Origin: Bacteroidales bacterium
GTDB lineage: Bacteria; Bacteroidota; Bacteroidia; Bacteroidales; VadinHA17
DNA: 64,000 nucleotides
Direction of reading: 5' to 3'
Assembly: GCA_003142255.1 (NCBI GenBank)
Contig: PLLO01000016.1
Location: 1 to 64,000, forward strand
The notes under the pieces were generated by a model. The model was not told where the DNA came from, did not search any database, and saw only the letters and a list, made by a program, of their open reading frames with translations. Of this stretch, positions 1-64,000 are shown in pieces (within the stretch, counting starts at the first letter, position 1; every line of letters begins with the position of its first letter). A program made the position numbers and the translations under genes.

Positions 1-2
1 TG

Positions 3-2444
3 TCCTTGCGTCAGGAGGCAATTCTTGCAGCTGTTCCTGAGATTATTATGGAAGTTGATAAAAACAAAATTTACACATGGGCTAACAGGTCTGGTTTAGA
101 ATTCTTTGGTAAAGATGTTATTGGTCAGGAAGCCTCTCGTTTTTTCGAAGGCGAACAGGAAACGTATAATATGGTGCAACCTCTATTTGAAGGTTCTAAG
201 GACATTTTCTATCTGGAGAGTTGGCAGAGACGATACGATGGAGAGAAGCGATTGCTTGCATGGTGGTGCAAGGCATTGAAAGATAATGAAGGCAATGTTA
301 CAGGTGCCTTCTCTTCAGCACGCGATATCACTGAACGCAAGCAGGTTGAGAAGGAATTGAGTCTTCAAGGTGAGATAATGAAAAACATCACTGAAGGTAT
401 CAATCTGATCAGAGTCAAAGATGAAATTATTGTTTTCACTAATTCGAAGTTTGATAAAATGTTTGGTTATTATTCTGAAGAATTGATTGGAAAACATGTT
501 TCTATCCTCAACGCACCTTCCGGTAAAAGTCCTGAAGAAATAAAACAGGATATAGTGGACACCGCAAACAGGACTGGTGAATGGCACGGGGAAATTTTGA
601 ACATAAAGAAAAACGGTGATCACTTCTGGTGTTATGTAAATATATCGATGTTTGATCACCCTGATTATGGAAAGGTATATTTATCAGTCCATTCAGATAT
701 AACCGAGCGCAAGCAGGCAGAGGAGGAACTGCTGGAAAGTGAGGACCGATTCAAGGTGATCGCTTCCAGCACTCCCGACCATATTCTTGTGCAGGATAAT
801 GAACTGCGATACACACTTGTAATAAATCCTCAACTGGGGTTGACGGAACAGGACATGCTAGGAAAGACTGATTATGATTTTCTGGCGAAGGAGGAAGCCG
901 ACAAACTTTACGGAGTCAAGAGAAAGGTTATAGAGGCCGGAAAGCCACAGCAAATAGAGACGTCTTTGATTTCTAAGGATGGAAAACCGGAGTTTTTCGG
1001 TGGGACTTATATCCCCAAATTTGACGCCCAGGGCAAAGTTAATGGTCTGATAGGGTATTTCAGAAATATAACAGAACGCAAGCGGGAGGAAGAAGTGCTG
1101 CTGGAGAGCGAGACACGTTACCGTGAACTCTTCAACAATATCAGCAGCGGTGTTGCCATCTATGAAGTAACAGGTAATGGCAACGATTTTATCTTCAAGG
1201 ATTTCAATCGGGCTGGTGAGCGGATAGATGGCGACAGGAAAGAGAATATCATTGGAAAGAGTATCTATGAAGTCAGGCCGGGCATTAATAAATTTGGACT
1301 ATTGGAAGTATTCAGGAGGGTTTTTGCGACCGGTATTCCCGAACATTACCCAGCCAGGTTCTATAAGGATGAAAAATTGCAGGGTTGGTACGACAACTTT
1401 GTCTATCGACTTCCCACCGGCGAGATAGTTACCGTATATGATGATATCACCGAGCGCAAGCAGGCGGAGGAAACGATCAGGATTCTGGCAAGGTTCCCCT
1501 CTGAAAATCCCGACCCTGTTTTGCGAGTTGATCGTAATGGCCAACTTCTATATGCAAATGAGGCCAGTTATAAGTTATTGACCTGGAAATTACAAATCGG
1601 GAAAAAAACTCCTTCAGTTTTGCAGAAGATAATAGCCGAAGCCATGAAGGGAGGAATTGGAAAAAAATTTGATACGGAACATAAACATCGGATTATTACA
1701 TTTAATGTTGTTCCGATAGTGGAAGCTGGCTATGCCAACTTTTACGGTCATGATATCACCCTCCGCAAACAGGCAGATGAAGAGAACATAAAATCAAAGA
1801 AATTATTAGAGAATCTCCATAAGCATCTTAATGAGATAAGGGAGAATGAAAGAGCATCAATTTCACGGGAAATCCACGATCAGATTGGTCAGTCACTGAC
1901 TGCTTTAAAGCTCGATTTGAACCAGATTCATAAGTATATTAATGCCAACCCTGAAGCAGTGACAAAACTTGAGAGTATGGTTGAACTGATCTTAGATACA
2001 ATTAAAGATGTGCAGCGTATTTCATCAGACCTGCGTCCCGGTATTCTTGATGAACTCGGTTTAGTTTCAGCCATTGAATGGTATTGCGATGAATTTGAAA
2101 AAAGAACCGGGATCAAATGCATCCTGAAACTGGATGACTCAGACTATAGCGATTCTCAGATTAACCTTACTTTCTTCAGAGTGCTTCAGGAAACTCTTAC
2201 CAATGTAATCCGTCATGCAAAGGCTTCATCTGTAAATGTTAAGCTTAAAGAATATAGTAATGGTACTACACTGACAATAAAGGACAATGGAATAGGTATA
2301 TCTAAGGAAGAAATTGAATCACACAAATCCCTGGGATTAATAAGCATGCGTGAAAGGGTGAGACAATTCAATGGAACGATTGATATTTCATCAAAAAAAG
2401 GACAAGGAACAAAGTTTGCAATCTATATTCCTTCTAAAAAATAA
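3..2444 (+). CDS. Multi-PAS sensor histidine kinase, HisKA_3/NarX type (5' partial)
   Basis: The frame is open to the left edge, so the gene probably starts outside the window; a TTG at 6 is only the first possible start. The visible 812 residues hold about five PAS/PAC domains (roughly 1-112, 113-240, 241-365, 366-480, 485-595), each ending in a DITERK-like linker. A HisKA_3 dimerisation domain follows with the motif REIHDQIGQ (His at about residue 624), then a HATPase_c domain with an N box (TNVIRHAK) and DNGIGIS. Family knowledge: such kinases phosphorylate LuxR-type regulators. The next gene, 7 nt downstream, is exactly that, so the two form a cognate pair. No membrane segment is visible, so sensing is probably cytoplasmic. 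The ligand is unknown. Confidence 0.9.
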   Translation, partial: SLRQEAILAAVPEIIMEVDKNKIYTWANRSGLEFFGKDVIGQEASRFFEGEQETYNMVQPLFEGSKDIFYLESWQRRYDGEKRLLAWWCKALKDNEGNVTGAFSSARDITERKQVEKELSLQGEIMKNITEGINLIRVKDEIIVFTNSKFDKMFGYYSEELIGKHVSILNAPSGKSPEEIKQDIVDTANRTGEWHGEILNIKKNGDHFWCYVNISMFDHPDYGKVYLSVHSDITERKQAEEELLESEDRFKVIASSTPDHILVQDNELRYTLVINPQLGLTEQDMLGKTDYDFLAKEEADKLYGVKRKVIEAGKPQQIETSLISKDGKPEFFGGTYIPKFDAQGKVNGLIGYFRNITERKREEEVLLESETRYRELFNNISSGVAIYEVTGNGNDFIFKDFNRAGERIDGDRKENIIGKSIYEVRPGINKFGLLEVFRRVFATGIPEHYPARFYKDEKLQGWYDNFVYRLPTGEIVTVYDDITERKQAEETIRILARFPSENPDPVLRVDRNGQLLYANEASYKLLTWKLQIGKKTPSVLQKIIAEAMKGGIGKKFDTEHKHRIITFNVVPIVEAGYANFYGHDITLRKQADEENIKSKKLLENLHKHLNEIRENERASISREIHDQIGQSLTALKLDLNQIHKYINANPEAVTKLESMVELILDTIKDVQRISSDLRPGILDELGLVSAIEWYCDEFEKRTGIKCILKLDDSDYSDSQINLTFFRVLQETLTNVIRHAKASSVNVKLKEYSNGTTLTIKDNGIGISKEEIESHKSLGLISMRERVRQFNGTIDISSKKGQGTKFAIYIPSKK

Positions 2445-2451
2445 GTTCGTT

Positions 2452-3081
2452 ATGAAAATACTTATAGCCGATGATCATTCAGTAGTTCGCGAAGGGCTTA
2501 AACAATACGTTAAGACTCTCGATGAAGTTAAATTAATTGATGAAGCTATCAATGGGGATGAGGCATGGACAAAGATCAAGGATGGAAACTACGACCTTGT
2601 AATCCTTGATATTTCAATGCCGGGAATGAACGGGTTGGATGTTTTGCAAAAAATAAAAGAGAGGAATCTGAAAACCCATGTCCTTATATTAAGCGTATAC
2701 CCCCAGGAGCAATTTGCAATCCGTGCATTTAAAATGGGTGCATCAGGGTATCTTTCAAAGGATAGTGCTTTTGAAGAATTGATACTCGCTATCAAAAAAA
2801 TTACATCAGGAGGCAGATATATTACATCAGCTTTTGCTGAAAGACTCGCATTTAATGGCTTTGATTCTGATTCACGTAAGCTTCATGAAAAACTCTCTGA
2901 AAGGGAATTCCAGGTAATGTTAATGTTGGCAAAGGGGAAATCTGTCATGGAGATAGCAAAGGAAATCTTTATTTCAGATAAGACTGTCAGCACTTACCGC
3001 ACCCGCATCCTGGGAAAGATGGGTATGAAAAAAAATGCCGAGCTGACGATTTATGCGATTAAGAATAATTTAATAGAATAA
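2452..3081 (+). CDS. NarL/FixJ (LuxR-type) response regulator
   Basis: A 209-residue protein with a receiver domain (acidic ADD near the N-terminus, phospho-acceptor Asp53 in LILDISMP-like context) and a C-terminal LuxR-type helix-turn-helix (about residues 146-205, beginning LSEREFQVMLMLAKGKS). The ATG at 2452 gives the canonical start MKILIADDHS; an in-frame start at 2371 would lie inside the kinase gene and is not needed. Its position 7 nt after the upstream HisKA_3 kinase makes it that kinase's likely partner and the only clear DNA-binding output of the signalling island. Target genes cannot be deduced from the sequence. Confidence 0.92.
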   Translation: MKILIADDHSVVREGLKQYVKTLDEVKLIDEAINGDEAWTKIKDGNYDLVILDISMPGMNGLDVLQKIKERNLKTHVLILSVYPQEQFAIRAFKMGASGYLSKDSAFEELILAIKKITSGGRYITSAFAERLAFNGFDSDSRKLHEKLSEREFQVMLMLAKGKSVMEIAKEIFISDKTVSTYRTRILGKMGMKKNAELTIYAIKNNLIE

Positions 3082-3111
3082 CGGCGCAAAGGCATAATTC
3101 CCTGTTTGGGA

Positions 3112-3300
3112 TTATAAACTCCTTGCCCGAATGAGTTTTGTCAACATAACGGAAATGATCTTACATTGCTCTATAAGTTTGTCAGCATCTTCTTTAATTA
3201 TGTATCCGACTTCCTGTCCGATTATAATTTGAGTTAATAATTCAGCGGCAAATCCCTTAGCAATATAGAAATGACGAACTGATTGCTTGTCAGTTTCTAA
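3112..3300 (-). pseudogene. Remnant of a four-helix-bundle (S23/IVS-type) protein gene, C-terminal half
   Basis: Reading the minus strand from 3300 to the TAA at 3112-3114 gives 62 codons with no usable start. The peptide matches the second half of the four-helix-bundle family seen in rRNA intervening sequences and many Bacteroidota loci: FYIAKGFAAELLTQ, then IIGQEVGYIIKED, then CKIISVMLTKLIRAR. Intact members have about 115-120 residues; here the first helices are missing and a stop codon lies directly upstream (3301-3303). A palindromic element begins 19 nt further on at 3322. I looked for the lost N-terminal half beyond that element and did not find it. Recognition is by eye from family memory. 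Confidence 0.6.
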
Positions 3301-3321
3301 TTAGCTGATATATAGAAGGAT

Positions 3322-3527
3322 AAGATTCCTCACTTCGTTCGGAATGACAAGTTTGCTTTTTTAGTTGGTGGGATGGAAGTAGCGGCGATTCGCACAAGCC
3401 TTACATAATTCTAAATTTTTTTGATCGAATCGCCGCTACTTCCATCCCCTATTTTGTTTAAATGATCTTGTCATTCCGAATGAAGCCATACCTGAGCTTG
3501 CGAAGGTTTGGCGTAATGAGGAATCTT
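3322..3527. repeat. Nested-palindrome intergenic element, copy 1 (terminal IR AAGATTCCTC/GAGGAATCTT)
   Basis: Three nested inverted repeats share one centre. The outer 10-bp arms are 3322-3331 and 3518-3527. A 14-bp pair, TTCGGAATGACAAG and its complement, lies at 3338-3351 and 3467-3480. The core is a perfect 23-bp inverted repeat (3370-3392 with 3426-3448) around a 33-nt loop. Copy 2 at 18895-19079 has the same outer and middle arms but a different core. No coding capacity is convincing. This element and the pseudogene remnant fill most of the 650-bp gap between 3081 and 3741; nothing else was recognised there. Confidence 0.8.
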
Positions 3528-3740
3528 CTTATATTGTCCCAATTTTTACGTTTTTCATGCCATTTTGCCCTTGCACATTTACGCCCTTCTTGTAGTCCTT
3601 CCCTTACAAAGAATCATCCTTTCCCCTACATTCGAATAGGTTAAAACCTTATGCCTTAAGGTTCTGCAATGCTTAAATTTACTTTTTGGGGCAAATATTA
3701 CATTTTTATAACCCCCTGATCCGGTTAAAAACACTTGTTT

Positions 3741-4136
3741 ATGAAAATAGTTATTGCAGATGATTCCCCTCTGTTGAGAGACAGGATCAGAAGTTTATTG
3801 AATAGCATTGATGACAATCTTGAGGTATATGAGGCTGAAAACGGAGCTGAAGCGTTGCAGATTATCAGGGAAAAGAAACCCGGTCTGGCAATTCTTGATA
3901 TCAGGATGCCGGAAATGAATGGAATAGAGGTGTTAAAAAAAATAAAAGAGTTGAAAATGAAAGTTAAGGTCTGTATGCTCACAAATTATGCATATCCTCA
4001 ATATAAAAAGAAGTGTTTTGAGGCAGGTGCTGATTATTTTCTCAGCAAAACTGAAGATTTTGAGGAGATTGAAATTATAGTCAGCGATATGTTACGGGAT
4101 AAATTAAAGCATAGTAACAAATCACCGTTAATCTGA
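3741..4136 (+). CDS. Single-domain response regulator (CheY-like receiver)
   Basis: A 131-residue receiver domain without an output domain: acidic pair ADD at residues 7-9 (start MKIVIADDSPLL), phospho-acceptor Asp53 in LAILDIRMPEMNG, and a conserved Lys in FLSKTEDFEE. The ATG at 3741 is preferred to the in-frame TTG at 3735 because it gives the canonical start. It stands alone between a 650-bp gap and a 162-bp gap. It could be a phosphate shuttle for the orphan kinases downstream or act by protein contact; no partner is proved by the sequence. Confidence 0.88.
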   Translation: MKIVIADDSPLLRDRIRSLLNSIDDNLEVYEAENGAEALQIIREKKPGLAILDIRMPEMNGIEVLKKIKELKMKVKVCMLTNYAYPQYKKKCFEAGADYFLSKTEDFEEIEIIVSDMLRDKLKHSNKSPLI

Positions 4137-4298
4137 AAAATGTAATAATAAAACAATATCGTCCTGAGAAAACATATAATAAGCTTGCAAAGACCATGGT
4201 AACAAACAGAAACACTTTCCTATTAAGATTAATATTGTCATTACCAATTTTATTGAAAAAATTGTAACTCCTGATGGAATTCAGTTGTAACTGGAAAT

Positions 4299-7016
4299 AT
4301 GAAGGTTATGAAGAAAAGCAAAACATCGGAAAGTCAAAGTGAAACAGAAATTGCGCTGAAAGAATCCGAGCAAAGATATCGCACTACAATGATGAGCGTG
4401 GGCGATGGTGTGATCGCTACCGATACTGAAGGAAGAGTTGAGATGATGAATCCGATAGCTGAAGAGCTAACCGGCTGGAAGCAGGAGGAAGCACATGGCA
4501 AATCGCTTGAAAAGATATTTCATATTATCAACGAGGAGACCCGCCAGACCGTTGAAAACCCTTTACGCCGTGTGATGCGCGAGGGGACAGTGGTAGGTCT
4601 TGCCAACCATTCGGTGCTTATTGCCAAAGATGGCACAGAGAGGCCCATTGCTAACAGCGGTGCACCCATCCGGAATGAAAAGGACGATATTACCGGAATG
4701 GTGCTGGTCTTTCGCGATCAGGCTAAGGAGCGAATGGCACAGAGGGCGCTGCAGGAAAGCGAGCTTAAGTTCCGTGAGACCGTAAAAAACCTGGACGAGG
4801 GATATTACAGTTGCAAGATGGATGGTGTATTGCTTGACCACAACCAGGCATTCAACCGGATTTTAGGCTTTGACATTGCTAAGGATTTGAAAGGGGAAAA
4901 ACTACCCGACTTCTGGCAGAACCCTGATGACAGAAAAGTATATCTGCAGGAGTTAATGACCAGGGGATTCATAAGGAATTACCTGATTAATGCGAAAACA
5001 AACGGTGGTGAAAAGATAGTCGTTATGGCGAATTCCCATCTGGTGAAAGATGAAAAGGGTGAGCTAATGAGGATTGAAGGGACTTACACTGATTTCACCG
5101 ACCGCAAGCGGGCAGAGGAACAGTTGCTGGAGGCATTGTTATATGCGCGGAATTTAATCGAAGCGAGTTTAGACCCTTTGGTGACGATAAGCTCGGAGGG
5201 CAAGATTATGGACGTGAACAAAGCGACAGAGGAAGTGACCGGGGTTGGTCGGGGCAAGTTGATCGGGAGCGATTTTTCGGATTACTTCACCGAGCCGGAG
5301 AAGGCGCAGGCAGGGTACCGGAAGGTGCTGGCGGATAGGCTGGTGATAGATTATCCGTTGACCTTGCGGCACACGTCTGGGAAAACTACGGACGTATTAT
5401 ATAATGCGACGGTGTACCGTAATGAGAAGGGGAAAATACAGGGTGTATTTGCGGCAGCGCGAGACATTACCGAGCGCAAGCGTGCGGAGGAGGCGCTGCG
5501 GAATTCCGAAGCATTTCTGAACAATATCATCGATCAAAGCCCGGTTCCAATGTGGATTTCCGACGATAAGGGCATACTCATACGCATCAACAAAGCATGC
5601 TGCAGCATACTAAAGATAACAGAGCAGGATGTTATCGGAAAATATAATGTAATCGAAGACAATATTGTCCAGGAGCAGGGTCTGCTGTCGGATGTACGTA
5701 GAGTTTTCGATAACGGTGAAACGGTTCGTTTTGAAATCAGATATAACACTTCAAAACTGGAAGGGTTTTCATTGGAAAGTGAAGCAGAAATCATACTTGA
5801 TACAACAATATTCCCGATAAAAGATTATAAAGGTAAAGTCACAAACGCAGTAATACAGCATATGGATATCACCGATCGCAAACGGGCAGAAGAAGCGCTT
5901 AAGATAAGTAAAGAGCGCTTGGTTTTTGCAACAGAAGGTGCTAAACTGGGGATTTGGAATTGGGATACAGTTACCGGCGAATTGATCTGGTCCGATAAGT
6001 GCAAAGAACTTTTTGGCATACCGCATGATGAAACTATGAGCTATCCACGCTTCAGCGATGCATTACATCCTGACGACCGTGATAGAACAGATAGAGCAGT
6101 AAATGATGCGTTAGAAAATCACAAAGATTACGATATTGAATATCGCAGCCTTTGGCCTGATGGAAGTATCCATTGGCTTGAAGCGAAAGGACGCGGTTTT
6201 TACGATGCAACGGGCAAAGCTGTGCGTTTGGAAGGCATAGTGCTGGACATTGCCGAGAGCAAAAGGACAGAAGAAGAAATACGCAAACTCAATGCCGAAC
6301 TTGAGGACCGTGTAGCCAAGCGAACCACTCAGTTGGAAGCCTCTAATAAGGAACTGGAAGCATTCAGCTATTCAGTATCGCATGATTTACGCGCACCCCT
6401 GCGTCATGTAAGCGGGTACGTGGAATTGCTCAACAAACATTTTCAATCAGATTTACCCGAAAAGGGTCAGCACTATCTGAATTCAATTGCTGATTCTGTG
6501 CGTATAATGGGAATGCTGATTGACGACCTTTTGCAATTTTCTAAAACCGGTCGAATGGAGATGCACCAATCGGATTTTGATATGAATGAGGTCGTTAAAG
6601 AAGTCATAGAATCGCTGAGTAAAGATAATCCTGATCGTAAAATCGATTGGGTCCTGGGAAAATTGGCTTCCGTAAATGGTGATGAAGCAATGCTCAGGGT
6701 TGTCTGGACGAATCTGCTGAGCAATGCTGTTAAGTTCACATGCACCAGGAAGCAAGCCAGGATCGAGATTGGAGTCCGCAAAGAGAACAAGGAGCTGGTT
6801 TTCTTTGTGCGCGATAATGGAGTCGGGTTTGATATGCAGTATGCCCAGAAGCTTTTCGGAGTTTTCCAGCGTCTGCACCCTACTGAAGAATTTGAAGGAA
6901 CCGGGATTGGCCTGGCAAATGTGCACAGGATAATATTGCGTCAGGGAGGACGCACATGGGCTGAAGCAGAACTTGACAAAGGAGCTGTATTCTATTTTTC
7001 AATACCAAATAAATAA
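4299..7016 (+). CDS. Multi-PAS sensor histidine kinase (HisKA, phytochrome-kinase-like)
   Basis: A 905-residue soluble kinase. About five PAS/PAC domains occupy residues 20-660, separated by DRKRAEE/ERKRAEE linkers. One of them (about 535-660; LGIWNWDTVTGELIWSD) is PAS_3-like. A coiled coil and a HisKA domain follow (SYSVSHDLRAPLRH, His about 695), then HATPase_c with VRDNGVGFD and GTGIGLANV. This kinase core, ending in a catalytic domain with FGVFQRLH, is typical of bacteriophytochrome-like kinases, whose partners are Rcp1-type receivers. The next gene, 9 nt downstream, is an Rcp1-type receiver. No GAF/PHY chromophore domain is present, so light sensing is not implied. Confidence 0.93.
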   Translation: MKVMKKSKTSESQSETEIALKESEQRYRTTMMSVGDGVIATDTEGRVEMMNPIAEELTGWKQEEAHGKSLEKIFHIINEETRQTVENPLRRVMREGTVVGLANHSVLIAKDGTERPIANSGAPIRNEKDDITGMVLVFRDQAKERMAQRALQESELKFRETVKNLDEGYYSCKMDGVLLDHNQAFNRILGFDIAKDLKGEKLPDFWQNPDDRKVYLQELMTRGFIRNYLINAKTNGGEKIVVMANSHLVKDEKGELMRIEGTYTDFTDRKRAEEQLLEALLYARNLIEASLDPLVTISSEGKIMDVNKATEEVTGVGRGKLIGSDFSDYFTEPEKAQAGYRKVLADRLVIDYPLTLRHTSGKTTDVLYNATVYRNEKGKIQGVFAAARDITERKRAEEALRNSEAFLNNIIDQSPVPMWISDDKGILIRINKACCSILKITEQDVIGKYNVIEDNIVQEQGLLSDVRRVFDNGETVRFEIRYNTSKLEGFSLESEAEIILDTTIFPIKDYKGKVTNAVIQHMDITDRKRAEEALKISKERLVFATEGAKLGIWNWDTVTGELIWSDKCKELFGIPHDETMSYPRFSDALHPDDRDRTDRAVNDALENHKDYDIEYRSLWPDGSIHWLEAKGRGFYDATGKAVRLEGIVLDIAESKRTEEEIRKLNAELEDRVAKRTTQLEASNKELEAFSYSVSHDLRAPLRHVSGYVELLNKHFQSDLPEKGQHYLNSIADSVRIMGMLIDDLLQFSKTGRMEMHQSDFDMNEVVKEVIESLSKDNPDRKIDWVLGKLASVNGDEAMLRVVWTNLLSNAVKFTCTRKQARIEIGVRKENKELVFFVRDNGVGFDMQYAQKLFGVFQRLHPTEEFEGTGIGLANVHRIILRQGGRTWAEAELDKGAVFYFSIPNK

Positions 7017-7025
7017 GGAGGAAAT

Positions 7026-7475
7026 ATGATGGTAGAAATTCGAACAATTCTTTTTGCAGAAGACAATCCCAGGGATGTTGAACTGACACTTGAGGCTCTG
7101 GGAGACCATAACCTTGCCAATAATGTAATTGTGGTGAGAGATGGCGTGGAAGCTTTGGATTATCTGCGTTGTGAAGGAAAGTACAAACAACGCAGACCGG
7201 GGAATCCTGCGGTATTACTACTGGATATAAAAATGCCACGCATGGATGGTATAGAAGTACTAAAAACCATTAGAGGCGATGACAAATTGAAAACACTTCC
7301 GGTAGTCATGCTTACATCATCCCGGGAGGAGCAGGATTTGATAAGAAGTTATGAGTTTGGAGTTAATGCTTATGTTGTAAAGCCTGTTGATTTTAAAGAA
7401 TTTATCGAAGCTGTGAGGCAGGTAGGTGTCTTTTGGGCAGTTATTAATGAGGTGCCAACAGGGAGCAGACTATAA
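7026..7475 (+). CDS. Rcp1-like single-domain response regulator
   Basis: A 149-residue receiver of the Rcp1 class: AEDNPRDVELTLEAL at the N-terminus, Asp67 in VLLLDIKMPRMDG, TSSREEQDL, and VKPVDFKEF with the conserved Lys. The long insertion before the phospho-Asp strand is typical of Rcp1-type regulators, which lack a DNA-binding domain. An unusually good GGAGG lies 4-8 nt before the ATG (7017-7021), right after the stop of the kinase upstream, so the pair is probably translated together. It is probably a phospho-acceptor for that kinase. A second close paralogue lies at 8812-9267. Confidence 0.9.
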   Translation: MMVEIRTILFAEDNPRDVELTLEALGDHNLANNVIVVRDGVEALDYLRCEGKYKQRRPGNPAVLLLDIKMPRMDGIEVLKTIRGDDKLKTLPVVMLTSSREEQDLIRSYEFGVNAYVVKPVDFKEFIEAVRQVGVFWAVINEVPTGSRL

Positions 7476-7491
7476 GTAAATTAACAGACAG

Positions 7492-8640
7492 ATGAGTGTG
7501 GTATTAAACGTACTTTGTCTTGAGGACTCGCTACGGGATGCTGAAATCATGCGTGAGTTGCTGATAGATGCGGGATATGATTTAAACATGGACTGCATTG
7601 CGGTTGAAAAGGAGTTTGTTTCATTTCTGCGCAGTCATAAGTACGACATCATTTTATCTGATTTCAAATTGCCCGGATTCGATGGCTTTACAGCGTTGCG
7701 ATGGTCTGTGGAAATCTGTCCTGATGTTCCTTTTATCTGTATTTCCGGAACAGTCGGCGAGGAGACCGCTGTTGAGCTGTTAAAAATGGGTGCCGTCGAT
7801 TATATCCTGAAGGACAGGCTCGTACGTCTGCCATCAGCTATACAGCGGGCGCTTGATGAAGCAAAAGAGAAGAAAGCCCGGCAACAGGCGGAAAAAGAAT
7901 TAGTCAGCCTTAATACACAGCTTGAACAGCGCGTTATTGAACGCACTGTACAGCTTGAAACTGCCAATAAGGAACTGGAAGCTTTTACTTATTCAGTTTC
8001 ACACGACCTTCGTGCCCCTCTCCGTGCTGTTGATGGATTCTCCAAGTTCGTTCTGGAGGATTACGAAAAGAAACTTGACTCTGAAGGCAAGAGACTACTG
8101 AATCTGATCCGCAGTAACATACAAAAAATGGATCAGCTTATTACTGACCTGCTGGCCCTGTCGCGGGTTTCAAGGAGCGATCTGAATTTCTCCGGTATCG
8201 ATATGACTCAAATGGCAATCTCAATGTTCAATGAGACAGCAGCACCGGATATTACTGATAAAATAAGCTTAAAAGTTGATCCGCTGCCTGAAGCATACGC
8301 TGATCCGACATATATGAGGCAGGTTTGGACCAATCTGATTGCAAATGCAGTTAAGTTTTCTTCAAAGGAGAAGAAGCCGTCAGTTAAAATTTGCGGCCGC
8401 GTTGAAAACGGGTTTAATATTTATTATGTAAAAGACAATGGTGTGGGGTTTAATCCGGAGTATGCCCATAAGTTGTTTGGCGTTTTTCAACGGTTGCATA
8501 AATCCGATGATTTTGAAGGTACAGGAGTGGGGCTGGCTATTGTTCAACGCATTATTCACCGTCATGGCGGGAAAGTGTGGGCCGAAGGTGAAGAGGGGAA
8601 AGGGGCGACGTTCTATTTTAGTTTGCCGGTGAAGAAGTAA
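7492..8640 (+). CDS. REC-HisKA-HATPase hybrid histidine kinase
   Basis: A 382-residue protein with an N-terminal receiver (CLEDSLRDAEIM; Asp57 in IILSDFKLPGFDG; Lys in YILKDRL), then a coiled coil, HisKA (SYSVSHDLRAPL-like, His about 171) and HATPase_c (VKDNGVGFN, GTGVGLAIV). Its kinase core closely resembles that of the 905-residue kinase upstream, down to the FGVFQRLH motif, which points to duplication within the island. The N-terminal receiver has no PAS domain, so it is probably switched by phosphotransfer from another kinase, forming a relay. It starts 16 nt after the Rcp1-like gene and is probably co-transcribed with it. Confidence 0.9.
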   Translation: MSVVLNVLCLEDSLRDAEIMRELLIDAGYDLNMDCIAVEKEFVSFLRSHKYDIILSDFKLPGFDGFTALRWSVEICPDVPFICISGTVGEETAVELLKMGAVDYILKDRLVRLPSAIQRALDEAKEKKARQQAEKELVSLNTQLEQRVIERTVQLETANKELEAFTYSVSHDLRAPLRAVDGFSKFVLEDYEKKLDSEGKRLLNLIRSNIQKMDQLITDLLALSRVSRSDLNFSGIDMTQMAISMFNETAAPDITDKISLKVDPLPEAYADPTYMRQVWTNLIANAVKFSSKEKKPSVKICGRVENGFNIYYVKDNGVGFNPEYAHKLFGVFQRLHKSDDFEGTGVGLAIVQRIIHRHGGKVWAEGEEGKGATFYFSLPVKK

Positions 8641-8674
8641 AGACAAAAGTAAAAAGATAAAGGTTTTAATGAAA

Positions 8675-8774
8675 ATCCCCTCCAGGGAGGTCGGAGCAAA
8701 GCGGAGATTCCGCAGAGCGGAAGAGGGGTGGGTTAAAAAGATTGCTTCGTCGTTCCTCCTGGCAATGACAGAAG
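8675..8774. repeat. Palindromic intergenic element (TTCCGC...GCGGAA type) plus GATTGCTTCG...AATGACA half-element
   Basis: After the kinase stop lie short palindromes (CCTCCAGGGAGG, and TTCCGCAGAGCGGAA at about 8708-8722), followed by GAGGGGTGGGTT. The same pattern recurs at 58752-58805. Directly after it (8738-8770) is a stretch of the form GATTGCTTCGTCGTTCC then GGCAATGACA, which resembles the left half of the nested-palindrome elements at 3.3 and 18.9 kb. No gene is visible in this 171-bp gap. Confidence 0.55.
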
Positions 8775-8811
8775 ACATAAGAAAAATACAAAATAAAATA
8801 AAACTGATACC

Positions 8812-9267
8812 ATGAATAACGAAGTTGAAATCCTGCTGGTTGAAGACAATCCAAGCGATGCAGAACTTGCCCTCAGGGCATTAAAGAAAAACAACCTGGC
8901 CAACAATGTTATCAGAGTATGTGATGGAGAAGAAGCGCTTGATTTCATTTTTGCCCGGGGGCAATTTAAAACCCGCGAACGGCTGAATATCCCCAGATTG
9001 ATCCTTCTCGACCTTAAATTACCTAAGATTGACGGACTCGAGTTACTTAAGATAATTAAAGCTGATCCGGTAACGAAACTTATTCCTGTTGTGGTTCTCA
9101 CCTCTTCGATTGAAGAGAGTGATATGATTGAAAGCTACAGGTTAGGGGTAAACAGTTATATAGTTAAACCTGTTGATTTTGATAAGTTTATTGAATCGGT
9201 AAAAAATATTGGCTTTTACTGGCTTCTCCTGAACCAGCAACCGGATATAAAAAAGCTTATAAAATGA
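8812..9267 (+). CDS. Rcp1-like single-domain response regulator
   Basis: A 151-residue receiver, paralogous to the gene at 7026: [20 protein letters not shown], Asp67 in [22 protein letters not shown] and VKPVDFDKF. There is no output domain. The stop overlaps the next start (ATGA at 9264-9267), so it is translationally coupled to the large hybrid kinase and is probably part of its relay. The last codons and the overlap were copied along with the kinase when that gene was duplicated (see the gene at 13587). Confidence 0.9.
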
Positions 9268-11624
9268 CCCATAAGAATCTGTTAAGAATCCTTTTTGTTG
9301 AGGACCTACCTTCAGATGTTGACCTTGCAGTTCTGGAACTGCGGAAGGAGAAATTAAAGTTTGAATATACCACGGTTTGCACCCGCGTGGATCTTATCAA
9401 AGCGCTTAAAAAGTTTAAACCCGACCTTATCATTTCGGATTATATGATGCCCACTTTAAATGGATTGCAGGCTCTTAAAGAAGTGAAAGAGTTCAATCCT
9501 GAAATCCCGTTCATTCTTTGTACAGGGTCAATTAATGAGGAGACTGCTGTTGAATGTTTAAAAGCCGGGGCTGAAGATTATGTTATCAAGGAGCACATGA
9601 CCAGATTGCCCTTCGCAGTAAAAGAGGTTCTTGAACAACACAGGATACAGAGCGGGAAAACGGCTGCCGAGCTATTATTAAAGGAAAACAAGGAGAAACT
9701 TCAAAGTATTTTCAGCGTTGCTCCTGTCGGAATCGGATTGATTATAGACAGGGTCTTTATAGAGGTAAATGACACATTTTGCAAGATGACCGGTTATTCC
9801 CGGAAGGAGATTATAGGAAAAAACTCCGAAATGGTTTATGCAACCAGGGAGGAATATGAAACTGCCGGGATTGATAAATACAAAAAAATCGCTGAGAATG
9901 GGACAGGATCGGTTGAAACCCGTTTTAAACGTAAAGACGGAAGAATCTTAAACATATTCTTGAGTTTGACCACTCTCGATAAACATGACCTGACAAAAGG
10001 TGTAACATTTACTGTAATGGACATTACCGAGAGAAAGCTGGCAGAAGAGGCATTGCGTAAACATCGTGATCATCTTGAGGAATTGGTAAATGAACGAACG
10101 GAAGAACTTAGTAAAGCAAAGAAAGAGGCTGATGAAGCGAACAAAGCAAAAAGTGAATTTCTGGCTAATATGAGTCATGAAATACGAACCCCTATGAATG
10201 CGGTTTTAGGCTATGCCGAGCTGTTAGGTTTCATGCTTGAGGATAAAACCCAGCGTGACTATCTTGAATCTATAAAATCAAGTGGGAGAAGCCTTCTTAC
10301 ACTTATTAACGATATTCTCGATCTGTCCAGGATTGAAGCAGGTAAACTGGAGCTGCAGTTTGAGTTTGTGAATTCACAGGCTTTCTTTTCAGAGTTCGAA
10401 AGGATCTTTTCACTAAGATTATCTGAAAAAGGAGTGAAATTCATTCTGGAAATATCCTCAGGAACTCCGTCAGGCATCTATGTTGATGATGCCCGGCTGC
10501 GTCAGATCATTCTTAACCTTGTTGGGAACGCAGTAAAATTCACCGAAAAGGGCAGCATCAGATTAAAAGTATATGCTGAAAATCCACAAATCATCAATTA
10601 TTCCAAAGGGAAAGCCGAGGAATTTATTGATCTTATAATTGAGGTGAGGGATACCGGAATTGGAATTTCAAAAGAGATGCAGGAGGAAATATTTAATCCA
10701 TTTATACAAGGGCAGGGACAGAACGTAAAAAAATACGGAGGAACAGGTCTCGGTCTGGCAATTTCTCAACGACTCGTTCAACTTATGAATGGGACCATTG
10801 ACCTTGATTCTCAATTGAACAAGGGAAGCTCTTTTAAAATAAAAATTCCTGGAGTTTCTTATTTGAGAGACTTTGAAAAAAGGACTGAGGAAATTCAACT
10901 TGATCCTGCCGATATTGTTTTTGAAAAAGCAACAATCATTATTGCCGACGATGTTGAACATAACCGGAGTTATCTGAAAGATGCTCTGAGAAAAACAAAT
11001 ATTGAGGTAGTTGAAGCAAATGATGGACAGGAAGCATTATTTCTTGCTAAAAAAATAGTTCCGGATCTTATTATTACAGATATAAGGATGCCAGTTCTTG
11101 ATGGTTTTGACTTATTAAACAAATTAAAAAGCGATGATGAACTGAAACATATTCCTGTCATCGCCTATTCTGCCTCAGTCATGAAAGCTCAGAAAGATCG
11201 TATCCGTAAAAGCGAATTTGCCGGATTATTGATAAAACCGGTTCAGGTCACGGAATTATATCTTGAGCTTATGAATAATCTGCCATATAAGTCAACCAAA
11301 GCTCCCGGGCAGGAGCAATCAGTACCGGAAATAAACCTGACTAAAGAAATATCTGACCTTCCGGGGTTAATTCATTCCCTTGACACCCAATTTAAAGATA
11401 TCTGGATGACATTTGGCAGCAGGCAACCGATAGGTGAAGTCAGGGATTTCGGAAGTCAACTGGTAGAGCTGGGAAAAAACCACAATGCAGCAATTATTAC
11501 CGGTTACGGTGATGAATTGGTTATCGCTGCAGATAGTTTCAATATTGAGGCTATATTAAATCTGATAAGGAAATACTCCCGGATTGTTGAATTATTAAAT
11601 GATGTAAAAAACAATAAAACTTAA
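9264..11624 (+). CDS. Hybrid histidine kinase REC-PAS-HisKA-HATPase-REC
   Basis: A 786-residue hybrid kinase. An N-terminal receiver (Asp59 in IISDYMMP) is followed by one PAS/PAC (about 140-265, ending [13 protein letters not shown]), a coiled coil, HisKA ([12 protein letters not shown], His about 305), HATPase_c ([19 protein letters not shown]), a second receiver (Asp606 in [12 protein letters not shown]) and a helical C-terminal tail of about 110 residues without a clear Hpt histidine. Residues 1 to about 265 are strikingly similar to those of the kinase at 13587, and similarity stops at the end of the PAS domain. There is no DNA-binding output, so the phosphate probably moves to a separate partner, perhaps one of the receiver proteins alongside. 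Confidence 0.93.
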
Positions 11625-11628
11625 CAAT

Positions 11629-12312
11629 ATGGATAAGGTATATCCATCCGGTCCTGTCATCCTGTTAGTTGATGATAACCCTCAAAACCTGCAGGTTTTA
11701 GGTAAACTTTTACAGGAGGAAAGGTTTGAGATAGAATTCGCTGTTAATGGAGAAGCGACTCTCGAGTGGTTAAAAATAAAGCGATTTGACCTGATTTTGC
11801 TGGATTTAAACATGCCGGGAATGAATGGATTTGAGGTATGCAAAATAATTCGTTCAGATAATGAAATGTGTGAGATCCCTATAATATTCCTTTCAGCTGA
11901 ATCTGAAAGGGAAAGCATTCTGAAAGGGTTTGAGGTTGGGGCACAGGATTATGTTACCAAACCATTTGACAGCAGAGAGCTGCTTGCAAGAGTTAAGACT
12001 CAGCTGGATCTTAAATCGAAAACTGAAAAGCTCGAAAAGATTAATGAATGGCTGGGTAAAAAGATTGATAACTGGCTGAAGTTGAGTATTGGCAGCCCGA
12101 GGAGTGAGGAGACAATCGAACTGAGTGATAAATTGATAGAGTACGATAAAAATCAAAGTTTGGTTCTGAAAGATATTTGCCTTGAGCTTAGTACATCTAT
12201 AAAGGAAATTGAAAAACTAATAGGGAAGAGTTACGATTCAGATGCTAAAGACCAGATTAAAGAAATTGTTAAAAGGCTGGCAGACTCAGTGGTAAAACTC
12301 GAAAAATTGTAG
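11629..12312 (+). CDS. Receiver protein with helical C-terminal tail
   Basis: A 227-residue protein whose first 120 residues are a receiver (VDDNPQNLQVLGKLL; Asp59 in LILLDLNMPGMNG; TKPFDSREL). The remaining 100 residues are charged and helical, with no recognised enzyme, HTH or Hpt motif. It starts 4 nt after the upstream hybrid kinase and is followed 19 nt later by a receiver-phosphatase gene with a very similar receiver (VDDNPKNLQILGNYL). The two receivers probably arose by duplication. The tail may be a dimerisation or partner-binding segment; its function is not known. Confidence 0.85.
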   Translation: MDKVYPSGPVILLVDDNPQNLQVLGKLLQEERFEIEFAVNGEATLEWLKIKRFDLILLDLNMPGMNGFEVCKIIRSDNEMCEIPIIFLSAESERESILKGFEVGAQDYVTKPFDSRELLARVKTQLDLKSKTEKLEKINEWLGKKIDNWLKLSIGSPRSEETIELSDKLIEYDKNQSLVLKDICLELSTSIKEIEKLIGKSYDSDAKDQIKEIVKRLADSVVKLEKL

Positions 12313-12331
12313 ATGAAAATATAGATATCTG

Positions 12332-13525
12332 ATGGAAAATAATTATACAATGAGAACACCATTGATATTGATCGTTGATGATAACCCTAAAAATCTTCAG
12401 ATCCTTGGAAATTACTTACAAAATGAAGGATACAAGGTCGAGTTTGCTTTAGAGGGGAAATCAGCCCTGGATTGGATTGGACGGACTGAATTTGATCTTA
12501 TTATTCTTGATATAATGATGCCGGGAATGGACGGTTTTGAAGTATGCAAAATCCTTAAAAGCGACCCGGTTAAACAGAAAATTCCGGTAATATTCCTTAC
12601 GGCCAAAGTCGATACGGAAAGCATTGTAAATGGGTTTGACCTTGGCGCTGTTGACTACGTAATAAAACCATTCAACCAGAAAGAGTTGATTGCCAGGGTT
12701 AAAACACAAATTGAAATTAAAAAGAGCAGGGACGAAATAGCGAGGAACCTGGAAGAGATTGAATATAAAAATAAACTTATAAAGTACAGTATTCAGTATG
12801 CTCATACAATTCAGGCAGCGGTTTTGAAAGCATCAATGAATGGATCAGACTTTTTCCCTGAGCAGTTTTGCCTTCTTCTGCCAAAGGATATTGTCAGCGG
12901 TGATTTCTATTGGTTCCAAAGAATTGATAATAAGTTACTGGTAGGTGTCTTTGATTGCACCGGTCATGGGATTCCCGGAGCGTTTATGAGTATGCTTGGA
13001 GTCACTCTGTTAAATGAAACGGTGATAAGAGAAAAGATAGTTGACCCTCATTTGATTTTAAACCGTTTAAGAGAAAAAATCATTGAAGCATTGGGACAAA
13101 AGGGCATTATATCGGAGGTCAGAGATGGTATGGATGGTGCAATAATCAGTTATGACCTGACACGTAAAAAACTGGTTTACTCAGGAGCCTACAATCCTTT
13201 GTATCTCATTCGCGACAATAAAATCATTGAATTAAAAGGAGACAGAATGCCTTTGTCCTACCATGCAAAGATGACAGATTTTTCATCACAGGAAATTAAA
13301 ACCAGAAGAAATGATTGTATTTATCTTTCTACTGACGGTTTCATAGCTCAATTTGGAGGACAAAAACAGAAAAAATTCAGCTCAGCACAATTTAAAGAAC
13401 TCCTGATAAGACATCATATGAATCCTTTAGAAGTACAAAAACAATTGCTGGCGGATACTTTTCTTAATTGGAAGGGTAAGGAAGAACAGGTTGACGATAT
13501 AACTGTTGTAGGGTTGAGACTTTAG
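12332..13525 (+). CDS. Receiver-SpoIIE (PP2C-type) serine phosphatase
   Basis: A 397-residue protein: receiver at 10-130 (Asp60 in LIILDIMMPGMDG; IKPFNQKEL), a short coiled linker, then a SpoIIE/PPM phosphatase domain from about 150 to the end. Metal-binding acidic motifs are present: VSGDFYW, FDCTGHGIPGAF, RDGMDGA, YLSTDGF and EQVDDITVVG. Family knowledge: such RsbU-like proteins dephosphorylate anti-sigma-factor antagonists or similar partners when the receiver is phosphorylated. No RsbV/RsbW-type gene is nearby, so the substrate is unknown. This is one of only two plausible outputs of the signalling island. Confidence 0.9.
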   Translation: MENNYTMRTPLILIVDDNPKNLQILGNYLQNEGYKVEFALEGKSALDWIGRTEFDLIILDIMMPGMDGFEVCKILKSDPVKQKIPVIFLTAKVDTESIVNGFDLGAVDYVIKPFNQKELIARVKTQIEIKKSRDEIARNLEEIEYKNKLIKYSIQYAHTIQAAVLKASMNGSDFFPEQFCLLLPKDIVSGDFYWFQRIDNKLLVGVFDCTGHGIPGAFMSMLGVTLLNETVIREKIVDPHLILNRLREKIIEALGQKGIISEVRDGMDGAIISYDLTRKKLVYSGAYNPLYLIRDNKIIELKGDRMPLSYHAKMTDFSSQEIKTRRNDCIYLSTDGFIAQFGGQKQKKFSSAQFKELLIRHHMNPLEVQKQLLADTFLNWKGKEEQVDDITVVGLRL

Positions 13526-13586
13526 TTATCCCGGATATCAAGATGCAGGAGATAAATAGGTATGAACTATGCAAAAAACTTATAAA

Positions 13587-16500
13587 ATGACAAATAAGAA
13601 TCTGTTAAAAATCCTTTTTGCAGAAGACCTCCGTTCAGATGCTGATCTGGCAGTTCTGGAACTGAGAAAGGAGGGGCTGCGGTTTGAATATATGAGGGTA
13701 GATACCAGGGATGAATTTATTAAAGCCCTTAATGAATTCATACCTGATATTATCATTTCAGATTATATGATGCCCTCATTTAATGGTTTGCAGGCTCTTA
13801 AGGAAGTAAAAGAGTTCAATCCTGAAATCCCGTTCATTCTTTGTACCGGGTCAATTAATGAGGAGACAGCAGTTGAGTGTATTAAAGCAGGGGCAACTGA
13901 TTATATTATCAAAGAGCATCTTACCAGATTGCCCTTCGCAGTAAAAGAGGCTCTTGAACAACACAGGATACTGATTGAAAAAAGGGCTGCTGAGCTATTA
14001 TTAAGGGAAAACGAAGAAAAACTGCAGAGTATTTTCAGCGCTGCTCCTGTCGGTATCGGGCTGGTTGTTAACCGGGTCTTTATTGAAGTAAATGACACTT
14101 TCTGTAAAATGACAGGTTATACCCGTAAGGAGCTGATCGGTAAAAGCAGTGAATTGATCTACGCGACAAAGAAAGAATTTGAAGATGCAGGAACTGAAAA
14201 ATACAGACAAATCGCTGAGAAAGGGATAGGATCTGTTGAAACAAGATTTAAATGTAAAAACGGTAAAATTTTAAATATCCTGTTGAGTTCGGCTCCTCTG
14301 GATAAAGATGACCTGACGAAAGGTGTGACATTTACCGTTATGGACATTACCGAGAGAAAGCTTGCTGAAAAAGCCAGGCTCGAAAGTGAACGCCGGCTCA
14401 CCTCCATATACAATACTGTAGGGGATATCATTTTTTATCTGGCAGCAGAAGCTGACGGGAATTATCGTTTTATTTCGGTCAACAATGCGTTCTTTAATAT
14501 TACAGGATTGAGAGAAGAAATGGTAGTCGGAAAATTAGTGAGCGAAGTTATCCCCGAACCCTCCCTTTCTCTTGCACTTGGAAAATACAGGCAGGCAATT
14601 AAAAAGAATTCAGTTATACGATGGGAAGAAGTTACTGATTACCCAACAGGACGATTAACAGGTGATGTAAGTATTGCCCCTGTTATTGACGACAAGGGAC
14701 ATTGTACTCATCTTGTCGGTTCAGTTCACGACATAACCAAGCGCAAACAGGCGGAGGAGGATTTACAAAAGAGTCAGCACTTATTTCAGACTCTTACCCG
14801 GGTTTCTCCGGTCGGTATTTTCAGGACTGATACGGATGGTAATACAACATATGTCAATCCAAAATGGTCAGAGTTATCAGGATTATCTTCAGAAGAGGCA
14901 TTAGGAGAAGGATGGTTAAATGGTGTGCACCCGGAGGACCAGGGAAAACTATCCGGAACATGGTTAAATAATTTTAAATCTAAAAAAGAATCCGGTGCGG
15001 AATATCGTTTTTTAAAAAAGGACGGGAGTATAATCTGGGTTTTGGGCAAAGCTGTTCCGGAGTTGGCTGGTAATGAAGTAACCGGTTACATAGGTACTAT
15101 TACTGATATCACCGGTCGCAAGCAAGCTGAGATAGCGCTGCGCCGGAGTGAAGAAAAATACCGCGGCATTTTTGAAAATGTGCAGGACATGTATTATGAG
15201 ACGTCAATTGATGGAACGATTTTGGAAATAAGTCCTTCAATTGAGATCCTGTCGAAAGGACAATATCAGATGGATGATCTCATCGGAAAGTCGATGCTGG
15301 ATTTCTATTCTGAACCGAAAGAACGACAAGCTTTACTGACAGTATTACAGGAGATGGGCGCTGTCACGGATTTTGAGATAACGCTAAAAAACAGAGATGG
15401 TTCAAATATCCCATGTTCTATTTCGTCGAAAATCTGCTCCGATGCCCAGGGGCGTCCGGAAAAAATCATCGGCAGCATGCACGACATTACTGATCGCAAA
15501 AATGCAACTGAAAAACTTAAGCTTGCAAAGGAAAAAGCTGAATCCAGCGATAAGCTTAAGACAACTTTTCTGAACAATATTTCACATGAGGTTCGTACGC
15601 CTCTGAATGGGATATTGGGTTTCGCTGAAATTATGTCTCAAACCGACCTCTCTGAAGAGGAAAAGAGAGTTTCACTTTCCATGCTTTTCGAAAGCAGCGA
15701 CCGGCTATTGAACACTATAACAAACTATATGGATATCTCCCTGATAACTTCAGGAACAATGTCTGTTTATAAAAAAGATTTTTTACCTGAACGGATCCTC
15801 AGAGAATTATACGCAAGGAAGTTGATAAAATGTTCGGCAAGGAACCTTGAGTTATTATTGGAAATTCCGGAACTGACAGAGAAACTGACGATTTGTTCAG
15901 ATCCCGATATCCTGAGAAAAGTATTAATTCATTTATTGAGTAATGCCATTAAATTTACAGAAAAAGGGATTATTAAGTACGGCTTTACAGTTCATAAAAC
16001 TGAACTTGAATTCTTCATTAAAGATACCGGTATCGGAATTGGTGAGGAATCTCTCAATAATGTATTCGAACATTTTGTCAAGGAAGATCGCGGACCTTTA
16101 AAAATGACAGAAGGAAGCGGCCTCGGACTATCAATTTCAAAAGGATTGATTGAACTTCTTGGCGGAAAGATATGGGTGGAGTCAGAAAAGGGAAAAGGAT
16201 CAGGCTTTTACTTCACAATACCTTATGAAAAAGAACTTAAAAACCACATTAATAGTCCAGTTGCAGGCAGAAAGAAAAAAATTGTTAAAGCCAAATCCAT
16301 TCTTATTGCCGAGGATGACGAAACTAATTTCTTTTATCTTAATGCTCTGCTTAAGCAAAACACATCAGCAGAAATTATCCATGCATCAAATGGCAAAGAG
16401 GCGATAGAAAAATTTCACCAAAACCCTGATATTGGCCTTATACTTATAGATATAAAGATGCCAGTAATGGATGGTCTTGAAGCCACACGTTATATTAAAG

Positions 16501-16655
16501 CAATTAATCCGGATATCCCGGTTATTGCAATAACTGCATATGCAATGGCAGGCGATGAGGCCAGAATGATAGATGCAGGGTGCGATTACTATCTTAGCAA
16601 ACCAATAAATAAGAAGCTTCTTTTTGAAAAAATGGCCGAATATATTAACCTGTAA
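13587..16655 (+). CDS. Large hybrid histidine kinase REC-4xPAS-HisKA-HATPase-REC
   Basis: A 1022-residue hybrid kinase: N-terminal receiver (Asp59), PAS domains at about 140-265, 270-395, 400-520 and 525-645, HisKA (NISHEVRTPLNG, His about 667), HATPase_c (IKDTGIGIG; GSGLGLSIS) and a C-terminal receiver (Asp955 in LILIDIKMPVMDG). The start is set at 13587 by alignment with the paralogue at 9264 (MTHKNLL versus MTNKNLL). An in-frame ATG at 13569 would add six residues, but that stretch looks like a copied remnant of the previous gene's 3' end. It is the last gene of the island and ends at a hairpin terminator. Confidence 0.93.
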   Translation: MTNKNLLKILFAEDLRSDADLAVLELRKEGLRFEYMRVDTRDEFIKALNEFIPDIIISDYMMPSFNGLQALKEVKEFNPEIPFILCTGSINEETAVECIKAGATDYIIKEHLTRLPFAVKEALEQHRILIEKRAAELLLRENEEKLQSIFSAAPVGIGLVVNRVFIEVNDTFCKMTGYTRKELIGKSSELIYATKKEFEDAGTEKYRQIAEKGIGSVETRFKCKNGKILNILLSSAPLDKDDLTKGVTFTVMDITERKLAEKARLESERRLTSIYNTVGDIIFYLAAEADGNYRFISVNNAFFNITGLREEMVVGKLVSEVIPEPSLSLALGKYRQAIKKNSVIRWEEVTDYPTGRLTGDVSIAPVIDDKGHCTHLVGSVHDITKRKQAEEDLQKSQHLFQTLTRVSPVGIFRTDTDGNTTYVNPKWSELSGLSSEEALGEGWLNGVHPEDQGKLSGTWLNNFKSKKESGAEYRFLKKDGSIIWVLGKAVPELAGNEVTGYIGTITDITGRKQAEIALRRSEEKYRGIFENVQDMYYETSIDGTILEISPSIEILSKGQYQMDDLIGKSMLDFYSEPKERQALLTVLQEMGAVTDFEITLKNRDGSNIPCSISSKICSDAQGRPEKIIGSMHDITDRKNATEKLKLAKEKAESSDKLKTTFLNNISHEVRTPLNGILGFAEIMSQTDLSEEEKRVSLSMLFESSDRLLNTITNYMDISLITSGTMSVYKKDFLPERILRELYARKLIKCSARNLELLLEIPELTEKLTICSDPDILRKVLIHLLSNAIKFTEKGIIKYGFTVHKTELEFFIKDTGIGIGEESLNNVFEHFVKEDRGPLKMTEGSGLGLSISKGLIELLGGKIWVESEKGKGSGFYFTIPYEKELKNHINSPVAGRKKKIVKAKSILIAEDDETNFFYLNALLKQNTSAEIIHASNGKEAIEKFHQNPDIGLILIDIKMPVMDGLEATRYIKAINPDIPVIAITAYAMAGDEARMIDAGCDYYLSKPINKKLLFEKMAEYINL

Positions 16656-16658
16656 TAA

Positions 16659-16683
16659 GAAGGCCGCTGATGAGGCGGCCTTC
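16659..16683. terminator. Bidirectional hairpin terminator
   Basis: A perfect 9-bp stem GAAGGCCGC/GCGGCCTTC with a 7-nt loop lies 3 nt after the hybrid kinase stop and 19 nt before the end of the convergent transketolase gene. The short T-rich run is better on the minus strand, but the position fits termination from both sides. Confidence 0.75.
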
Positions 16684-16701
16684 AACGAATGATCATAATG
16701 T

Positions 16702-18744
16702 TTACTTTTTATATTGAGCCAGGTAATCCTTCACCTGGCGGTAAACATTCTCAGCAGTGAATCCGAATTTCTCGTCAAGAACCTTGTAAGGTGCCGAGTA
16801 GCCAAAGCTGTTTACTCCCCATACTTTTCCGAATGGGCCCACCAGCCCCTGAAGTGTGACAGGAAGACCAGCAGTAAGACCGAATGTCGGTATATTTATG
16901 GGAAGGACCGAGTTGCGGTAGAATTCATGTTCATTTCTGAATATTCCTTCCGACGGAGCTGAAACTATCCTGACCTTAAGATTATCCTTTTTAAGAAGGA
17001 CAGATCCCTCAACCAGAGTTGAAACTTCCGATCCGCTGGCAACCAGTATAATATCCGGTGTCCCTTCGCAATCCTCAACGATATATGCTCCGTGCTTTGA
17101 CTTAAGAGCATCACCGAATCGGTCCTTGTTTTCTGACGGCAGATCCTTTATGTTCTGGCGCGAAAGTATCAGGGCAGTCGGTGTCTTCTTATTCTCAAGA
17201 GCCATCTTCCAGACTACAGTTGTTTCTATACCATCAGCAGGGCGAAGTACGAGCATGCTGTTTTTGCCGTGATGATTTTTAAGATGTTCCATAAGCCTGA
17301 TCTGCGCCTCCTGCTCAACAGGCTGGTGAGTCGGACCATCTTCGCCGACACGGAATGCATCGTGGGTCCAGATATATTTTACCGGTAACCCCATCAGGCA
17401 TGCGAGGCGGACTGCAGGTTTCATGTAATCGGAAAAGACAAAGAAAGTTCCGCAGGCAGGTATGATACCGCCGTGAAGCGCCATTCCATTTATGACCGCT
17501 GCCATTGTGAGCTCGGCAACACCTGCCTGAAGGAAGGCTCCGGAGAAATCACCCTTTGTGAATGCTTTTGTGTTTTTCAGGAAGCCGTCAGTCTTGTCGG
17601 AATTGGATAGATCGGCAGAAGCAACGACCATATTCTCGACCTGCTTTGCAAGCACTGAGAGAACGGTTGCCGACGCTGCCCTGGTCGCTGACCCTTCTTT
17701 TTGCTGGATAGCTTTGAAATCAATAGCAGGCACATCGCCGCTGTAGAAAAGGTGAAGCTTTTTATCAAGGGCTGCATTAGCTTTAGCCCAATCATCTTTT
17801 CTTGTTTTCCATTCTGAGGCTTTTTTGCGCTTGCCATCAAGGACTTTATTATAGAGATCTTTTACTTCATCAAAGACTTTGAATGGATTCGCAACATCAG
17901 CTCCAAGATTGACAAGCGATTTCTCATAAGAGGCGCCTGCTTCACTTACCGGCATACCGTGAGTAGAGGTTTTTCTTTCAAAGCTTTTTCCTTCGTTATC
18001 GAGAAGACCTTTACCCATTATAGTCTTGCCAATGATTATTGTGGGCCTATCTTTTGATTTTATAGCTGTTTCCAGGGCTTTTCTGATCTGGTCCTGATCA
18101 TTCCCTACTATTGAAATGACATCCCAGCCCCATGCCCGGTATTTCATTGCCGTATCTTCACTGGTGACTGCCTTTGTTTCCGTGGAAAGCTGAATATCGT
18201 TTGAATCGTAAAACATTATAAGGTTATTCAGACCCAGGTGACCGGCAAGCCGGCCGGCTCCCTGCGATATCTCCTCCTGAACGCCTCCATCGGAAATGAA
18301 TGTGAAAGTCTTGTGCGCAAATAGTTCTCCAAATCTGGCAACCAGGAATCTTTCGGCAATTGCAGCACCTACAGCAATAGTATGACCCTGTCCGAGAGGA
18401 CCTGAAGTATTTTCGATACCCTTCATTACGTTGAGTTCAGGGTGTCCGGGGGTGGTGCTTCCCCACTGGCGGAACTGCATGAGTTCCTCGATCTTGAAAT
18501 GACCTGTCAGCGTAAGAACTGAATAGAGCATCGGAGACATATGTCCGGGATCAAGGAAAAACCTGTCACGGTTGATCCAATTCGGATCATCAGGATCGAA
18601 ATTCAGGAATTCGGAAAAGAGGATATGAATAAAATCCGCACCTCCCATTGCTCCGCCAGGGTGGCCTGATTTTGATTTTTCAACCATTGACATTGCAAGA
18701 ATCCGGATATTATCGGCTGCAAGTTTGTTTATATCAATGCTCAT
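16702..18744 (-). CDS. tkt: Transketolase
   Basis: A full-length single-chain transketolase of 680 residues that transfers two-carbon units in the non-oxidative pentose phosphate pathway (thiamine diphosphate- and Mg-dependent). Visible marks are SGHPGGAMGG near residue 27, DPGHMSPMLYSVL, SGPLGQG, the ThDP-binding region SDGGVQEE...NLIMFYDSND, and the pyrimidine-domain stretch HDAFRVGEDGPTHQPVEQ near 470. The ATG start follows an AT-rich leader. It stands alone, convergent with the signalling island. It fits pentose and uronate-derived carbon use. Confidence 0.97.
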   Translation of the reverse strand: MSIDINKLAADNIRILAMSMVEKSKSGHPGGAMGGADFIHILFSEFLNFDPDDPNWINRDRFFLDPGHMSPMLYSVLTLTGHFKIEELMQFRQWGSTTPGHPELNVMKGIENTSGPLGQGHTIAVGAAIAERFLVARFGELFAHKTFTFISDGGVQEEISQGAGRLAGHLGLNNLIMFYDSNDIQLSTETKAVTSEDTAMKYRAWGWDVISIVGNDQDQIRKALETAIKSKDRPTIIIGKTIMGKGLLDNEGKSFERKTSTHGMPVSEAGASYEKSLVNLGADVANPFKVFDEVKDLYNKVLDGKRKKASEWKTRKDDWAKANAALDKKLHLFYSGDVPAIDFKAIQQKEGSATRAASATVLSVLAKQVENMVVASADLSNSDKTDGFLKNTKAFTKGDFSGAFLQAGVAELTMAAVINGMALHGGIIPACGTFFVFSDYMKPAVRLACLMGLPVKYIWTHDAFRVGEDGPTHQPVEQEAQIRLMEHLKNHHGKNSMLVLRPADGIETTVVWKMALENKKTPTALILSRQNIKDLPSENKDRFGDALKSKHGAYIVEDCEGTPDIILVASGSEVSTLVEGSVLLKKDNLKVRIVSAPSEGIFRNEHEFYRNSVLPINIPTFGLTAGLPVTLQGLVGPFGKVWGVNSFGYSAPYKVLDEKFGFTAENVYRQVKDYLAQYKK

Positions 18745-18894
18745 AGAATTTCAAATTTAAGTTTTACTTGTATGGTCAAAAATAAAATTATTTAGCGAGA
18801 GAAAAAAACCGAATTTAAATTCTCCCCTTCATTTTGGCTACCCTTTTTACTCATTTTTAACAATTTAATAAGAAAGTAATCTATCTATTAGAAG

Positions 18895-19079
18895 GAGATT
18901 CCTCATTCATCCTCCTTTGTCGGATTCATTCGGAATGACAATTTAATTAAATTTGGAGGAGGAAAAGAGGAGGCGGTTCGCATCAGCGAACCGCCTCCTC
19001 TTTTCCCTACTAGTCCATCCTCGATCTGTCATTCCAAGCTGAAACCCAGAGCGGAGCGAAGGGGCCAGCGAGGAATCTC
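18895..19079. repeat. Nested-palindrome intergenic element, copy 2 (terminal IR GAGATTCCTC/GAGGAATCTC)
   Basis: Outer 10-bp arms lie at 18895-18904 and 19070-19079. Middle arms TTCGGAATGACA (18929-18940) and TGTCATTCC (19027-19035) match copy 1. The core is a perfect 21-bp inverted repeat (18961-18981 with 18986-19006) with a 4-nt loop. The loop-side sequence GCGGTTCGCATCAG resembles copy 1 (GCGATTCGCACAAG), while the rest of the core differs with its pairing kept. It occupies the gap between the hydrogenase operon's last gene and transketolase, and may act as the operon's terminator. Confidence 0.8.
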
Positions 19080-19091
19080 TATCATAAAAGA

Positions 19092-19511
19092 TCAGAGATA
19101 TTTTCTATCCTCATCAGGAACTTCAAAATACTTGTCATATACCTTAACATCAGGGCCTGCTTTTACTTCGATCTTATTTCCCCTGATCTTATATGTACAT
19201 TTCTCTCCGACGATTCCTGAGAAGTAAATATTAGATTCCTTTCCATCCTCATCTTTCATCAGAATTCTGACAAGGTGAAGATATTTCATACTGTTGAGCT
19301 GAGCTCCACAGATGGGACAGCTAAAAATGTATTCTTCTCCTTCCTTCATCTCAAATGAAGGATGAGTAGTTTTAGTGTAGTTCCCGAGTTCAGGATTGAG
19401 ATAGACCAATCCTCTCTGAGTGCGGTCTTTAAGACTTGTAGCAGCAAGGATAATGGAAGTTTTGACATTCAGGTTACCCTTGCATACTTTGCATCGATAT
19501 TCCACGGCCAT
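19092..19511 (-). CDS. Zinc-ribbon protein at the end of the hydrogenase operon, function unknown
   Basis: A 139-residue protein that I do not recognise. It has two CxxC pairs (YRCKVCKG at residues 6-11, and FSCPICGAQ near 70), probably one zinc site, followed by a beta-rich C-terminal half. It has a strong Shine-Dalgarno sequence, AGGAGGTG, 4 nt before the ATG, which is unusual for this phylum, and its start overlaps the protease gene by 38 nt. It is the last gene of the [NiFe] hydrogenase array. A role in assembly or in metal handling is possible, but only its position suggests that. Confidence 0.75.
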   Translation of the reverse strand: MAVEYRCKVCKGNLNVKTSIILAATSLKDRTQRGLVYLNPELGNYTKTTHPSFEMKEGEEYIFSCPICGAQLNSMKYLHLVRILMKDEDGKESNIYFSGIVGEKCTYKIRGNKIEVKAGPDVKVYDKYFEVPDEDRKYL

Positions 19512-19968
19512 AATTCACCTCCTGTCTGTTTAGACGTTTAATTAATTTATCTGCAATTTTCTTAACAAGGTACGAGATATTTTCACCAAAGTCAATTTTT
19601 TCCGGCTGTATTCCGAGTATATAAACCGGCATCAGAAAGAAGTCAGACAATCGTTTCAGTGAAATATTGTGAGTATTGAAAGTGAGATCGCGTATCTGAC
19701 TTATATCAAGCAACTTAAATGTTCCCGGAACTGATTTCAGATCAACACAGTCAATCAGTACGAGTATATCCGGATTAAGACTGTTGATTTTCCCAATATA
19801 ATTCTCAATGCTGGTTTCGACAGTAAGCGAGGTAATAATTTCAGTATTCCTGATATGTCTGCTTATATACACACCAATCCCGTCATCCATTTTCAGCAGA
19901 TTACCAATACCGACAAAAAGTATCTTTTTACCTTTTTTCGATAGCAGATTATCCAGATCTTCAGGCAC
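19474..19968 (-). CDS. [NiFe] hydrogenase maturation protease (HycI/HyaD family)
   Basis: A 164-residue endopeptidase of the M52/A31 family that trims the C-terminal tail of the hydrogenase large subunit once nickel is inserted. The family motif GIGNLLKMDDGIGVYI is near residue 20, with acidic residues expected to sense nickel (the Asp of MDDG; DCVD near 74), and THNISL supplies the conserved His. The large subunit in this operon carries a removable 38-residue tail after DPCYCCTER, so enzyme and substrate are encoded together. It overlaps the upstream ferredoxin-like gene by 8 nt. Confidence 0.92.
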   Translation of the reverse strand: MPEDLDNLLSKKGKKILFVGIGNLLKMDDGIGVYISRHIRNTEIITSLTVETSIENYIGKINSLNPDILVLIDCVDLKSVPGTFKLLDISQIRDLTFNTHNISLKRLSDFFLMPVYILGIQPEKIDFGENISYLVKKIADKLIKRLNRQEVNYGRGISMQSMQG

Positions 19969-20581
19969 CTTTAAATAAGTATTTTACAAGAACCTGCCTC
20001 ATGCAGTTCGGACAAATAATATTGAACATGTCCTTTCGCTTCAGCCCGTCCCTGACTTCAATTTTTATATCCTGACCCTCTTCAAGCCTCAGCTTCTGGT
20101 TAAGGAGGTTCAGGTTGAGAATTGAAGAGAAAGCTTTTGGACCGAGTTTCCTGTGCATATAATGCAGATGTTCCTTAGTTGTTATTACGGTGCCGCAGCT
20201 TTCGCATATGAGCAATTCTTTCTCCTGGTATTCAACATTTTTTTCTCTGTCAAATACTGCCAGATCGAAAATCTTGTCAGAAAGCTTAACTCCTTTCTGA
20301 GTAATGCAATGATCCTGGCACTGGCCACAAAATATACACTTCCCGTAATCCCTTTTTATAATCCTGATCCTTCTTACCTTATCATCAGTAAAAGTTATTG
20401 CCTGCGGTGGGCAGACATTGGCACATGTCTCACATCCTACACAATTCTCATTGTCCACGACAGGCTTACCCCTGAAGTTCTCGAAAGGAACATGAGGTTC
20501 TTTCGGGAATTTAGAGGTATATGCCGGCGTAACAAGCGAAACAATGGCCTCTTTTAATTCTCTTATCTTGGGATACTTCAT
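19961..20581 (-). CDS. NuoI/HycF-like 2x[4Fe-4S] protein with C-terminal zinc-ribbon-like motif
   Basis: A 206-residue iron-sulfur protein. Two cluster motifs, CVGCETCANVCPP (about 47-59) and CIFCGQCQDHC (about 82-92), are typical of NuoI/HycF subunits that pass electrons toward a membrane hydrogenase. The C-terminal half adds two further CxxC pairs (LICESCG near 125 and CPNCMR near 195), resembling a zinc ribbon as in HycF-like proteins. It overlaps mrpG by 4 nt and the maturation protease by 8 nt. The operon therefore has two separate ferredoxin-like subunits, this one and the gene at 29686. Confidence 0.88.
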   Translation of the reverse strand: MKYPKIRELKEAIVSLVTPAYTSKFPKEPHVPFENFRGKPVVDNENCVGCETCANVCPPQAITFTDDKVRRIRIIKRDYGKCIFCGQCQDHCITQKGVKLSDKIFDLAVFDREKNVEYQEKELLICESCGTVITTKEHLHYMHRKLGPKAFSSILNLNLLNQKLRLEEGQDIKIEVRDGLKRKDMFNIICPNCMRQVLVKYLFKGA

Positions 20582-20904
20582 TTTACTGCATCTTTGTAAT
20601 CATCTTTCACACTTTTATCACCAAGTTTTATCCCGAAATGGTAAGTTCCCCTTATGAGAGCATGTGCGGCTACGGTGGAAGTGAAAAACAATATCGGGAT
20701 CGCAACCAGGGCTTTTGTGCCGGCGTCACTTATCCCAAAATGAAATAACACTCCAAGAAGGATGCTGCAACAACCCAGGGTGACAGCTTTTGTCGCTGCC
20801 TGAAGCCTGTTATAGGTATCTGGCAGCCTTACGATCCCAATGCACCCCAACAGGTTAAAAAGTACTCCGATTGTTATGAATATCAGACTTATCATATTAC
20901 TCAT
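20578..20904 (-). CDS. Mrp/Mnh antiporter subunit G-like (MbhC type)
   Basis: A 108-residue membrane protein with three predicted membrane segments and the PhaG_MnhG_YufB family pattern: GCIGIVRLPDTYNRLQAATKAVTLG near residues 20-45. In Mrp antiporters and Mbh hydrogenases this small subunit belongs to the Na+/H+ translocating part. Overlaps of 8 nt with mrpF and 4 nt with the ferredoxin-like gene indicate tight translational coupling in the operon. Confidence 0.93.
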   Translation of the reverse strand: MSNMISLIFITIGVLFNLLGCIGIVRLPDTYNRLQAATKAVTLGCCSILLGVLFHFGISDAGTKALVAIPILFFTSTVAAHALIRGTYHFGIKLGDKSVKDDYKDAVK

Positions 20905-21163
20905 TAAGTTTTTTGCCGGTAAGGTATTTTGCCAGGGTTAAAGTCCCAAGAAAGCTAAGGATGATCCATGCAATGCCGATATCGAGAATAAATGATCTCT
21001 CTGTCTGAATAGATATTATTGCACAGATGCCGACCACCAGTATCCCGAAAATATCAACTCCGACCATTCTGTCAGGAATTGTCGGACCCCGGATGATCCT
21101 GTATAAACAAATGCCGCTCAGGGCGATCTGTACATAAAGCAATATATTAAGGTAGCCGCTCAT
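20897..21163 (-). CDS. Mrp/Mnh antiporter subunit F-like (MbhB type)
   Basis: An 88-residue membrane protein with three hydrophobic segments and the MrpF signature YRIIRGPTIPDRMVGVDIFG near residues 20-40. It is part of the ion-translocating module of the membrane-bound hydrogenase. It overlaps both neighbours (ATGA-type with mrpE, 8 nt with mrpG). Confidence 0.93.
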   Translation of the reverse strand: MSGYLNILLYVQIALSGICLYRIIRGPTIPDRMVGVDIFGILVVGICAIISIQTERSFILDIGIAWIILSFLGTLTLAKYLTGKKLNE

Positions 21164-21645
21164 TCTATAATTCTTTTAATGTATTTTTCAAATGCCCCGA
21201 TTATAATAGGAGTATAAACTTCAGGATCCTCTGACCTTATATATATCCAGTGGATATAGAGGTAATCATCAATAATATCAACGGAAATTGTTCCTGGAGT
21301 CATTGTTATTGAATTTGCAAGCAGCATTTTTGCCATATCTGACTTTAGGGTGGTTTTTACTTTAACTATACCCGGCCGGATCGGCATGGCAGGATGCAAT
21401 ACCCTGTAGGCTACATCAAGGTTTGCTTTTAAACATTCCCAGATGAATATGAAGAGATAAACAATAAACCAGAAATAACGCCGGGGCTGCAGCAATTTGT
21501 AAACGTTCGTTATGAAGAATTTTCCAAAAAACAGTGCAGTGATAATAGAAGCAACGACTCCGACGATCAGATTTGAAACCGAAAAATCAAATGTCAGCAG
21601 CAACCAGAAGATAAACGATAATATGAAAAGTGTAATGTATTTCAT
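21160..21645 (-). CDS. Mrp/Mnh antiporter subunit E-like (MbhA type)
   Basis: A 161-residue MnhE-family protein. It has two N-terminal membrane segments, then a soluble domain with the family stretches KANLDVAYRVLHP and ANSITMTPGTISVDI near residues 75-125. This small subunit completes the Mrp-like ion antiporter of Mbh complexes. It starts 1 nt after the mrpD stop. Confidence 0.93.
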   Translation of the reverse strand: MKYITLFILSFIFWLLLTFDFSVSNLIVGVVASIITALFFGKFFITNVYKLLQPRRYFWFIVYLFIFIWECLKANLDVAYRVLHPAMPIRPGIVKVKTTLKSDMAKMLLANSITMTPGTISVDIIDDYLYIHWIYIRSEDPEVYTPIIIGAFEKYIKRIIE

Positions 21646-21646
21646 T

Positions 21647-23188
21647 TCATTGGCCTAGTATAAATGTCGAGTATTTCAAAGGATCTGTTAGAATATTAAC
21701 AGCAGGAGCCAGAATAACCTCCCTTACAGAAGGGATAACAAGCAGGCTGAGAAGTAGACAGAGTATGCTTAAAACAATCATGCTGAACACCATGGGAAAT
21801 GGTACCTCTTTAACTTCAGATCCCATAGGATTTTTAGGCTTGTCATAGAATGCATACCGCTGGAATTTCAGGAATGATGCAAGTGTAATAATGCTTACAA
21901 TAACGGCAAGTGCTGCAAGCAGGTAGAACCTTGCAAGTATAGCTGCAATTATTATTATCAGCTTGCTGAAGAATCCGTTGAAAGGGGGTACACCGGAGAT
22001 TGACATAGAGGCGATAAATGAGGTTGCGGATGTTACCGGCATAACTTTTGCCAGACCACCCATCTCTTTAAGGTTGCGAGTGCCCAAAGTGTATTCTATT
22101 GCACCGGCATTGAGGAACAACAGTCCTTTAAAAGCTGCATGGTTGATAAGGTGGTATATGCCGCCGGTAATTGCCAGGGAGGCAACCTCCGGTTTCAAAC
22201 CACGTGAAACGAGTATCATACCGATTCCAACTGACATTACAACATAACCCATCTGGCTGATGCTGTGATAGGCCAGGAGCCGCTTAATATCCCATTGTCC
22301 TATTGCCAGGAAAACTCCGATCACCATTGAAATGGTTCCGAGGGTTGTTATCAGTATGGCCATTCCTTCACTTATCTCGAACATATTAAAGAACAACCTG
22401 ATGATCACATAAATCCCAACAGCTTTAATGAACACGCCGGAAAGCATTGCTGATATCGGCGATGGCGCTGATGAGTGGGCATCCGGCAGCCAGGCATGGA
22501 ATGGAATAATTGCTGCCTTGAGACCAAATCCGCTCAGGATAAGCAACTGTACAAAAAGATAATATTTTTTGTCATAACCATTGCTGAATGCTGCCCTGAT
22601 ATCAGCAATATTGAGGGTTTTCGTCTTCCAGTAAATAAATCCAATTCCGAAAAGTATCAGGAATGAAGCCAGTCCTCCCAGAACCTGGTATTTAAAGGAT
22701 GCTTCCAGTTCATTTTTTTCAACACCAAAAGCCACAAGTGCATAGGAGGAAATGACTGATATCTCAAGAAATACGAAAATATTGAAAAGGTCTCCGCTGA
22801 TCACAACTCCGTTCATTCCTCCTATAAGCAGGCAGAAAAGTGCATAGAAATAGTTTTCTGCAGTGTATCTTTTAATATATGAAATTGAATAGAAGACAAC
22901 CAGGAATCCGATAAGATTTATGATACAGACAATTAATGAATTAAAACCGTCCATCACTATATAAATTCCGATAGGGATCTTATTTATTGGCTGCCATCCT
23001 CCGACTTTATATAAAGAGAGTCCTCCGTTTAAACTTATCATTGAATAGAAACTCAGGACAACAAGAAAAAGAAGGACACATGATGCGAAATACTTATTAA
23101 AATCCTTGAAAAACCTTCCAAAGATCATTATAAGGAATGTCGCGCTTAGCGGTACAATAACGAATAATGGTAACAGCTGATTCATCAT
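21647..23188 (-). CDS. Mrp/Mnh antiporter subunit D-like, proton-translocating (MbhH type)
   Basis: A 513-residue polytopic membrane protein of the proton-antiporter family (NuoL/M/N, MrpD). It has some 14 hydrophobic segments, the discontinuous-helix region around PFHAWLPDAHSSAPSPISAM near 230, and LLAYHSISQMGYV with its conserved Lys/His residues near 310. In Mbh complexes this subunit sits beside the hydrogenase module and couples H2 formation to ion transport. It follows mrpC with no gap. The start is the first of two ATGs (MMNQLL). Confidence 0.95.
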   Translation of the reverse strand: MMNQLLPLFVIVPLSATFLIMIFGRFFKDFNKYFASCVLLFLVVLSFYSMISLNGGLSLYKVGGWQPINKIPIGIYIVMDGFNSLIVCIINLIGFLVVFYSISYIKRYTAENYFYALFCLLIGGMNGVVISGDLFNIFVFLEISVISSYALVAFGVEKNELEASFKYQVLGGLASFLILFGIGFIYWKTKTLNIADIRAAFSNGYDKKYYLFVQLLILSGFGLKAAIIPFHAWLPDAHSSAPSPISAMLSGVFIKAVGIYVIIRLFFNMFEISEGMAILITTLGTISMVIGVFLAIGQWDIKRLLAYHSISQMGYVVMSVGIGMILVSRGLKPEVASLAITGGIYHLINHAAFKGLLFLNAGAIEYTLGTRNLKEMGGLAKVMPVTSATSFIASMSISGVPPFNGFFSKLIIIIAAILARFYLLAALAVIVSIITLASFLKFQRYAFYDKPKNPMGSEVKEVPFPMVFSMIVLSILCLLLSLLVIPSVREVILAPAVNILTDPLKYSTFILGQ

Positions 23189-23527
23189 CTACCCTCTTAA
23201 TTCATTAATTTCTCTTATATCGAATGTTTTATACTTCCTGTAAAGCCTGATGATCACGGCCATAAGCAAAGCTGTTGTAGCAAGTCCGATAACAATTGCC
23301 GTCAGCACCAGGGTCTGGGGTAATGGATCAACATAAATTTTGTCCGGATCAGCCGGGTTGACAATAGGAGCGACCCCATTGTCAATATACCCGATAAGAG
23401 CAAAGAACAGAAATGTACTGATCTCCATTATTGAAAGCGAAATAGCTATCTTAACCAGGTTTCTTCTGGTAATAACCCCGTATAATCCCACGAAAAAAAG
23501 ACCAAAACACATATAATATGCAATCAT
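23189..23527 (-). CDS. Mrp/Mnh antiporter subunit C-like, NuoK family (MbhG type)
   Basis: A 112-residue NuoK/MnhC family protein with three membrane segments and the pattern GLYGVITRRNLVKIAISLSI near residue 15. There is a hydrophilic insert around 50-65 before LVLTAIVIGLATTALLMAV. It is part of the ion-translocating half of the complex. Its ATG overlaps the mrpB stop (ATGA). Confidence 0.93.
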   Translation of the reverse strand: MIAYYMCFGLFFVGLYGVITRRNLVKIAISLSIMEISTFLFFALIGYIDNGVAPIVNPADPDKIYVDPLPQTLVLTAIVIGLATTALLMAVIIRLYRKYKTFDIREINELRG

Positions 23528-23961
23528 TTCGGTGACTCCTCCTTAAAAATTATTAATGAAAGAAATATTATAAAGACGGATGCAGCAACTTCGATGCCAA
23601 CAAAGATATTGTAAAGTGGTAATACTCCCGCACTTACCAGATCTCCCACATTCCCTTTTGGCAGGAAATTGTTAAAGAAGACTTTCGTTCCAAAAAGAAA
23701 TCCTGCAGTTGCAATCAAAATTACACAGATTGTAGCAGCGCTTTCAACAATTGTAGTTCCCATCTCTTCTTTGACAAGGCTAAAAAAATCAGTTCCATGC
23801 GATAGTATGACAAGTATCAGGGAACCGGCCATGATTACGCCTCCGGCAAATCCGCCGCCTGGCGTGAGATGACCATGAACAATGACATATATGCCGTACA
23901 TGAATATCATCCCGGCAATCAGCTGTGCTGTCTTCTTTACTATGATTGTCATCCCTTTCAT
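23524..23961 (-). CDS. Mrp/Mnh antiporter subunit B-like (MbhF type)
   Basis: A 145-residue MnhB-domain membrane protein with the family hallmark HLTPGGGFAGGVIMAGSLIL near residues 30-50 and four hydrophobic segments. A second in-frame ATG at 23952 is an equally possible start. It is separated from the upstream MbhD/E-like gene by 133 bp that hold a palindromic element (24007-24085), one of three places where such gaps interrupt the otherwise overlapping operon. Confidence 0.93.
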   Translation of the reverse strand: MKGMTIIVKKTAQLIAGMIFMYGIYVIVHGHLTPGGGFAGGVIMAGSLILVILSHGTDFFSLVKEEMGTTIVESAATICVILIATAGFLFGTKVFFNNFLPKGNVGDLVSAGVLPLYNIFVGIEVAASVFIIFLSLIIFKEESPK

Positions 23962-24006
23962 AAGTATCTTATGTCTTTAGTCTTCTGCCTTCTTCTTTTC
24001 GTATCT

Positions 24007-24085
24007 ACCCCCTTTCTTTTTCCCCCAAGGGGGAAATGTATTTTGGTTTTCTCCTTCCCCCCTGGGGGAAGGTCGGGAAGGGGGT
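24007..24085. repeat. Double C-tract palindrome element, copy A
   Basis: This 79-bp element starts ACCCCCTTTC and ends GGAAGGGGGT, so its ends are inverted repeats. Inside are two hairpins: TTTCCCCCAAGGGGGAAA-like (about 24019-24036) and CTTCCCCCCTGGGGGAAG-like (about 24053-24071). Copies B (30215-30306) and C (54585-54660, inverted) share the plan. It lies inside the hydrogenase operon between mrpB and the MbhD/E-like gene. Confidence 0.8.
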
Positions 24086-24094
24086 AATTAAATT

Positions 24095-24622
24095 CTATTT
24101 CTTACCTTTTAATCTTAGTATTGTCAGTACTCCCAGCACTGCGGTTACAAGAACCACTGCCTCACCCATGGTATCATATCCTCTGAAATCAAATACGACA
24201 CCGGTAACAAGATTGGCGCTGCCTGTCTTTTGGGCTGCACCATGGATATACGCATTAGCCATACGGAGGGAACTTTTCCCGAGAACATCAAGATTGCTGG
24301 ATGCAATAATGAAAAAATAGAACAGTACAACAATAATAATCAATCCAGTAGCTGCAGCAATTTTCCCAAATGTGTCAAGCCTCGAAAAAGATTCTTCCCG
24401 TGAGCTGTCCAGAACAACGGCAACCATCATGATCAGTGTGATTGTATCAACCACTATCTGAACAATTGCAAGGTCAGGAGCTTTAAGAAGAAGAAAGCAG
24501 ATCACCAGTCCATAACCTACAATACCGCAGGCAATGACTGCTGACAGCAGATCTTTTGCATGAATGGCAAATAATGCGCCTAAAATCATTAATCCTGTTA
24601 TTATGGATATAGCCACTTCCAT
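24095..24622 (-). CDS. MrpA C-terminal-like membrane subunit (fused MbhD/MbhE type)
   Basis: A 175-residue membrane protein. The first 95 residues match the DUF4040/MbhD segment (KDLLSAVIACGIVGYGLVIC, then APDLAIVQIVVDTITLIMM, which carries the conserved acidic residue). The rest corresponds to an MbhE-like segment (NLVTGVVFDFRGYDTMGEAVVLVTA, written here in its two recognisable halves, GVVFDFRGYDT and GEAVVLVTA). In full Mrp systems these are the C-terminal helices of MrpA; in Mbh complexes they are separate subunits. It follows the NuoL-like gene by 14 nt and carries the lateral ion path of the complex. Confidence 0.9.
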   Translation of the reverse strand: MEVAISIITGLMILGALFAIHAKDLLSAVIACGIVGYGLVICFLLLKAPDLAIVQIVVDTITLIMMVAVVLDSSREESFSRLDTFGKIAAATGLIIIVVLFYFFIIASSNLDVLGKSSLRMANAYIHGAAQKTGSANLVTGVVFDFRGYDTMGEAVVLVTAVLGVLTILRLKGKK

Positions 24623-24636
24623 TCCGCTTGAGTTAT

Positions 24637-26496
24637 TTATATCATAATTAGCAACATAATTATCAATCCGGCGACTACCCAGAGAACATAACCTGGAAGC
24701 ATACCGGAATGAGCTTCACTCAACTGATGACTCAGCCACAGGACAAATCTCTTTGATAAGTCATAAATATCAAACCATTTCTCTTCGGCTTTTTTATAGA
24801 AACCGGAGAAAAACCTGAATTCACCTATCGTTTTATAAAATTCTGTTGTTGAATAGCTTGTCTGATCCTGAATCCTTTCCCCGCCAATGAAACTATCCTC
24901 AGTTCTGAATTTTTTCAGATTGAATGCCAGGTAAAGAATAATCCCCAGAATAATTGAAATCAGAACAAGCAATGAAACAAATGATGAATTCCAGAAACCC
25001 AGAAACCGGAATGATCCTGAAACCGGCATGAAAAGCTTTGGCACGACAAGGTTAGTGGCAAATACACCAAAGACGACGCAGAATAATGAAAGGACAGCAA
25101 GAGGCAACCACATCAGGACAGGCACCTCTTTTATATTTTCAAATTCCGGTCTCCTGCGGCTTAAGAATATTCCGCCAATAAGCTTGATAAAACTTGCCAT
25201 TGTAAGTGCAGATCCCAGTACTGCCATTCCAAGCCATAAAACCCACAGTTTGCTGGCAATACCTGAACCGCTGCCAAAATCAATTATACCCTGGTAGATC
25301 ATCCATTTTGACGCGAAGCCGTTAAATGGAGGGATACCCGAAATTGACATCGCAAATATCAACGTCGCGACGAAAGTCACAGGCATCACTTTTGACAGGC
25401 CTCCCAGGTCGTCAATATTCTCTTTCCCGGTCCTGTATTCAATACATCCTGAAGAAAGAAAAAGGCCGCTCTTGTAAATTGCATTATTAACCATGTGGAA
25501 AAGTCCTGCCGCTACACCGATTGTCGATCCAAGCCCGAATCCAAGTATCATGTATCCGACCTGCGAAACTGCATGATATCCGAGCAAGCGCTTGTAATTG
25601 TGCTGGACAAGCGCCATCATTACTGCCGTTATTATTGAAATAACACCTATCGATAAAAGCAAAATTGTCAGCCATCCGTTCAGGATGAACATTTTGTTCG
25701 TTATCCTTGCAAGAAAATATATCCCGAGAAGCTTGTCCAGGGATGCAGGCATATAAGCAGAGGATGATGCTGGAGCGCTTTTTGCATAATCCGGTACCCA
25801 CGTATGGAATGGGAAAGCGCCAGCTTTAGTAAAACTACCAGTGAGGAGAGCAAGAAATGCAACTACAGAAAGGGCATTTGTGGTTGGAACCGAGATGCTC
25901 CCGATGCTCAGTGTACCCGTAATCTTCCATATAATGCCTATACCAATAATCATGATACTGTCCGATGCACCGATAAGTATCAGAGTTTTCTTAGCTGTGG
26001 CTGAGCTCTCTTCATCATGACCACTGATGAGTTTATATAACGTTATTCCAAGTATGCCCCAGAAGAAAAAAAACAAAAGCAGGTTGTCAGATAATACCGC
26101 ACCATAAGAGCACCCCAGAGTAATAAGAAAATAAGAATAATAATTTTTAACGGTCCCTTCTTTGATGTAAATAATGGAGTAAAGCAGGATTAAGACTGTG
26201 AAGAGGCTGATAAACAGTATAATAAGCTTGCTAAGGTTATCACTGTTAAATACAAGATACCTGGCGGCATCTATTATAGATTTTAATCCAAAAAGGATAA
26301 ATCCTGATACTGCGGCAGACTCATCGGGATGCATCACCTGATTACCGGAACTGTATATAACAACAGTCAGGTATCCTGTTATGATGCTTATCAGCACTGC
26401 AGCCAGACCCTTGATGGTCCTGAGTTTTTCCGGGATGAGAAAAAGCAATAAACCGGCAAGAACAGGCAAAATTATTATGCTGATTATCTCTTTCAT
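24637..26496 (-). CDS. NuoL/MrpA-like proton-translocating membrane subunit of the hydrogenase
   Basis: A 619-residue polytopic protein of the proton-antiporter family. Landmarks are FFFWGILGITLYKLI near 145, FPFHTWVPDYAKSAPASSSA near 225, LLGYHAVSQVGYM near 305 and SISGIPPFNGFASKWMIY near 385. The C-terminal 120 residues form a hydrophilic loop and last helix as in NuoL-type subunits. Its ATG overlaps the stop of the hydrogenase large subunit (ATGA). The operon therefore has two large antiporter-like subunits, this one and the MrpD-like gene, so it could have two ion-translocation paths. Confidence 0.93.
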   Translation of the reverse strand: MKEIISIIILPVLAGLLLFLIPEKLRTIKGLAAVLISIITGYLTVVIYSSGNQVMHPDESAAVSGFILFGLKSIIDAARYLVFNSDNLSKLIILFISLFTVLILLYSIIYIKEGTVKNYYSYFLITLGCSYGAVLSDNLLLFFFFWGILGITLYKLISGHDEESSATAKKTLILIGASDSIMIIGIGIIWKITGTLSIGSISVPTTNALSVVAFLALLTGSFTKAGAFPFHTWVPDYAKSAPASSSAYMPASLDKLLGIYFLARITNKMFILNGWLTILLLSIGVISIITAVMMALVQHNYKRLLGYHAVSQVGYMILGFGLGSTIGVAAGLFHMVNNAIYKSGLFLSSGCIEYRTGKENIDDLGGLSKVMPVTFVATLIFAMSISGIPPFNGFASKWMIYQGIIDFGSGSGIASKLWVLWLGMAVLGSALTMASFIKLIGGIFLSRRRPEFENIKEVPVLMWLPLAVLSLFCVVFGVFATNLVVPKLFMPVSGSFRFLGFWNSSFVSLLVLISIILGIILYLAFNLKKFRTEDSFIGGERIQDQTSYSTTEFYKTIGEFRFFSGFYKKAEEKWFDIYDLSKRFVLWLSHQLSEAHSGMLPGYVLWVVAGLIIMLLIMI

Positions 26497-27698
26497 TTCT
26501 GAAGTTTGATAGTTTTCTTTAATTCATTGGTCACCCTGACTGATTCATTTATCAGTTCATTTGCATTCATTATCTTTTCTCCTGAATTCATATCGTAGAC
26601 AACTGCCATTCGCTCGGTGCAGCAATAGCATGGATCGACTGCAGCAAGTGATATAGTAGCATCAGCAATTGTCTGACCTATACATGACTTCCTGAATGTC
26701 GCAATATTGACATAGCTGGGAGCTCTTATTTTATGTCTGACAGGTGAGTTTGATCCGTCAGACTGCACAAAATGGAATACCTCTCCGCGAGGCGCTTCGG
26801 CACGTCCGTTCCCGATTCCTTCGGGTATCTCTTTTACTTTTACTGAAATATCTCCTTCTTTCTCTTTCTTAAGCCCATCAAGACACTGTTCTATCATTGA
26901 GATCGATTCGTACATCTCGAGCAGCCTGACCTGTGCCTTGGCGAAAACATCGCCTTCATGTGCCGTGATTACTTTCCAGTTTATAAGAGGGTATGCGGCA
27001 TAGGGATCATCTTTCCGCACATCAATTGCCAGTCCTGATGCCCTGGCTGTCGGTCCGACTGCCCCATAATCAATAATATCCTGTTTTGTAAGGATACCGA
27101 CCCCTTTGGTTCGTGCGTGAATTACGGGATCATCCATCACGGCTCCTGTCAGTAAATCGATCTTTTTTCTCGCATCACAGAGAATTTTACGGATGAGAGG
27201 GATTTTTGCCTCTTCGATGTCACGTCTCACACCGCCGACTTTAAACATCGCATAGCTGTTCCTGTTGCCGGAAATCATTTCAAAGAGATCAAGCACGGGT
27301 TCGCGGTATTTCCATGCCCACATGAACACCGTATTATATCCGAGGAAATGTCCGGCAAGACCCACCCAAAGGAGGTGGCTGTGAATTCTTTCCAACTCGG
27401 CAATTATTGTCCTGATGTATTTAGTTCTGTCAGTAATTTCAATATCAGCAATTTCTTCAACGGCATTTGCAAATGCAAAAGGATGAGAGGTTGAGCATAT
27501 TCCACATATACGTTCCACAAGAAAGAAAACCTGTTCATAAGTTTTTGATTCACTGAGCTTTTCTATACCCCTGTGATTATAACCTGTTTCCCACTTAATA
27601 TCTTTTACAATCTCTCCATCGCAATAGAGCTTGAACAATTCAGGCTCTTCCTGCAGTGGGTGGTATGGACCGATCGGTATGAGTGTTTTTTTGCTCAT
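26493..27698 (-). CDS. Group 4 [NiFe] hydrogenase large (catalytic) subunit, MbhL/EchE-like
   Basis: A 401-residue catalytic subunit related to NuoD/HycE that reduces protons or oxidises H2 at a NiFe(CN)2CO centre. All four nickel-ligand cysteines are present: Cys65 and Cys68 in RICGICS, and Cys357 and Cys360 in DPCYCCTER. This separates it from NuoD of complex I, which lacks them. A further cysteine (Cys359) inside the second pair is unusual. The 38 residues after Arg363 form the tail removed by the maturation protease, as in HycE. The gene sits between the 30-kDa-like subunit (17 nt) and the NuoL-like subunit (4-nt overlap). Confidence 0.96.
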   Translation of the reverse strand: MSKKTLIPIGPYHPLQEEPELFKLYCDGEIVKDIKWETGYNHRGIEKLSESKTYEQVFFLVERICGICSTSHPFAFANAVEEIADIEITDRTKYIRTIIAELERIHSHLLWVGLAGHFLGYNTVFMWAWKYREPVLDLFEMISGNRNSYAMFKVGGVRRDIEEAKIPLIRKILCDARKKIDLLTGAVMDDPVIHARTKGVGILTKQDIIDYGAVGPTARASGLAIDVRKDDPYAAYPLINWKVITAHEGDVFAKAQVRLLEMYESISMIEQCLDGLKKEKEGDISVKVKEIPEGIGNGRAEAPRGEVFHFVQSDGSNSPVRHKIRAPSYVNIATFRKSCIGQTIADATISLAAVDPCYCCTERMAVVYDMNSGEKIMNANELINESVRVTNELKKTIKLQK

Positions 27699-27715
27699 TA
27701 TAAATTTATCTCCGG

Positions 27716-28153
27716 TTATTTAAACTCTTTTCTCATCGGATAAACACCTTCAGCCCAGTTGCCTTCTGAAATTAATTTTTCCTGGTTGGGATGGTTTATG
27801 AAATTAATGCCAAAAAGCTCATGCATTTCCCTTTCAATCCAGTTGGAAGCATTGAACATGTTCGACAGGGATTCAATCTGAGGGTTCTCTTTATCCAGCA
27901 CCACGTGGATATTAAGTATAAGACCAAAAGAGTCCTTGCTGAAATGATAATGGATCTCAAATCCTTTTCTTGAATGAATTGCGGTGGCTATAATAAACCG
28001 GAATCCTGCAGATTTGTACAGGTAATCAGCTATATCAATGATTGCATCCGGATTAACAGTGATTATTATCCGTTTTTCATTCTTTTTAATTACATCAAGA
28101 ATGTAAGATTTGAATCTTAATTTGAATAATCCTATTATCGCTTCACTATCCAT
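27716..28153 (-). CDS. NuoC/MbhK-like hydrogenase subunit
   Basis: A 145-residue member of the 30-kDa complex I subunit family, with the characteristic NWIEREMHELFGINFINHP near residue 105 and YPMRKEF at the end. It has a structural role beside the large subunit. An in-frame start at 28198 would add 15 basic residues from low-quality repeat sequence, so the ATG at 28153 is chosen. A 162-bp gap with a hairpin and a heptamer repeat separates it from the small subunit upstream. Confidence 0.92.
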   Translation of the reverse strand: MDSEAIIGLFKLRFKSYILDVIKKNEKRIIITVNPDAIIDIADYLYKSAGFRFIIATAIHSRKGFEIHYHFSKDSFGLILNIHVVLDKENPQIESLSNMFNASNWIEREMHELFGINFINHPNQEKLISEGNWAEGVYPMRKEFK

Positions 28154-28216
28154 TTTCAATTTTTTTAATCTTTCACCTTTTCCGCTTCGCCCTTCCAAAA
28201 ATCTGGCTCCTTTGCT

Positions 28217-28239
28217 AAATTTGCCTGCCAGGCAAATTT
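28217..28239. repeat. Near-perfect palindrome in the hydrogenase operon
   Basis: Arms AAATTTGCCTG and CAGGCAAATTT (11 bp each) meet around a single C. It lies in the 162-bp gap between the small subunit and the NuoC-like subunit, where the rest of the operon has almost no gaps. It could form an RNA processing or attenuation hairpin; it has no U-tract strong enough to be a clear terminator. Confidence 0.6.
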
Positions 28240-28278
28240 TTAACGCTCGGCCCTGTCGTTTCGCTCCTCAATCTCCTT

Positions 28279-28313
28279 GCACCCTGCACCCTGCACCCTG
28301 CACCCTGCACCTT
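28279..28313. repeat. Heptamer tandem repeat (GCACCCT)x4 plus GCACCTT
   Basis: Four perfect copies of GCACCCT and one variant run directly up to the small-subunit stop codon (28316-28318). A seven-base unit cannot keep a reading frame, so it is non-coding. Related short-period repeats lie at 43936-43975, about 47639-47660 and 48216-48247. Confidence 0.85.
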
Positions 28314-28315
28314 TC

Positions 28316-28729
28316 CTATGAACTCTTCACCAGCTTTACAATCCCTGCTATTATCGCCTCCGGTTTCGGAGGGCATCCCGGTATATAGGCATTTACCGGT
28401 ATTATTTTATCGACAGGTCCGGCAAAAGTATAGCTCTCGGTGAATAATCCTCCGGTGCATCCACAGGCTCCTATTGCAACCACGAGAATAGGTTTTGGAG
28501 CCTGGTTATAGATCTCTATAAGTCTCTCCTTATCATGTATGTTTATTGAACCGTTCACCAGGAGAACATCGGCATGCCTTATGCTGCCAACCAGGAGAAT
28601 ACCAAATCGCTCAAGGTCGTGCCTTGGAGTAAGACAGTCAAGGATCTCAATATCACAATTATTGCATGAGGCTCCACCAAAATGGAAGACCCAGAGCGAT
28701 TTTTTAAAGCAATAATTTTTAAACCCCAC
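28316..28729 (-). CDS. Group 4 [NiFe] hydrogenase small subunit, NuoB/MbhJ-like
   Basis: A 137-residue electron-transfer subunit that holds the proximal [4Fe-4S] cluster next to the NiFe site. Cluster ligands are visible as GGASCNNCDIE (Cys22, Cys25), GACGCTGG (Cys89) and YIPGCPPKPE (Cys119). The small size is normal for group 4 enzymes. The start is GTG at 28729, 12 nt after the NuoH-like stop; no in-frame ATG fits the conserved N-terminus. Confidence 0.95.
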   Translation of the reverse strand: MGFKNYCFKKSLWVFHFGGASCNNCDIEILDCLTPRHDLERFGILLVGSIRHADVLLVNGSINIHDKERLIEIYNQAPKPILVVAIGACGCTGGLFTESYTFAGPVDKIIPVNAYIPGCPPKPEAIIAGIVKLVKSS

Positions 28730-28741
28730 AGCTATAAGTAT

Positions 28742-29674
28742 TTAATAACCAAATGCAATCAGTACAAGCGCAATAACTGCGATCAGATTCATCCAGACCA
28801 TGAAAAAGCTCATAGCCTGTTTGATCTTAATCCTTGGATTAGTGTTCTTTATCAGCGTTATAAGAAGAACAATACCAATGACTTTCAGCACTGCCCATAG
28901 AATATGTATTCCGTTTAGCATGAAACCGCTCATGAACAGGGCGACCAAAAGTGAAGGCAGAATAAAAAGCATGATATATTTCGACAGCTTTATCAAAGCA
29001 TAAGTGGCACCGGAAAACTCAATGAATATCCCACCCGTTATTTCTGCTTCCGCTTCAGGCATGTCGAAGGGAACAAAAGCAAGCTTGGCCTGGACACAGA
29101 AAAGAGCAACAATGAATAACAGCACCCCGGATATGCTTCCGATAAATGGTGATCCCGCCTGCTGGGTTTGAATAATTGAATATAAATCAAACTTTTGTCC
29201 GCATTTCATTATAATGCCGGCGATAACAAGAAGGAAAGTAAGTTCATAGCTCAGGATAAGCTTCATCTCACGTGAACTGCCGACGGCAGCAAGCGGATTG
29301 CCTGATGCAAGAGCTCCTGTAATATAAGAGAATGAAGGTATTGTAAGCAAATAAAATATGACAAGGAGATCTCCCCTGAAGCCGGTTGATATATTAAATA
29401 GTGGCAGCAGGATAAAGACCCCTGCCATCGTTGCCCCGAAAACTGCAAATACCGGGGCAAGCAAGAATATCATGGGTGATCCTTTTCTGGGCAAAATGGT
29501 CTCCTTTACCAGGAGCAGCTTGAAGAAATCATAAAATGGCTGTAATAGTGGAGGTCCTTGGCGAAACTGGACCCTGGCACTGATCTTCCTGTCGAACCAT
29601 GAAAGGAGAGCTCCCGTAACTGAAACAAAGAGCAGCCCGGGAAAGACAAGAAAATAAAACAGATTCACTGCCAT
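28742..29674 (-). CDS. NuoH/MbhM-like membrane anchor subunit of the hydrogenase
   Basis: A 310-residue membrane protein of the NuoH/HycD/EchB family. It has about eight hydrophobic segments, SWFDRKISARVQFRQGPPLLQPFYDFFKL (seen as DRKISARVQFRQGPP then QPFYDFFKL) near residue 25, and FVPFDMPEAEAEITGGIFIE near 195, which carries the acidic residues of the quinone-side loop. It anchors the peripheral hydrogenase arm and links it to the antiporter module. Neighbours are 11-12 nt away on each side. Confidence 0.94.
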   Translation of the reverse strand: MAVNLFYFLVFPGLLFVSVTGALLSWFDRKISARVQFRQGPPLLQPFYDFFKLLLVKETILPRKGSPMIFLLAPVFAVFGATMAGVFILLPLFNISTGFRGDLLVIFYLLTIPSFSYITGALASGNPLAAVGSSREMKLILSYELTFLLVIAGIIMKCGQKFDLYSIIQTQQAGSPFIGSISGVLLFIVALFCVQAKLAFVPFDMPEAEAEITGGIFIEFSGATYALIKLSKYIMLFILPSLLVALFMSGFMLNGIHILWAVLKVIGIVLLITLIKNTNPRIKIKQAMSFFMVWMNLIAVIALVLIAFGY

Positions 29675-29685
29675 ATTACTGTTAT

Positions 29686-30177
29686 TTACTGTTTCTCAGT
29701 TGTATATAAATATTCCTTTATCAGCACTTTATCGTTGAGCTGATATACATTATCCTTTGGAGACTCATCATTATCAGTAAGCGAGACTGTCCCATCCGGG
29801 CATTTTGCAATAAATTCCTTCAACTCATTCTCATCTTTAAGATCGTAGAAAAGATCCCTGTTCCTGTGGTGCTTGAAAAAATCAGTCATCATGGTTCCAA
29901 AAGGACAGATTGTGACACATGATTTACATGATACACAAAGGTTTGTATACCGGTTGATCAGCCCGTCACCATCCTTTTCAAGAGCATCGGCCGGACAAAC
30001 GCTGATACATGGAGCATCTTCGCATTTCCGGCATGTGTATCGGAATGTCGCAAGCTCACGGATAGTCTTTAACCCGTTCTGATTGACCGTCGAGTAAAAA
30101 TATGCTTCAGGCAATGCCAGAGCCGGATTTTCGACCATAACGGAACGGAGTTTGATCATATCAATAAGTATCCTCAT
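29686..30177 (-). CDS. Ferredoxin-like 2x[4Fe-4S] subunit (MbhN/HycB-like)
   Basis: A 163-residue iron-sulfur protein with two cluster motifs, CRKCEDAPCISVCP (about 49-62) and CVSCKSCVTICP (about 80-91). The spacing resembles HycB/DMSO-reductase-type electron-transfer subunits. The rest, including an acidic C-terminal part, is not recognised. The ATG at 30177 is chosen over a TTG at 30186. It heads the hydrogenase core block, and probably passes electrons from a donor, either free ferredoxin or the beta/gamma module upstream, to the small subunit. Confidence 0.88.
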   Translation of the reverse strand: MRILIDMIKLRSVMVENPALALPEAYFYSTVNQNGLKTIRELATFRYTCRKCEDAPCISVCPADALEKDGDGLINRYTNLCVSCKSCVTICPFGTMMTDFFKHHRNRDLFYDLKDENELKEFIAKCPDGTVSLTDNDESPKDNVYQLNDKVLIKEYLYTTEKQ

Positions 30178-30214
30178 AAAACACAAATTCTATTACTGCT
30201 ACTGAATTCTTTTT

Positions 30215-30306
30215 GACCCCTTTTCCTGTTTCCCCCAAGGGGGAAAAGATTCCGGACAACTCCTTCCCCCGTGGGGGAATCCCGAGTACTCGGGAGGGAT
30301 GGGGGT
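30215..30306. repeat. Double C-tract palindrome element, copy B
   Basis: A 92-bp element from GACCCC to GGGGGT with hairpins TTTCCCCCAAGGGGGAAA (about 30230-30247), CTTCCCCCGTGGGGGAA and an extra TCCCGAGTACTCGGGA. It is homologous to copies A and C. It lies in the 169-bp gap between the cNMP-domain gene and the ferredoxin-like gene, at the junction of the beta/gamma module and the hydrogenase core. It could lower or split transcription there. Confidence 0.8.
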
Positions 30307-30346
30307 TTTAATAAAACCAATTTCCTTTTTTAAGTTAGTTTATAGT

Positions 30347-30802
30347 TCATAATGTCATCTGATTCATCAGCTGAAATCTTGTATCGCTAAGCCTGCGTGA
30401 AATGGTCTGAGCTATTTTTGACATTGTTTTAAATCCGAAATCGCAATCTTTTTCAATCTCTTTATTAAGCTTCTTCGCATCTATTGAAATCACTTTTGCC
30501 GGTGCCAAAGCCATTACCCATGCAGTCGAAATGAATGGACTGAAAACAGCGGACCACGAAAAGAGCTGACCTTCCTCAATTGTTCCAAGGTGTATTCTTT
30601 TTTCTCTTGCCAGGCTGATTCCAAGTGATAAAGATCCTTCAAAAAGGACATAAACCTCAGAGAGTTCATCATATTGTTCAAACAATATCTCCTTTACCCT
30701 GAATTCTTTTACAGAGCTCATTCTGACAATTGTATCCAATTGTTTATCGCTATAGTTATCGAAAAACCTTATTTTTTTTAAATCATCTGATGTCGGTTTC
30801 AT
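30347..30802 (-). CDS. Cyclic-nucleotide-binding-domain protein without HTH
   Basis: A 151-residue protein that consists of a Crp/Fnr-type cNMP-binding fold (FFDNYSDKQLDTIV, VKEILFEQYDELSEVYVLFEGSLSL, seen as ILFEQYDE then VYVLFEGS, and GQLFSWSAVF) ending in the long dimer helix (QTISRRLSDTRFQL). The DNA-binding domain of true CRP proteins (normally 80 more residues) is absent and no frameshifted HTH follows. It sits between the gamma subunit and the hydrogenase core on the same strand. It might be a ligand-sensing regulatory subunit of the complex rather than a transcription factor; this is inference from size and position. Confidence 0.85.
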   Translation of the reverse strand: MKPTSDDLKKIRFFDNYSDKQLDTIVRMSSVKEFRVKEILFEQYDELSEVYVLFEGSLSLGISLAREKRIHLGTIEEGQLFSWSAVFSPFISTAWVMALAPAKVISIDAKKLNKEIEKDCDFGFKTMSKIAQTISRRLSDTRFQLMNQMTL

Positions 30803-30862
30803 GCTCTCTATATATTTATTAATTCAAGCGGATTACATTTTTTTTAAATACAGACAATGCTT

Positions 30863-31687
30863 CTATTTCCATATGTCAGGAGTGTCTTTTAATTCACTAT
30901 AAGTAAAAACAGGTCCATCTTTGCAGACAAAGAATTCTCCCATCATGCAATGTCCGCATTTACCAAGACCGCATGACATATTTTTTTCCATCGACAGATA
31001 GATCTGATCCTCCTGATATCCCATTTCAAGGAGTCTTATTGTGCCGAATTTCATCATTATAGGAGGGCCGCATACAACTGCTACAGATTTCTCAATGTTC
31101 ATTTTGATCTTATTGAGCAGGCTGGTAACAACCCCTATAGATTCGTTCCAACCTTCTTCGAACTTATCAACAGTACGGTAAGTTTCAAACTTTTCAATTT
31201 TATTCAGCCTGGCAAAAAGAGGTTTATAGATGCAATCTGAAGGAGTTTTGGATCCATAGCAAAGTATCACCTTTTCAAGTTTATCCGTAACACTTTCAAG
31301 TGCGTAAAGCAGCGACCTGATAGGAGCGAGGCCACATCCTCCGCCTAGAATAAGCACTTCTTTTCCATAAAAATTTTCAATGGGGTAACCTCTTCCGAAC
31401 GGACCTCTGATACCCATCAAGACGCCGGGTTTAAGCTTATGCATGCATTCAGTAACATACCCGGTTTTCATAACTGTCACTTCCAGCTTTTCCGTAATAA
31501 GAGGTGATGAAGAAGGAGTAAATGGAGCTTCTCCGATACCATCGACAGACAACTCGATAAACTGACCGGTTTTGAACGAAAATCCTTTTTCCGGAACAAG
31601 CACAAACGTTTTTATCAGCGGTGACTCATCGATTACATCAGTCAGGCTTGCCATGATAGGTTTGTATATGTTCCTTTCATTCACCAT
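30863..31687 (-). CDS. Sulfhydrogenase-type gamma subunit: FAD/NAD(P)H oxidoreductase with [2Fe-2S]
   Basis: A 274-residue protein of the HydG/AsrB/dihydroorotate dehydrogenase electron-transfer family. A FAD domain (TGQFIELSVDGIGEAPFTPS), an NAD(P)-binding domain (GGGCGLAPIRSLL near 113; CGPPIMM near 207) and a C-terminal [2Fe-2S] site with four cysteines in SCGLGKCGHCMMGEFFVC are all present. Such subunits move electrons between NAD(P)H and iron-sulfur clusters. The usual partner is a group 3b hydrogenase (alpha/delta), which is absent here; the same-strand downstream genes encode a group 4 membrane hydrogenase instead. It starts 6 nt after the beta subunit. Confidence 0.92.
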   Translation of the reverse strand: MVNERNIYKPIMASLTDVIDESPLIKTFVLVPEKGFSFKTGQFIELSVDGIGEAPFTPSSSPLITEKLEVTVMKTGYVTECMHKLKPGVLMGIRGPFGRGYPIENFYGKEVLILGGGCGLAPIRSLLYALESVTDKLEKVILCYGSKTPSDCIYKPLFARLNKIEKFETYRTVDKFEEGWNESIGVVTSLLNKIKMNIEKSVAVVCGPPIMMKFGTIRLLEMGYQEDQIYLSMEKNMSCGLGKCGHCMMGEFFVCKDGPVFTYSELKDTPDIWK

Positions 31688-31693
31688 TGCCCC

Positions 31694-32686
31694 TTATTTT
31701 GCTAGTTCCATGAATATTTCGTTTTTATTTATTTTACCGATGCAAGCTTCGATGCATCTGCCACATCCCGTACAAGCAGTGGATTTGAATTTCCCGGGTT
31801 TCCAGACATATTTGCACATATACCTGTTCCTGAAGCGATTCTGAAGCACAAAGAGACCGTCTTCTCCTCCTGCAACCCTTTCAAAACCCGGATACTGGCA
31901 GGCATCCATCTGTTTTACCTTTTCAAATCCAGGCTTATCGATTAGCAGGAAACATGTGCAGGTCGGACAAATTGTTGTGCAGGCACCGCACGAAACACAT
32001 CTTGCTGAATGCCTTTTCCACAGATCGGTACTCGCGCCTGAAACAAGAATGCCGGTTTTTTTATAGTCAGGCAGGCCCTTGTTAGCTGATGAAAGCAAAG
32101 TTTCAGTGGCATGATGCTCTTTCTCAACAGCCGATAAGATCTCTTCATCCTTAAGAGGCATAGCAGCAGGAAAAACAGTGCTTACAAAACCTTCCCCTTT
32201 ACCGGTTATAATCCTTATGATCATCGTTCCGTTAAGGGAAATGAGAGCAAGATCAGCGGTACTGGTCGCAAAAGGCTTGATATCGTACGTCAGGCAATGA
32301 CAATGTTCCTGAATGCCAATACAATCTGTTGAAATAAGGATTGTATTTTCACGGCGTTCCCTGTAATTTATATCAGGAAAGTCTTTATCAAGATAGATCT
32401 CATCAATAATCGAAAGCCCTTCAATATCACAATTTGGAATGCCTATCAGTATCCTCTCCTTCACAGCTTTTTCAGATGTGACATTTTCTTTGACAGGAAG
32501 GAAGAAGCTCTTAAGAGAGGTGGCAGGCTTTGGTTTATTATAAATAATTTTAGAAATATCAACAGGTCTTAACTCTTCATAGTCCTGACCTGAATCATTT
32601 GGGATGCTTGCAAAGATTGCATAGGATAATAGTAGCTTCTCTAAAGCATTATCCCACTCTTCCTTTTTTATGCTTTTATATTGCAT
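31694..32686 (-). CDS. Sulfhydrogenase-type beta subunit / AsrA-like 2x[4Fe-4S] protein
   Basis: A 330-residue protein of the HydB/AsrA family. The N-terminal 215 residues form the family-specific domain (GIPNCDIEGLSIIDEIYL; DCIGIQEHCHC). The C-terminal part has two [4Fe-4S] motifs, CVSCGACTTICPTCTC (about 229-244) and CTGCGRCIEACIG (about 308-320). It passes electrons between the flavin-containing gamma subunit and a catalytic partner. It is the first gene of the hydrogenase array. A 20-bp palindromic operator begins 2 nt upstream of its ATG and there is no Shine-Dalgarno sequence. Confidence 0.92.
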   Translation of the reverse strand: MQYKSIKKEEWDNALEKLLLSYAIFASIPNDSGQDYEELRPVDISKIIYNKPKPATSLKSFFLPVKENVTSEKAVKERILIGIPNCDIEGLSIIDEIYLDKDFPDINYRERRENTILISTDCIGIQEHCHCLTYDIKPFATSTADLALISLNGTMIIRIITGKGEGFVSTVFPAAMPLKDEEILSAVEKEHHATETLLSSANKGLPDYKKTGILVSGASTDLWKRHSARCVSCGACTTICPTCTCFLLIDKPGFEKVKQMDACQYPGFERVAGGEDGLFVLQNRFRNRYMCKYVWKPGKFKSTACTGCGRCIEACIGKINKNEIFMELAK

Positions 32687-32687
32687 T

Positions 32688-32707
32688 TATGTGATAAGGA
32701 TCACATA
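32688..32707. promoter_or_regulatory. TGTGA-N6-TCACA operator at the start of the hydrogenase operon (Rex/CRP-type)
   Basis: A perfect palindrome with 8-bp arms TATGTGAT and ATCACATA around AAGG, beginning 2 nt before the ATG of the beta-subunit gene (minus strand). The half-sites and spacing fit the Rex consensus (TTGTGAA-type arms) and equally a CRP site. Because rex is divergently transcribed from the other edge, where a second such site exists, Rex is the likelier ligand. Binding here would block the initiation region directly. Confidence 0.75.
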
Positions 32708-32872
32708 TAAAATTATAATCAACATAGATAAAAGCCAATTAATATTTATTTAATTTGTGGTAGAAAATCATAGATATTATATAAAAGACAATAAATCAGA
32801 TGAATAAAAAATAATTTTATATTAAATAAGAATTATTTAACTTGCATTATTAAAATTAAATAAATGAATTGA

Positions 32873-32888
32873 TGTGAAACAAATCACA
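32873..32888. promoter_or_regulatory. rex: TGTGA-N6-TCACA operator overlapping the rex start codon
   Basis: TGTGA (32873-32877), six spacer bases, TCACA (32884-32888). The GTG start of rex (32874) lies inside the left half-site. It pairs with the operator 166 bp away at the other edge of the 187-bp intergenic region, so one regulator could control both divergent operons. Autoregulation of Rex is a known pattern in the family; its action here is inferred. Confidence 0.7.
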
Positions 32889-33557
32889 AAATATGTTATA
32901 AAAAATAGTCTGAAGAGGATTTTTCTCTATCGTTCTTGTCTTGTCAGGCTGAAGATGATGGGAGTTGAAAAGGTGTTCTCATATACTCTTGCAAATGAAA
33001 CCGGAGTGACCCCTGATCAGGTTCGAAAAGACTTTTCAGAGTTCGGCATCAAGGGGAATAAGCGCGGCGGGTATAAAATAAATGAGTTGCTTGATATAAT
33101 GGAAAACCTGTTCCACCGTAACAAGGACCATAATATTGTTCTTATAGGGATGGGTAATCTGGGTCTTGCATTATCAAAATACAGCAAATTTGTCCAGCGC
33201 AATATGAATATTGTCGCAACCTTCGATATTGATCCTTTCAAGCAGAAAATACGTTCCGACATAACGGTATATTCAATGTCGAGGTTGAAAGAAATAATCG
33301 ACAGGTTCAGGGTCAAGGTTGCAATTCTTGCAGTGCCGGAAATATCAGCCCAGGAGGTTGCAGATGATCTGGTACGACACGGAATTAAGGGCATAGTGAA
33401 TTTTGCACCCGTGCTGCTGAAAGTTCCTCCTGATGTAATAATCAATAATGTTAACCTATGCGATGAGCTTGAAAGCGTCATATATTACGTGCATAAGCAG
33501 TTGAAAGTAGAAGGGCTAAAAAATCTTGAGATATTATACAAGGATATGAAATATTGA
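32874..33557 (+). CDS. rex: Redox-sensing transcriptional repressor Rex
   Basis: A 227-residue Rex-family protein: N-terminal winged helix (FSYTLANETGVTPDQVRKDF, then GNKRGGYKINELL) and a Rossmann domain (IVLIGMGNLGLALSKY near 84; TFDIDPFKQKI) that senses the NADH/NAD+ ratio. When NADH is high, Rex leaves DNA and opens fermentative and hydrogen-evolving genes. The start is GTG at 32874, as no in-frame ATG lies upstream; the next Met, at residue 28, would lose the first helix. It heads the hyp maturation operon and faces the hydrogenase operon, with matching operators at both starts. Confidence 0.93.
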   Translation: MKQITKYVIKNSLKRIFLYRSCLVRLKMMGVEKVFSYTLANETGVTPDQVRKDFSEFGIKGNKRGGYKINELLDIMENLFHRNKDHNIVLIGMGNLGLALSKYSKFVQRNMNIVATFDIDPFKQKIRSDITVYSMSRLKEIIDRFRVKVAILAVPEISAQEVADDLVRHGIKGIVNFAPVLLKVPPDVIINNVNLCDELESVIYYVHKQLKVEGLKNLEILYKDMKY

Positions 33558-35797
33558 TCAGGGGGCTGGTTCAGGGTGTCGGATTCCGGCCATTTATCTG
33601 CAGACTGGCTGCCAGGTATGGCTTATTTGGCGAAGTGGATAACAGAACAGATGGTGTCTCTGTCATTTTACAGGGTGACCTTGAATCAATTAACAGGTTC
33701 AGTAATGACATCCTTAAGGATGCTCCACCTGCTTCGCATATAAAATCAATGGAGATAAATGAAACCCGGTTTGCAGGTTATGAAAGTTTCAGTATTGCAG
33801 AGAGCAAAACCGTCGATAACCTTGTCACAGAGATAAGCCCTGATATTGCAGTGTGCAGGGAGTGCCTCGATGATATGGAAAAGGATCCTGAAAGGATTGA
33901 TTATCCCTTTATAAACTGCACCAACTGCGGCCCCAGGTTTACAATCATTGAAGCATTGCCATATGACCGCCCCATGACCTCTATGAAGTTCTTCAAAATG
34001 TGCGATGGCTGCAAATCAGAATATGAAGATATTCTTGATCGACGATATCATGCACAGCCTATAGCCTGTAATAAATGCGGTCCTGTCTGCAATTTTAGGG
34101 ATATTACAAAAAGCATAAGCAATTTAAATCAGATACTTGATGAAGTATCTGTGCAGATAGCTTCCGGAAAAACCGTTGCTGTAAAAGGGCTTGGAGGCTA
34201 TTTCCTTATGTGCGATGCCCTTAATAATAATGCGGTAAATGAACTGAGACAAAAGAAACATCGCGATGAAAAACCGTTTGCAGTGATGTTCAGGGATGTT
34301 TCCTCAGTAAAAAACTTCTGCTATCTGGAGGTTGATGAAGAAAGAGAAATTCTTTCATGGCGCAGGCCGATTCTTATACTCAGGCAAAAGAAACTTTTAT
34401 CACCCTCTGTCAGCAACGGGCTCAAAACTACCGGGGCCATGCTTCCCTATATGCCGCTTCATTACCTGCTTTTTAAACATATCAAAACACCTGTTGTCGT
34501 CCTTACAAGCGGGAACATATCTGATGATCCCATTATTACTGATGATTCCACTGCCGAAAAACAATTGCTGAAGGTTGCCGGATCAGTTTTAAGCTACAAC
34601 AGGGCTATTCACAACCGGGCAGATGATTCGGTGGTAAGGATCATAGATCACATGCCCTGTATCCTTCGCCGTTCCCGCGGTTATGTTCCCCGCCCTGTTG
34701 ATCTGAAAATGGATGTCGAAGGAATTCTTGCACTGGGTGCTGATCAGAAGAATAGCTTCTGCATTGGCAAAGGATACCAGGCTATTATGAGCCAGTACAT
34801 CGGGGATATGAAAAACCCGGCTGTCTATGATTTTTTCACTGAATCGATTGATCGGTTCTCAGGGATGTTCAAATTCAAACCTGAAATTATCGCCTGCGAC
34901 CTTCATCCCGATTATACATCAACTCATTATGCAGAAATTCTTGAAAAGAAACTGAAAATTCCTTTGGTCAGGGTGCAGCATCATCACGCACATATTGCAT
35001 CCTGTCTTGCTGAAAACAGCATCGAGGACGAAGTGATCGGAGTAAGCTTTGATGGGACAGGCTTTGGCACTGATGGTAACATCTGGGGTGGTGAATTTCT
35101 GATAGCTGACATTGAAAAATTTTCACGATTTGCGCACTTCGATTATATCCCGATGCCCGGAGGAGATAAAGCGGTCTCTGAACCATGGCGAATGGCTTTT
35201 TCATATTTATTCAGGTATTTCGGCGATAATCTTGATTATAAGTCCATACCTCTTTTCAGGTCAATAGATGCTAATAAATTGTCTGTGGTAAGAGAGATGA
35301 TCATAAAAAAAATAAATTTGCCGCTTTCATCAGGAGCCGGCAGATTGTTTGATGCTTTCTCAGCATTACTTGGTCTCTGTTCGGATGAAACATTTGATTC
35401 TGAGGCACCCATGCGGATGGAATCTGCAATAGATTGTGAAACAAATGATTATTATCCGTTTCATGCAGGTGAGACAATAGTATTTTCAGATACTTTCAAA
35501 GCTCTTCTGGAAGATATGCCTCATAAGAAAACAGGAGTTATTGCAGCTCATTTGCACAATACTGTTGCACAGGTCATTCTTCAGACATCACAAAAGATAA
35601 GAAGAATTAATTCTATCAATAAAGTTGTCTTATCTGGTGGCGTTTTTCAGAATAAATACCTGCTTGAAAAAACAGCAGCACTGTTAAGAAAAGAAATGTT
35701 CGAAATATTTACCAATCATCTTGTTCCTGCAAATGACGGGGGTATTTCTCTGGGCCAATTGGCAGTCACCTCAAAATTAAGAAGAATATGTGTCTGA
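33554..35797 (+). CDS. hypF: Carbamoyltransferase HypF, hydrogenase maturation
   Basis: A 747-residue HypF, which makes the CN ligands of the NiFe centre from carbamoyl phosphate together with HypE. An acylphosphatase domain (RGLVQGVGFRPF at 3-14), two CxxC zinc-finger repeats (CRECLDDME and CTNCGPRF; CDGCKSE and CNKCGPVC), a YrdC-like domain (VKGLGGYFLMCDA) and a Kae1-like domain (VQHHHAHIASCLAE; GVSFDGTGFGTDG) appear in the usual order. The only usable start is TTG at 33554, overlapping the rex stop (TTGA), so it is translationally coupled. Confidence 0.96.
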   Translation: MIRGLVQGVGFRPFICRLAARYGLFGEVDNRTDGVSVILQGDLESINRFSNDILKDAPPASHIKSMEINETRFAGYESFSIAESKTVDNLVTEISPDIAVCRECLDDMEKDPERIDYPFINCTNCGPRFTIIEALPYDRPMTSMKFFKMCDGCKSEYEDILDRRYHAQPIACNKCGPVCNFRDITKSISNLNQILDEVSVQIASGKTVAVKGLGGYFLMCDALNNNAVNELRQKKHRDEKPFAVMFRDVSSVKNFCYLEVDEEREILSWRRPILILRQKKLLSPSVSNGLKTTGAMLPYMPLHYLLFKHIKTPVVVLTSGNISDDPIITDDSTAEKQLLKVAGSVLSYNRAIHNRADDSVVRIIDHMPCILRRSRGYVPRPVDLKMDVEGILALGADQKNSFCIGKGYQAIMSQYIGDMKNPAVYDFFTESIDRFSGMFKFKPEIIACDLHPDYTSTHYAEILEKKLKIPLVRVQHHHAHIASCLAENSIEDEVIGVSFDGTGFGTDGNIWGGEFLIADIEKFSRFAHFDYIPMPGGDKAVSEPWRMAFSYLFRYFGDNLDYKSIPLFRSIDANKLSVVREMIIKKINLPLSSGAGRLFDAFSALLGLCSDETFDSEAPMRMESAIDCETNDYYPFHAGETIVFSDTFKALLEDMPHKKTGVIAAHLHNTVAQVILQTSQKIRRINSINKVVLSGGVFQNKYLLEKTAALLRKEMFEIFTNHLVPANDGGISLGQLAVTSKLRRICV

Positions 35798-36015
35798 GCA
35801 TACCGGCACGGATAATTTCAATTGAAGGAAACATGGCAGAAGTGTCATGCGGGGGAACTATCTTCAAAGCAGGGCTGCAAATGATTGAAAATGCAAAACC
35901 GGGTGACTATATCCTTCTTCATGCAGGTTTTGCAATTCAGAAAATAAGCGATGAGGAAGCAGTCGAAACCATCAGGCTGATTAAAGAAATGAAGGATGCC
36001 ATGAATGATATCTGA
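35788..36015 (+). CDS. hypC: Hydrogenase assembly chaperone HypC
   Basis: A 75-residue HypC/HupF chaperone. The essential N-terminal cysteine is present (MCLSIPARI), followed by the small OB-like barrel (GDYILLHAGFAIQKI). It carries the Fe(CN)2CO unit together with HypD and binds the immature large subunit. It overlaps the hypF end by 10 nt and is 2 nt from hypD. Confidence 0.96.
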   Translation: MCLSIPARIISIEGNMAEVSCGGTIFKAGLQMIENAKPGDYILLHAGFAIQKISDEEAVETIRLIKEMKDAMNDI

Positions 36016-36017
36016 TC

Positions 36018-37118
36018 ATGAAATATATTGATGAGTTCAGAGATAAAGAGCTTGTATCAAAGCTTGCAGGTCACATTAAGAATATAGCCCGGGGCGATCT
36101 TACTTTCATGGAGGTGTGCGGTGGTCATACCAGCGCCATTCACAGGTTCGGTATCAAATCCTTTCTCCCGGGTAATATAAAATTGATTTCCGGTCCCGGA
36201 TGCCCTGTTTGCGTCACTGCAACGAGCTTTATTAACAAAGCTGTCGGCTGTTCCCGTTTAAAGGATGTGATTATTACAACTTTCGGTGACCTGATCAGGG
36301 TGCCGGGAACCACCTCCTCGCTCGATAATGAAAGATCGAACGGTGCTGACATCAGGATTGTTTTTTCAGGGTTGGAAGCTCTCGAAATAGCCATTGCAAA
36401 TCCGAATAAAAGAGTCGTCTTCCTTGGGATCGGATTTGAGACAACTGCACCGGGTACAGCCGTGACAATAAAGGAGGCAGCAACAAAGAGGGTAGAGAAT
36501 TTCTTCTTGTTGAGCGCTCATAAAATCATGCCTCCTGCAATGGAAGCGATTATAAAAGATGGCGTAAATATTGACGGATTTATCTGTCCCGGTCATGTAG
36601 CAGCAATTACAGGATCAGGAATCTTCGATTTCATTCCTGTAAAGTATAAATTAGGCTGTGTTATAACAGGTTTTGAACCTGTCGATATTACCCAGGCAAT
36701 CCTGATGCTTATCAGCCAGGTAAACAGCCACGACCCGAAAAATGAGATTCAATACCGAAGGGCTGTGACAAAAGATGGTAATTTGATGGCAAAAAAGCAG
36801 ATGGAAGAAGTTTTTGAGACATGTGATGCGTTCTGGCGGGGCTTTGGAATTATCCCTGGCAGTGGATTGGCGTTAAAAAATGAATTTGCAGAATTTGATG
36901 CAGAGAAATCCTTCACATTTGATGTCGAATCGAAAGAAGATGACGGACCCTGTATTTGCGGAGAGATACTGAGAGGTAAAAAGTCACCTCCGGATTGTCC
37001 GCTTTTTGGGAAGGGATGTATACCAGATAATCCGATTGGAGCCTGCATGGTATCAAATGAAGGAGCATGCAACACGTGGTTTAAATACAGTAATAATGAG
37101 TGTAACAATTACACTTAA
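36018..37118 (+). CDS. hypD: Hydrogenase formation protein HypD
   Basis: A 366-residue HypD, the [4Fe-4S] scaffold on which the Fe(CN)2CO group is assembled. Conserved segments are FMEVCGGHTSAIHRFG near 31, SGPGCPVCVT near 58, FLGIGFETTAPGTA near 136 and GFICPGHVAAITG near 182. The cluster cysteines in GPCICGEILRGKKSPPDCPLFGKGC (first at about residue 314) are complete. Its last 23 nt overlap hypE. Confidence 0.97.
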   Translation: MKYIDEFRDKELVSKLAGHIKNIARGDLTFMEVCGGHTSAIHRFGIKSFLPGNIKLISGPGCPVCVTATSFINKAVGCSRLKDVIITTFGDLIRVPGTTSSLDNERSNGADIRIVFSGLEALEIAIANPNKRVVFLGIGFETTAPGTAVTIKEAATKRVENFFLLSAHKIMPPAMEAIIKDGVNIDGFICPGHVAAITGSGIFDFIPVKYKLGCVITGFEPVDITQAILMLISQVNSHDPKNEIQYRRAVTKDGNLMAKKQMEEVFETCDAFWRGFGIIPGSGLALKNEFAEFDAEKSFTFDVESKEDDGPCICGEILRGKKSPPDCPLFGKGCIPDNPIGACMVSNEGACNTWFKYSNNECNNYT

Positions 37119-38103
37119 TCAGGGAAGCGGAGGTAAGCAGACTCACAGGCTTATCGAAAATGTTTTCGTAAAAAGATTCGGCATTGCAGAACCTTTGACG
37201 GATTCGGCACTGGTCAGGAACAGAGGGATGGATATTGTATTTACGACAGATTCTTTTGTTGTGGACCCTCTCTTTTTTCCAGGTGGAAATATTGGAAAGC
37301 TTGCAGTTTGCGGTACTGTCAACGACCTGGCTGTTTCAGGAGCAGTCCCGGTATGCCTGTCTGCTGCATTCATAATTGAGGAGGGGCTTCCTGAAGGCGA
37401 CCTGGTTGAGATCGTTCAATCAATGGCTGACGAGGCTGAAAAAGCCGACGTAAAGATTGTAACAGGTGATACAAAAGTTGTTGAGAAAGGTAAATGCGAC
37501 AAGCTCTTTATCACGACCTCCGGAACAGGCACTATAAATCCTGATCAGTGGCATATCTCAATAGGAGAACGAATTAAACCTGGCGATAAACTTATAGTCA
37601 ACGGTTCGCTCGGAAATCATGCGCTTGCAGTGCTTGGAGCCCGTAATCAACTGAGTTTCAGGACTCCCGTTATTTCGGATTGTGCTTCGCTGAACCATCT
37701 TATTGGAAAAGTCCTGAAAATCAGCGGGAATATACATTTTATGCGCGACCTTACCAGGGGTGGACTGGCAACAGTTCTGAATGAACTTGCAGCTATGATC
37801 GGGACAGGTATCTCAATAAATGAGGGAAGCGTTCCTATTGATGATCCTGTAAAAGGATTATGCGAGATGCTTGGATTTGATCCGCTTTATCTTGCCAATG
37901 AAGGTAAGATACTGATAGTTGCCCGCGCTGGTGATGAATCAAAAGTCCTTGATATACTAAAGTCTGATCCTTTGGGAAAAGATTCACACATCATCGGCGA
38001 GATTATGGATGACAGAAGGAGCCGGGTAATATTGAACACCGTGTCGGGAGGAAAGCGGATTCTTGAAATGCCTTCAGGAATCCAGCTCCCGAGGATCTGT
38101 TAA
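37096..38103 (+). CDS. hypE: Hydrogenase expression/formation protein HypE
   Basis: A 335-residue HypE of the PurM-like ATP-binding fold, which dehydrates the carbamoyl group to cyanide on its C-terminal cysteine. It begins ITLNQGSGGKQTHRLI, has FTTDSFVVDPLFFPGG near 55 and MRDLTRGGLATVLNELA near 216, and ends exactly in PRIC, the essential C-terminal Cys motif. The ATG at 37096 is chosen because it gives the conserved GSGG start; a start at 37006 would lie in hypD. Confidence 0.97.
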   Translation: MSVTITLNQGSGGKQTHRLIENVFVKRFGIAEPLTDSALVRNRGMDIVFTTDSFVVDPLFFPGGNIGKLAVCGTVNDLAVSGAVPVCLSAAFIIEEGLPEGDLVEIVQSMADEAEKADVKIVTGDTKVVEKGKCDKLFITTSGTGTINPDQWHISIGERIKPGDKLIVNGSLGNHALAVLGARNQLSFRTPVISDCASLNHLIGKVLKISGNIHFMRDLTRGGLATVLNELAAMIGTGISINEGSVPIDDPVKGLCEMLGFDPLYLANEGKILIVARAGDESKVLDILKSDPLGKDSHIIGEIMDDRRSRVILNTVSGGKRILEMPSGIQLPRIC

Positions 38104-38113
38104 GAGGATTATT

Positions 38114-38455
38114 ATGCATGAAATAAGAATAGCGGAAGATCTGTCAGCCATTGTGCTTGAGGCTGCAAAACAGGAAAACCTTTCAAAGGTTACCATGGTA
38201 AATATCAGTTTCGGGCAGCTGGTCCAGATAGTACCGGCCATTTTTGAATTTGCATTCAGGGAAAGCGTCAGGGATAGTATTGCACAGGATGCAGAATTGT
38301 CACTGGAGATAGTACCCGTTAAGATGAAATGCGCTGTTTGCGGAACAGACTTTCAGGTAAAGGAAAACCATTTTGCCTGTACTGATTGCGGATCGACAGA
38401 TCTCAAGATCATTCACGGTAAAGAATTATTTATTAAAAGCATAGAAGGAGAATAG
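38114..38455 (+). CDS. hypA: Hydrogenase nickel-insertion protein HypA
   Basis: A 113-residue HypA. The nickel-binding MHE start is kept (MHEIRIAEDL), and the zinc site is formed by CAVCGTDF and CTDCGS near residues 75-95. It delivers nickel to the large subunit together with HypB. The ATG at 38114 is fixed by the MHE motif, 10 nt after hypE; hypB follows after 2 nt. Confidence 0.96.
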   Translation: MHEIRIAEDLSAIVLEAAKQENLSKVTMVNISFGQLVQIVPAIFEFAFRESVRDSIAQDAELSLEIVPVKMKCAVCGTDFQVKENHFACTDCGSTDLKIIHGKELFIKSIEGE

Positions 38456-38457
38456 CT

Positions 38458-39141
38458 ATGGAAATCAAGATCATGAAAAACATCCTTGACAGGAACCAGA
38501 ATAAGGCTGATGAAGTAAGAAAAATCCTTTCATCCCAAAAAGTAATCATGGTGAATATAATAAGTTCACCCGGCGCGGGTAAAACAACTCTCCTTGAGCG
38601 AACCTGCGAAAAGCTGGCATCCCGGTTCAGGATTGGAGTTATTGAAGGTGATATAACGACTGATCGTGATGCTCAGCGGCTTAAGAAATACAACATACCC
38701 ATTGTTGTCATCAATACTGAAGGTGGCTGTCATCTTGATTCTCACAGCATCTCAAAAGTCCTTGACTCGTTCGACCTTGCAAGCCTGGATGTATTATTTG
38801 TCGAGAATGTCGGAAACCTGATCTGTCCGTCACAATTTGATCTTGGCGAAACATTCAAGCTGGCTGTTGTAAGCACGACAGAGGGAGATGATAAGCCTGC
38901 AAAGTATCCGATGCTTTTCAGGGAAGCAAGGGCAATTATTCTGAATAAAACAGATCTTATTCCTTATACAAATTTCAGCAGGCAGAATTTTATTACGGAT
39001 CTTAGGAATATAAATGGCAGCGTACCGCTATTGGAAGTATCCTGCACTAAAGGAGATGGCTTGAATGAGTGGTTTAACTGGATTAGCGGTCAAATAGACC
39101 CCCCCGCCACTAGCGTGGCGTCCCCCCTGAAGGGGGGCTAA
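38458..39141 (+). CDS. hypB: Hydrogenase nickel-incorporation GTPase HypB, with repeat-derived C-terminus
   Basis: A 227-residue GTPase that powers nickel insertion with HypA. The P-loop is SSPGAGKTT near 36, followed by IEGDITTDRDAQRL, the nickel/zinc site GGCHLDSHSI near 89, VENVGNLICPSQFDLGE and the G4 motif LNKTDL. There is no poly-His nickel store. The normal domain ends at about ...NWISGQI. The last 14 residues (DPPATSVASPLKGG) and the stop codon are translated from a palindromic intergenic element (39097-39141), so the tail is probably not functional. Confidence 0.95.
   Translation: MEIKIMKNILDRNQNKADEVRKILSSQKVIMVNIISSPGAGKTTLLERTCEKLASRFRIGVIEGDITTDRDAQRLKKYNIPIVVINTEGGCHLDSHSISKVLDSFDLASLDVLFVENVGNLICPSQFDLGETFKLAVVSTTEGDDKPAKYPMLFREARAIILNKTDLIPYTNFSRQNFITDLRNINGSVPLLEVSCTKGDGLNEWFNWISGQIDPPATSVASPLKGG
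39097..39141. repeat. GACCCC...GGGGGCTAA palindromic element fused to hypB
   Basis: A 45-bp element with two hairpins: a GCCACTAGCGTGGC hairpin and a CCCCCCTGAAGGGGGG hairpin, ending in CTAA. The reverse complement of 63601-63647 follows the same plan (GACCCC, a GCC...GGC hairpin, then CCCCTGAAGGGG, then GCTAA). The hypB reading frame runs through the whole element and stops at its terminal TAA. Confidence 0.8.
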
Positions 39142-39182
39142 TTCTTTGCTTTAAAATAAATAATTAAATATCTGTGAATCAG

Positions 39183-39244
39183 GCCCCCGGCATGAAATCC
39201 CGATTTATCGGGAGGGGGCAGTCCCGCTTCAGCGGGACGGGGGT
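39183..39244. repeat. Composite palindromic element at the 3' end of the HAD gene
   Basis: Between outer GCCCCC and GGGGGT lie the hairpins TCCCGATTTATCGGGA and GTCCCGCTTCAGCGGGAC. The element ends exactly at the stop codon (39244-39246) of the minus-strand HAD gene. Together with the hypB element it fills the space between the convergent genes and may serve both as terminator. Confidence 0.7.
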
Positions 39245-40125
39245 TATTTCCATGGCGGTGTTTCAGGAAGCGATTTTCTGAATTCGCTGATGAGCATTTC
39301 TTCATGATGCCCTGCATAATTGCCATGGGTGAATTTTTCAAAACCCTCATTCAGAAATATTTCCCATGATATGTCCTCTTTCCCCGGATTGATGGGAAAG
39401 AAGAGAACTCCATTGCTTTTTGCTGCATTCAGGTCACCGTAAGCATCACCTATCAATATTATTTTATTATCAGGATATTTACCTTTTGCAGCAAGGGCGA
39501 TGTGTTCCGCTTTAGTTCCGTGTTCCTGGCCGGCGATCATAGATACAAATTTCTTAAGGTCATTTTCCAGCCATTCGCGTTCGAGAGCCTCAAGCGGAGT
39601 CTGTGAAACCACCATTATATCTGCTGCTGCCGATATCTTCTCCATCGACTTTATGGCGTGGCAAAATGGAGGAATGTCATGAAGCCATTCTCCTATCTCC
39701 CTGTTAACTTCTTCTGACCATTTTAAAACGATTTCAAGTGATTTATCAGGATTCTCATCATAGTGTTTTCTGAGTGTGGCATTCCCCAGTTTCGTCTCGC
39801 TTTTCACCCAGTCTTTTAAGGAGGTAAGATCAGGAAGCCTGACTCCTGACTCAATTACCTCTTTTCTTTCAGCAAGAAACTCAAATACCTTTATCATTGC
39901 GGGAAACCTGTTGCCACCGCGGTAAACCGAATACAGATTTACAAATTCCCAGGTTTCGCGCAGTGGCTTTGCAATCCTGAAAAGATTAAAATATTTGAGA
40001 GCATTGGGTATAAAAAATTCCTTCTGCTTAACCTCCATAGAGTCAAAAACGCAGCCGTCTGAGTCGATACCCACGAAGAAATCGTGATGGGGTTTGAAGT
40101 CTTGTAAAAGTTTCCGTAAATCCAT
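39244..40125 (-). CDS. HAD-superfamily hydrolase
   Basis: A 293-residue HAD hydrolase: motif I is VGIDSDGCVFDSM (nucleophile Asp near 21), motif II falls in MVVSQTP, and motif IV is ILIGDAYGDLNAAKSNG near 226. The long helical cap (residues 35-170) includes LRETWEFVNLYSVYRGGNRF. It probably dephosphorylates a small sugar-like or nucleotide metabolite; the substrate is not predictable. It is convergent with hypB and divergent from the large surface protein. Confidence 0.85.
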   Translation of the reverse strand: MDLRKLLQDFKPHHDFFVGIDSDGCVFDSMEVKQKEFFIPNALKYFNLFRIAKPLRETWEFVNLYSVYRGGNRFPAMIKVFEFLAERKEVIESGVRLPDLTSLKDWVKSETKLGNATLRKHYDENPDKSLEIVLKWSEEVNREIGEWLHDIPPFCHAIKSMEKISAAADIMVVSQTPLEALEREWLENDLKKFVSMIAGQEHGTKAEHIALAAKGKYPDNKIILIGDAYGDLNAAKSNGVLFFPINPGKEDISWEIFLNEGFEKFTHGNYAGHHEEMLISEFRKSLPETPPWK

Positions 40126-40325
40126 TAGTATGGTTTTATAAAAGTCAGTGAGTTTGGCATGATTTTTGAAAAATGCAAGGAAGTCCTGATTTGATACGTA
40201 TAATATAAAGCTAATTCTAATATTCAGTATTTTGACCCTGAATCTGTTCTTTTTTAATTCTGTTGGGATTTAAGATATATAGTAATAAGTCAATCCATAT
40301 TGTTTTTTATTTAAATCAGGATTTT

Positions 40326-43300
40326 ATGCGGCTAGCTTCTTTATTTACAGTATTTTTTCTGTTACTCTCTTCTTCTTTGAACGGACAAACGGAAATTTCA
40401 GGCATTGTTACTGATTCGTTGAATGCTCCAATACCATATGCTTCTGTATACCTCTCAGGAACAACTATCGGGACTCATTCAATTGATAATGGATCTTATA
40501 TACTGAAAATTCCTCAAAACGGAGCTTATGAATTGATTATATCGGCTGTCGGATATAAAACTTTTTCTCAGAAAATTTATATTGAGGGCAGGAGGATTAC
40601 TGTAAATGTAAGGCTCTCAATACAATCCGTGGTGTTAAATGGAGTAACGGTCAGTTCGAAAGAAAAAAACTGGTTGGAAAATTATACCCGTTTCAAGAAA
40701 ATGTTCCTCGGGGAAACCATTAACTCCCTAAGTTGCAGGATTGACAACCCGGAGGATCTCAAGCTATATCTGGATAAGGATAACGGGATATTGAAAGGCT
40801 ATTCCCTGAAACCGCTGAAAGTGATTAATAAAGCTTTAGGATATACCGTGTTTTATGATCTCAGGGATTTTAACTATAATTTGAATTCAGGTGTCTTAAG
40901 ATTCTCAGGCAACCATTATTTTCAACCTCTTGCAGGGACAAAAGCAAAAAACAAGATCTGGACGCGAAACAGACTAAGTTCTTATTATGGTTCAAGAATG
41001 CATTTTCTAAGGACGCTCTTTACTGATTCTCTGCTGAATCAGGGTTATAAAATCTTTGAAGGCATTGATATTGATACAATAAAGAATATGTCTACGCTAA
41101 TAAATCCGCTTACGGCAAGTGACCTGATTTTATCAGCCACAAGAGACAGCATAAAGTTTTATTATGATAAACCTTTAACGATTTATTACAGGGACGAACA
41201 TTCAGAACTCTCCGGGAGCCTTTCTGGTTTTCAGCCCCGAGAGTTTATCAGTAAAATATCGTTTTCAGATACAGTGACAGTTTTTCCCAATAGTTATTAT
41301 GGTAATATGTATTCAATTACATGGGAAGGTAAAATGGCTAATGAAAGAATTGCTGATATGCTTCCATTTGATTTTCAACCATATACAGCAATGACTCAAA
41401 AGACAGGTTATTATGCTGATTTATCTCCGATTGAAACATATCTTCTTTCTGTTCAGGATTCTATCGGCGATGACCATGTCTTTGTCCAACTTGACAGGAA
41501 CTTGTACAAGCCGGGTGATACAATTTTTTTCCAGGCTTTTATAAGAGACAGGACAACAGGTGAATTCAAAACAAACAGTGTCTCGTTATATGCTCTTCTT
41601 TTCAATGAAGAGCGTGGGATCGTGGATAGTGCAAGATATAAAATTAAAAACGCAATGGCGCCGGGGTGGATGATCATTCCGCATGATGCAAAGCCCGGCA
41701 AATATCATTTTACGGCTTTCACGGGTTTGATGCAGAATTTCAATCCCTCAGAATCATTCCAGCTCGATCTGAGGGTGAAACAGGTTAAAAAAGTGACTGA
41801 GAATACCGGCATAGAACCCGAAAAAGAAAATATCACAGTAGTGGATACACTTGCCAGAGATCAATTCGTTGATATTAAGTTTCTTCCCGAGGGTGGCCAT
41901 CTGGTTACGGGATTGGTGCAGCGTGTCGGCTTCAACGCTGTGAATATTTCCGGAGAACCCGTTTTTATTGAAGGGCTCCTGAAAGATTCTTCCGGAATAA
42001 CTCTCGATACAATAAGTTCAGGCGCGTATGGTCCGGGATCATTCATTTGCAGGTCAAAGCCCGGAATGTTTGTTGAGCTTATTGCAGGATCTGTAAAAGA
42101 AAAGATATGGAGTTTACCGATACCTGATTCCACCGGGGTCTCTTTAAACGTGAAGCGGGCAGGTGGCAGGATATATGCCGTCGAAGTTCAGTCTGCAGAT
42201 TATAATGGGGAACATGTCATTCTCTCAGGGGTAATGAATGGGATCCAGACTTTTTCTCAGGAACTTTCACTCGACAAAAAGCAGCGTATCCTGATAAATA
42301 CAGATCAACTCTCTTCAGGTGTCGTGCAACTGACACTTTTTACTAAAGATATGCGGCCGGTGGCTGAAAGATTATTTTATGTAAATCCGGATAGAAACCT
42401 TAAGTTTAAGGTATCTCCAGGTTCTTCTGTTTACAGACCAGGGGAAACGGCTGATCTTACTATATCCATTACTGATGGGCAAGGGAAACCACTGGAGGGA
42501 GTATTCTCCATATCAGTTTCTGATTCCTTGTCTGGGCATGATCCAAGGATATTTGTCCCCGGCATTGGATATACATTTAATTTTAACCCATACTTTCCGG
42601 CAAACCTGCCTTCAAAAGTCCTTATTCAGGGACTTGAAAACATTCCCGATGAGGATCGTGACCTTCTGCTGATGGTTTATGGCTGGAGCAGGTATAAATG
42701 GGATTTTGATCATGCAAAATCTATATCAGGTGATTTTACAGATTACGAATTGCTAAAGTTGAAGATTCTCTATTCCATGAAGAAGAACAGGACCGACAGG
42801 CAGTTGGTACTGGTTTCTCTTGAAGGGCCCTCGATAAAACATCTTCTGACAGGTACTAACGGGGAAATCCAGCTTCCGCTTGACTCACTTCCAGACATTA
42901 CAAGATCAATCACCCTGATGCCTGATCCAACGCATAAGAATAGAGTCCGGGGAGCAATGCTGAGCATTCCCTATAATCAAAAGTATTTTAAGAGCAGCGG
43001 GCTCTTAATTTCCCGGCCTGAAATTACTGACTATAATTATAGCCTTCCTGTTAATAATAAAAAATATACTCTGGGTGAAGATGTAATTGAACTTCCAGAA
43101 GTTGTAATAAAGGATCATCTGAGAAAGATTTATCACGATAAATATGAGGAGATGTACCAGTCTTCGGAAGTCAAAAGTCTTGATTATAAGCTGCTATGGT
43201 CATCTGCTTCGTTGGAGGATGCAGTTCGCAGATTGATCAATCCATATTTCATGGATGACAATTATATTGTACTCAAACTCCCGAGGTCATTTTTTGGTGG

Positions 43301-43808
43301 TCCGGTTCCGGCACTTATTGTCCTCGACGGAATGCCCTTATATGGGAACGGATGGTCTGACGTAAAGACGATCACTCCCGGTGAGGTTACATCTCTGACA
43401 GTTCTGATGGGGAATCAAGCATTTGTACAGTATGGCGGGGCTGCCGGCGGCGGAGTTATTTTCGTAAATACGAGGAGCAGTGATCCTTCATTCCAGAAGA
43501 TTCGAACCGATTGGAAACTGCAGAATTCTAAAGATAGAATGCTCCTGCCCTTGAGCATTTACCGCCCGGAGGTTGAATTTTATACCCCTTCCGGAAAGGA
43601 TATTGAATCCGATCCGATGCTCGGCAGCAGGTCAACAATATTCTGGAATTCCCAGGTCTATTTCAACGGGAAAGACCCGGTGCATATAAAATTTACCAAT
43701 TCGAAGCGTCAGGGACCGGTAATGATTACCGTCAATGGTGCGTCATTCAATAATTATTTCGGGACAGGCAAAGCCGGCTATCAGGTGTATCAAACCGGCG
43801 GACAATAG
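40326..43808 (+). CDS. CarboxypepD_reg / macroglobulin-like / TonB-plug surface protein
   Basis: A protein of 1160 residues with a signal peptide (MRLASLFTVFFLLLSSSLNG). A CarboxypepD_reg-like beta domain follows (ISGIVTDSLNAPIPYASVYL). The middle part has MG-type beta domains typical of alpha-2-macroglobulin-like proteins (HVFVQLDRNLYKPGDTIFFQ and VYRPGETADLTISITDGQGK). A TonB-plug-like segment lies near the end (PALIVLDGMPLYGNG; GGAAGGGVIFV). No C-terminal beta-barrel follows, so it is not an ordinary SusC transporter. The family occurs in Bacteroidota, with unknown function. The ATG at 40326 fits the signal peptide; the start at 40263 does not. Confidence 0.88.
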   Translation: MRLASLFTVFFLLLSSSLNGQTEISGIVTDSLNAPIPYASVYLSGTTIGTHSIDNGSYILKIPQNGAYELIISAVGYKTFSQKIYIEGRRITVNVRLSIQSVVLNGVTVSSKEKNWLENYTRFKKMFLGETINSLSCRIDNPEDLKLYLDKDNGILKGYSLKPLKVINKALGYTVFYDLRDFNYNLNSGVLRFSGNHYFQPLAGTKAKNKIWTRNRLSSYYGSRMHFLRTLFTDSLLNQGYKIFEGIDIDTIKNMSTLINPLTASDLILSATRDSIKFYYDKPLTIYYRDEHSELSGSLSGFQPREFISKISFSDTVTVFPNSYYGNMYSITWEGKMANERIADMLPFDFQPYTAMTQKTGYYADLSPIETYLLSVQDSIGDDHVFVQLDRNLYKPGDTIFFQAFIRDRTTGEFKTNSVSLYALLFNEERGIVDSARYKIKNAMAPGWMIIPHDAKPGKYHFTAFTGLMQNFNPSESFQLDLRVKQVKKVTENTGIEPEKENITVVDTLARDQFVDIKFLPEGGHLVTGLVQRVGFNAVNISGEPVFIEGLLKDSSGITLDTISSGAYGPGSFICRSKPGMFVELIAGSVKEKIWSLPIPDSTGVSLNVKRAGGRIYAVEVQSADYNGEHVILSGVMNGIQTFSQELSLDKKQRILINTDQLSSGVVQLTLFTKDMRPVAERLFYVNPDRNLKFKVSPGSSVYRPGETADLTISITDGQGKPLEGVFSISVSDSLSGHDPRIFVPGIGYTFNFNPYFPANLPSKVLIQGLENIPDEDRDLLLMVYGWSRYKWDFDHAKSISGDFTDYELLKLKILYSMKKNRTDRQLVLVSLEGPSIKHLLTGTNGEIQLPLDSLPDITRSITLMPDPTHKNRVRGAMLSIPYNQKYFKSSGLLISRPEITDYNYSLPVNNKKYTLGEDVIELPEVVIKDHLRKIYHDKYEEMYQSSEVKSLDYKLLWSSASLEDAVRRLINPYFMDDNYIVLKLPRSFFGGPVPALIVLDGMPLYGNGWSDVKTITPGEVTSLTVLMGNQAFVQYGGAAGGGVIFVNTRSSDPSFQKIRTDWKLQNSKDRMLLPLSIYRPEVEFYTPSGKDIESDPMLGSRSTIFWNSQVYFNGKDPVHIKFTNSKRQGPVMITVNGASFNNYFGTGKAGYQVYQTGGQ

Positions 43809-43935
43809 AACATCTTTTTCTGATCCACGGGATATTCTCATATTAGTAAATCGACTCTTCCCCTGTTGGGAAGGAGATAGATTACTCTGAATGCTGTCTT
43901 TCATTTGTGCATTTTAACTGCTATTAAGACTTTAT

Positions 43936-43975
43936 ACCGTTGTACCGTTGCACCTTTGCACCGTTTCACCCTTCT
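43936..43975. repeat. Octamer tandem repeat (ACCGTTGY)
   Basis: Five consecutive 8-bp units, ACCGTTGT, ACCGTTGC, ACCTTTGC, ACCGTTTC and ACCCTTCT, increasingly degenerate. They lie in the 304-bp gap (43809-44112) before the [FeFe] hydrogenase operon. The rest of that gap shows only a weak CTTCCC/GGGAAG hairpin near 43857 and a very AT-rich stretch before the hydC start; no promoter could be placed with confidence. Confidence 0.75.
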
Positions 43976-44112
43976 TTATTTTCATTCTAAATTAATAATG
44001 ATGATAATAGTATTTTTTTTTTAAAAAGTATTGTCATTAATTTAACAGCAGAATAAAATGGTTCTATTAAACCGAAATTAATAATAATTAGTTACCTAAA
44101 AATCAATTTAAA

Positions 44113-44616
44113 ATGTACCAAGTAGGAAATCTTGTAAAGGAATTATCCGACAAGCATGGTCGCGCACGGGAGAGTCTTATGCCTATACTCCAGGGTATAG
44201 TTGAAAAGCATAATTATCTCACCGATGAAGCTATGGTTGAAGTTGCCAGGGAGCTTGATATCTCTGCAGCAGAAGTTTATGGAACAGCTTCATTTTATAC
44301 TTTTCTCGATACGTCAGTGAGGGGAAAGTATGTTATCAGGGTTTGCAAAACAATAACATGCTCGATGAAAGGCAAGGCTGAGATTATTCAGACGCTTGAA
44401 GATATGCTAAAGATTAAAGTAGGGGAGACAACTTCTGACAAAATGTTCAGTATAGTCGAAACCAACTGTATTGGCTGGTGCCATAAAGCTCCGGCAATAC
44501 TTATTAATGAAATACCTTATACCGAACTTACACCGGAAAAGGTGGTTGAGGTTATAAAAGGTTATATGCAAAAAAAAATAATAACTGGGACTCATGGGGA
44601 AAAAAGGGCTAAGTAA
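44113..44616 (+). CDS. hydC: Bifurcating [FeFe] hydrogenase subunit, NuoE-like (HydC/HndA)
   Basis: A 167-residue thioredoxin-fold [2Fe-2S] protein. The four ligands are visible in VCKTITCSMKG (about 78-88, CxxxxC) and ETNCIGWCHKAP (about 116-127, CxxxC). The N-terminal helical part (LMPILQGIVEKHNYL) is typical of NuoE. It passes electrons from the flavin subunit. Its 3' end overlaps the NuoF-like gene by 23 nt. The start is an ATG after an AT-rich leader with no Shine-Dalgarno sequence. Confidence 0.93.
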   Translation: MYQVGNLVKELSDKHGRARESLMPILQGIVEKHNYLTDEAMVEVARELDISAAEVYGTASFYTFLDTSVRGKYVIRVCKTITCSMKGKAEIIQTLEDMLKIKVGETTSDKMFSIVETNCIGWCHKAPAILINEIPYTELTPEKVVEVIKGYMQKKIITGTHGEKRAK

Positions 44617-45754
44617 AGTCGATCTTATATTCGAAAAAGTCGATCCAAAGGAGGTTTTAACAAAAGCCTTCAAAATGACAAGTGATGGAATTATCAAGGA
44701 GATGCTTGACTCAGGTCTGAAAGGACGTGGCGGAGCAGGATTCCCTACAGGGCTTAAATGGAAATATACTGCAGCTGAAAAAGAGCCGGTAAAGTATATA
44801 GTTTGCAATGCTGATGAAGGAGAACCTGGAACATTTAAGGACCGTGAAATCCTCGATAAAGTATCATACAAGGTATATGGCGGAATGGCAATTGCTGGTA
44901 AAGCTATCGGCGCCCGTAACGGGATTGTCTATCTCAGGGGAGAATACAGGTTTCTTCTTCCACAGCTCATGAAAGAGCTTGAGTCATTTCACAAGATGAT
45001 ATCCGAGATAGGATATGATTTCAAAATCAATTATTGTCTTGGCAGCGGAGCTTATATCTGCGGTGAAGAAAGCGCACTCTTTGAATCAGTGGAGGGTTTC
45101 CGTGGAGAACCGAGAAACAAACCTCCTTACCCGACTACCTCTGGTGTATTTGGAAAACCTACATCAATCAACAACGTTGAGACCCTTGTGACAACCATGA
45201 TGATCATTAAACATGGTGCTGCAAAATTTACAGAACTTGGCACAAAGGATTCACGTGGCTCTAAAGTATTTTCCGTTTCAGGCGATACTCCGACTCCCGG
45301 AATTTTTGAACTTGAGCTGGGTATGACTGTGCAGGAGTTTGTAAATGAATTTGGCGACGGCGATACTAAGGCTGTTCAGGTTGGAGGAGCTTCCGGATTC
45401 TGTGTTCCAAGGAAAAAATTTCAGAATACAATTATCGGCTTTGAAGGAGTGCCTACAGGCGGTTCAATGAAACTGTTCAACAGCTCAAGGTCAATGTATA
45501 ATGTTCTGCATAACTACCTTGATTTTTTTGTAGAAGAGTCCTGCGGACAATGTACTCCCTGCCGGGTTGGCTGCCAGCAATTGCTCAAGGGTGTTGAGAA
45601 AGTCAAAAAGGGAGAAGTAAAATCAACCTATCTCAATGAGCTTATAAAACTTGCTGATACAATGAAAATAGCTTCAAAATGTGGTCTCGGCCAGTCGGTC
45701 GGAAATGCATTCCGTACTATTGTTGAGAACTTCAGGGAAGAGATCATATACTAA
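44594..45754 (+). CDS. hydB: Bifurcating [FeFe] hydrogenase subunit, NuoF-like (HydB/HndC), short form
   Basis: A 386-residue NADH-binding flavoprotein: the FMN/NADH site GLKGRGGAGFPTGLKW near 42 and NADEGEPGTFKDR near 72, SLBB-type region, and a [4Fe-4S] site ESCGQCTPCRVGC near 317. The well-known HydB of Thermotoga has about 620 residues, with an extra N-terminal [2Fe-2S] domain and C-terminal 2x[4Fe-4S] domain. Both are missing here, so this is a compact NuoF core like that of complex I. It would oxidise or reduce NAD(H) in concert with ferredoxin. Confidence 0.93.
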   Translation: MGKKGLSKVDLIFEKVDPKEVLTKAFKMTSDGIIKEMLDSGLKGRGGAGFPTGLKWKYTAAEKEPVKYIVCNADEGEPGTFKDREILDKVSYKVYGGMAIAGKAIGARNGIVYLRGEYRFLLPQLMKELESFHKMISEIGYDFKINYCLGSGAYICGEESALFESVEGFRGEPRNKPPYPTTSGVFGKPTSINNVETLVTTMMIIKHGAAKFTELGTKDSRGSKVFSVSGDTPTPGIFELELGMTVQEFVNEFGDGDTKAVQVGGASGFCVPRKKFQNTIIGFEGVPTGGSMKLFNSSRSMYNVLHNYLDFFVEESCGQCTPCRVGCQQLLKGVEKVKKGEVKSTYLNELIKLADTMKIASKCGLGQSVGNAFRTIVENFREEIIY

Positions 45755-45778
45755 TTCATTAATCAAAAACAGAATATT

Positions 45779-47560
45779 ATGATAAAATTGACTATAAATG
45801 ACCAATCAATATCTGTTCCTGCCGGAACCACTGTGCTGGCAGCTGCCAAAAAACTGAATATAAATATACCTACATTGTGCAATCATCCTGATCTTTGCGT
45901 GGCGGGAATTTGCAGGGTCTGCGTTGTAGAACAGACAGGAGCAAGGACTCTTATTGCTTCGTGTGCAATGCCTGTATCTGAAGGTATGGATATCCATACG
46001 AACACCCTTAAAGTGAGAAATGCCAGGAGGCATATTGTAGAGCTATTGCTTTCTGAGCACAGATCTGATTGTACAAAATGCTACAAAAATCAGAAATGTG
46101 AACTTCAGGCTCTGGCTAATGAGTATGCATTTGGCGACACAGTTTTTCTCAGTCTTGTGGAAGATCATAAATACAACATTGACCGTTCTTCACCATCATT
46201 TATAAAAGATGACAGCAAATGCATCCATTGCCAGCGCTGTGTGAGAACATGCGCCGAATTACAGAGTGTATCAGCAATAGCAGTAGCAAATAAAGGGGCG
46301 CATCAGAAGATATCTTCTTTCCTCGACAGGCCAATGAGCCACGTAGTTTGCACAAACTGCGGACAGTGTGTTAACAGATGTCCTACCGGGGCGCTTGTTG
46401 AAAAGACATATATCGACCAGGTATGGGATGCTATCTATGACCCGGAAAAGCATGTTGTTGTCCAGACTGCTCCTGCTGTCCGAGTTGCTCTCGGAGAAGA
46501 CCTCGGATATGATCCGGGAGAGAGAGTGACAGGTAAAATGGTTACAGCACTCAGACAGTTGGGTTTTGATTCAGTTCTTGATACTGACTTTACAGCCGAC
46601 CTTACAATTATGGAAGAGGGAACAGAGCTTCTTACAAGACTTAAGAAAATTCTGGTTGACGGAAATAAGGAGCTGGCACTTCCGATGTTCACATCATGTT
46701 CACCGGGCTGGATTAAGTTTATTGAACATAAATATCCCGAGTTCCTTTCAAACCTTTCAACATGCAAATCTCCGCAGCAGATGTTCGGAGCTCTGGCCAA
46801 AACGTATTATGCGCAGAAACGCAAAATAGATCCGGCAAAAATAGTCTCTGTTTCAATCATGCCCTGCACTGCCAAGAAATATGAAGCCGACAGACCTGAA
46901 ATGAGAGCGAGCGGGTTCAAGGATATCGATTATGTTCTTACTACGCGCGAGCTTGCTGTTATGATCAAACAGGCCGGACTTGATTTCAGGAGCCTGGAAT
47001 CCTCAAATTATGATTCAATTATGGGTGATTCAACCGGAGCAGGGGTTATTTTCGGTGCGACCGGAGGAGTAATGGAGGCAGCCCTGCGTACAGCTTATGA
47101 AATTGTTACAGGACGAGAAATTCCGTTCAAAAACCTGAATATAACCCCTGTTCGTGGAATGGATGGAGTCAAGGAAGCGACTGTCAAGATCGAAGGTTGC
47201 ACTGATGACTGGAAATTCCTTGAAGGCGCAGAACTTAAAGTCGCCATTGCACATGGACTTGTGAACGCCAATAAACTAATGAAAGAAGTCAGAGCCGGGA
47301 AATCACCTTATCATTTTATTGAGATAATGGCTTGTCCGGGTGGATGTATCGGAGGCGGCGGACAGCCGATTCCGACAAGCATGGAGATCAGAAAAAACAG
47401 GATGAAAGCTATCTACGCTGAAGATGAGCACATGGTTCTCCGCAAATCGCATGAGAATCCTGATGTGATCGCTATTTATAAGGAGTTCCTTGGCAAGCCC
47501 AACAGCCATGTTTCGCATGAGTTGCTGCACACGCACTACACTGAACGCGATAGTTACTAG
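45779..47560 (+). CDS. hydA: [FeFe] hydrogenase catalytic subunit (group A), HydA
   Basis: A 593-residue catalytic subunit. An N-terminal [2Fe-2S] domain (LCNHPDLCVAGICRVC), a His-Cys [4Fe-4S] site (HRSDCTKCYKNQKC), and a 2x[4Fe-4S] domain (CIHCQRCVRTC; CTNCGQCVNRCP) precede the H-cluster domain. All H-cluster cysteines are present: Cys307 in TSCSPGW, Cys363 in MPCTAKKYE, and Cys519 and Cys523 in MACPGGCIGGGGQP. A C-terminal small-subunit region completes it. With hydC and hydB upstream it forms a trimeric NAD- and ferredoxin-linked enzyme. The maturases hydEFG are not in the window. Confidence 0.96.
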   Translation: MIKLTINDQSISVPAGTTVLAAAKKLNINIPTLCNHPDLCVAGICRVCVVEQTGARTLIASCAMPVSEGMDIHTNTLKVRNARRHIVELLLSEHRSDCTKCYKNQKCELQALANEYAFGDTVFLSLVEDHKYNIDRSSPSFIKDDSKCIHCQRCVRTCAELQSVSAIAVANKGAHQKISSFLDRPMSHVVCTNCGQCVNRCPTGALVEKTYIDQVWDAIYDPEKHVVVQTAPAVRVALGEDLGYDPGERVTGKMVTALRQLGFDSVLDTDFTADLTIMEEGTELLTRLKKILVDGNKELALPMFTSCSPGWIKFIEHKYPEFLSNLSTCKSPQQMFGALAKTYYAQKRKIDPAKIVSVSIMPCTAKKYEADRPEMRASGFKDIDYVLTTRELAVMIKQAGLDFRSLESSNYDSIMGDSTGAGVIFGATGGVMEAALRTAYEIVTGREIPFKNLNITPVRGMDGVKEATVKIEGCTDDWKFLEGAELKVAIAHGLVNANKLMKEVRAGKSPYHFIEIMACPGGCIGGGGQPIPTSMEIRKNRMKAIYAEDEHMVLRKSHENPDVIAIYKEFLGKPNSHVSHELLHTHYTERDSY

Positions 47561-47565
47561 AAAAG

Positions 47566-47590
47566 AGCCGGCTAAACGCCGGCTTTTTTT
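47566..47590 (+). terminator. Rho-independent terminator of hydCBA
   Basis: A 7-bp GC-rich stem AGCCGGC/GCCGGCT with a 5-nt loop, followed by seven T residues, starting 6 nt after the hydA stop. It is the clearest intrinsic terminator in the window. Confidence 0.93.
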
Positions 47591-47734
47591 ATATCATGCA
47601 ATCATGTCCCGATCTTGAAATATCCTTGCACCATGAGCCATGTACCTTGTACCTTGCATCATTATAATAATTCCTTAATCAATTAAAAGAAATTGAATTA
47701 ACTTAGTACAGGGAAACTATTAAAGTAAAATACT

Positions 47735-48205
47735 ATGGAAACCCAATTTACATGGAAGAAGAAGTTCTTCAGTAACATATACGACATATCCCGGTACGAA
47801 AATGTTGCAGGAGAACTTAAAAGCATCGGATGGAAAAGAAAATCAATCGGAGAACTTAACGGGAAAAAGGTTCTTTTCGAAATCAAGGGATTCTTCGATA
47901 AGAACTTCCTGATCTCCAACCCTGACGATAATTCCCTCATTGGGAAAATTGTCTTTAATACATGGAGGACGAAAGCAACAATAACAATTCTTGAAAAGGC
48001 ATATACGTGGCAGTACGATAATCTTTTCCATTCTAAATGGAGCATCAGTAATGAGAATGGTAATCTGGTTAAATATGAATCTCATTTTAAAAATGGAGAT
48101 ATTAATTCCTATACGAACGATGAGATTTTGATACTATCGGGACTATATATAAGGGAATATCTGCAGCAGAGAGCTGCCGCATCAGCTTCTGCCGCAGCAA
48201 GCTAG
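47735..48205 (+). CDS. Conserved hypothetical protein, beta-rich
   Basis: A 156-residue protein that I do not recognise. It is rich in aromatic beta strands (FTWKKKFFSNIYDISRYE; AYTWQYDNLFHSKWSIS) and ends in a low-complexity tail AAASASAAAS. It has no signal peptide or membrane segment. The overall pattern (alternating strands with a basic/aromatic face) recalls LURP-one-like or other small beta-barrel proteins, but this is weak. It lies alone between the hydA terminator and dinB. Confidence 0.65.
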   Translation: METQFTWKKKFFSNIYDISRYENVAGELKSIGWKRKSIGELNGKKVLFEIKGFFDKNFLISNPDDNSLIGKIVFNTWRTKATITILEKAYTWQYDNLFHSKWSISNENGNLVKYESHFKNGDINSYTNDEILILSGLYIREYLQQRAAASASAAAS

Positions 48206-48215
48206 GCATTGTCGT

Positions 48216-48247
48216 GCAATCGTCCAATCTTGCAATCATGCAATCTG
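48216..48247. repeat. Octamer tandem repeat (GCAATCNT)x4 at the dinB start
   Basis: Four 8-bp units, GCAATCGT, CCAATCTT, GCAATCAT and GCAATCTG, run across the dinB initiation region; the third and fourth units create the ATG at 48238. A related GCAATCAT stands at 47598-47605. Changes in copy number would move or remove the start context. Confidence 0.75.
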
Positions 48248-49314
48248 TAAGAAAGATCATCCATATCGACATGGATGCTTTCTTTGCGTCCGTTGAGCAG
48301 CTCGATAATCCCGAACTCAGGAGAAAGCCTGTAGCAGTAGGAGGGAGCGGGGTGAGACATGTCGTTGCCGCAGCAAGTTATGAGGCCAGGAAGTTCGGCG
48401 TCAGATCAGCCATGCCTTCGGTGACTGCGAAAAGACTCTGCCCTGACCTGATCTTTGTAAGGCATCATTTTGACAGGTATGAAGAAATTTCTTCACAAGT
48501 CTTTGAAATATTGAGGGAGTATACCGATCTGGTTGAACCGCTCTCAATTGATGAAGCTTTTCTTGACGTTACCACGGACAAAATGAATATCTGTTCTGCA
48601 ACGTTAATTGCAAAAAAGATCAGGAATGAGATCAGGGAAAAAACCGGACTGACAGCTTCGGCAGGTATATCTTACAATAAATTCCTTGCAAAAATCGCTT
48701 CAGATATTAATAAGCCCGACGGTCTCTTCGTAATAACACCTGAGGATGCAGAACAATTCATTGAATCACTTGCGATTGGAAAGTTTTACGGTATCGGGAA
48801 AGTGACAGCTGAAAAGATGCATAAGCTTGGAATTCATGACGGTGCCTCTCTTAAAAAGTGGGATCTCGCGTCACTTATAAGGAACTTTGGAAAAGCCGGC
48901 AATTTTTATTACGATATCGCCAGGGGAATAGACGATCGTCCCGTTGAACCATTTTCAGAAAGAAAATCTGTCGGGACTGAACTTACCTACGAGAAGGACC
49001 TGACAACGCGTTTTGAGTTAATCGCAGAGCTCTACAAGATCGAAAAGGAGCTGATGGAAAGGCTGGAGCACGCTGAGAAAGCAGGAAAGACCATTACAGT
49101 TAAAATAAAATTTGCTGATTTCAGGCAGATCACCAGGAGCAAGACTCTTCAGAATTACATCCGTGATTTTGACACATTGCACCGGGAGGTTACACTGATA
49201 CGCAGGTCAATGAAGCTTGAGGGTGAAAAGATCAGGCTTCTGGGAGTAAGCATCTCAAACCTTGAATCAGCAGATTTTGAAGAACGTCAACTTGATCTTT
49301 TTGAAAAAGAATAA
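48238..49314 (+). CDS. dinB: DNA polymerase IV (Y-family, translesion)
   Basis: A 358-residue Y-family polymerase. Catalytic acidic residues lie in IHIDMDAFFASVEQ near residue 8 and SIDEAFLDVT near 105; the helix-hairpin-helix is FYGIGKVTAEKM near 182, and a little-finger domain follows. The C-terminus QLDLFEKE matches the beta-clamp binding motif QxxLF. The ATG at 48238 gives the usual start; an in-frame GTG at 48214 would add only repeat-encoded residues. It is convergent with cysN, 36 nt away. No LexA-type site was recognised. Confidence 0.95.
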   Translation: MQSVRKIIHIDMDAFFASVEQLDNPELRRKPVAVGGSGVRHVVAAASYEARKFGVRSAMPSVTAKRLCPDLIFVRHHFDRYEEISSQVFEILREYTDLVEPLSIDEAFLDVTTDKMNICSATLIAKKIRNEIREKTGLTASAGISYNKFLAKIASDINKPDGLFVITPEDAEQFIESLAIGKFYGIGKVTAEKMHKLGIHDGASLKKWDLASLIRNFGKAGNFYYDIARGIDDRPVEPFSERKSVGTELTYEKDLTTRFELIAELYKIEKELMERLEHAEKAGKTITVKIKFADFRQITRSKTLQNYIRDFDTLHREVTLIRRSMKLEGEKIRLLGVSISNLESADFEERQLDLFEKE

Positions 49315-49350
49315 GCCTATGCAACCCCAGGGCTGCATGAATGCTTGACC

Positions 49351-50649
49351 TTACTCTATCATCCCTGCAGCTACAGTCTCATTTGTTCCCTCATCGATAA
49401 AAATCAGGCTCCCTGTAATGTTGTTTTTCCTGAATTTATCAAAGAACACTGGTTTGGATGTCTTTATGCTAATATTAGCTATGTCGTTCATATTAACTGT
49501 AATGTTTTCAAAATCACGTTCAAGGGTATCGATATTCATCCTGTAGTTGACAGTTTTTATTACACATCCGACTTCGTTAGTGTTCAGACGGATTAGATAC
49601 CTTCCACCAACATTCAGTGGTTTCTCATTAAACCAGCAGATCATTAGGTTAATAGTTTGACTTATAACGGGAACGTCATCAGGTGATACTACCATATCGC
49701 CCCGGCTTATATCAATCTGGTCTTCCAGCGATATGGCGACTGAATCTCCGGGATTAGTTTCGGACAGGGATTTACCTAAAACATCAATACTTTTAATCTT
49801 CGACTTATACATAGACGGTAAAACGATTACTTCATCACCAGGCCTGAAAATCCCCCCGGCAACCCTCCCTGCATAACCCCGGTAGTCGTGATGCTCAGAA
49901 GTTTGTGGACGAATAATTGTTTGTACAGGGAACCGCTTATTCTCAGGATTTTTATTTTTGCTGATTTCTATTGTTTCAATAAGAGTCAGGAAAGTTTTGC
50001 CATTATACCATTTCATGTTTGCAGACCGGTCAACTACATTATCTCCATATTTGGCACTTATAGGGACATAGTATGCATCAATGATATCCAGTTTCTTAAC
50101 AAGTATGACAAGTTCTGACTTTATATCGTTGTAAACCGCTTCAGACCAATTTACCATATCCATCTTGTTGATAGAGAAAATTATATGCCGTATGTCAAGC
50201 AACGATGCAATATATGAATGTCTGATGGTCTGTTCAAGGACCCCTTTACGTGCATCAATCAGTATTACAGCAAGATCAGCAGTGCTTGCTCCGGTTACCA
50301 TATTTCGTGTATATTGTATATGCCCGGGTGTATCGGCTATGATAAATTTTCTTTTCGGTGTTGCGAAATACCTGTAAGCCACATCAATAGTTATCCCCTG
50401 TTCACGTTCTGCTCTTAATCCATCGGTCAGTAGAGATAAATCAAGCTCTTCTCTTCCAAGTCGTTTCCCTGACCGAACAATATGCTCCATCTGATCTTCG
50501 AAAATTGATTTGCTGTCATACAATAAACGTCCTATCAGAGTGCTCTTACCATCATCGACACTTCCTGCAGTTGTGAACCTTAGCAGGCTCTTTCTATTAT
50601 TATTTCCGTTAATTCCCATATTATTTAAATATTCGCTTAGTGTCCACAT
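49351..50649 (-). CDS. cysN: Sulfate adenylyltransferase subunit 1 (GTPase)
   Basis: A 432-residue CysN, the EF-Tu-like GTPase that drives APS formation by CysD. The G motifs are complete: G1 GSVDDGKST near 30, G3 ADTPGH near 106, and G4 NKMD near 160. The length fits CysN without a fused CysC (APS kinase) domain, which agrees with direct APS reduction by the CysH type found here. Its ATG shares a base with the cysD stop (TGATG). Confidence 0.95.
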   Translation of the reverse strand: MWTLSEYLNNMGINGNNNRKSLLRFTTAGSVDDGKSTLIGRLLYDSKSIFEDQMEHIVRSGKRLGREELDLSLLTDGLRAEREQGITIDVAYRYFATPKRKFIIADTPGHIQYTRNMVTGASTADLAVILIDARKGVLEQTIRHSYIASLLDIRHIIFSINKMDMVNWSEAVYNDIKSELVILVKKLDIIDAYYVPISAKYGDNVVDRSANMKWYNGKTFLTLIETIEISKNKNPENKRFPVQTIIRPQTSEHHDYRGYAGRVAGGIFRPGDEVIVLPSMYKSKIKSIDVLGKSLSETNPGDSVAISLEDQIDISRGDMVVSPDDVPVISQTINLMICWFNEKPLNVGGRYLIRLNTNEVGCVIKTVNYRMNIDTLERDFENITVNMNDIANISIKTSKPVFFDKFRKNNITGSLIFIDEGTNETVAAGMIE

Positions 50650-51551
50650 CAGAAATATCCCTCCTTTTTCCGGTCTTCCATAGCAGCTTCAGATCTTTTG
50701 TCATCATATCTTCCTCCTCTTTCGGTAACCCTTGTAGCTGCGATCTCAGAAATTATTTCTTTGAGTGATTGAGCTTTTGAAAGTGTTAAACCAGTACAGG
50801 TTATATCTCCGATTGTCCTGCAACGAACATCAGTCTCAAAAACTTTTTCATTCGGTTTAAGTTGCATAAAAGGAGCCCAGGCAAGGTATACACCATTACG
50901 GCTGAATATTTTTCGTTTGTGGGTATAATAAAGTTCGGGGAGTTTGATATTCTCACTCAAAATATACTGCCAAACATCAAGTTCTGTCCAGTTGCTTATA
51001 GGGAAGACTCTGAAATGCTCTCCGAAGTTTTTGTGACCGTTAAAGATATTCCATAGTTCGGGTCTCTGGTTCTTTGGATCCCATTGGCCGAATTCGTTTC
51101 TGTGAGAAAAGAATCTTTCTTTAGCTCTAGCTTTCTCTTCATCACGTCGTCCTCCGCCTATGGCTACATCAATATTCAGTTCTTCGATCGCATCCAGGAG
51201 CGTTATCGACTGCGCTCTGTTGCGACTTGCATTTATTCCAGTCTCTTCAACAACTTTCCCCTGATCGATAGAGTTCTGGACAAACCTTACTATTAATTCC
51301 ACATCAAGCTCATTTGCCAGATCATCTCTGAACTTCAGTGTCTCTTCGAAATTATGCCCGGTATCAATATGCATCAGGCTGAAAGGCATTTTTGCAGGCC
51401 AGAAAGCTTTCTTTGCAAGATGGACCAGAACGATTGAATCTTTCCCTCCCGAGAAAAGGATGACCTTTTTCTCAAACTGGGCAGCTACCTCTCTCATAAC
51501 AAAAATGGCCTCATTTTCGAGTTCTTTCAGATGTTCATTATTTATCTTCAT
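50649..51551 (-). CDS. cysD: Sulfate adenylyltransferase subunit 2
   Basis: A 300-residue CysD that makes APS from ATP and sulfate. The PP-loop is ILFSGGKDSIVLVHLA near residue 28. Further family stretches are HIDTGHNFEET, GGGRRDEEKARAKERFFSHR and PISNWTELDVWQYI. The ATG at 51551 gives the usual N-terminus (MKINNEHLKELENEAI) and overlaps cysH by 14 nt; a start at 51638 would lie well inside cysH. Confidence 0.96.
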   Translation of the reverse strand: MKINNEHLKELENEAIFVMREVAAQFEKKVILFSGGKDSIVLVHLAKKAFWPAKMPFSLMHIDTGHNFEETLKFRDDLANELDVELIVRFVQNSIDQGKVVEETGINASRNRAQSITLLDAIEELNIDVAIGGGRRDEEKARAKERFFSHRNEFGQWDPKNQRPELWNIFNGHKNFGEHFRVFPISNWTELDVWQYILSENIKLPELYYTHKRKIFSRNGVYLAWAPFMQLKPNEKVFETDVRCRTIGDITCTGLTLSKAQSLKEIISEIAATRVTERGGRYDDKRSEAAMEDRKKEGYF

Positions 51552-52272
51552 TGTTTTCAGGTTTATTGTACACATGCAGACCGCACTCTTTCCCGTTCCC
51601 CTTTTCCCACCACCACCTGCCGGATCTGAAATCATCACCGGGTTTTACTGCTCTTGTACATGGTTCACATCCGATACTTATGTAACCTCTGTCGTGAAGT
51701 ATATTATAAGGAATATTGTTTTGTCTTATATAATTGATCACTTCATCTAATGACCATTTAAATAATGGATAATATTTGATAATATTTCTTCCCGGATCAT
51801 ATTCAAGTTGCTTCATTTTATTCCTTCCGGCTGACTGTTCTGCCCGTATTCCCGATACCCAGCATTCCTTGCCAATGAGCATTCTGTTCAAAGGTTCTGT
51901 CTTTCTTATTCTGCAACATTCTATTCTGTTTTCAAATGAATAATAAAAACTGAATGGACCTTTTTCGGTCACCATTTTTTCAACTTCTTCATGATCAGGG
52001 AAATATACACTGATTCCTTGCTTGTATTGCTTAATGGTCTCATTAAAGACCTTAAATGTTTCAGGGAACAGCCTGCCGGTATCCAGAGTGGCTATTTCGA
52101 TATTAATCTCATTTAACTTAAGGATATATGTGATTACCTGGTCCTCTATGCCAAAGCTGGTAGTAAACACAATTTTCCCATTGAATTCAGCAGCCAGAAT
52201 CCTAAGAGATTCTTCTATAGATTTATCCTTCAGACGATTATCAAGCTCTGTCAGCTTCAATTCTTTTTGCAT
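51538..52272 (-). CDS. cysH: APS (adenylylsulfate) reductase, CysH family
   Basis: A 244-residue thiol-dependent reductase that turns APS into sulfite. Landmarks are the PP-loop-like FTTSFGIEDQVI, the catalytic ECGLH near the C-terminus, and two cysteine pairs: CC in ECCRIRKTEPL and CxxC in GCEPCTR. The cysteine pairs bind a [4Fe-4S] cluster and mark the plant/bacterial APS-specific type rather than PAPS reductase. No cysC is present, which agrees. It overlaps DUF2061 upstream by 32 nt and cysD downstream by 14 nt. Confidence 0.94.
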   Translation of the reverse strand: MQKELKLTELDNRLKDKSIEESLRILAAEFNGKIVFTTSFGIEDQVITYILKLNEINIEIATLDTGRLFPETFKVFNETIKQYKQGISVYFPDHEEVEKMVTEKGPFSFYYSFENRIECCRIRKTEPLNRMLIGKECWVSGIRAEQSAGRNKMKQLEYDPGRNIIKYYPLFKWSLDEVINYIRQNNIPYNILHDRGYISIGCEPCTRAVKPGDDFRSGRWWWEKGNGKECGLHVYNKPENNEDK

Positions 52273-52561
52273 TGGCTTTTCGAAGAATGTTGATCCTTAA
52301 CCTGTGAATATGTGCCCATAACCTCTCATGGAAATAGTAGAGAACAGTCTTTGTAAAGACTTCAATACTCCCTATTGATAATGCAATTGTGACTTTCCCT
52401 GTTATAAAATAACTTATTATCATAGTGTCGATTGTGCCGACAATGCGCCATGATATTGATTTGAGAAAGCTCTTGACGGGTTTGTCTGCCCTGTAGCTCA
52501 CCCTGAAAAGTCCTTTTGGAGATGACTTTTCATCTGATTGATTTATAAGTACATCAAGCAT
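52241..52561 (-). CDS. DUF2061 small membrane protein
   Basis: A 106-residue protein of the DUF2061 family with KSFLKSISWRIVGTIDTMII and two hydrophobic segments (TIDTMIISYFITGKVTIALS; IGSIEVFTKTVLYYFHERLW). A stop overlap of 32 nt with cysH makes it the first gene of the sulfate-assimilation operon. Members of this family often neighbour cys genes, so a role at the membrane in sulfate uptake or handling is plausible but unproved. No other sulfate transporter is seen in the window. Confidence 0.85.
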   Translation of the reverse strand: MLDVLINQSDEKSSPKGLFRVSYRADKPVKSFLKSISWRIVGTIDTMIISYFITGKVTIALSIGSIEVFTKTVLYYFHERLWAHIHRLRINILRKANAKRIEADRA

Positions 52562-52797
52562 ATCAATTTATTTACCCTTATACAAATATAACGGAGGAAG
52601 GGCACCAGGATATTGGTAATAATACGGCAATCTTATTGGTATTTACGCATATCCTCCTATGTGCAATTAGCCCTATAGAGGATTAAGTATTTAAACAACA
52701 GAAGTATTATTGACGTTACAAGAGTATTTCTGATCTGTCAATAATCGGTTGTATTAATCAGAGATTCAGGCTTATATAAGTAATTGTATTTTGATGT
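52562..52797. other. Intergenic region, nothing recognised
   Basis: This AT-rich stretch between the cys operon start and the small coupled ORF must hold the cys promoter. No clear TAnnTTTG-type promoter, operator or hairpin was found. Confidence 0.5.
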
Positions 52798-52893
52798 TCA
52801 CTCCCAGGCATCGATCAGACGCCTGAGTTCAGCTGAATAAATTGGAATTTTATTGTTATTCTTTTCACAGTACTTTAAATGGAAAATACCCAT
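52798..52893 (-). CDS. Candidate 31-residue small protein coupled to the HD gene
   Basis: Immediately after the HD-gene stop, TAAATG gives an ATG at 52893 and an ORF of 31 codons ending with TGA at 52798-52800. The C-terminal half, KIPIYSAELRRLIDAWE, looks like an ordinary amphipathic helix. It could be a real coupled microprotein or the remains of a longer C-terminus of the HD protein. No homologue is known to me. Confidence 0.3.
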   Translation of the reverse strand: MGIFHLKYCEKNNNKIPIYSAELRRLIDAWE

Positions 52894-53727
52894 TTATACA
52901 TTAGGAAAATCTAGTTCTCTATTAAGATTTTCAATGAATTCAGGAAGGAGCGGATCATTTAGCCCATTTCCATCATTGCTCAGGAAACTAAATATAGTTC
53001 CTTCACTTTTCAGGTTTATCGAGATCCGGTCAATTATCGAATAATAAACAGAATGTAATTGACTATAAGGATCAGGCTTATTCTTTTGATATATTTCTTT
53101 ATTAAAAAAATCATCTATCAGCTTGAACCTGGCTTTATGCTTATTGACAAGCTCAGGGAATGCCCTGAATTTATTTTCAAAATTCTCAAATCGCTTTCTG
53201 GCATTATTGCGGATCACTTCGGCTAACAATTCCGCTTTTATTCCCCTGACCAGATAAATCTCAATATACCTGTAAATCCCGATATATCCGAATGCATCAA
53301 GGTCATCAGCAACTGACAGTATCAGAAGCAGCTTGTCATCTGTTTCCGTAATCTGGTACTCTTTTTTATCATGGTTCTCTATTGCATTCAGAACATCTTT
53401 GTAATCAGAATTTTTGAGATTGTTATTGCTGAGAAACACTTCACAGACCTTCCTGCTTTCAAAACCATGTTTTTCTCCTGGTTCAACAGCCATGCCTGAA
53501 TCATGCAGATAACAGGCAATCAATAGTTTATCAATAAATAACTGGGGATCATTAATCTCATCCTGATGGATAGTTTGCAGGATTTCCCGTGCATAATTCC
53601 AAACTCTTCTGTGGTGATCTATTCCATGAGACGGGTATTTTTTGTCGTCATAAACTGATCTGAAGAACAACTCGAGAGAAGGAATAAATTTCTGCTCGGA
53701 TAATTTGATATATCGTTCAATTTTCAT
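52894..53727 (-). CDS. HD-domain phosphohydrolase-like protein
   Basis: A 277-residue protein with an HD metal site: HGIDHHRRVWNYA near 35 and CYLHDSGM near 71, then a conserved NHDKKEY and SVADDLDAFGYIGIYRYIE. Such folds often cleave nucleotides or phosphodiesters, but the family here is not specific enough to name a substrate. It begins 14 nt beyond the terminator of the small HTH gene. Confidence 0.82.
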   Translation of the reverse strand: MKIERYIKLSEQKFIPSLELFFRSVYDDKKYPSHGIDHHRRVWNYAREILQTIHQDEINDPQLFIDKLLIACYLHDSGMAVEPGEKHGFESRKVCEVFLSNNNLKNSDYKDVLNAIENHDKKEYQITETDDKLLLILSVADDLDAFGYIGIYRYIEIYLVRGIKAELLAEVIRNNARKRFENFENKFRAFPELVNKHKARFKLIDDFFNKEIYQKNKPDPYSQLHSVYYSIIDRISINLKSEGTIFSFLSNDGNGLNDPLLPEFIENLNRELDFPNV

Positions 53728-53740
53728 TTAAAAAAACAAA

Positions 53741-53769
53741 AAAAGCAAAAGACATAGCCTTTTGCTTTT
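53741..53769 (-). terminator. Intrinsic terminator after the small HTH gene
   Basis: An 11-bp stem AAAAGCAAAAG/CTTTTGCTTTT with a 7-nt loop, followed on the minus strand by a T-rich tract (TTTGTTTTTTT). It ends the gene at 53791 just before the HD gene begins. Confidence 0.8.
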
Positions 53770-53790
53770 GAACAGGCTTAAATCCTTAGG

Positions 53791-54036
53791 TCAGTCATGG
53801 ATCATCTGTTTTGCCATGTCGAGAATAGTGGTGTCGTCAAATGTCACTATGCCGCCGCCCGGCCCCTGCTCAAAATGAATTCCAACGCATTGTCCCTTGT
53901 CAAAATTTCTCCCTCCGAAGTAGTTTCTAACTGTCTCTTCATTCAGATCGAGTTTCTCTGCAATTCTTTTCATACTACCGGAGGGTAACTGATCTTTGAT
54001 CTTCCGGAGTTCATTGAAAGTGATTGTTTTACTCAT
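53791..54036 (-). CDS. Small HTH DNA-binding-like protein
   Basis: An 81-residue protein common in Bacteroidota. An HTH-like segment, GSMKRIAEKLDLNEETVRNYF, spans residues 20-40, and a conserved C-terminal part follows (GIHFEQGPGGGIVTFDDTTIL). The single-gene setting with its own terminator suggests independent expression. Its targets are unknown; it could also be a nucleoid or RNA-binding protein. Confidence 0.8.
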   Translation of the reverse strand: MSKTITFNELRKIKDQLPSGSMKRIAEKLDLNEETVRNYFGGRNFDKGQCVGIHFEQGPGGGIVTFDDTTILDMAKQMIHD

Positions 54037-54119
54037 GGCGTTATTTATTCGTTATTATTATAGTTCAGAAGCACTGAAATTCAAAGATAGCTATTTAATA
54101 AATAAATTGAAAATGATAT

Positions 54120-54572
54120 TTACAAGTCCTGCACATCCCTGATTATATAAACATCGTAATTACCAAGGCTGGTAAACCCGGCTTTCTTATAGAGATTTAT
54201 GGCTTTCATGTTTGATCTGTGCACTTCGAGCTTCACCTGGCATCCTTTTTTCCCGACAAATTTAAGAGATTCATCCATCAGGAGTTTTGAAAAGCCTTGT
54301 CCCTGGAATTCAGGCAATATGCCGAAATGATGGAGATGAATGCGGCGTCCGTCATAAGTCATCCATGAAGTACCAGCAATGTTCCCTGTAGTGCATTCTT
54401 CCAATACCAGAAGACTTCCACCTATCCTGATGGTCTCTTCAATAGTTGCTGCATCATCGCCTCTTTTGGGATTCCCCATGTCGGTGAGGTTCCACAGATG
54501 CCTGATCCCGTCAAAATCGCCTCTCCGGTAATTCCTGGTAATGAATTTTTTATTACTTATTTTGTCCTTCAT
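54120..54572 (-). CDS. GNAT-family N-acetyltransferase
   Basis: A 150-residue GNAT fold. The acetyl-CoA pyrophosphate loop is QGQGFSKLLM near residue 90, after HLHHFGILPEF; LEVHRSNMKAINLYKKAGF forms the last helix region. The substrate cannot be told from sequence. It is followed by a palindromic element and has mqnA upstream on the opposite side of that element? In fact both lie on the minus strand, mqnA upstream and this gene downstream across the element. Confidence 0.87.
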   Translation of the reverse strand: MKDKISNKKFITRNYRRGDFDGIRHLWNLTDMGNPKRGDDAATIEETIRIGGSLLVLEECTTGNIAGTSWMTYDGRRIHLHHFGILPEFQGQGFSKLLMDESLKFVGKKGCQVKLEVHRSNMKAINLYKKAGFTSLGNYDVYIIRDVQDL

Positions 54573-54584
54573 TTTTTAATTATA

Positions 54585-54660
54585 ACCCCCATCCCAGCCT
54601 TCCCTCAGGGGGGAAGGAGTTGTTTTTATGTTTCCCCCTTGGGGGAAATTGAAAGGGGGT
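54585..54660. repeat. Double C-tract palindrome element, copy C (inverted)
   Basis: This 76-bp element is in the opposite orientation to copies A and B. Read on the minus strand it runs ACCCCCTTTC, TTTCCCCCAAGGGGGAAA, a spacer, CTCCTTCCCCCCTGAGGG and finally GATGGGGGTTATAA. It separates mqnA from the acetyltransferase gene. Confidence 0.8.
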
Positions 54661-54671
54661 AAGATTAAAAA

Positions 54672-55433
54672 TCAGAGTTTAGATAATAGATCTAGATAAA
54701 GCTTTATTGCTTTCCTTTTATCGTCATTAAGATCGAAATTCATATTTTCTGTCAGGTATATCCTGAGATCCTCGCCCCTGATTGTACCTGTTTTTCCATA
54801 TTTTTTGACAACCGCGGGAATATTTCTTACACCTGTTGCAAGAGCATCATTGAACTCCTTCAGGAATTCATCATCAAGTTTTCTGTTCGACGTCCAGCAG
54901 GCAAAGGCAAAAGGGAGTCCGGTAAACTTAAACCACTCCTCAGCAAGATCTATCCTGTTCCTGAACCTGCTCTCGTATTCGAAGCACCTGTCACCAATCA
55001 GTACATTAGCCTCATCGTCCTGAATATTGATAAAATCAAACCCATCATCGGCGTTAAACCATGAAAACTCTCTTTTCCAGTAATTTTTGGCAAGAATTTT
55101 TGCAAGGTTAACGGATGAGCGCGACCTGAAATCGAGGTTTATCCTCTTTATTTTATCAAACGGGCAGTTGCTCAGAAGCATTACTGTCCTCACCTTCCCA
55201 TAGGCACCAAGGCAAAAGTCCGTTATTATGTACGATTCTTTAAGCGAGGGGAGTGCTGCAACGGGTATGAGCCCTATGTCGACCTTCCCGCTTATAAGAT
55301 TAGCGGCGCAGTCTGCCGGGTTGTCAGTGGTAAGAATTACTTTCCTGTCAAATCCTGTTTCGGTCAACCCGTACATAAAAGGATAGGTATTGGCAAAATT
55401 AACTGCTGATATTCTGATCTTTTCTGAAGACAT
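54672..55433 (-). CDS. mqnA: Chorismate dehydratase MqnA (futalosine pathway)
   Basis: A 253-residue periplasmic-binding-fold enzyme that dehydrates chorismate, the first step of the futalosine route to menaquinone. Typical motifs are ISAVNFANTYPFMYGL at the N-terminus, KVDIGLIPVAALP near 50, DFRSRSSVNLAKIL near 100, VLIGDRCFEY near 145 and GLPFAFACWTSNR near 170. It implies a menaquinone-using respiratory chain. The other mqn genes are not in the window. Confidence 0.93.
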   Translation of the reverse strand: MSSEKIRISAVNFANTYPFMYGLTETGFDRKVILTTDNPADCAANLISGKVDIGLIPVAALPSLKESYIITDFCLGAYGKVRTVMLLSNCPFDKIKRINLDFRSRSSVNLAKILAKNYWKREFSWFNADDGFDFINIQDDEANVLIGDRCFEYESRFRNRIDLAEEWFKFTGLPFAFACWTSNRKLDDEFLKEFNDALATGVRNIPAVVKKYGKTGTIRGEDLRIYLTENMNFDLNDDKRKAIKLYLDLLSKL

Positions 55434-55497
55434 AACGATTAATATGATTATGAAATAATAAGTTAAAATTCAGTTTTTTTTACAACGTCTAAAATAC

Positions 55498-55505
55498 TAT
55501 TTTTG
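55498..55505 (+). promoter_or_regulatory. Possible Bacteroidota -7 element (TAnnTTTG) for purB
   Basis: TATTTTTG fits the phylum's -7 consensus TAnnTTTG and would place transcription about 30 nt before the purB ATG. The -33 TTTG is not clear (a T-run lies at about the right distance), so this is only a candidate. Confidence 0.35.
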
Positions 55506-55544
55506 ATGTATCGTTATAACAATTGAAAATACAAAAGGATAAAA

Positions 55545-56888
55545 ATGGAATTAAATTCTCTTACTGCCATTTCTCCGCTTGACGGAAGGTACAGACAGAA
55601 GGTGAATGAGCTCGATCTTTATTTTTCAGAGTTTGGGCTTTTCAGATATCGTCTTATGGTGGAGGTTGAATATTTTATTGCCCTTTGCGAAATACCTCTT
55701 CCCCAGCTTTCTGATTTTAAAAAGGAAAATTACAAGGAGCTGCGTTCGATCTATGAAGATTTTGATCTCACCGATGCTGAGAAAATAAAGGAACGGGAGA
55801 AAATTACTAATCATGATGTAAAGGCACTGGAATATTTTCTGAAAGAGAGATTCTTCCATTCGGGATGGGGGAAATGGAGTGAATTCATTCACTTCGGGCT
55901 TACATCACAGGATATTAATAATACGGCAATACCGCTCTCAATGAAAGATGCGCTCATAAGTGTTTACTTCCCTCTTATTTTTGAACTCAGGGAAGCACTT
56001 GCCGCTTTTGCAGATGAGTGGAAGGATATTCCAATGCTTGCCAGGACTCATGGACAGCCTGCCTCGCCAACCAGGCTCGGAAAGGAGATAGAAGTCTTCA
56101 TCGCAAGAATAGACGAACAATCGAAGTACTTTGGGCAGATACCTTATTCTGCAAAGTTCGGGGGCGCAACCGGCAACATGAATGCTCATAAAGCTGCATA
56201 TCCTGATATCGACTGGATCTCTTTTGCCGATAATTTCGTCAATGAAGAGCTCGGTTTGCAGCGGTCGAAACCAACCACTCAGATTGAGCATTACGACAAT
56301 CTTGCGGCGCTGTTCGATAATATGAGGAGGATCAATGTGATACTGATCGATCTTTCACGAGACATCTGGACATATATTTCAATGGACTATTTCAGGCAGA
56401 AAATCAGGAAAGGGGAAGTAGGTTCCTCTGCTATGCCGCATAAGGTAAACCCAATCGACTTTGAAAACGGAGAAGGAAACCTGGGATATGCCAATGCAAT
56501 TTTTGGACACTTCTCGGAAAAGCTTCCTATTTCACGTCTTCAGCGTGATCTTACCGATTCAACGGTATTGAGAAATATCGGAGTTCCGATCGGACACTCC
56601 GTAATCGCGTTTAATTCAATTCTGAAAGGACTGAATAAGCTGATAGTGAATAAGGAAAAAATACACAGCGACCTCGAGAACAACTGGGTTGTGGTTGCAG
56701 AGGCTATTCAGACAATATTACGGCGCGAAGGATACCCAAAACCATATGAAGCTCTTCTTGAGCTCACACGGACAAATGAAAAAATAACGCGTGAATCAAT
56801 ATTCTCCTTTATCGAAACTCTTGACATAAATGAAGTTGTGAAAACAGAGCTTAAGGCAATCACTCCATTCAACTTCACGGGTTTTTAA
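55545..56888 (+). CDS. purB: Adenylosuccinate lyase
   Basis: A 447-residue member of the fumarase/aspartase superfamily that cleaves SAICAR and adenylosuccinate in purine synthesis. It begins LTAISPLDGRYRQKV. Conserved regions are HFGLTSQDINNTAIP near 120, ARTHGQPASPTRLGKE near 170 and the signature GEVGSSAMPHKVNPIDFEN near 290. It is probably co-transcribed with the ABC exporter 10 nt downstream. A purine-rich AGGAT precedes the ATG. Confidence 0.97.
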   Translation: MELNSLTAISPLDGRYRQKVNELDLYFSEFGLFRYRLMVEVEYFIALCEIPLPQLSDFKKENYKELRSIYEDFDLTDAEKIKEREKITNHDVKALEYFLKERFFHSGWGKWSEFIHFGLTSQDINNTAIPLSMKDALISVYFPLIFELREALAAFADEWKDIPMLARTHGQPASPTRLGKEIEVFIARIDEQSKYFGQIPYSAKFGGATGNMNAHKAAYPDIDWISFADNFVNEELGLQRSKPTTQIEHYDNLAALFDNMRRINVILIDLSRDIWTYISMDYFRQKIRKGEVGSSAMPHKVNPIDFENGEGNLGYANAIFGHFSEKLPISRLQRDLTDSTVLRNIGVPIGHSVIAFNSILKGLNKLIVNKEKIHSDLENNWVVVAEAIQTILRREGYPKPYEALLELTRTNEKITRESIFSFIETLDINEVVKTELKAITPFNFTGF

Positions 56889-56898
56889 ATCAGGCTAA

Positions 56899-58719
56899 AT
56901 GAATAAAATCCGACTGCTGCTCAAATATATAGCTCCATACAAATGGTCAGCTCTTAAAAATATATTATATAATTTAATAAGTGCAGTATTTGCCCTCTTT
57001 TCCTTTACTCTTATAATCCCGTTCCTTAACATCCTTTTTAAACCGGCAGCGATTGTTCAGTCTCCCGGTGCATTCAAACTGACCTTTGATTATCTGAACC
57101 ATTTTTCAAAGTACTTTTTTTCCAATCTTATTGAAAAAAACGGATCAGCAGGAGCATTGCTGATTGTAAGCATAATATTTGTTGCCGCCAGCATTCTTAA
57201 GAATGCCTTTATTTTTCTTTCAAATAACAGCATGGCTTATATAAGAGCCAGTACAGTCAGGGACCTCAGAAAAAAGATGTACCTGAAAATCCTCAGATTG
57301 CCTCTATCATACTTTACAGATTCACGGAAAGGCGATCTTATGACTCGTATCTCAAACGATGTCCAGGAAATAGAGGTCTCAGTAATGTCTTCACTTACAA
57401 TGTTATTCAGGGATCCGATTACGATAATGATCTTTATTATCTACCTTTTTGTCAAAAGCTATCAGCTTACCCTATTTGCACTTGTGCTTCTGCCCGTAAG
57501 TGGCTGGCTCATAGGCCGCGTTAGCCGTACCCTGCGCTCATCAGCATTTATTGGGCAACAAAGATTGGGAAGGCTTTTATCAGTGGTTGAGGAGACACTT
57601 TCCGGATTAAGGATAATAAAAGGCTTCAATGCAGAAGACAAGATGAAGGGACAGTTCAGTGAAATAAACGACCAGTATTCCAAGATACTTAAGCGAGTAT
57701 TCAGAAAACAATACCTGGCATCTCCGCTAAGTGAAGTTCTTTCTTCTATTGTTGTCATTGTGCTTTTGTATGTAGGTGGGTTACTTGCCCTTCATGGATC
57801 TGGCCATATGAGTCCCGAGGATCTTATGGCCTTTGTCGTTGTCTTTTCGCAGATCATCCAACCGGCGAAAAATATTACAACAGCATGGTTCAGCATCGAA
57901 AAAGGAATGGGCTCGATTGACAGGATTGATCAGGTGCTTAATGCTGAAGAAACAATAACGGAAAAACCAAACGCCTTACCTGTAAAGGGATTCAATGATT
58001 CAATTGAATTCAGGGGGTTATGGTATGCTTATAACAGCGAACCGGTACTTAAAAACATTAATCTGAAAATAAAAAAGGGAGATACTGTTGCAATTGTTGG
58101 GAAATCAGGTGCAGGAAAATCGACATTGGCCGACCTTGTGCCGAGGTTCATCGATCCCGATAAGGGTGCAATTCTGATTGATGGCATTGATGTTCGCGAC
58201 ATGAAGCTTACGGATCTGAGATACCTGATGGGTATTGTTAGCCAGCACCCTATTCTCTTTAACACATCATTTTCTGAAAATATTGCTTTCGGTGCTGATA
58301 TTCCCGATAATGAAAAGATTGAAAATGCAGCACGTATAGCAAATGCCCATCAGTTCATTACTGAAACTGAATCAGGTTATGATAGCAATGTTGGGGAATC
58401 AGGGAACAAGCTCAGCGGTGGACAGAGGCAAAGAATAAGCATAGCCAGGGCTATTATGCTAAATCCTCCGATCCTTATACTCGATGAAGCTACCTCAGCC
58501 CTCGATACGGAATCAGAACGGCTTGTACAGGATGCGATATTGAAGCTGATGAAAACCCGGACCTCGATTATAATTGCTCACAGACTCTCCACTATTCAAC
58601 ATGCTGACCTGATCGTTGTCCTCGATGACGGTATGATTGTTGAATCAGGGACTCATGCAGAACTCATTAATAAAAAGGATGGATTTTATGCCAAGCTGCA
58701 TAGCTTTCAGGCAATTTGA
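56899..58719 (+). CDS. MsbA-like ABC exporter (fused membrane and ATPase domains)
   Basis: A 606-residue half-transporter. Six predicted membrane helices occupy residues 15-330, and an ATPase domain follows with Walker A GKSGAGKST near 400, the signature LSGGQRQRI near 505, Walker B ILILDEATSALD and the H-loop IIAHRLSTI. Family knowledge: MsbA-type homodimers flip lipid A-core or other lipids, or export drugs. The long extracytoplasmic loop (about 40-90) is frequent in Bacteroidota. The substrate is not certain. Confidence 0.93.
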   Translation: MNKIRLLLKYIAPYKWSALKNILYNLISAVFALFSFTLIIPFLNILFKPAAIVQSPGAFKLTFDYLNHFSKYFFSNLIEKNGSAGALLIVSIIFVAASILKNAFIFLSNNSMAYIRASTVRDLRKKMYLKILRLPLSYFTDSRKGDLMTRISNDVQEIEVSVMSSLTMLFRDPITIMIFIIYLFVKSYQLTLFALVLLPVSGWLIGRVSRTLRSSAFIGQQRLGRLLSVVEETLSGLRIIKGFNAEDKMKGQFSEINDQYSKILKRVFRKQYLASPLSEVLSSIVVIVLLYVGGLLALHGSGHMSPEDLMAFVVVFSQIIQPAKNITTAWFSIEKGMGSIDRIDQVLNAEETITEKPNALPVKGFNDSIEFRGLWYAYNSEPVLKNINLKIKKGDTVAIVGKSGAGKSTLADLVPRFIDPDKGAILIDGIDVRDMKLTDLRYLMGIVSQHPILFNTSFSENIAFGADIPDNEKIENAARIANAHQFITETESGYDSNVGESGNKLSGGQRQRISIARAIMLNPPILILDEATSALDTESERLVQDAILKLMKTRTSIIIAHRLSTIQHADLIVVLDDGMIVESGTHAELINKKDGFYAKLHSFQAI

Positions 58720-58731
58720 AGAAGGAGGGAG

Positions 58732-58805
58732 ACAAGGAGTGAAACGACGAAGTTCCGCAAAGCGGAAGCCAGTCCCGCAAAAGCGGGAGGCAGGGGTGGG
58801 TTTTT
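58732..58805. repeat. Palindromic element (TTCCGC...GCGGAA and TCCCGC...GCGGGA)
   Basis: Two neighbouring hairpins, TTCCGCAAAGCGGAA and TCCCGCAAAAGCGGGA, followed by GGGGTGGGTTTTT. The plan and flank match the element at 8675. It follows the ABC exporter stop and may end its transcript. Confidence 0.6.
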
Positions 58806-58854
58806 ATAATAGATGCAGAATATCGATTTGATTTAAAAAATTACACTATAAAAA

Positions 58855-60675
58855 ATGGTTAAACGAAATAAAATCTTTCTTCTTATTCTTTGTATTGTAT
58901 TAATCTTCTCATCATTACAAGCACAGAAAGTAAAACATACATTCAAATTCAGCCCGACTGAATTTCTCCTTGACGGAAAACCATTTCAGATAATCAGCGG
59001 TGAGATGCATCCTGCAAGAATTCCTGCAGCATACTGGAGACAAAGGATCAGGATGGCAAAAGCCATGGGATGCAATACCATTTCTGCATATATATTCTGG
59101 AATTATCATGAACAGGAAGAGGGCGTCTTTGACTTCACATCTGATAATCATAACATAGGTGAGTTTATAAGGATTGTTCAGGATGAGGGCATGTGGCTGA
59201 TCCTTCGTCCCGGCCCATATGTTTGCGCTGAATGGGAACTTGGAGGCATTCCTCCTTACCTTCTGAGGATTCCGGATATTAAGCTCAGGTGCCTTGATGA
59301 CAGGTATATGGCAGCTGCCGGACGATACATTGCCAGACTTGCTGAAGAGATAAGGCCATTCCAGATAACCAGGGGCGGTCCGCTGCTTATGATCCAGGTA
59401 GAGAATGAATATGGAAGCTATAGCAACGATCATGATTACATGACGAAAATAAGAGACCTCTGGAAATCTGACGGAATCGAGGTGCCGACTTTTACAGGCG
59501 ATGGACCTTCAACGAAGATGCTTGAGGGAGGAACACTTCCCGGAAGCGCCGTTGGCCTTGACTCAGGAACATCAGATGCCGATTTTACTCTCGCAGCAAA
59601 AATGAACCCGGGAGTCCCGGTTTTCAGCAGTGAAACTTATCCGGGATGGCTTACTCACTGGGGTGAAGAGTGGGCTAAACCTGATACCAGTGAGCTATTA
59701 AAGGAGGTTAAGTACCTGATGGATAACAAGAAATCTTTTAATCTTTATGTCATTCACGGTGGAACAAATTTCGGTTTTACTGCCGGTGCGAATTCTGGCG
59801 GCAAGGGATACGAACCGGACGTAACAAGCTATGATTATGATGCTCCGATAAATGAGCAGGGAATGGCGACACCTAAATACCTTGCCCTGCGGCAACTTAT
59901 CGGATCGTACCTTCCTAAAAAACAAAAGCTTCCCCCGATACCTGCTCCTGTACGTTGTGTGGATGTACCGGCTTTCACCATGGACAGATTTACAACTATA
60001 TGGGAGAATCTTCCGGAACCTGTTAGTTCTGAAAAGCCCGGAACATTTGAATCGTACGGGCAGGATTATGGATTTATCCTTTACCGGACTCTCCTTCAGG
60101 ATTATAAGAAGGGTATACTGACGGTCACTGATATTCACGATTACGCAACTGTCTTCCTGAATGGAGAATATGTGGGATCGCTTGACCGCAGAGCTGGCAT
60201 AAACTCCATCGATCTTCCTGATTGTAAGGTTCAAAACCCCCAGCTTGAGATACTTGTCGAAGAAATGGGACGTATCAATTATGGAAAGAATATTATCGAC
60301 AGAAAAGGTATTACTGAAAAAGTTACCCTCGCCGGTAACACCTTGTTAAACTGGAAGGTTTATAATCTGCCGATGGACAATAAATTTATCTATCACCTTC
60401 GCTCCTCCGGCAAGGTTCTGAACAAGCCGGGGATATTTTTCAGAGGGACTATTTCGTTTGCATCAACAGCCGATACCTATCTTGACATGTCATCTTACAG
60501 AAAAGGAATAGTGTGGGTGAACGGGCATAATCTTGGCCGTTACTGGGATATAGGTCCTCAGAAAAGGCTATATTGTCCCGCTTCATTTTTTAAACCCGGG
60601 CTGAATGAGATAATCATTTTTGACCTTCACATGACTGAAGGCAAACTGATAAGCGGAATGGCGAAGGCAGAGTAA
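58855..60675 (+). CDS. Secreted GH35 beta-galactosidase
   Basis: A 606-residue exported enzyme. A signal peptide (KIFLLILCIVLIFSSLQAQ) precedes a GH35 catalytic barrel: FQIISGEMHPARIP near 45, LRPGPYVCAEWELGG near 117, the acid/base Glu185 in VENEYGSY, and nucleophile Glu260 in FSSETYPGW. C-terminal beta domains contain GIVWVNGHNLGRYWDIGPQ, typical of the family. It removes terminal beta-galactose, here plausibly from the galactan side chains of pectin, given the GH28 and GH105 genes downstream. Confidence 0.95.
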   Translation: MVKRNKIFLLILCIVLIFSSLQAQKVKHTFKFSPTEFLLDGKPFQIISGEMHPARIPAAYWRQRIRMAKAMGCNTISAYIFWNYHEQEEGVFDFTSDNHNIGEFIRIVQDEGMWLILRPGPYVCAEWELGGIPPYLLRIPDIKLRCLDDRYMAAAGRYIARLAEEIRPFQITRGGPLLMIQVENEYGSYSNDHDYMTKIRDLWKSDGIEVPTFTGDGPSTKMLEGGTLPGSAVGLDSGTSDADFTLAAKMNPGVPVFSSETYPGWLTHWGEEWAKPDTSELLKEVKYLMDNKKSFNLYVIHGGTNFGFTAGANSGGKGYEPDVTSYDYDAPINEQGMATPKYLALRQLIGSYLPKKQKLPPIPAPVRCVDVPAFTMDRFTTIWENLPEPVSSEKPGTFESYGQDYGFILYRTLLQDYKKGILTVTDIHDYATVFLNGEYVGSLDRRAGINSIDLPDCKVQNPQLEILVEEMGRINYGKNIIDRKGITEKVTLAGNTLLNWKVYNLPMDNKFIYHLRSSGKVLNKPGIFFRGTISFASTADTYLDMSSYRKGIVWVNGHNLGRYWDIGPQKRLYCPASFFKPGLNEIIIFDLHMTEGKLISGMAKAE

Positions 60676-60793
60676 AGGACGGAGTTAAGGTGCAACGGAG
60701 ATAATTGAAAAGTCAAAATATGATAATTTTATAAATAGCATATAGTAATTAACAGGTAATTAAATATTGAACCCTAATAACCCTTATTCAAGA

Positions 60794-62362
60794 ATGAAAA
60801 AATTAATGTATCTGCTGGCGCTCATTGCTTTCACCCTTCAGTCGCCGGCGCAATCTGTATGGACAAATGTAAAGGATCGTGGAGCAGATCCTACCGGAAA
60901 CAAAAAATGCACGAAGGTCCTTAATGATTTAATTACCGAGCTTTCAGCCAAAGGTGGAGGTACACTTTTCTTCCCTGCAGGGACATTCTTTACCGGTCCA
61001 ATAATCATGAAAAGCAATATAACTCTATGGCTTGATGCCGGTGCCATTGTGAAGTTCTCAGATGATTTTGACGATTACCTGCCAATGGTTCAGTCACGCT
61101 GGGAAGATGTAAGGGTAAAAAACTTTGCCTCACAGGTTTATGCATATAAGTGTGAGAATATTGCAATACGCGGACGCGGACATTTTGACGGACAGGGCAA
61201 GAAATGGTGGGATTATATGAGAACTGCTTTTTCCGGACAACCGCCACAGAGCAAATGGCAGGAGACATTCAAAAAGGAAAATGCGGAGATGCTTGCCAAA
61301 AATGCATATATAAGAGCCAAGAATAACTTTTTGAGACCTCCGATGATTACGACATATGAATGCAAGAATGTGCTTATTGAAGGAGTAAGCTTCTCCAATC
61401 CGCCATTCTGGACAATTATGCCGGCATTTACAGATAATCTTACAATTACCGGCATAACGATTGAGAATCCTTCCAATTCACCGAATACTGACGGCATTGA
61501 TCCCTCTTCATGCAGGAATGTTCATATTTCAAATTGCCACATTACTGTAGGAGATGATTGTATCGTAATCAAATCGGGCAGGGACGAAGATGGAAGGGAA
61601 GCTGCAAGACCTACTGAAAATATTACAATTACCAACTGCACCATGCTCAGGGGACACGGCGGTGTAGTTATAGGCAGCGAAATGAGCGGAGGTGTTAAAA
61701 GAGTGGCCATAACAAATTGTGTATTTGAGGGTACCGACAGGGGCATCAGGGTAAAGACAATGAGAGGAAGAGGAGGTGTGATCGAGGATCTGCTGGTATC
61801 AAATATCGTGATGAACAATATAATTAATGAGGGTGTTCTGATAACTCTCAGATACCAGAATTCAGCTCCGGAACCCGTTTCTGAGCGAACTCCGGCTTGC
61901 CACAACGTACGTATTTCAGGCATTATCCAGAGGGGTGGTACCAGACCGGTTGCAATATATGGCCTTGAGGAAATGGATGTTAACGATGTTTCAATCAGCG
62001 ACATGGAATCCATCACCAAGATGGGTATCCTTGTAGAGAACGCTAACGGCATAAGTTTCCATGACATGAAGGTTAACATACAGGATGGAAGCGCTCTTGA
62101 AGCAAAAGATTCTAAAAAGATAAGCTGGGATAAGATATCAGTAACGACATCTCATCCTGAGAATCCTTTACTGAAACTCACCAATTGCAGCGACGTAATT
62201 GTGACAAACTGCTATCAGCCTGAAAATATTCCTCTTTTCATCAATGAGGATGAAAAATCAGGGAATATTATAGTCGCTAACAACATTTTACCAGGAACAA
62301 CAGCTCTTTTGAATAACAAGGGAACCAATATTATAACATCCAATAATATTCTGAAGAAATAA
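60794..62362 (+). CDS. Secreted GH28 polygalacturonase-like enzyme
   Basis: A 522-residue exported parallel beta-helix enzyme. The signal peptide (MKKLMYLLALIAFTLQSPAQ) sets the start at the ATG 60794 rather than the TTG at 60767. GH28 catalytic motifs are complete: NTDGIDP, VGDDCIVIKSG with both catalytic Asp, GHGGVVIGSE with the His, and RGIRVKT. It hydrolyses galacturonan or rhamnogalacturonan; the exact linkage is not clear. It lies between GH35 and GH105 in a pectin cluster. Confidence 0.94.
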   Translation: MKKLMYLLALIAFTLQSPAQSVWTNVKDRGADPTGNKKCTKVLNDLITELSAKGGGTLFFPAGTFFTGPIIMKSNITLWLDAGAIVKFSDDFDDYLPMVQSRWEDVRVKNFASQVYAYKCENIAIRGRGHFDGQGKKWWDYMRTAFSGQPPQSKWQETFKKENAEMLAKNAYIRAKNNFLRPPMITTYECKNVLIEGVSFSNPPFWTIMPAFTDNLTITGITIENPSNSPNTDGIDPSSCRNVHISNCHITVGDDCIVIKSGRDEDGREAARPTENITITNCTMLRGHGGVVIGSEMSGGVKRVAITNCVFEGTDRGIRVKTMRGRGGVIEDLLVSNIVMNNIINEGVLITLRYQNSAPEPVSERTPACHNVRISGIIQRGGTRPVAIYGLEEMDVNDVSISDMESITKMGILVENANGISFHDMKVNIQDGSALEAKDSKKISWDKISVTTSHPENPLLKLTNCSDVIVTNCYQPENIPLFINEDEKSGNIIVANNILPGTTALLNNKGTNIITSNNILKK

Positions 62363-62386
62363 GAAGTGTTAACCTCAAGCTTAAAT

Positions 62387-63565
62387 ATGAGAAATATACT
62401 CAAGATATTATTCCTCATAACCTTAGTGGCTGCCGGTTCGGATAGCTGCAGTCAAAGGGTTAAACAGAGCAAGGATAAATGGTCAGTCAGGATGGCAAAC
62501 AGTGTCCTTGCTTCCTCTGACAGTCTTATTCATTATACTGCTGGAAGCCCAAAGTGGGCATATGATGTGGCTTTTCTTGGCATGGCAATAGACCAGCTGG
62601 GTAATGTTGACCCAAAGTACTCGAAATACCTTGACGACTGGGTTAATTATTTTGTTCATCCTGATGGTTCGGTGACTGATTACAATATGACAGAATACAA
62701 CCTCGACAGGATATTTCCGGGAAGAGATATCATTACTGTTTATAAAAGGAATCCTGATCCTAAATACAAAATTGCACTCGATAATTTCATCGAACAGTTA
62801 AAAACCCATCCTAAAACAAAATCCGGCGGCTATTGGCACAAAAGTATATATCCGAATCAGATGTGGCTCGACGGCATCTTCATGGCTTCGACTTACATGG
62901 CTGAATATGCAGAGGTTTTTAATGATCCCCAATGGTTTGATGTTGCCACCAGCCAGACAAAATTGATTTATGGAAAGACTCTCGACACATCGACAGGCTT
63001 GCTGATGCACGCCTGGGATGAAAGCAGGACACAGAAATGGTGCGACCCTGTTACAGGACAGTCACATTATCCATGGAGCCGCGCAATGGGCTGGTACACA
63101 CTGGCGATAATTGATATTCTCGATTATCTTCCGGAGAATCACCCGGACAGGAAAGAACTAATTAAAATACTTCAGTCAACATGCGATGCACTTCTGAAAG
63201 TCCGTGATCCTAAATCAGGCATCTGGTACCAGGTTCTCAATCAGGGCGGGAGGGAAGGTAATTACCTTGAGGGTTCAGGGACGGCTATGTATACATATGT
63301 TTTCGCAAAGGGAGCCCGGCTGCGATATCTCGACAAAAAGTACCGCAAAATAGCCAATAGCGCTTTTAATGGTATCCTGAAAGAGCTGATTACAGTTGAT
63401 AAAAATGGGATGGTGACAATGCACAATATATGCGGAGGCTGTGGGCTGGGAGGCAATCCTTACAGGGACGGGACATATGAGTACTATGTAAATGAAAAAA
63501 GATTTGATAACGATACAAAAGGAGTAGCCCCTTTCATCCTCGCTGCAATTGAATTGGATCGTTAG
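62387..63565 (+). CDS. GH105 unsaturated rhamnogalacturonyl hydrolase-like protein
   Basis: A 392-residue (alpha/alpha)6-barrel protein. After a signal peptide it shows the GH105 features MWLDGIFMASTYMAEYAE near 165, HAWDESRTQKWCDP near 205 and WSRAMGWYTLAIIDIL near 232. Family members remove unsaturated uronic acid from pectin fragments. The catalytic Asp candidates are in MWLDG and near SRAMG. The ATG at 62387 fits the signal peptide; the GTG at 62366 does not. The stop codon TAG lies inside a palindromic element. Confidence 0.93.
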   Translation: MRNILKILFLITLVAAGSDSCSQRVKQSKDKWSVRMANSVLASSDSLIHYTAGSPKWAYDVAFLGMAIDQLGNVDPKYSKYLDDWVNYFVHPDGSVTDYNMTEYNLDRIFPGRDIITVYKRNPDPKYKIALDNFIEQLKTHPKTKSGGYWHKSIYPNQMWLDGIFMASTYMAEYAEVFNDPQWFDVATSQTKLIYGKTLDTSTGLLMHAWDESRTQKWCDPVTGQSHYPWSRAMGWYTLAIIDILDYLPENHPDRKELIKILQSTCDALLKVRDPKSGIWYQVLNQGGREGNYLEGSGTAMYTYVFAKGARLRYLDKKYRKIANSAFNGILKELITVDKNGMVTMHNICGGCGLGGNPYRDGTYEYYVNEKRFDNDTKGVAPFILAAIELDR

Positions 63566-63647
63566 CCCCCCCTGAAGGGGGGCTAAATATGTGCACTGTA
63601 TTAGCTCCCCTTCAGGGGAGATGCCCCGCCAGCGGGGCAAAGGGGTC
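63562..63647. repeat. TTAGC...GCTAA palindromes, element at the GH105 3' end
   Basis: A 25-bp near-perfect palindrome (TTAGCCCC...GGGGCTAA, 63562-63586) is followed by a 47-bp unit at 63601-63647. Read on the minus strand, the 47-bp unit matches the hypB-fused element (GACCCC, GCC...GGC hairpin, CCCCTGAAGGGG, GCTAA). The GH105 stop (63563-63565) sits within the first palindrome. Confidence 0.75.
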
Positions 63648-63675
63648 TTATTCGATCTGCAGAAAATATTATTAA

Positions 63676-64000
63676 TTATTTTATATCAAATAGCCTGCAG
63701 ATATGCCGTTTGAAGATATTGTCGTAAACACATTCCGAGACTATCTTTTCGTTTGCCTCAAGCAATTTATAGTATTCAGCCATTTCCATTGCTGCAAGCT
63801 TATAAGCCACATGTATCAGCTGTCTCATATTCGGATTATAATCCTTATTGCCGGGGACATGCCTGAGAGCACCGGCCATTTTATTGCTGCTCCATTTTGC
63901 AACTTCAGTTTTAGATGGAAGACCTGAGATATTTATATCAATAACGTCAGCATAAGGTGCGCACAATTCTTCAGTTTTCTCAAGAGATTTATAATATATT
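63676..64000 (-). CDS. C-terminus of a probable tagaturonate/fructuronate epimerase (UxaE-like), partial
   Basis: About 107 residues of a protein that begins beyond the right edge; the frame is open to 64000. The segments YNPNMRQLIHVAYKLA, MAEYYKLLEANEKIV and NIFKRHICRLFDIK recall the C-terminal end of the UxaE (uronate epimerase) family. The pectin-degradation genes beside it make a galacturonate enzyme plausible. It is convergent with GH105. The call rests on memory of the family, so it is tentative. Confidence 0.45.
   Translation of the reverse strand, partial: IYYKSLEKTEELCAPYADVIDINISGLPSKTEVAKWSSNKMAGALRHVPGNKDYNPNMRQLIHVAYKLAAMEMAEYYKLLEANEKIVSECVYDNIFKRHICRLFDIK

Follow-up and report, generated by a model that had tools for sequence, protein, structure and literature searches.

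The operon at positions 19092-32686 of the analysed window, a stretch of 64,000 nucleotides from a Bacteroidales genome, raises the question whether the sulfhydrogenase-type subunits HydB and HydG encoded at its head provide an otherwise membrane-bound [NiFe] hydrogenase with access to NAD(P)H. The comparisons given below, which rest on sequence data, lend good support to an NAD(P)H arm of the hydrogenase, and it is likely that the operon codes for a single group 4 [NiFe] hydrogenase that translocates ions and has HydBG as its cytoplasmic electron-input arm.

Gene content and class of the hydrogenase

The operon comprises 19 open reading frames on the minus strand, with HydB as the first and a zinc-ribbon gene as the last. 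The initial annotation had described a tightly packed set of genes on one strand, and this description holds, as at 14 of the 18 junctions the genes overlap or lie no more than 17 bp apart, while its count of about 17 genes was too low; the genes that it named were recovered at their positions on the minus strand by profile searches and inspection of the reading frames. Wider gaps are found between HydG and the cNMP gene (60 bp), the cNMP gene and FdN (160 bp), NuoB and NuoC (117 bp), and MbhDE and MrpB (133 bp). The same gene order is seen in other families of the source order as well as in many phyla and is therefore not due to chance.

The hydrogenase core consists of a NuoH/MbhM-like membrane subunit (28742-29674; PF00146, 4.2e-63), a NuoB/MbhJ-like small subunit with four conserved cysteines (28316-28729; PF01058, 2.6e-29), a NuoC/MbhK-like subunit (27716-28198; PF00329, 9.8e-25), the NuoD/MbhL-like catalytic [NiFe] large subunit (26493-27698) and FdI, a NuoI/MbhN/HycF-like 2x[4Fe-4S] subunit (19961-20581) in which the eight cluster cysteines are conserved in 100% of 36 sequences and are accompanied by a C-terminal Cys4 motif. 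The counterpart of MrpA is split into two separate genes, coding for a NuoL/MrpA-N-like antiporter subunit (24637-26496; PF00361, 6.6e-56) and an MbhD/MbhE fusion (24095-24622; PF13244, 1.2e-16, and PF20501, 2.8e-8), respectively. These are followed by genes for MrpB/MbhF-like (23524-23961; PF04039, 4e-22), MrpC/NuoK-like (23189-23527; PF00420, 4.9e-27), MrpD-like antiporter (21647-23188; PF00361, 1.4e-65), MrpE-like (21160-21645; PF01899, 4.8e-43), MrpF-like (20897-21163; PF04066, 1.4e-14) and MrpG-like (20578-20904; PF03334, 4.1e-23) subunits.

As the initial annotation had noted, the large subunit carries all Ni-binding cysteines, in the pairs RICGICS and DPCYCC, and these are kept in 42 of 42 aligned large subunits, its own sequence included. 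Its best matches amongst solved structures are MBH and FHL, the closest chain being 6cfw_L of the group 4d MBH of Pyrococcus furiosus (3.4e-87), and the Complex1_49kDa profile (4.9e-68) outscores NiFeSe_Hases (4.3e-15), which places the protein closer to group 4 than to group 3. The NuoH-like subunit and the Mrp-type set (NuoL, MbhDE, MrpB-G) that mark a group 4 enzyme of the Mbh/Mrp kind are both present.

Several other assignments were considered and rejected. With respect to a group 3b sulfhydrogenase, NiFeSe_Hases matches only at profile positions 1-69, within NuoD, and no delta subunit was found; a HydBG of group 3b lineage does not agree with the HydG phylogeny (see below) and with HydB and HydG scores under the equivalog cut-offs. 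The 19 genes include neither Hdr genes, as in an Hdr-Flx bifurcating complex, nor BfuABC (NuoE/NuoF-like) genes, as in Mbh-Bfu, and the retention of the Ni cysteines in the NuoD-like subunit speaks against Mbx/Mbs or complex I.

HydB, HydG and FdN across genomes

HydB (31694-32686; sulfhydrogenase beta/AsrA family) has two [4Fe-4S] motifs besides other invariant cysteines, 15 cysteines being conserved in 100% of 41 aligned sequences. It matches the ShyB (2.5e-39), HydB (3.2e-37) and AsrA (8.5e-29) profiles, all under their equivalog cut-offs, and the beta subunit of P. furiosus SHI (9nez_B, 2.9e-33). HydG (30863-31687; sulfhydrogenase gamma/AsrB family) matches 9nez_C of the same enzyme (3.3e-46), and according to Pfam (NAD_binding_1, FAD_binding_6, DHODB_Fe-S_bind) and the alignment, the FAD-, NAD(P)- and [2Fe-2S]-binding domains and residues of a HydG-type oxidoreductase are intact, including a GGG.G.AP motif and Cys239/244/247/255 at a conservation of at least 95% in 43 sequences. 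FdN (29686-30186), a HycB/CooF-like 2x[4Fe-4S] protein by profile matches and conserved cysteines (eight at 100% in 43 sequences), has no homologue in any of the five HydBG-less group 4 regions examined and is proposed to be the connector between HydB and the hydrogenase.

The co-location of HydBG with group 4 large subunits, suggested as a check by the initial annotation, proved to be nearly invariant. In 80 named loci sampled via the large subunit alone, HydB and HydG lie upstream in 43 of the 44 having at least 6 kb of upstream sequence, and the 44th has them elsewhere on its contig, at the head of a larger cluster. Altogether they are visible in 60 of the 80 loci (16 of the other 20 have less than 3.2 kb upstream), and next to the large subunit in 18 named phyla. 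Exceptions are one locus in which HydG, FdN and NuoH are absent from about 3.2 kb upstream of NuoB (L069), one genome with a large subunit but no HydG match, whose cluster is cut by a contig end (G559), and one locus without HydBG with unresolved bases directly upstream of its NuoH (L040). In five of the 80 loci (L098, L099, L110, L123, L135) an open reading frame of the size of a molybdopterin subunit lies between HydG and FdN, and the four of these that were searched all match molybdopterin enzymes. In one Cloacimonadota cluster HydBG was also observed at the head of a complex with a NuoD-like subunit devoid of the Ni cysteines.

Amongst 117 genomes of Omnitrophota, 19 of the 23 large subunits with at least 57% identity have HydG at a distance of 2.3-3.0 kb; of the remaining four, two sit at contig breaks and have HydG on a different contig, one is on a short contig and one has a run of N upstream. 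HydG was found near none of the 14 weaker group 4 relatives (39-47% identity, E<=1e-84). Conversely, all 21 operon-type HydG rows come from genomes with a large subunit of the kind having at least 57% identity. Of 30 genomes searched, 13 have, at the thresholds used, no PF00374 match other than the Mbh and no HydG homologue other than the one belonging to it.

In the HydG phylogeny, the operon type is split from the HydG linked to group 3b enzymes, Hdr and FdhA (formate dehydrogenase) by a 100/100 branch, the tree holding five 3b HydG and the identity of the 3b alpha subunit having been checked at four loci. In the four other genomes in which a group 3b enzyme was found next to a HydG, this HydG is distinct from the operon copy and belongs to another lineage. 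The correlation of pairwise distances with those of the large subunit is 0.83 for HydG, 0.82 for FdI and 0.87 for NuoB; none of 2000 permutations reached the HydG value, which drops to 0.50 at deep divergence. Judged by these distances, HydBG has diverged in step with the large subunit to about the same degree as other subunits have.

Regulation and proposed function

Divergent from the hydrogenase operon is a second operon (32874-39141, plus strand), left unmentioned by the initial annotation, which codes for the redox (NADH/NAD+) repressor Rex (32874-33557; NF003996, 217 bits over a cut-off of 138), the true start of which may be slightly downstream of the GTG, and for the maturation proteins HypF, HypC, HypD, HypE, HypA and HypB (33554-39141; HypF and HypC by Pfam, the others by NCBIfam, with HypA just under the cut-off). 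Palindromes, likewise new with respect to the initial annotation, lie between the two operons. The one just upstream of HydB (32689-32706, ATGTGA-N6-TCACAT) is weakly Rex-box-like, with four mismatches, and also fits a generic CRP/FNR-type core; the one at the Rex start (32872-32889, ATGTGAAACAAATCACAA) has two mismatches. Rex-box-like sites with at most two mismatches occur in eight of the ten intergenic regions for which sequence was obtained (an eleventh yielded no sequence), compared with 6 of 400 stretches of 260 bp drawn at random from the window. Of 49 loci, six have a perfect Rex-like site before HydB and 12 have one with at most one mismatch, where shuffles lead to an expectation of 0.025 and 0.375, respectively, and 208 internal stretches gave none; 36 of the 49 lack any site with at most two mismatches. 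Predicted Rex operators are accordingly enriched before HydB and present in several phyla, so that the operon is probably switched on at a high NADH/NAD+ ratio and would serve to remove NAD(P)H through H2 formation.

The initial annotation had suggested that the membrane hydrogenase exchanges electrons with NAD(P)H as well as with ferredoxin. Its NAD(P)H part is supported by the genome tests (co-location, co-divergence, no group 3b alpha subunit found), and the use of ferredoxin, the assembly of all subunits into one physical complex and the transport of ions may be further properties of the enzyme, even if gene linkage as such does not prove a complex. Electrons from NAD(P)H would enter HydG at FAD and [2Fe-2S], pass through the clusters of HydB and the two [4Fe-4S] clusters of FdN to FdI, and from there via the [4Fe-4S] cluster of NuoB to the NiFe site in NuoD, while NuoH, NuoL, MbhDE and MrpB-G would move H+ or Na+. 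The complex would thereby be a reversible NAD(P)H:H+ oxidoreductase, the relay order, the choice between NAD and NADP, the direction and the coupling ion being inferred. With E' of about -280 mV for NADH and -414 mV for H2 (PMC9304861), the reaction from NADH to H2 is uphill at standard H2, and NADH-driven pumping is therefore impossible except at low H2. At high H2, disposal of NAD(P)H would have to be paid from the ion gradient; at low H2 it would about break even or earn.

Alternative explanations

The strongest competing explanation, although an unlikely one, is an ordinary ferredoxin-dependent Mrp-linked Mbh that is merely co-expressed with HydBG as a separate soluble NAD(P)H oxidoreductase, e.g., an NAD(P)H:ferredoxin or polysulfide reductase. 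FdI as an MbhN/NuoI-like subunit would fit such an enzyme, HydBG-type pairs adjoin other enzymes too (Hdr, FdhA, group 3b), and ferredoxin is presumed in the parts of the literature on group 4g organisms considered here. However, the near-invariant position of HydBG at the operon head, its co-divergence with the large subunit at the level of other subunits, the distinct HydG lineage that accompanies the hydrogenase and the co-occurrence of HydBG with the extra Fe-S subunit FdN all argue for the input arm.

Somewhat less probable still is an electron-confurcating complex, in which NAD(P)H via HydBG and reduced ferredoxin via FdI would both be needed for H2 formation, the exergonic ferredoxin half covering the energy cost of the NADH half as well as that of ion transport. 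The profile matches of the operon include no NuoF/BfuB-like, HdrA-like or NfnB-like subunit, and the single FAD of a HydG-type subunit is not known to act as a site of bifurcation. FdN and FdI are nevertheless both conserved as separate Fe-S proteins for electron entry, and the Mbh-BfuABC predicted for Dehalococcoides would be a parallel, as far as described in PMC9304861.

We regard it as improbable that the complex is mainly a reduced-ferredoxin:NAD(P)+ oxidoreductase that takes the place of Rnf or Mbx, H2 being a side outlet. No match to RnfC over its cut-off was found in the genome, and the Cloacimonadota cluster without Ni cysteines mentioned above would be in line with such a function, but the Ni cysteines in all aligned large subunits and the [NiFe] protease gene that trails many relatives' operons where the operon end is visible point to a genuine hydrogenase. 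Moreover, electron flow from FdI to HydBG would skip the NuoB/NuoD site, the presumed site of coupling. Very improbable, finally, is an incidental place of HydBG in the operon and its service to another enzyme (group 3b alpha/delta or Hdr). In its favour, the genome carries a second HydBG pair in an Hdr-type cluster (contig C11), which includes the only other HydB homologue at E<=1e-5. It is opposed by the clear difference of that cluster's own pair (HydB 31% identical, HydG in a separate clade), as no second [NiFe] large subunit was found in the 98%-complete genome with the NiFeSe_Hases profile at this threshold, and hence none of the group 3b alpha partners named by the initial annotation as a refutation. 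The linkage is, moreover, conserved in many phyla.

Comparison with known systems

P. furiosus MBH has a composition like that of the operon, with a NuoH/B/C/D-like core, MbhDE, NuoL/MrpD-like and Mrp-type subunits and a NuoI-like Fe-S subunit. To our knowledge it has neither HydBG nor an FdN-type subunit and uses ferredoxin as donor, whereas the present operon begins with a conserved module of the NAD(P)H type. P. furiosus SHI (group 3b, PDB 9nez) has homologous HydB and HydG, but its alpha and delta subunits have no counterpart found for the operon, the HydG of which falls outside the 3b clade. Complex I shares a homologous membrane part and the NuoBCDI core and likewise combines NAD(P)H input with an ion pump; the operon differs in having a NiFe site instead of quinone reduction and an NAD(P)H module unrelated to NuoEFG.

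Two related arrangements are already published, asrA/asrB beside an Mrp-linked group 4 hydrogenase and Mbh-BfuABC. The former, in Saganbacteria RX5A, comprises a group 4 hydrogenase with Mrp, cooF, asrA, asrB and a molybdopterin oxidoreductase, with its nearest kin said to be in Zixibacteria and Omnitrophica; the sections of the paper dealing with this enzyme do not propose a linkage to NAD(P)H (PMC6349859). Its parts are of the same kinds, HydB and HydG matching the AsrA and AsrB models and FdN being CooF/HycB-like, but the molybdopterin subunit central there was not seen in the operon or in most of its relatives. The latter, from Dehalococcoides (Chloroflexi), is predicted to combine a membrane [NiFe] hydrogenase with a flavoprotein module that reacts with NAD, with BfuABC (NuoF-like) in place of HydBG, and its description gives six hydrogenase genes and mentions no Mrp set (PMC9304861). 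A Celaenobacter MAG with the same operon (L078/L182) and two Omnitrophota genera are labelled 4g and Mrp-linked in PMC8542988, the main text of which does not contain the term 'HydB'. Group 4g is described by HydDB as being of unknown function and putatively ferredoxin-coupled (PMC5037454), and ferredoxin is the presumed donor in the relevant parts of PMC8542988 (for Cloacimonadota), PMC5037454 and PMC11257099.

A wider claim, possible but doubtful as a whole, is that a large clade of group 4 hydrogenases in at least 18 named phyla, with relatives filed as ferredoxin-dependent 4g, might be complex-I-like in joining a non-homologous NAD(P)H module (HydBG and FdN) to a hydrogenase-ion pump and might use both NAD(P)H and ferredoxin at once, so that the direction of exchange between NAD(P)H and H2 would be set by ferredoxin and the ion gradient. 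If HydBG is indeed an NAD(P)H input arm, many uncultured anaerobes with Mrp-linked group 4 enzymes of the presumed ferredoxin type would exchange NAD(P)H with H2 at an ion-coupled membrane enzyme, which would change both the estimated ATP gain and the partner H2 level needed by such anaerobes. It would further suggest that NAD(P)H input was added on more than one occasion to the hydrogenase-pump relatives of complex I, through unrelated modules (NuoEFG, BfuABC, HydBG), and the origin of complex I would therefore become easier to test.

Accessory genes

The cNMP-binding-domain protein (30347-30802) has PF00027 (1.1e-9) as its sole Pfam match, and thus no DNA-binding domain recognised by Pfam; its gene is an optional accessory, a point absent from the initial annotation, being labelled in three of the 13 regions from the order and other phyla that show HydBG. 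The HycI-type [NiFe] hydrogenase maturation protease (19474-19968; PF01750, 1.9e-7) scores over the cut-off of TIGR00072 and under that of TIGR00142 (6.7e-23). The zinc-ribbon-like protein (19092-19511) has no Pfam match at 0.001, and its predicted model (pLDDT 84.7) no match to a solved structure at E<=0.001; within the order its gene is kept at the operon end, and C7, C10, C65 and C68 are invariant in ten sequences.

Organisation of the operon and its surroundings

An ORF list combined with profile searches bears out the operon that the initial annotation had placed at 19092-32686; its genes and their common strand stand, and the count of about 17 has to be raised to 19 ORFs. In the order of the operon, these code for HydB, HydG, a protein with a cNMP-binding domain, the HycB/CooF-like 2x[4Fe-4S] protein FdN, NuoH, NuoB, NuoC, NuoD (the large subunit), a NuoL-like protein, MbhDE, MrpB, C, D, E, F and G, the NuoI/MbhN/HycF-like 2x[4Fe-4S] subunit FdI, a HycI-type protease and a zinc-ribbon-like protein, all on the minus strand, and 14 of the 18 junctions overlap or leave a gap of at most 17 bp. 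The large subunit contains the motifs RICGICS and DPCYCC; among solved structures it comes closest to the large subunit of P. furiosus MBH (6cfw_L, 3.4e-87), with formate hydrogenlyase and complex I behind. For HydB and HydG, matches were found to subunits of P. furiosus sulfhydrogenase I (9nez_B, 2.9e-33, and 9nez_C, 3.3e-46, respectively) and also to the models for sulfhydrogenase and anaerobic sulfite reductase A/B, the model scores all being under the equivalog cut-offs. A formate-linked enzyme can be dismissed as the identity of this operon because profile searches of its genes found no molybdopterin gene.

The cNMP-binding domain at 30347-30802 (-) stands alone and lies inside the operon in only some relatives, being labelled in three of the 13 regions of the order and phylum that have HydB and HydG (HydBG); being optional, it was rejected as a core part. 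The zinc-ribbon-like protein (19092-19511 (-)) belongs to no Pfam family and is conserved at the operon end within the order; its predicted model is usable and its fold has no match in the PDB. It is possibly an order-specific assembly factor.

Divergent from HydB, the genes Rex-HypF-HypC-HypD-HypE-HypA-HypB (32874-39141) amount to a complete [NiFe] maturation set with Rex, a sensor of the NADH/NAD+ ratio, at its head. The window also codes for a trimeric [FeFe] hydrogenase at 44113-47560 (+), consisting of a NuoE-like protein, a NuoF-like protein and HydA, of which HydA exceeds the threshold set for the 'NADH-dependent [FeFe] hydrogenase, group A6' model; further matches to Fe_hyd_lg_C lie on the genome contigs C6 and C7. 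A run of ORFs at 3-16655 (+) resembles sensor histidine kinases and response regulators, as judged from the sequence. In the genome, RnfC has no match over cut-off, and 20 T9SS C-terminal-tail domains were found, which fits Bacteroidota.

Association of HydBG with the hydrogenase

The linkage of HydBG to this hydrogenase is real, conserved and more dedicated than could be told from the sequence alone. With respect to the genome itself, which is 98% complete, the only PF00374 match is the large subunit of the operon. The initial annotation had named a group 3b alpha/delta pair elsewhere that claims HydBG as the case against it; with no second [NiFe] large subunit found in the genome, membership of HydBG in a soluble group 3b enzyme was rejected.

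One other HydB homologue was found in the genome at E<=1e-5 (31% identity), and it sits in an HdrC-HdrB-HdrA-MvhD-unnamed-HydB-HydG cluster (L004 5436-14001 and L035, contig C11), whose domains are by Pfam Fe-S, CCG, FAD/Fe-S, FlpD and HydBG-type. As this Hdr-type cluster owns a separate pair, the HydBG of the operon were rejected as part of Hdr. The cluster adjoins, divergently, the complex I genes NuoA-D and H-N, among which no NuoEFG was seen when the translations were named by eye, and in an Omnitrophota genome (L192) an Hdr-HydBG cluster likewise adjoins complex I genes. This suggests that HydBG-Hdr is an alternative feeder of complex I.

PF00374 matches just once in 18 of 30 genomes (completeness not stated) drawn from the 80 loci described below, and exactly one HydG homologue was found in 13 of the 18. 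A group 3b enzyme lies beside a HydG in four (L168, L171, L174, L178), where that HydG is a second copy and the best models of the alpha subunits are HydA/ShyA, under the equivalog cut-offs. Among 59 HydG proteins placed in a tree, a 100/100 branch parts 43 operon-linked sequences from five group 3b-linked, eight Hdr-linked and two formate-dehydrogenase-linked ones, and when rooted on PyrK the tree does not show the operon-linked rows as one clade. The two last-named pairs (L169, L172) directly follow a formate dehydrogenase alpha subunit of about 675 aa (over the TIGR01591 cut-off), with which each likely makes up an NAD(P)-linked formate dehydrogenase, and have their own HydG branch.

In the 30 of 34 loci tried that had all eight subunits, pairwise distances of HydG and HydB follow the large-subunit distances (correlations of 0.83 and 0.79) to much the same degree as do those of FdI (0.82) and NuoH (0.81), and none of 2000 permutations came as high; when restricted to large-subunit distances >0.30, the correlations are 0.50 (HydG), 0.47 (HydB), 0.45 (FdI) and 0.62 (NuoB). 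Besides two other Mbh, three complex I and one second NuoD-like sequence, the large-subunit tree had only three PDB entries for reference, given as partial sequences and long-branched, and with this set the clade is not finely placed within group 4.

Conservation within the order and across phyla

Within the order, a large subunit at >=76% identity is encoded by 50 of 146 genomes (own included), in one of them split over two contig fragments (83 and 71%), and the remaining matches are complex I and another Mbh. HydB and HydG were seen in 13 of 17 fetched regions with a large subunit at least 59% identical (16 from a set of 20, plus L057); in the other four, the contig ends inside the cluster (L045, L052, L053) or the bases immediately upstream of NuoH are unresolved (L040). 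The four regions excluded from the 20 hold another Mbh (L037, L038) or complex I (L047, L048). Of 395 genomes sampled from the phylum, only two encode this large subunit at E<=1e-85, one of them being the window's own.

For comparison across phyla, an alignment of large subunits only was run against 84,980 species and the best 80 of 556 relatives were taken, so that the choice of loci follows large-subunit similarity; in the gene maps of these and the other regions, many labels are best BLAST matches to window genes, not profile calls. The conserved co-location of HydBG with a group 4 large subunit, proposed earlier as a check, holds in 43 of the 44 loci among these 80 that reach 6 kb or more upstream of the large subunit, and in the 44th (L078, Celaenobacter) both genes lie farther upstream on the same contig, heading a double cluster. 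With 3.2-6 kb upstream, HydG is present in 19 of 20 of the sampled loci (L069 being without it) and HydB in 17; with <3.2 kb, the numbers are three and none of 16. Altogether, HydB and HydG are visible in 60 of the best 80 loci, from 18 named phyla, the names being those of deposited MAGs, single ones of which may be misbinned. Where the contigs of this sample show it, the order is nearly fixed: HydB-HydG-FdN-H-B-C-D-L-MbhDE-MrpBCDEFG-FdI-protease.

Variants occur among the same best 80 loci. Five candidates from the gene maps (L098, L099, L110, L123, L135) have an ORF of 560-640 aa between HydG and FdN, which matched molybdopterin enzymes in all four that were searched (L098, L099, L110, L135); the carriers are WOR-3/Stahlbacteria, Latescibacterota, Zixibacteria and one unassigned MAG. 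In Celaenobacter (L182 3435-19841, and L078), HydBG heads a double cluster in which Mrp genes, a pyridine nucleotide-disulphide oxidoreductase and a complex whose NuoD-like subunit lacks the CxxC Ni motif are followed by FdN and the full Mbh. Some operons contain extra genes: a CBS-domain protein lies between FdN and NuoH in a locus from Endomicrobia (L100 7496-7876), and a PhoU-domain protein after NuoD in one from Omnitrophota (L092 11176-11796).

A sample of 117 Omnitrophota genomes served as a control. Relative to the window's large subunit, 23 were found at >=57% identity and 14 at 39-47% (E<=1e-84). Rows weaker than that threshold, which have 31-39% identity and include at least one complex I, were not counted; about 4 kb from one of them (genome G670, contig C11) lies an Hdr-type HydG (L192). 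All 21 rows of operon-type HydG (>=46% identity) are in genomes with a large subunit of the >=57% class, in which HydG lies on the same contig, 2.3-3.0 kb from the large subunit, in 19 of 23 cases; the other four comprise two contig breaks with the cluster halves on separate contigs, one short contig and one upstream stretch of N. Near the 39-47% large subunits of this sample, HydG was found in 0 of 14. In five regions of this second type, two from the window's genus (L037, L038) and three from Omnitrophota (L190, L191, L193), there were no homologues of HydB, HydG, FdN or MrpE-G at E<=1e-3.

Cofactor-binding residues and proposed function

Operon-linked HydG (n=43) keeps Cys239/244/247/255 and the motifs of its FAD/NAD(P) domains at >=95%, and HydB (n=41) has 15 invariant Cys. 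All eight cluster Cys are kept in FdN (n=43) and in FdI (n=36), the latter with an additional Cys4 motif at 97-100%, as are all four Cys of NuoB (n=43) and the Ni Cys of the large subunit (n=42). With these residues kept in all six subunits, the predicted cluster chain is unbroken on paper.

The best-supported reading is that of a reversible NAD(P)H:H+ oxidoreductase that would be coupled to ion transport, its rivals being confurcation with ferredoxin and an Mbh using ferredoxin only. With potentials of about -280 mV for NADH and a standard -414 mV for H2 (PMC9304861), the transfer from NADH to H2 is uphill. Disposal of NADH therefore needs low H2, an ion gradient or ferredoxin as second donor. 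In MBH the ferredoxin-facing subunit is of the FdI type, and since FdI is conserved here, ferredoxin as second donor is kept as an option and not claimed.

Partial precedent for an Mrp-linked Mbh headed by HydBG is already in print. According to PMC6349859, the group 4 hydrogenase of Saganbacteria RX5A has Mrp subunits, cooF, asrA and asrB beside it, together with an unclassified molybdopterin oxidoreductase, is nearest to those of Zixibacteria and Omnitrophica, and is likened to Mbh. PMC9304861 predicts an Mbh-BfuABC in Dehalococcoides. PMC8542988 gives the label 4g, Mrp-linked, to the hydrogenases of two Omnitrophota genera and of the Celaenobacter MAG described above; it cites ferredoxin as donor for other Cloacimonadota genera and suggests that the Omnitrophota hydrogenase makes an ionic gradient, as do other Mbh; 'HydB' is absent from its main text. 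In the open-licence literature searched, no statement was found that HydBG serves Mrp-linked group 4 hydrogenases as a conserved NAD(P)H module.

Predicted Rex sites

Rex itself is encoded in nine of the 80 named loci (the best 80 of 556 relatives). Its binding sites, whose consensus we take to be TTGTKAAN4TTMACAA, were searched for in one 381-bp stretch before HydB per locus in 49 loci, with dinucleotide shuffles and 208 internal stretches as controls. Perfect sites were found in six loci, sites with <=1 mismatch in 12 and with <=2 mismatches in 13, as compared with 0.025, 0.375 and 1.475 in the shuffles and 0, 0 and 1 in the internal stretches; 36 of the 49 loci have no Rex-like site with <=2 mismatches. 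The 12 loci with <=1 mismatch belong to Omnitrophota, Bacillota, Elusimicrobiota, Zixibacteria and unassigned MAGs. For several phyla, predicted Rex control links the operon with the NADH/NAD+ ratio, which is not proof of its substrate. In the window's order, a site with <=2 mismatches to TTGTGAAN4TTCACAA is present in eight of 10 mutually related intergenic regions (an 11th gave no sequence) versus six of 400 random stretches. Directly before HydB in the window lies the palindrome TGTGA-N6-TCACA.
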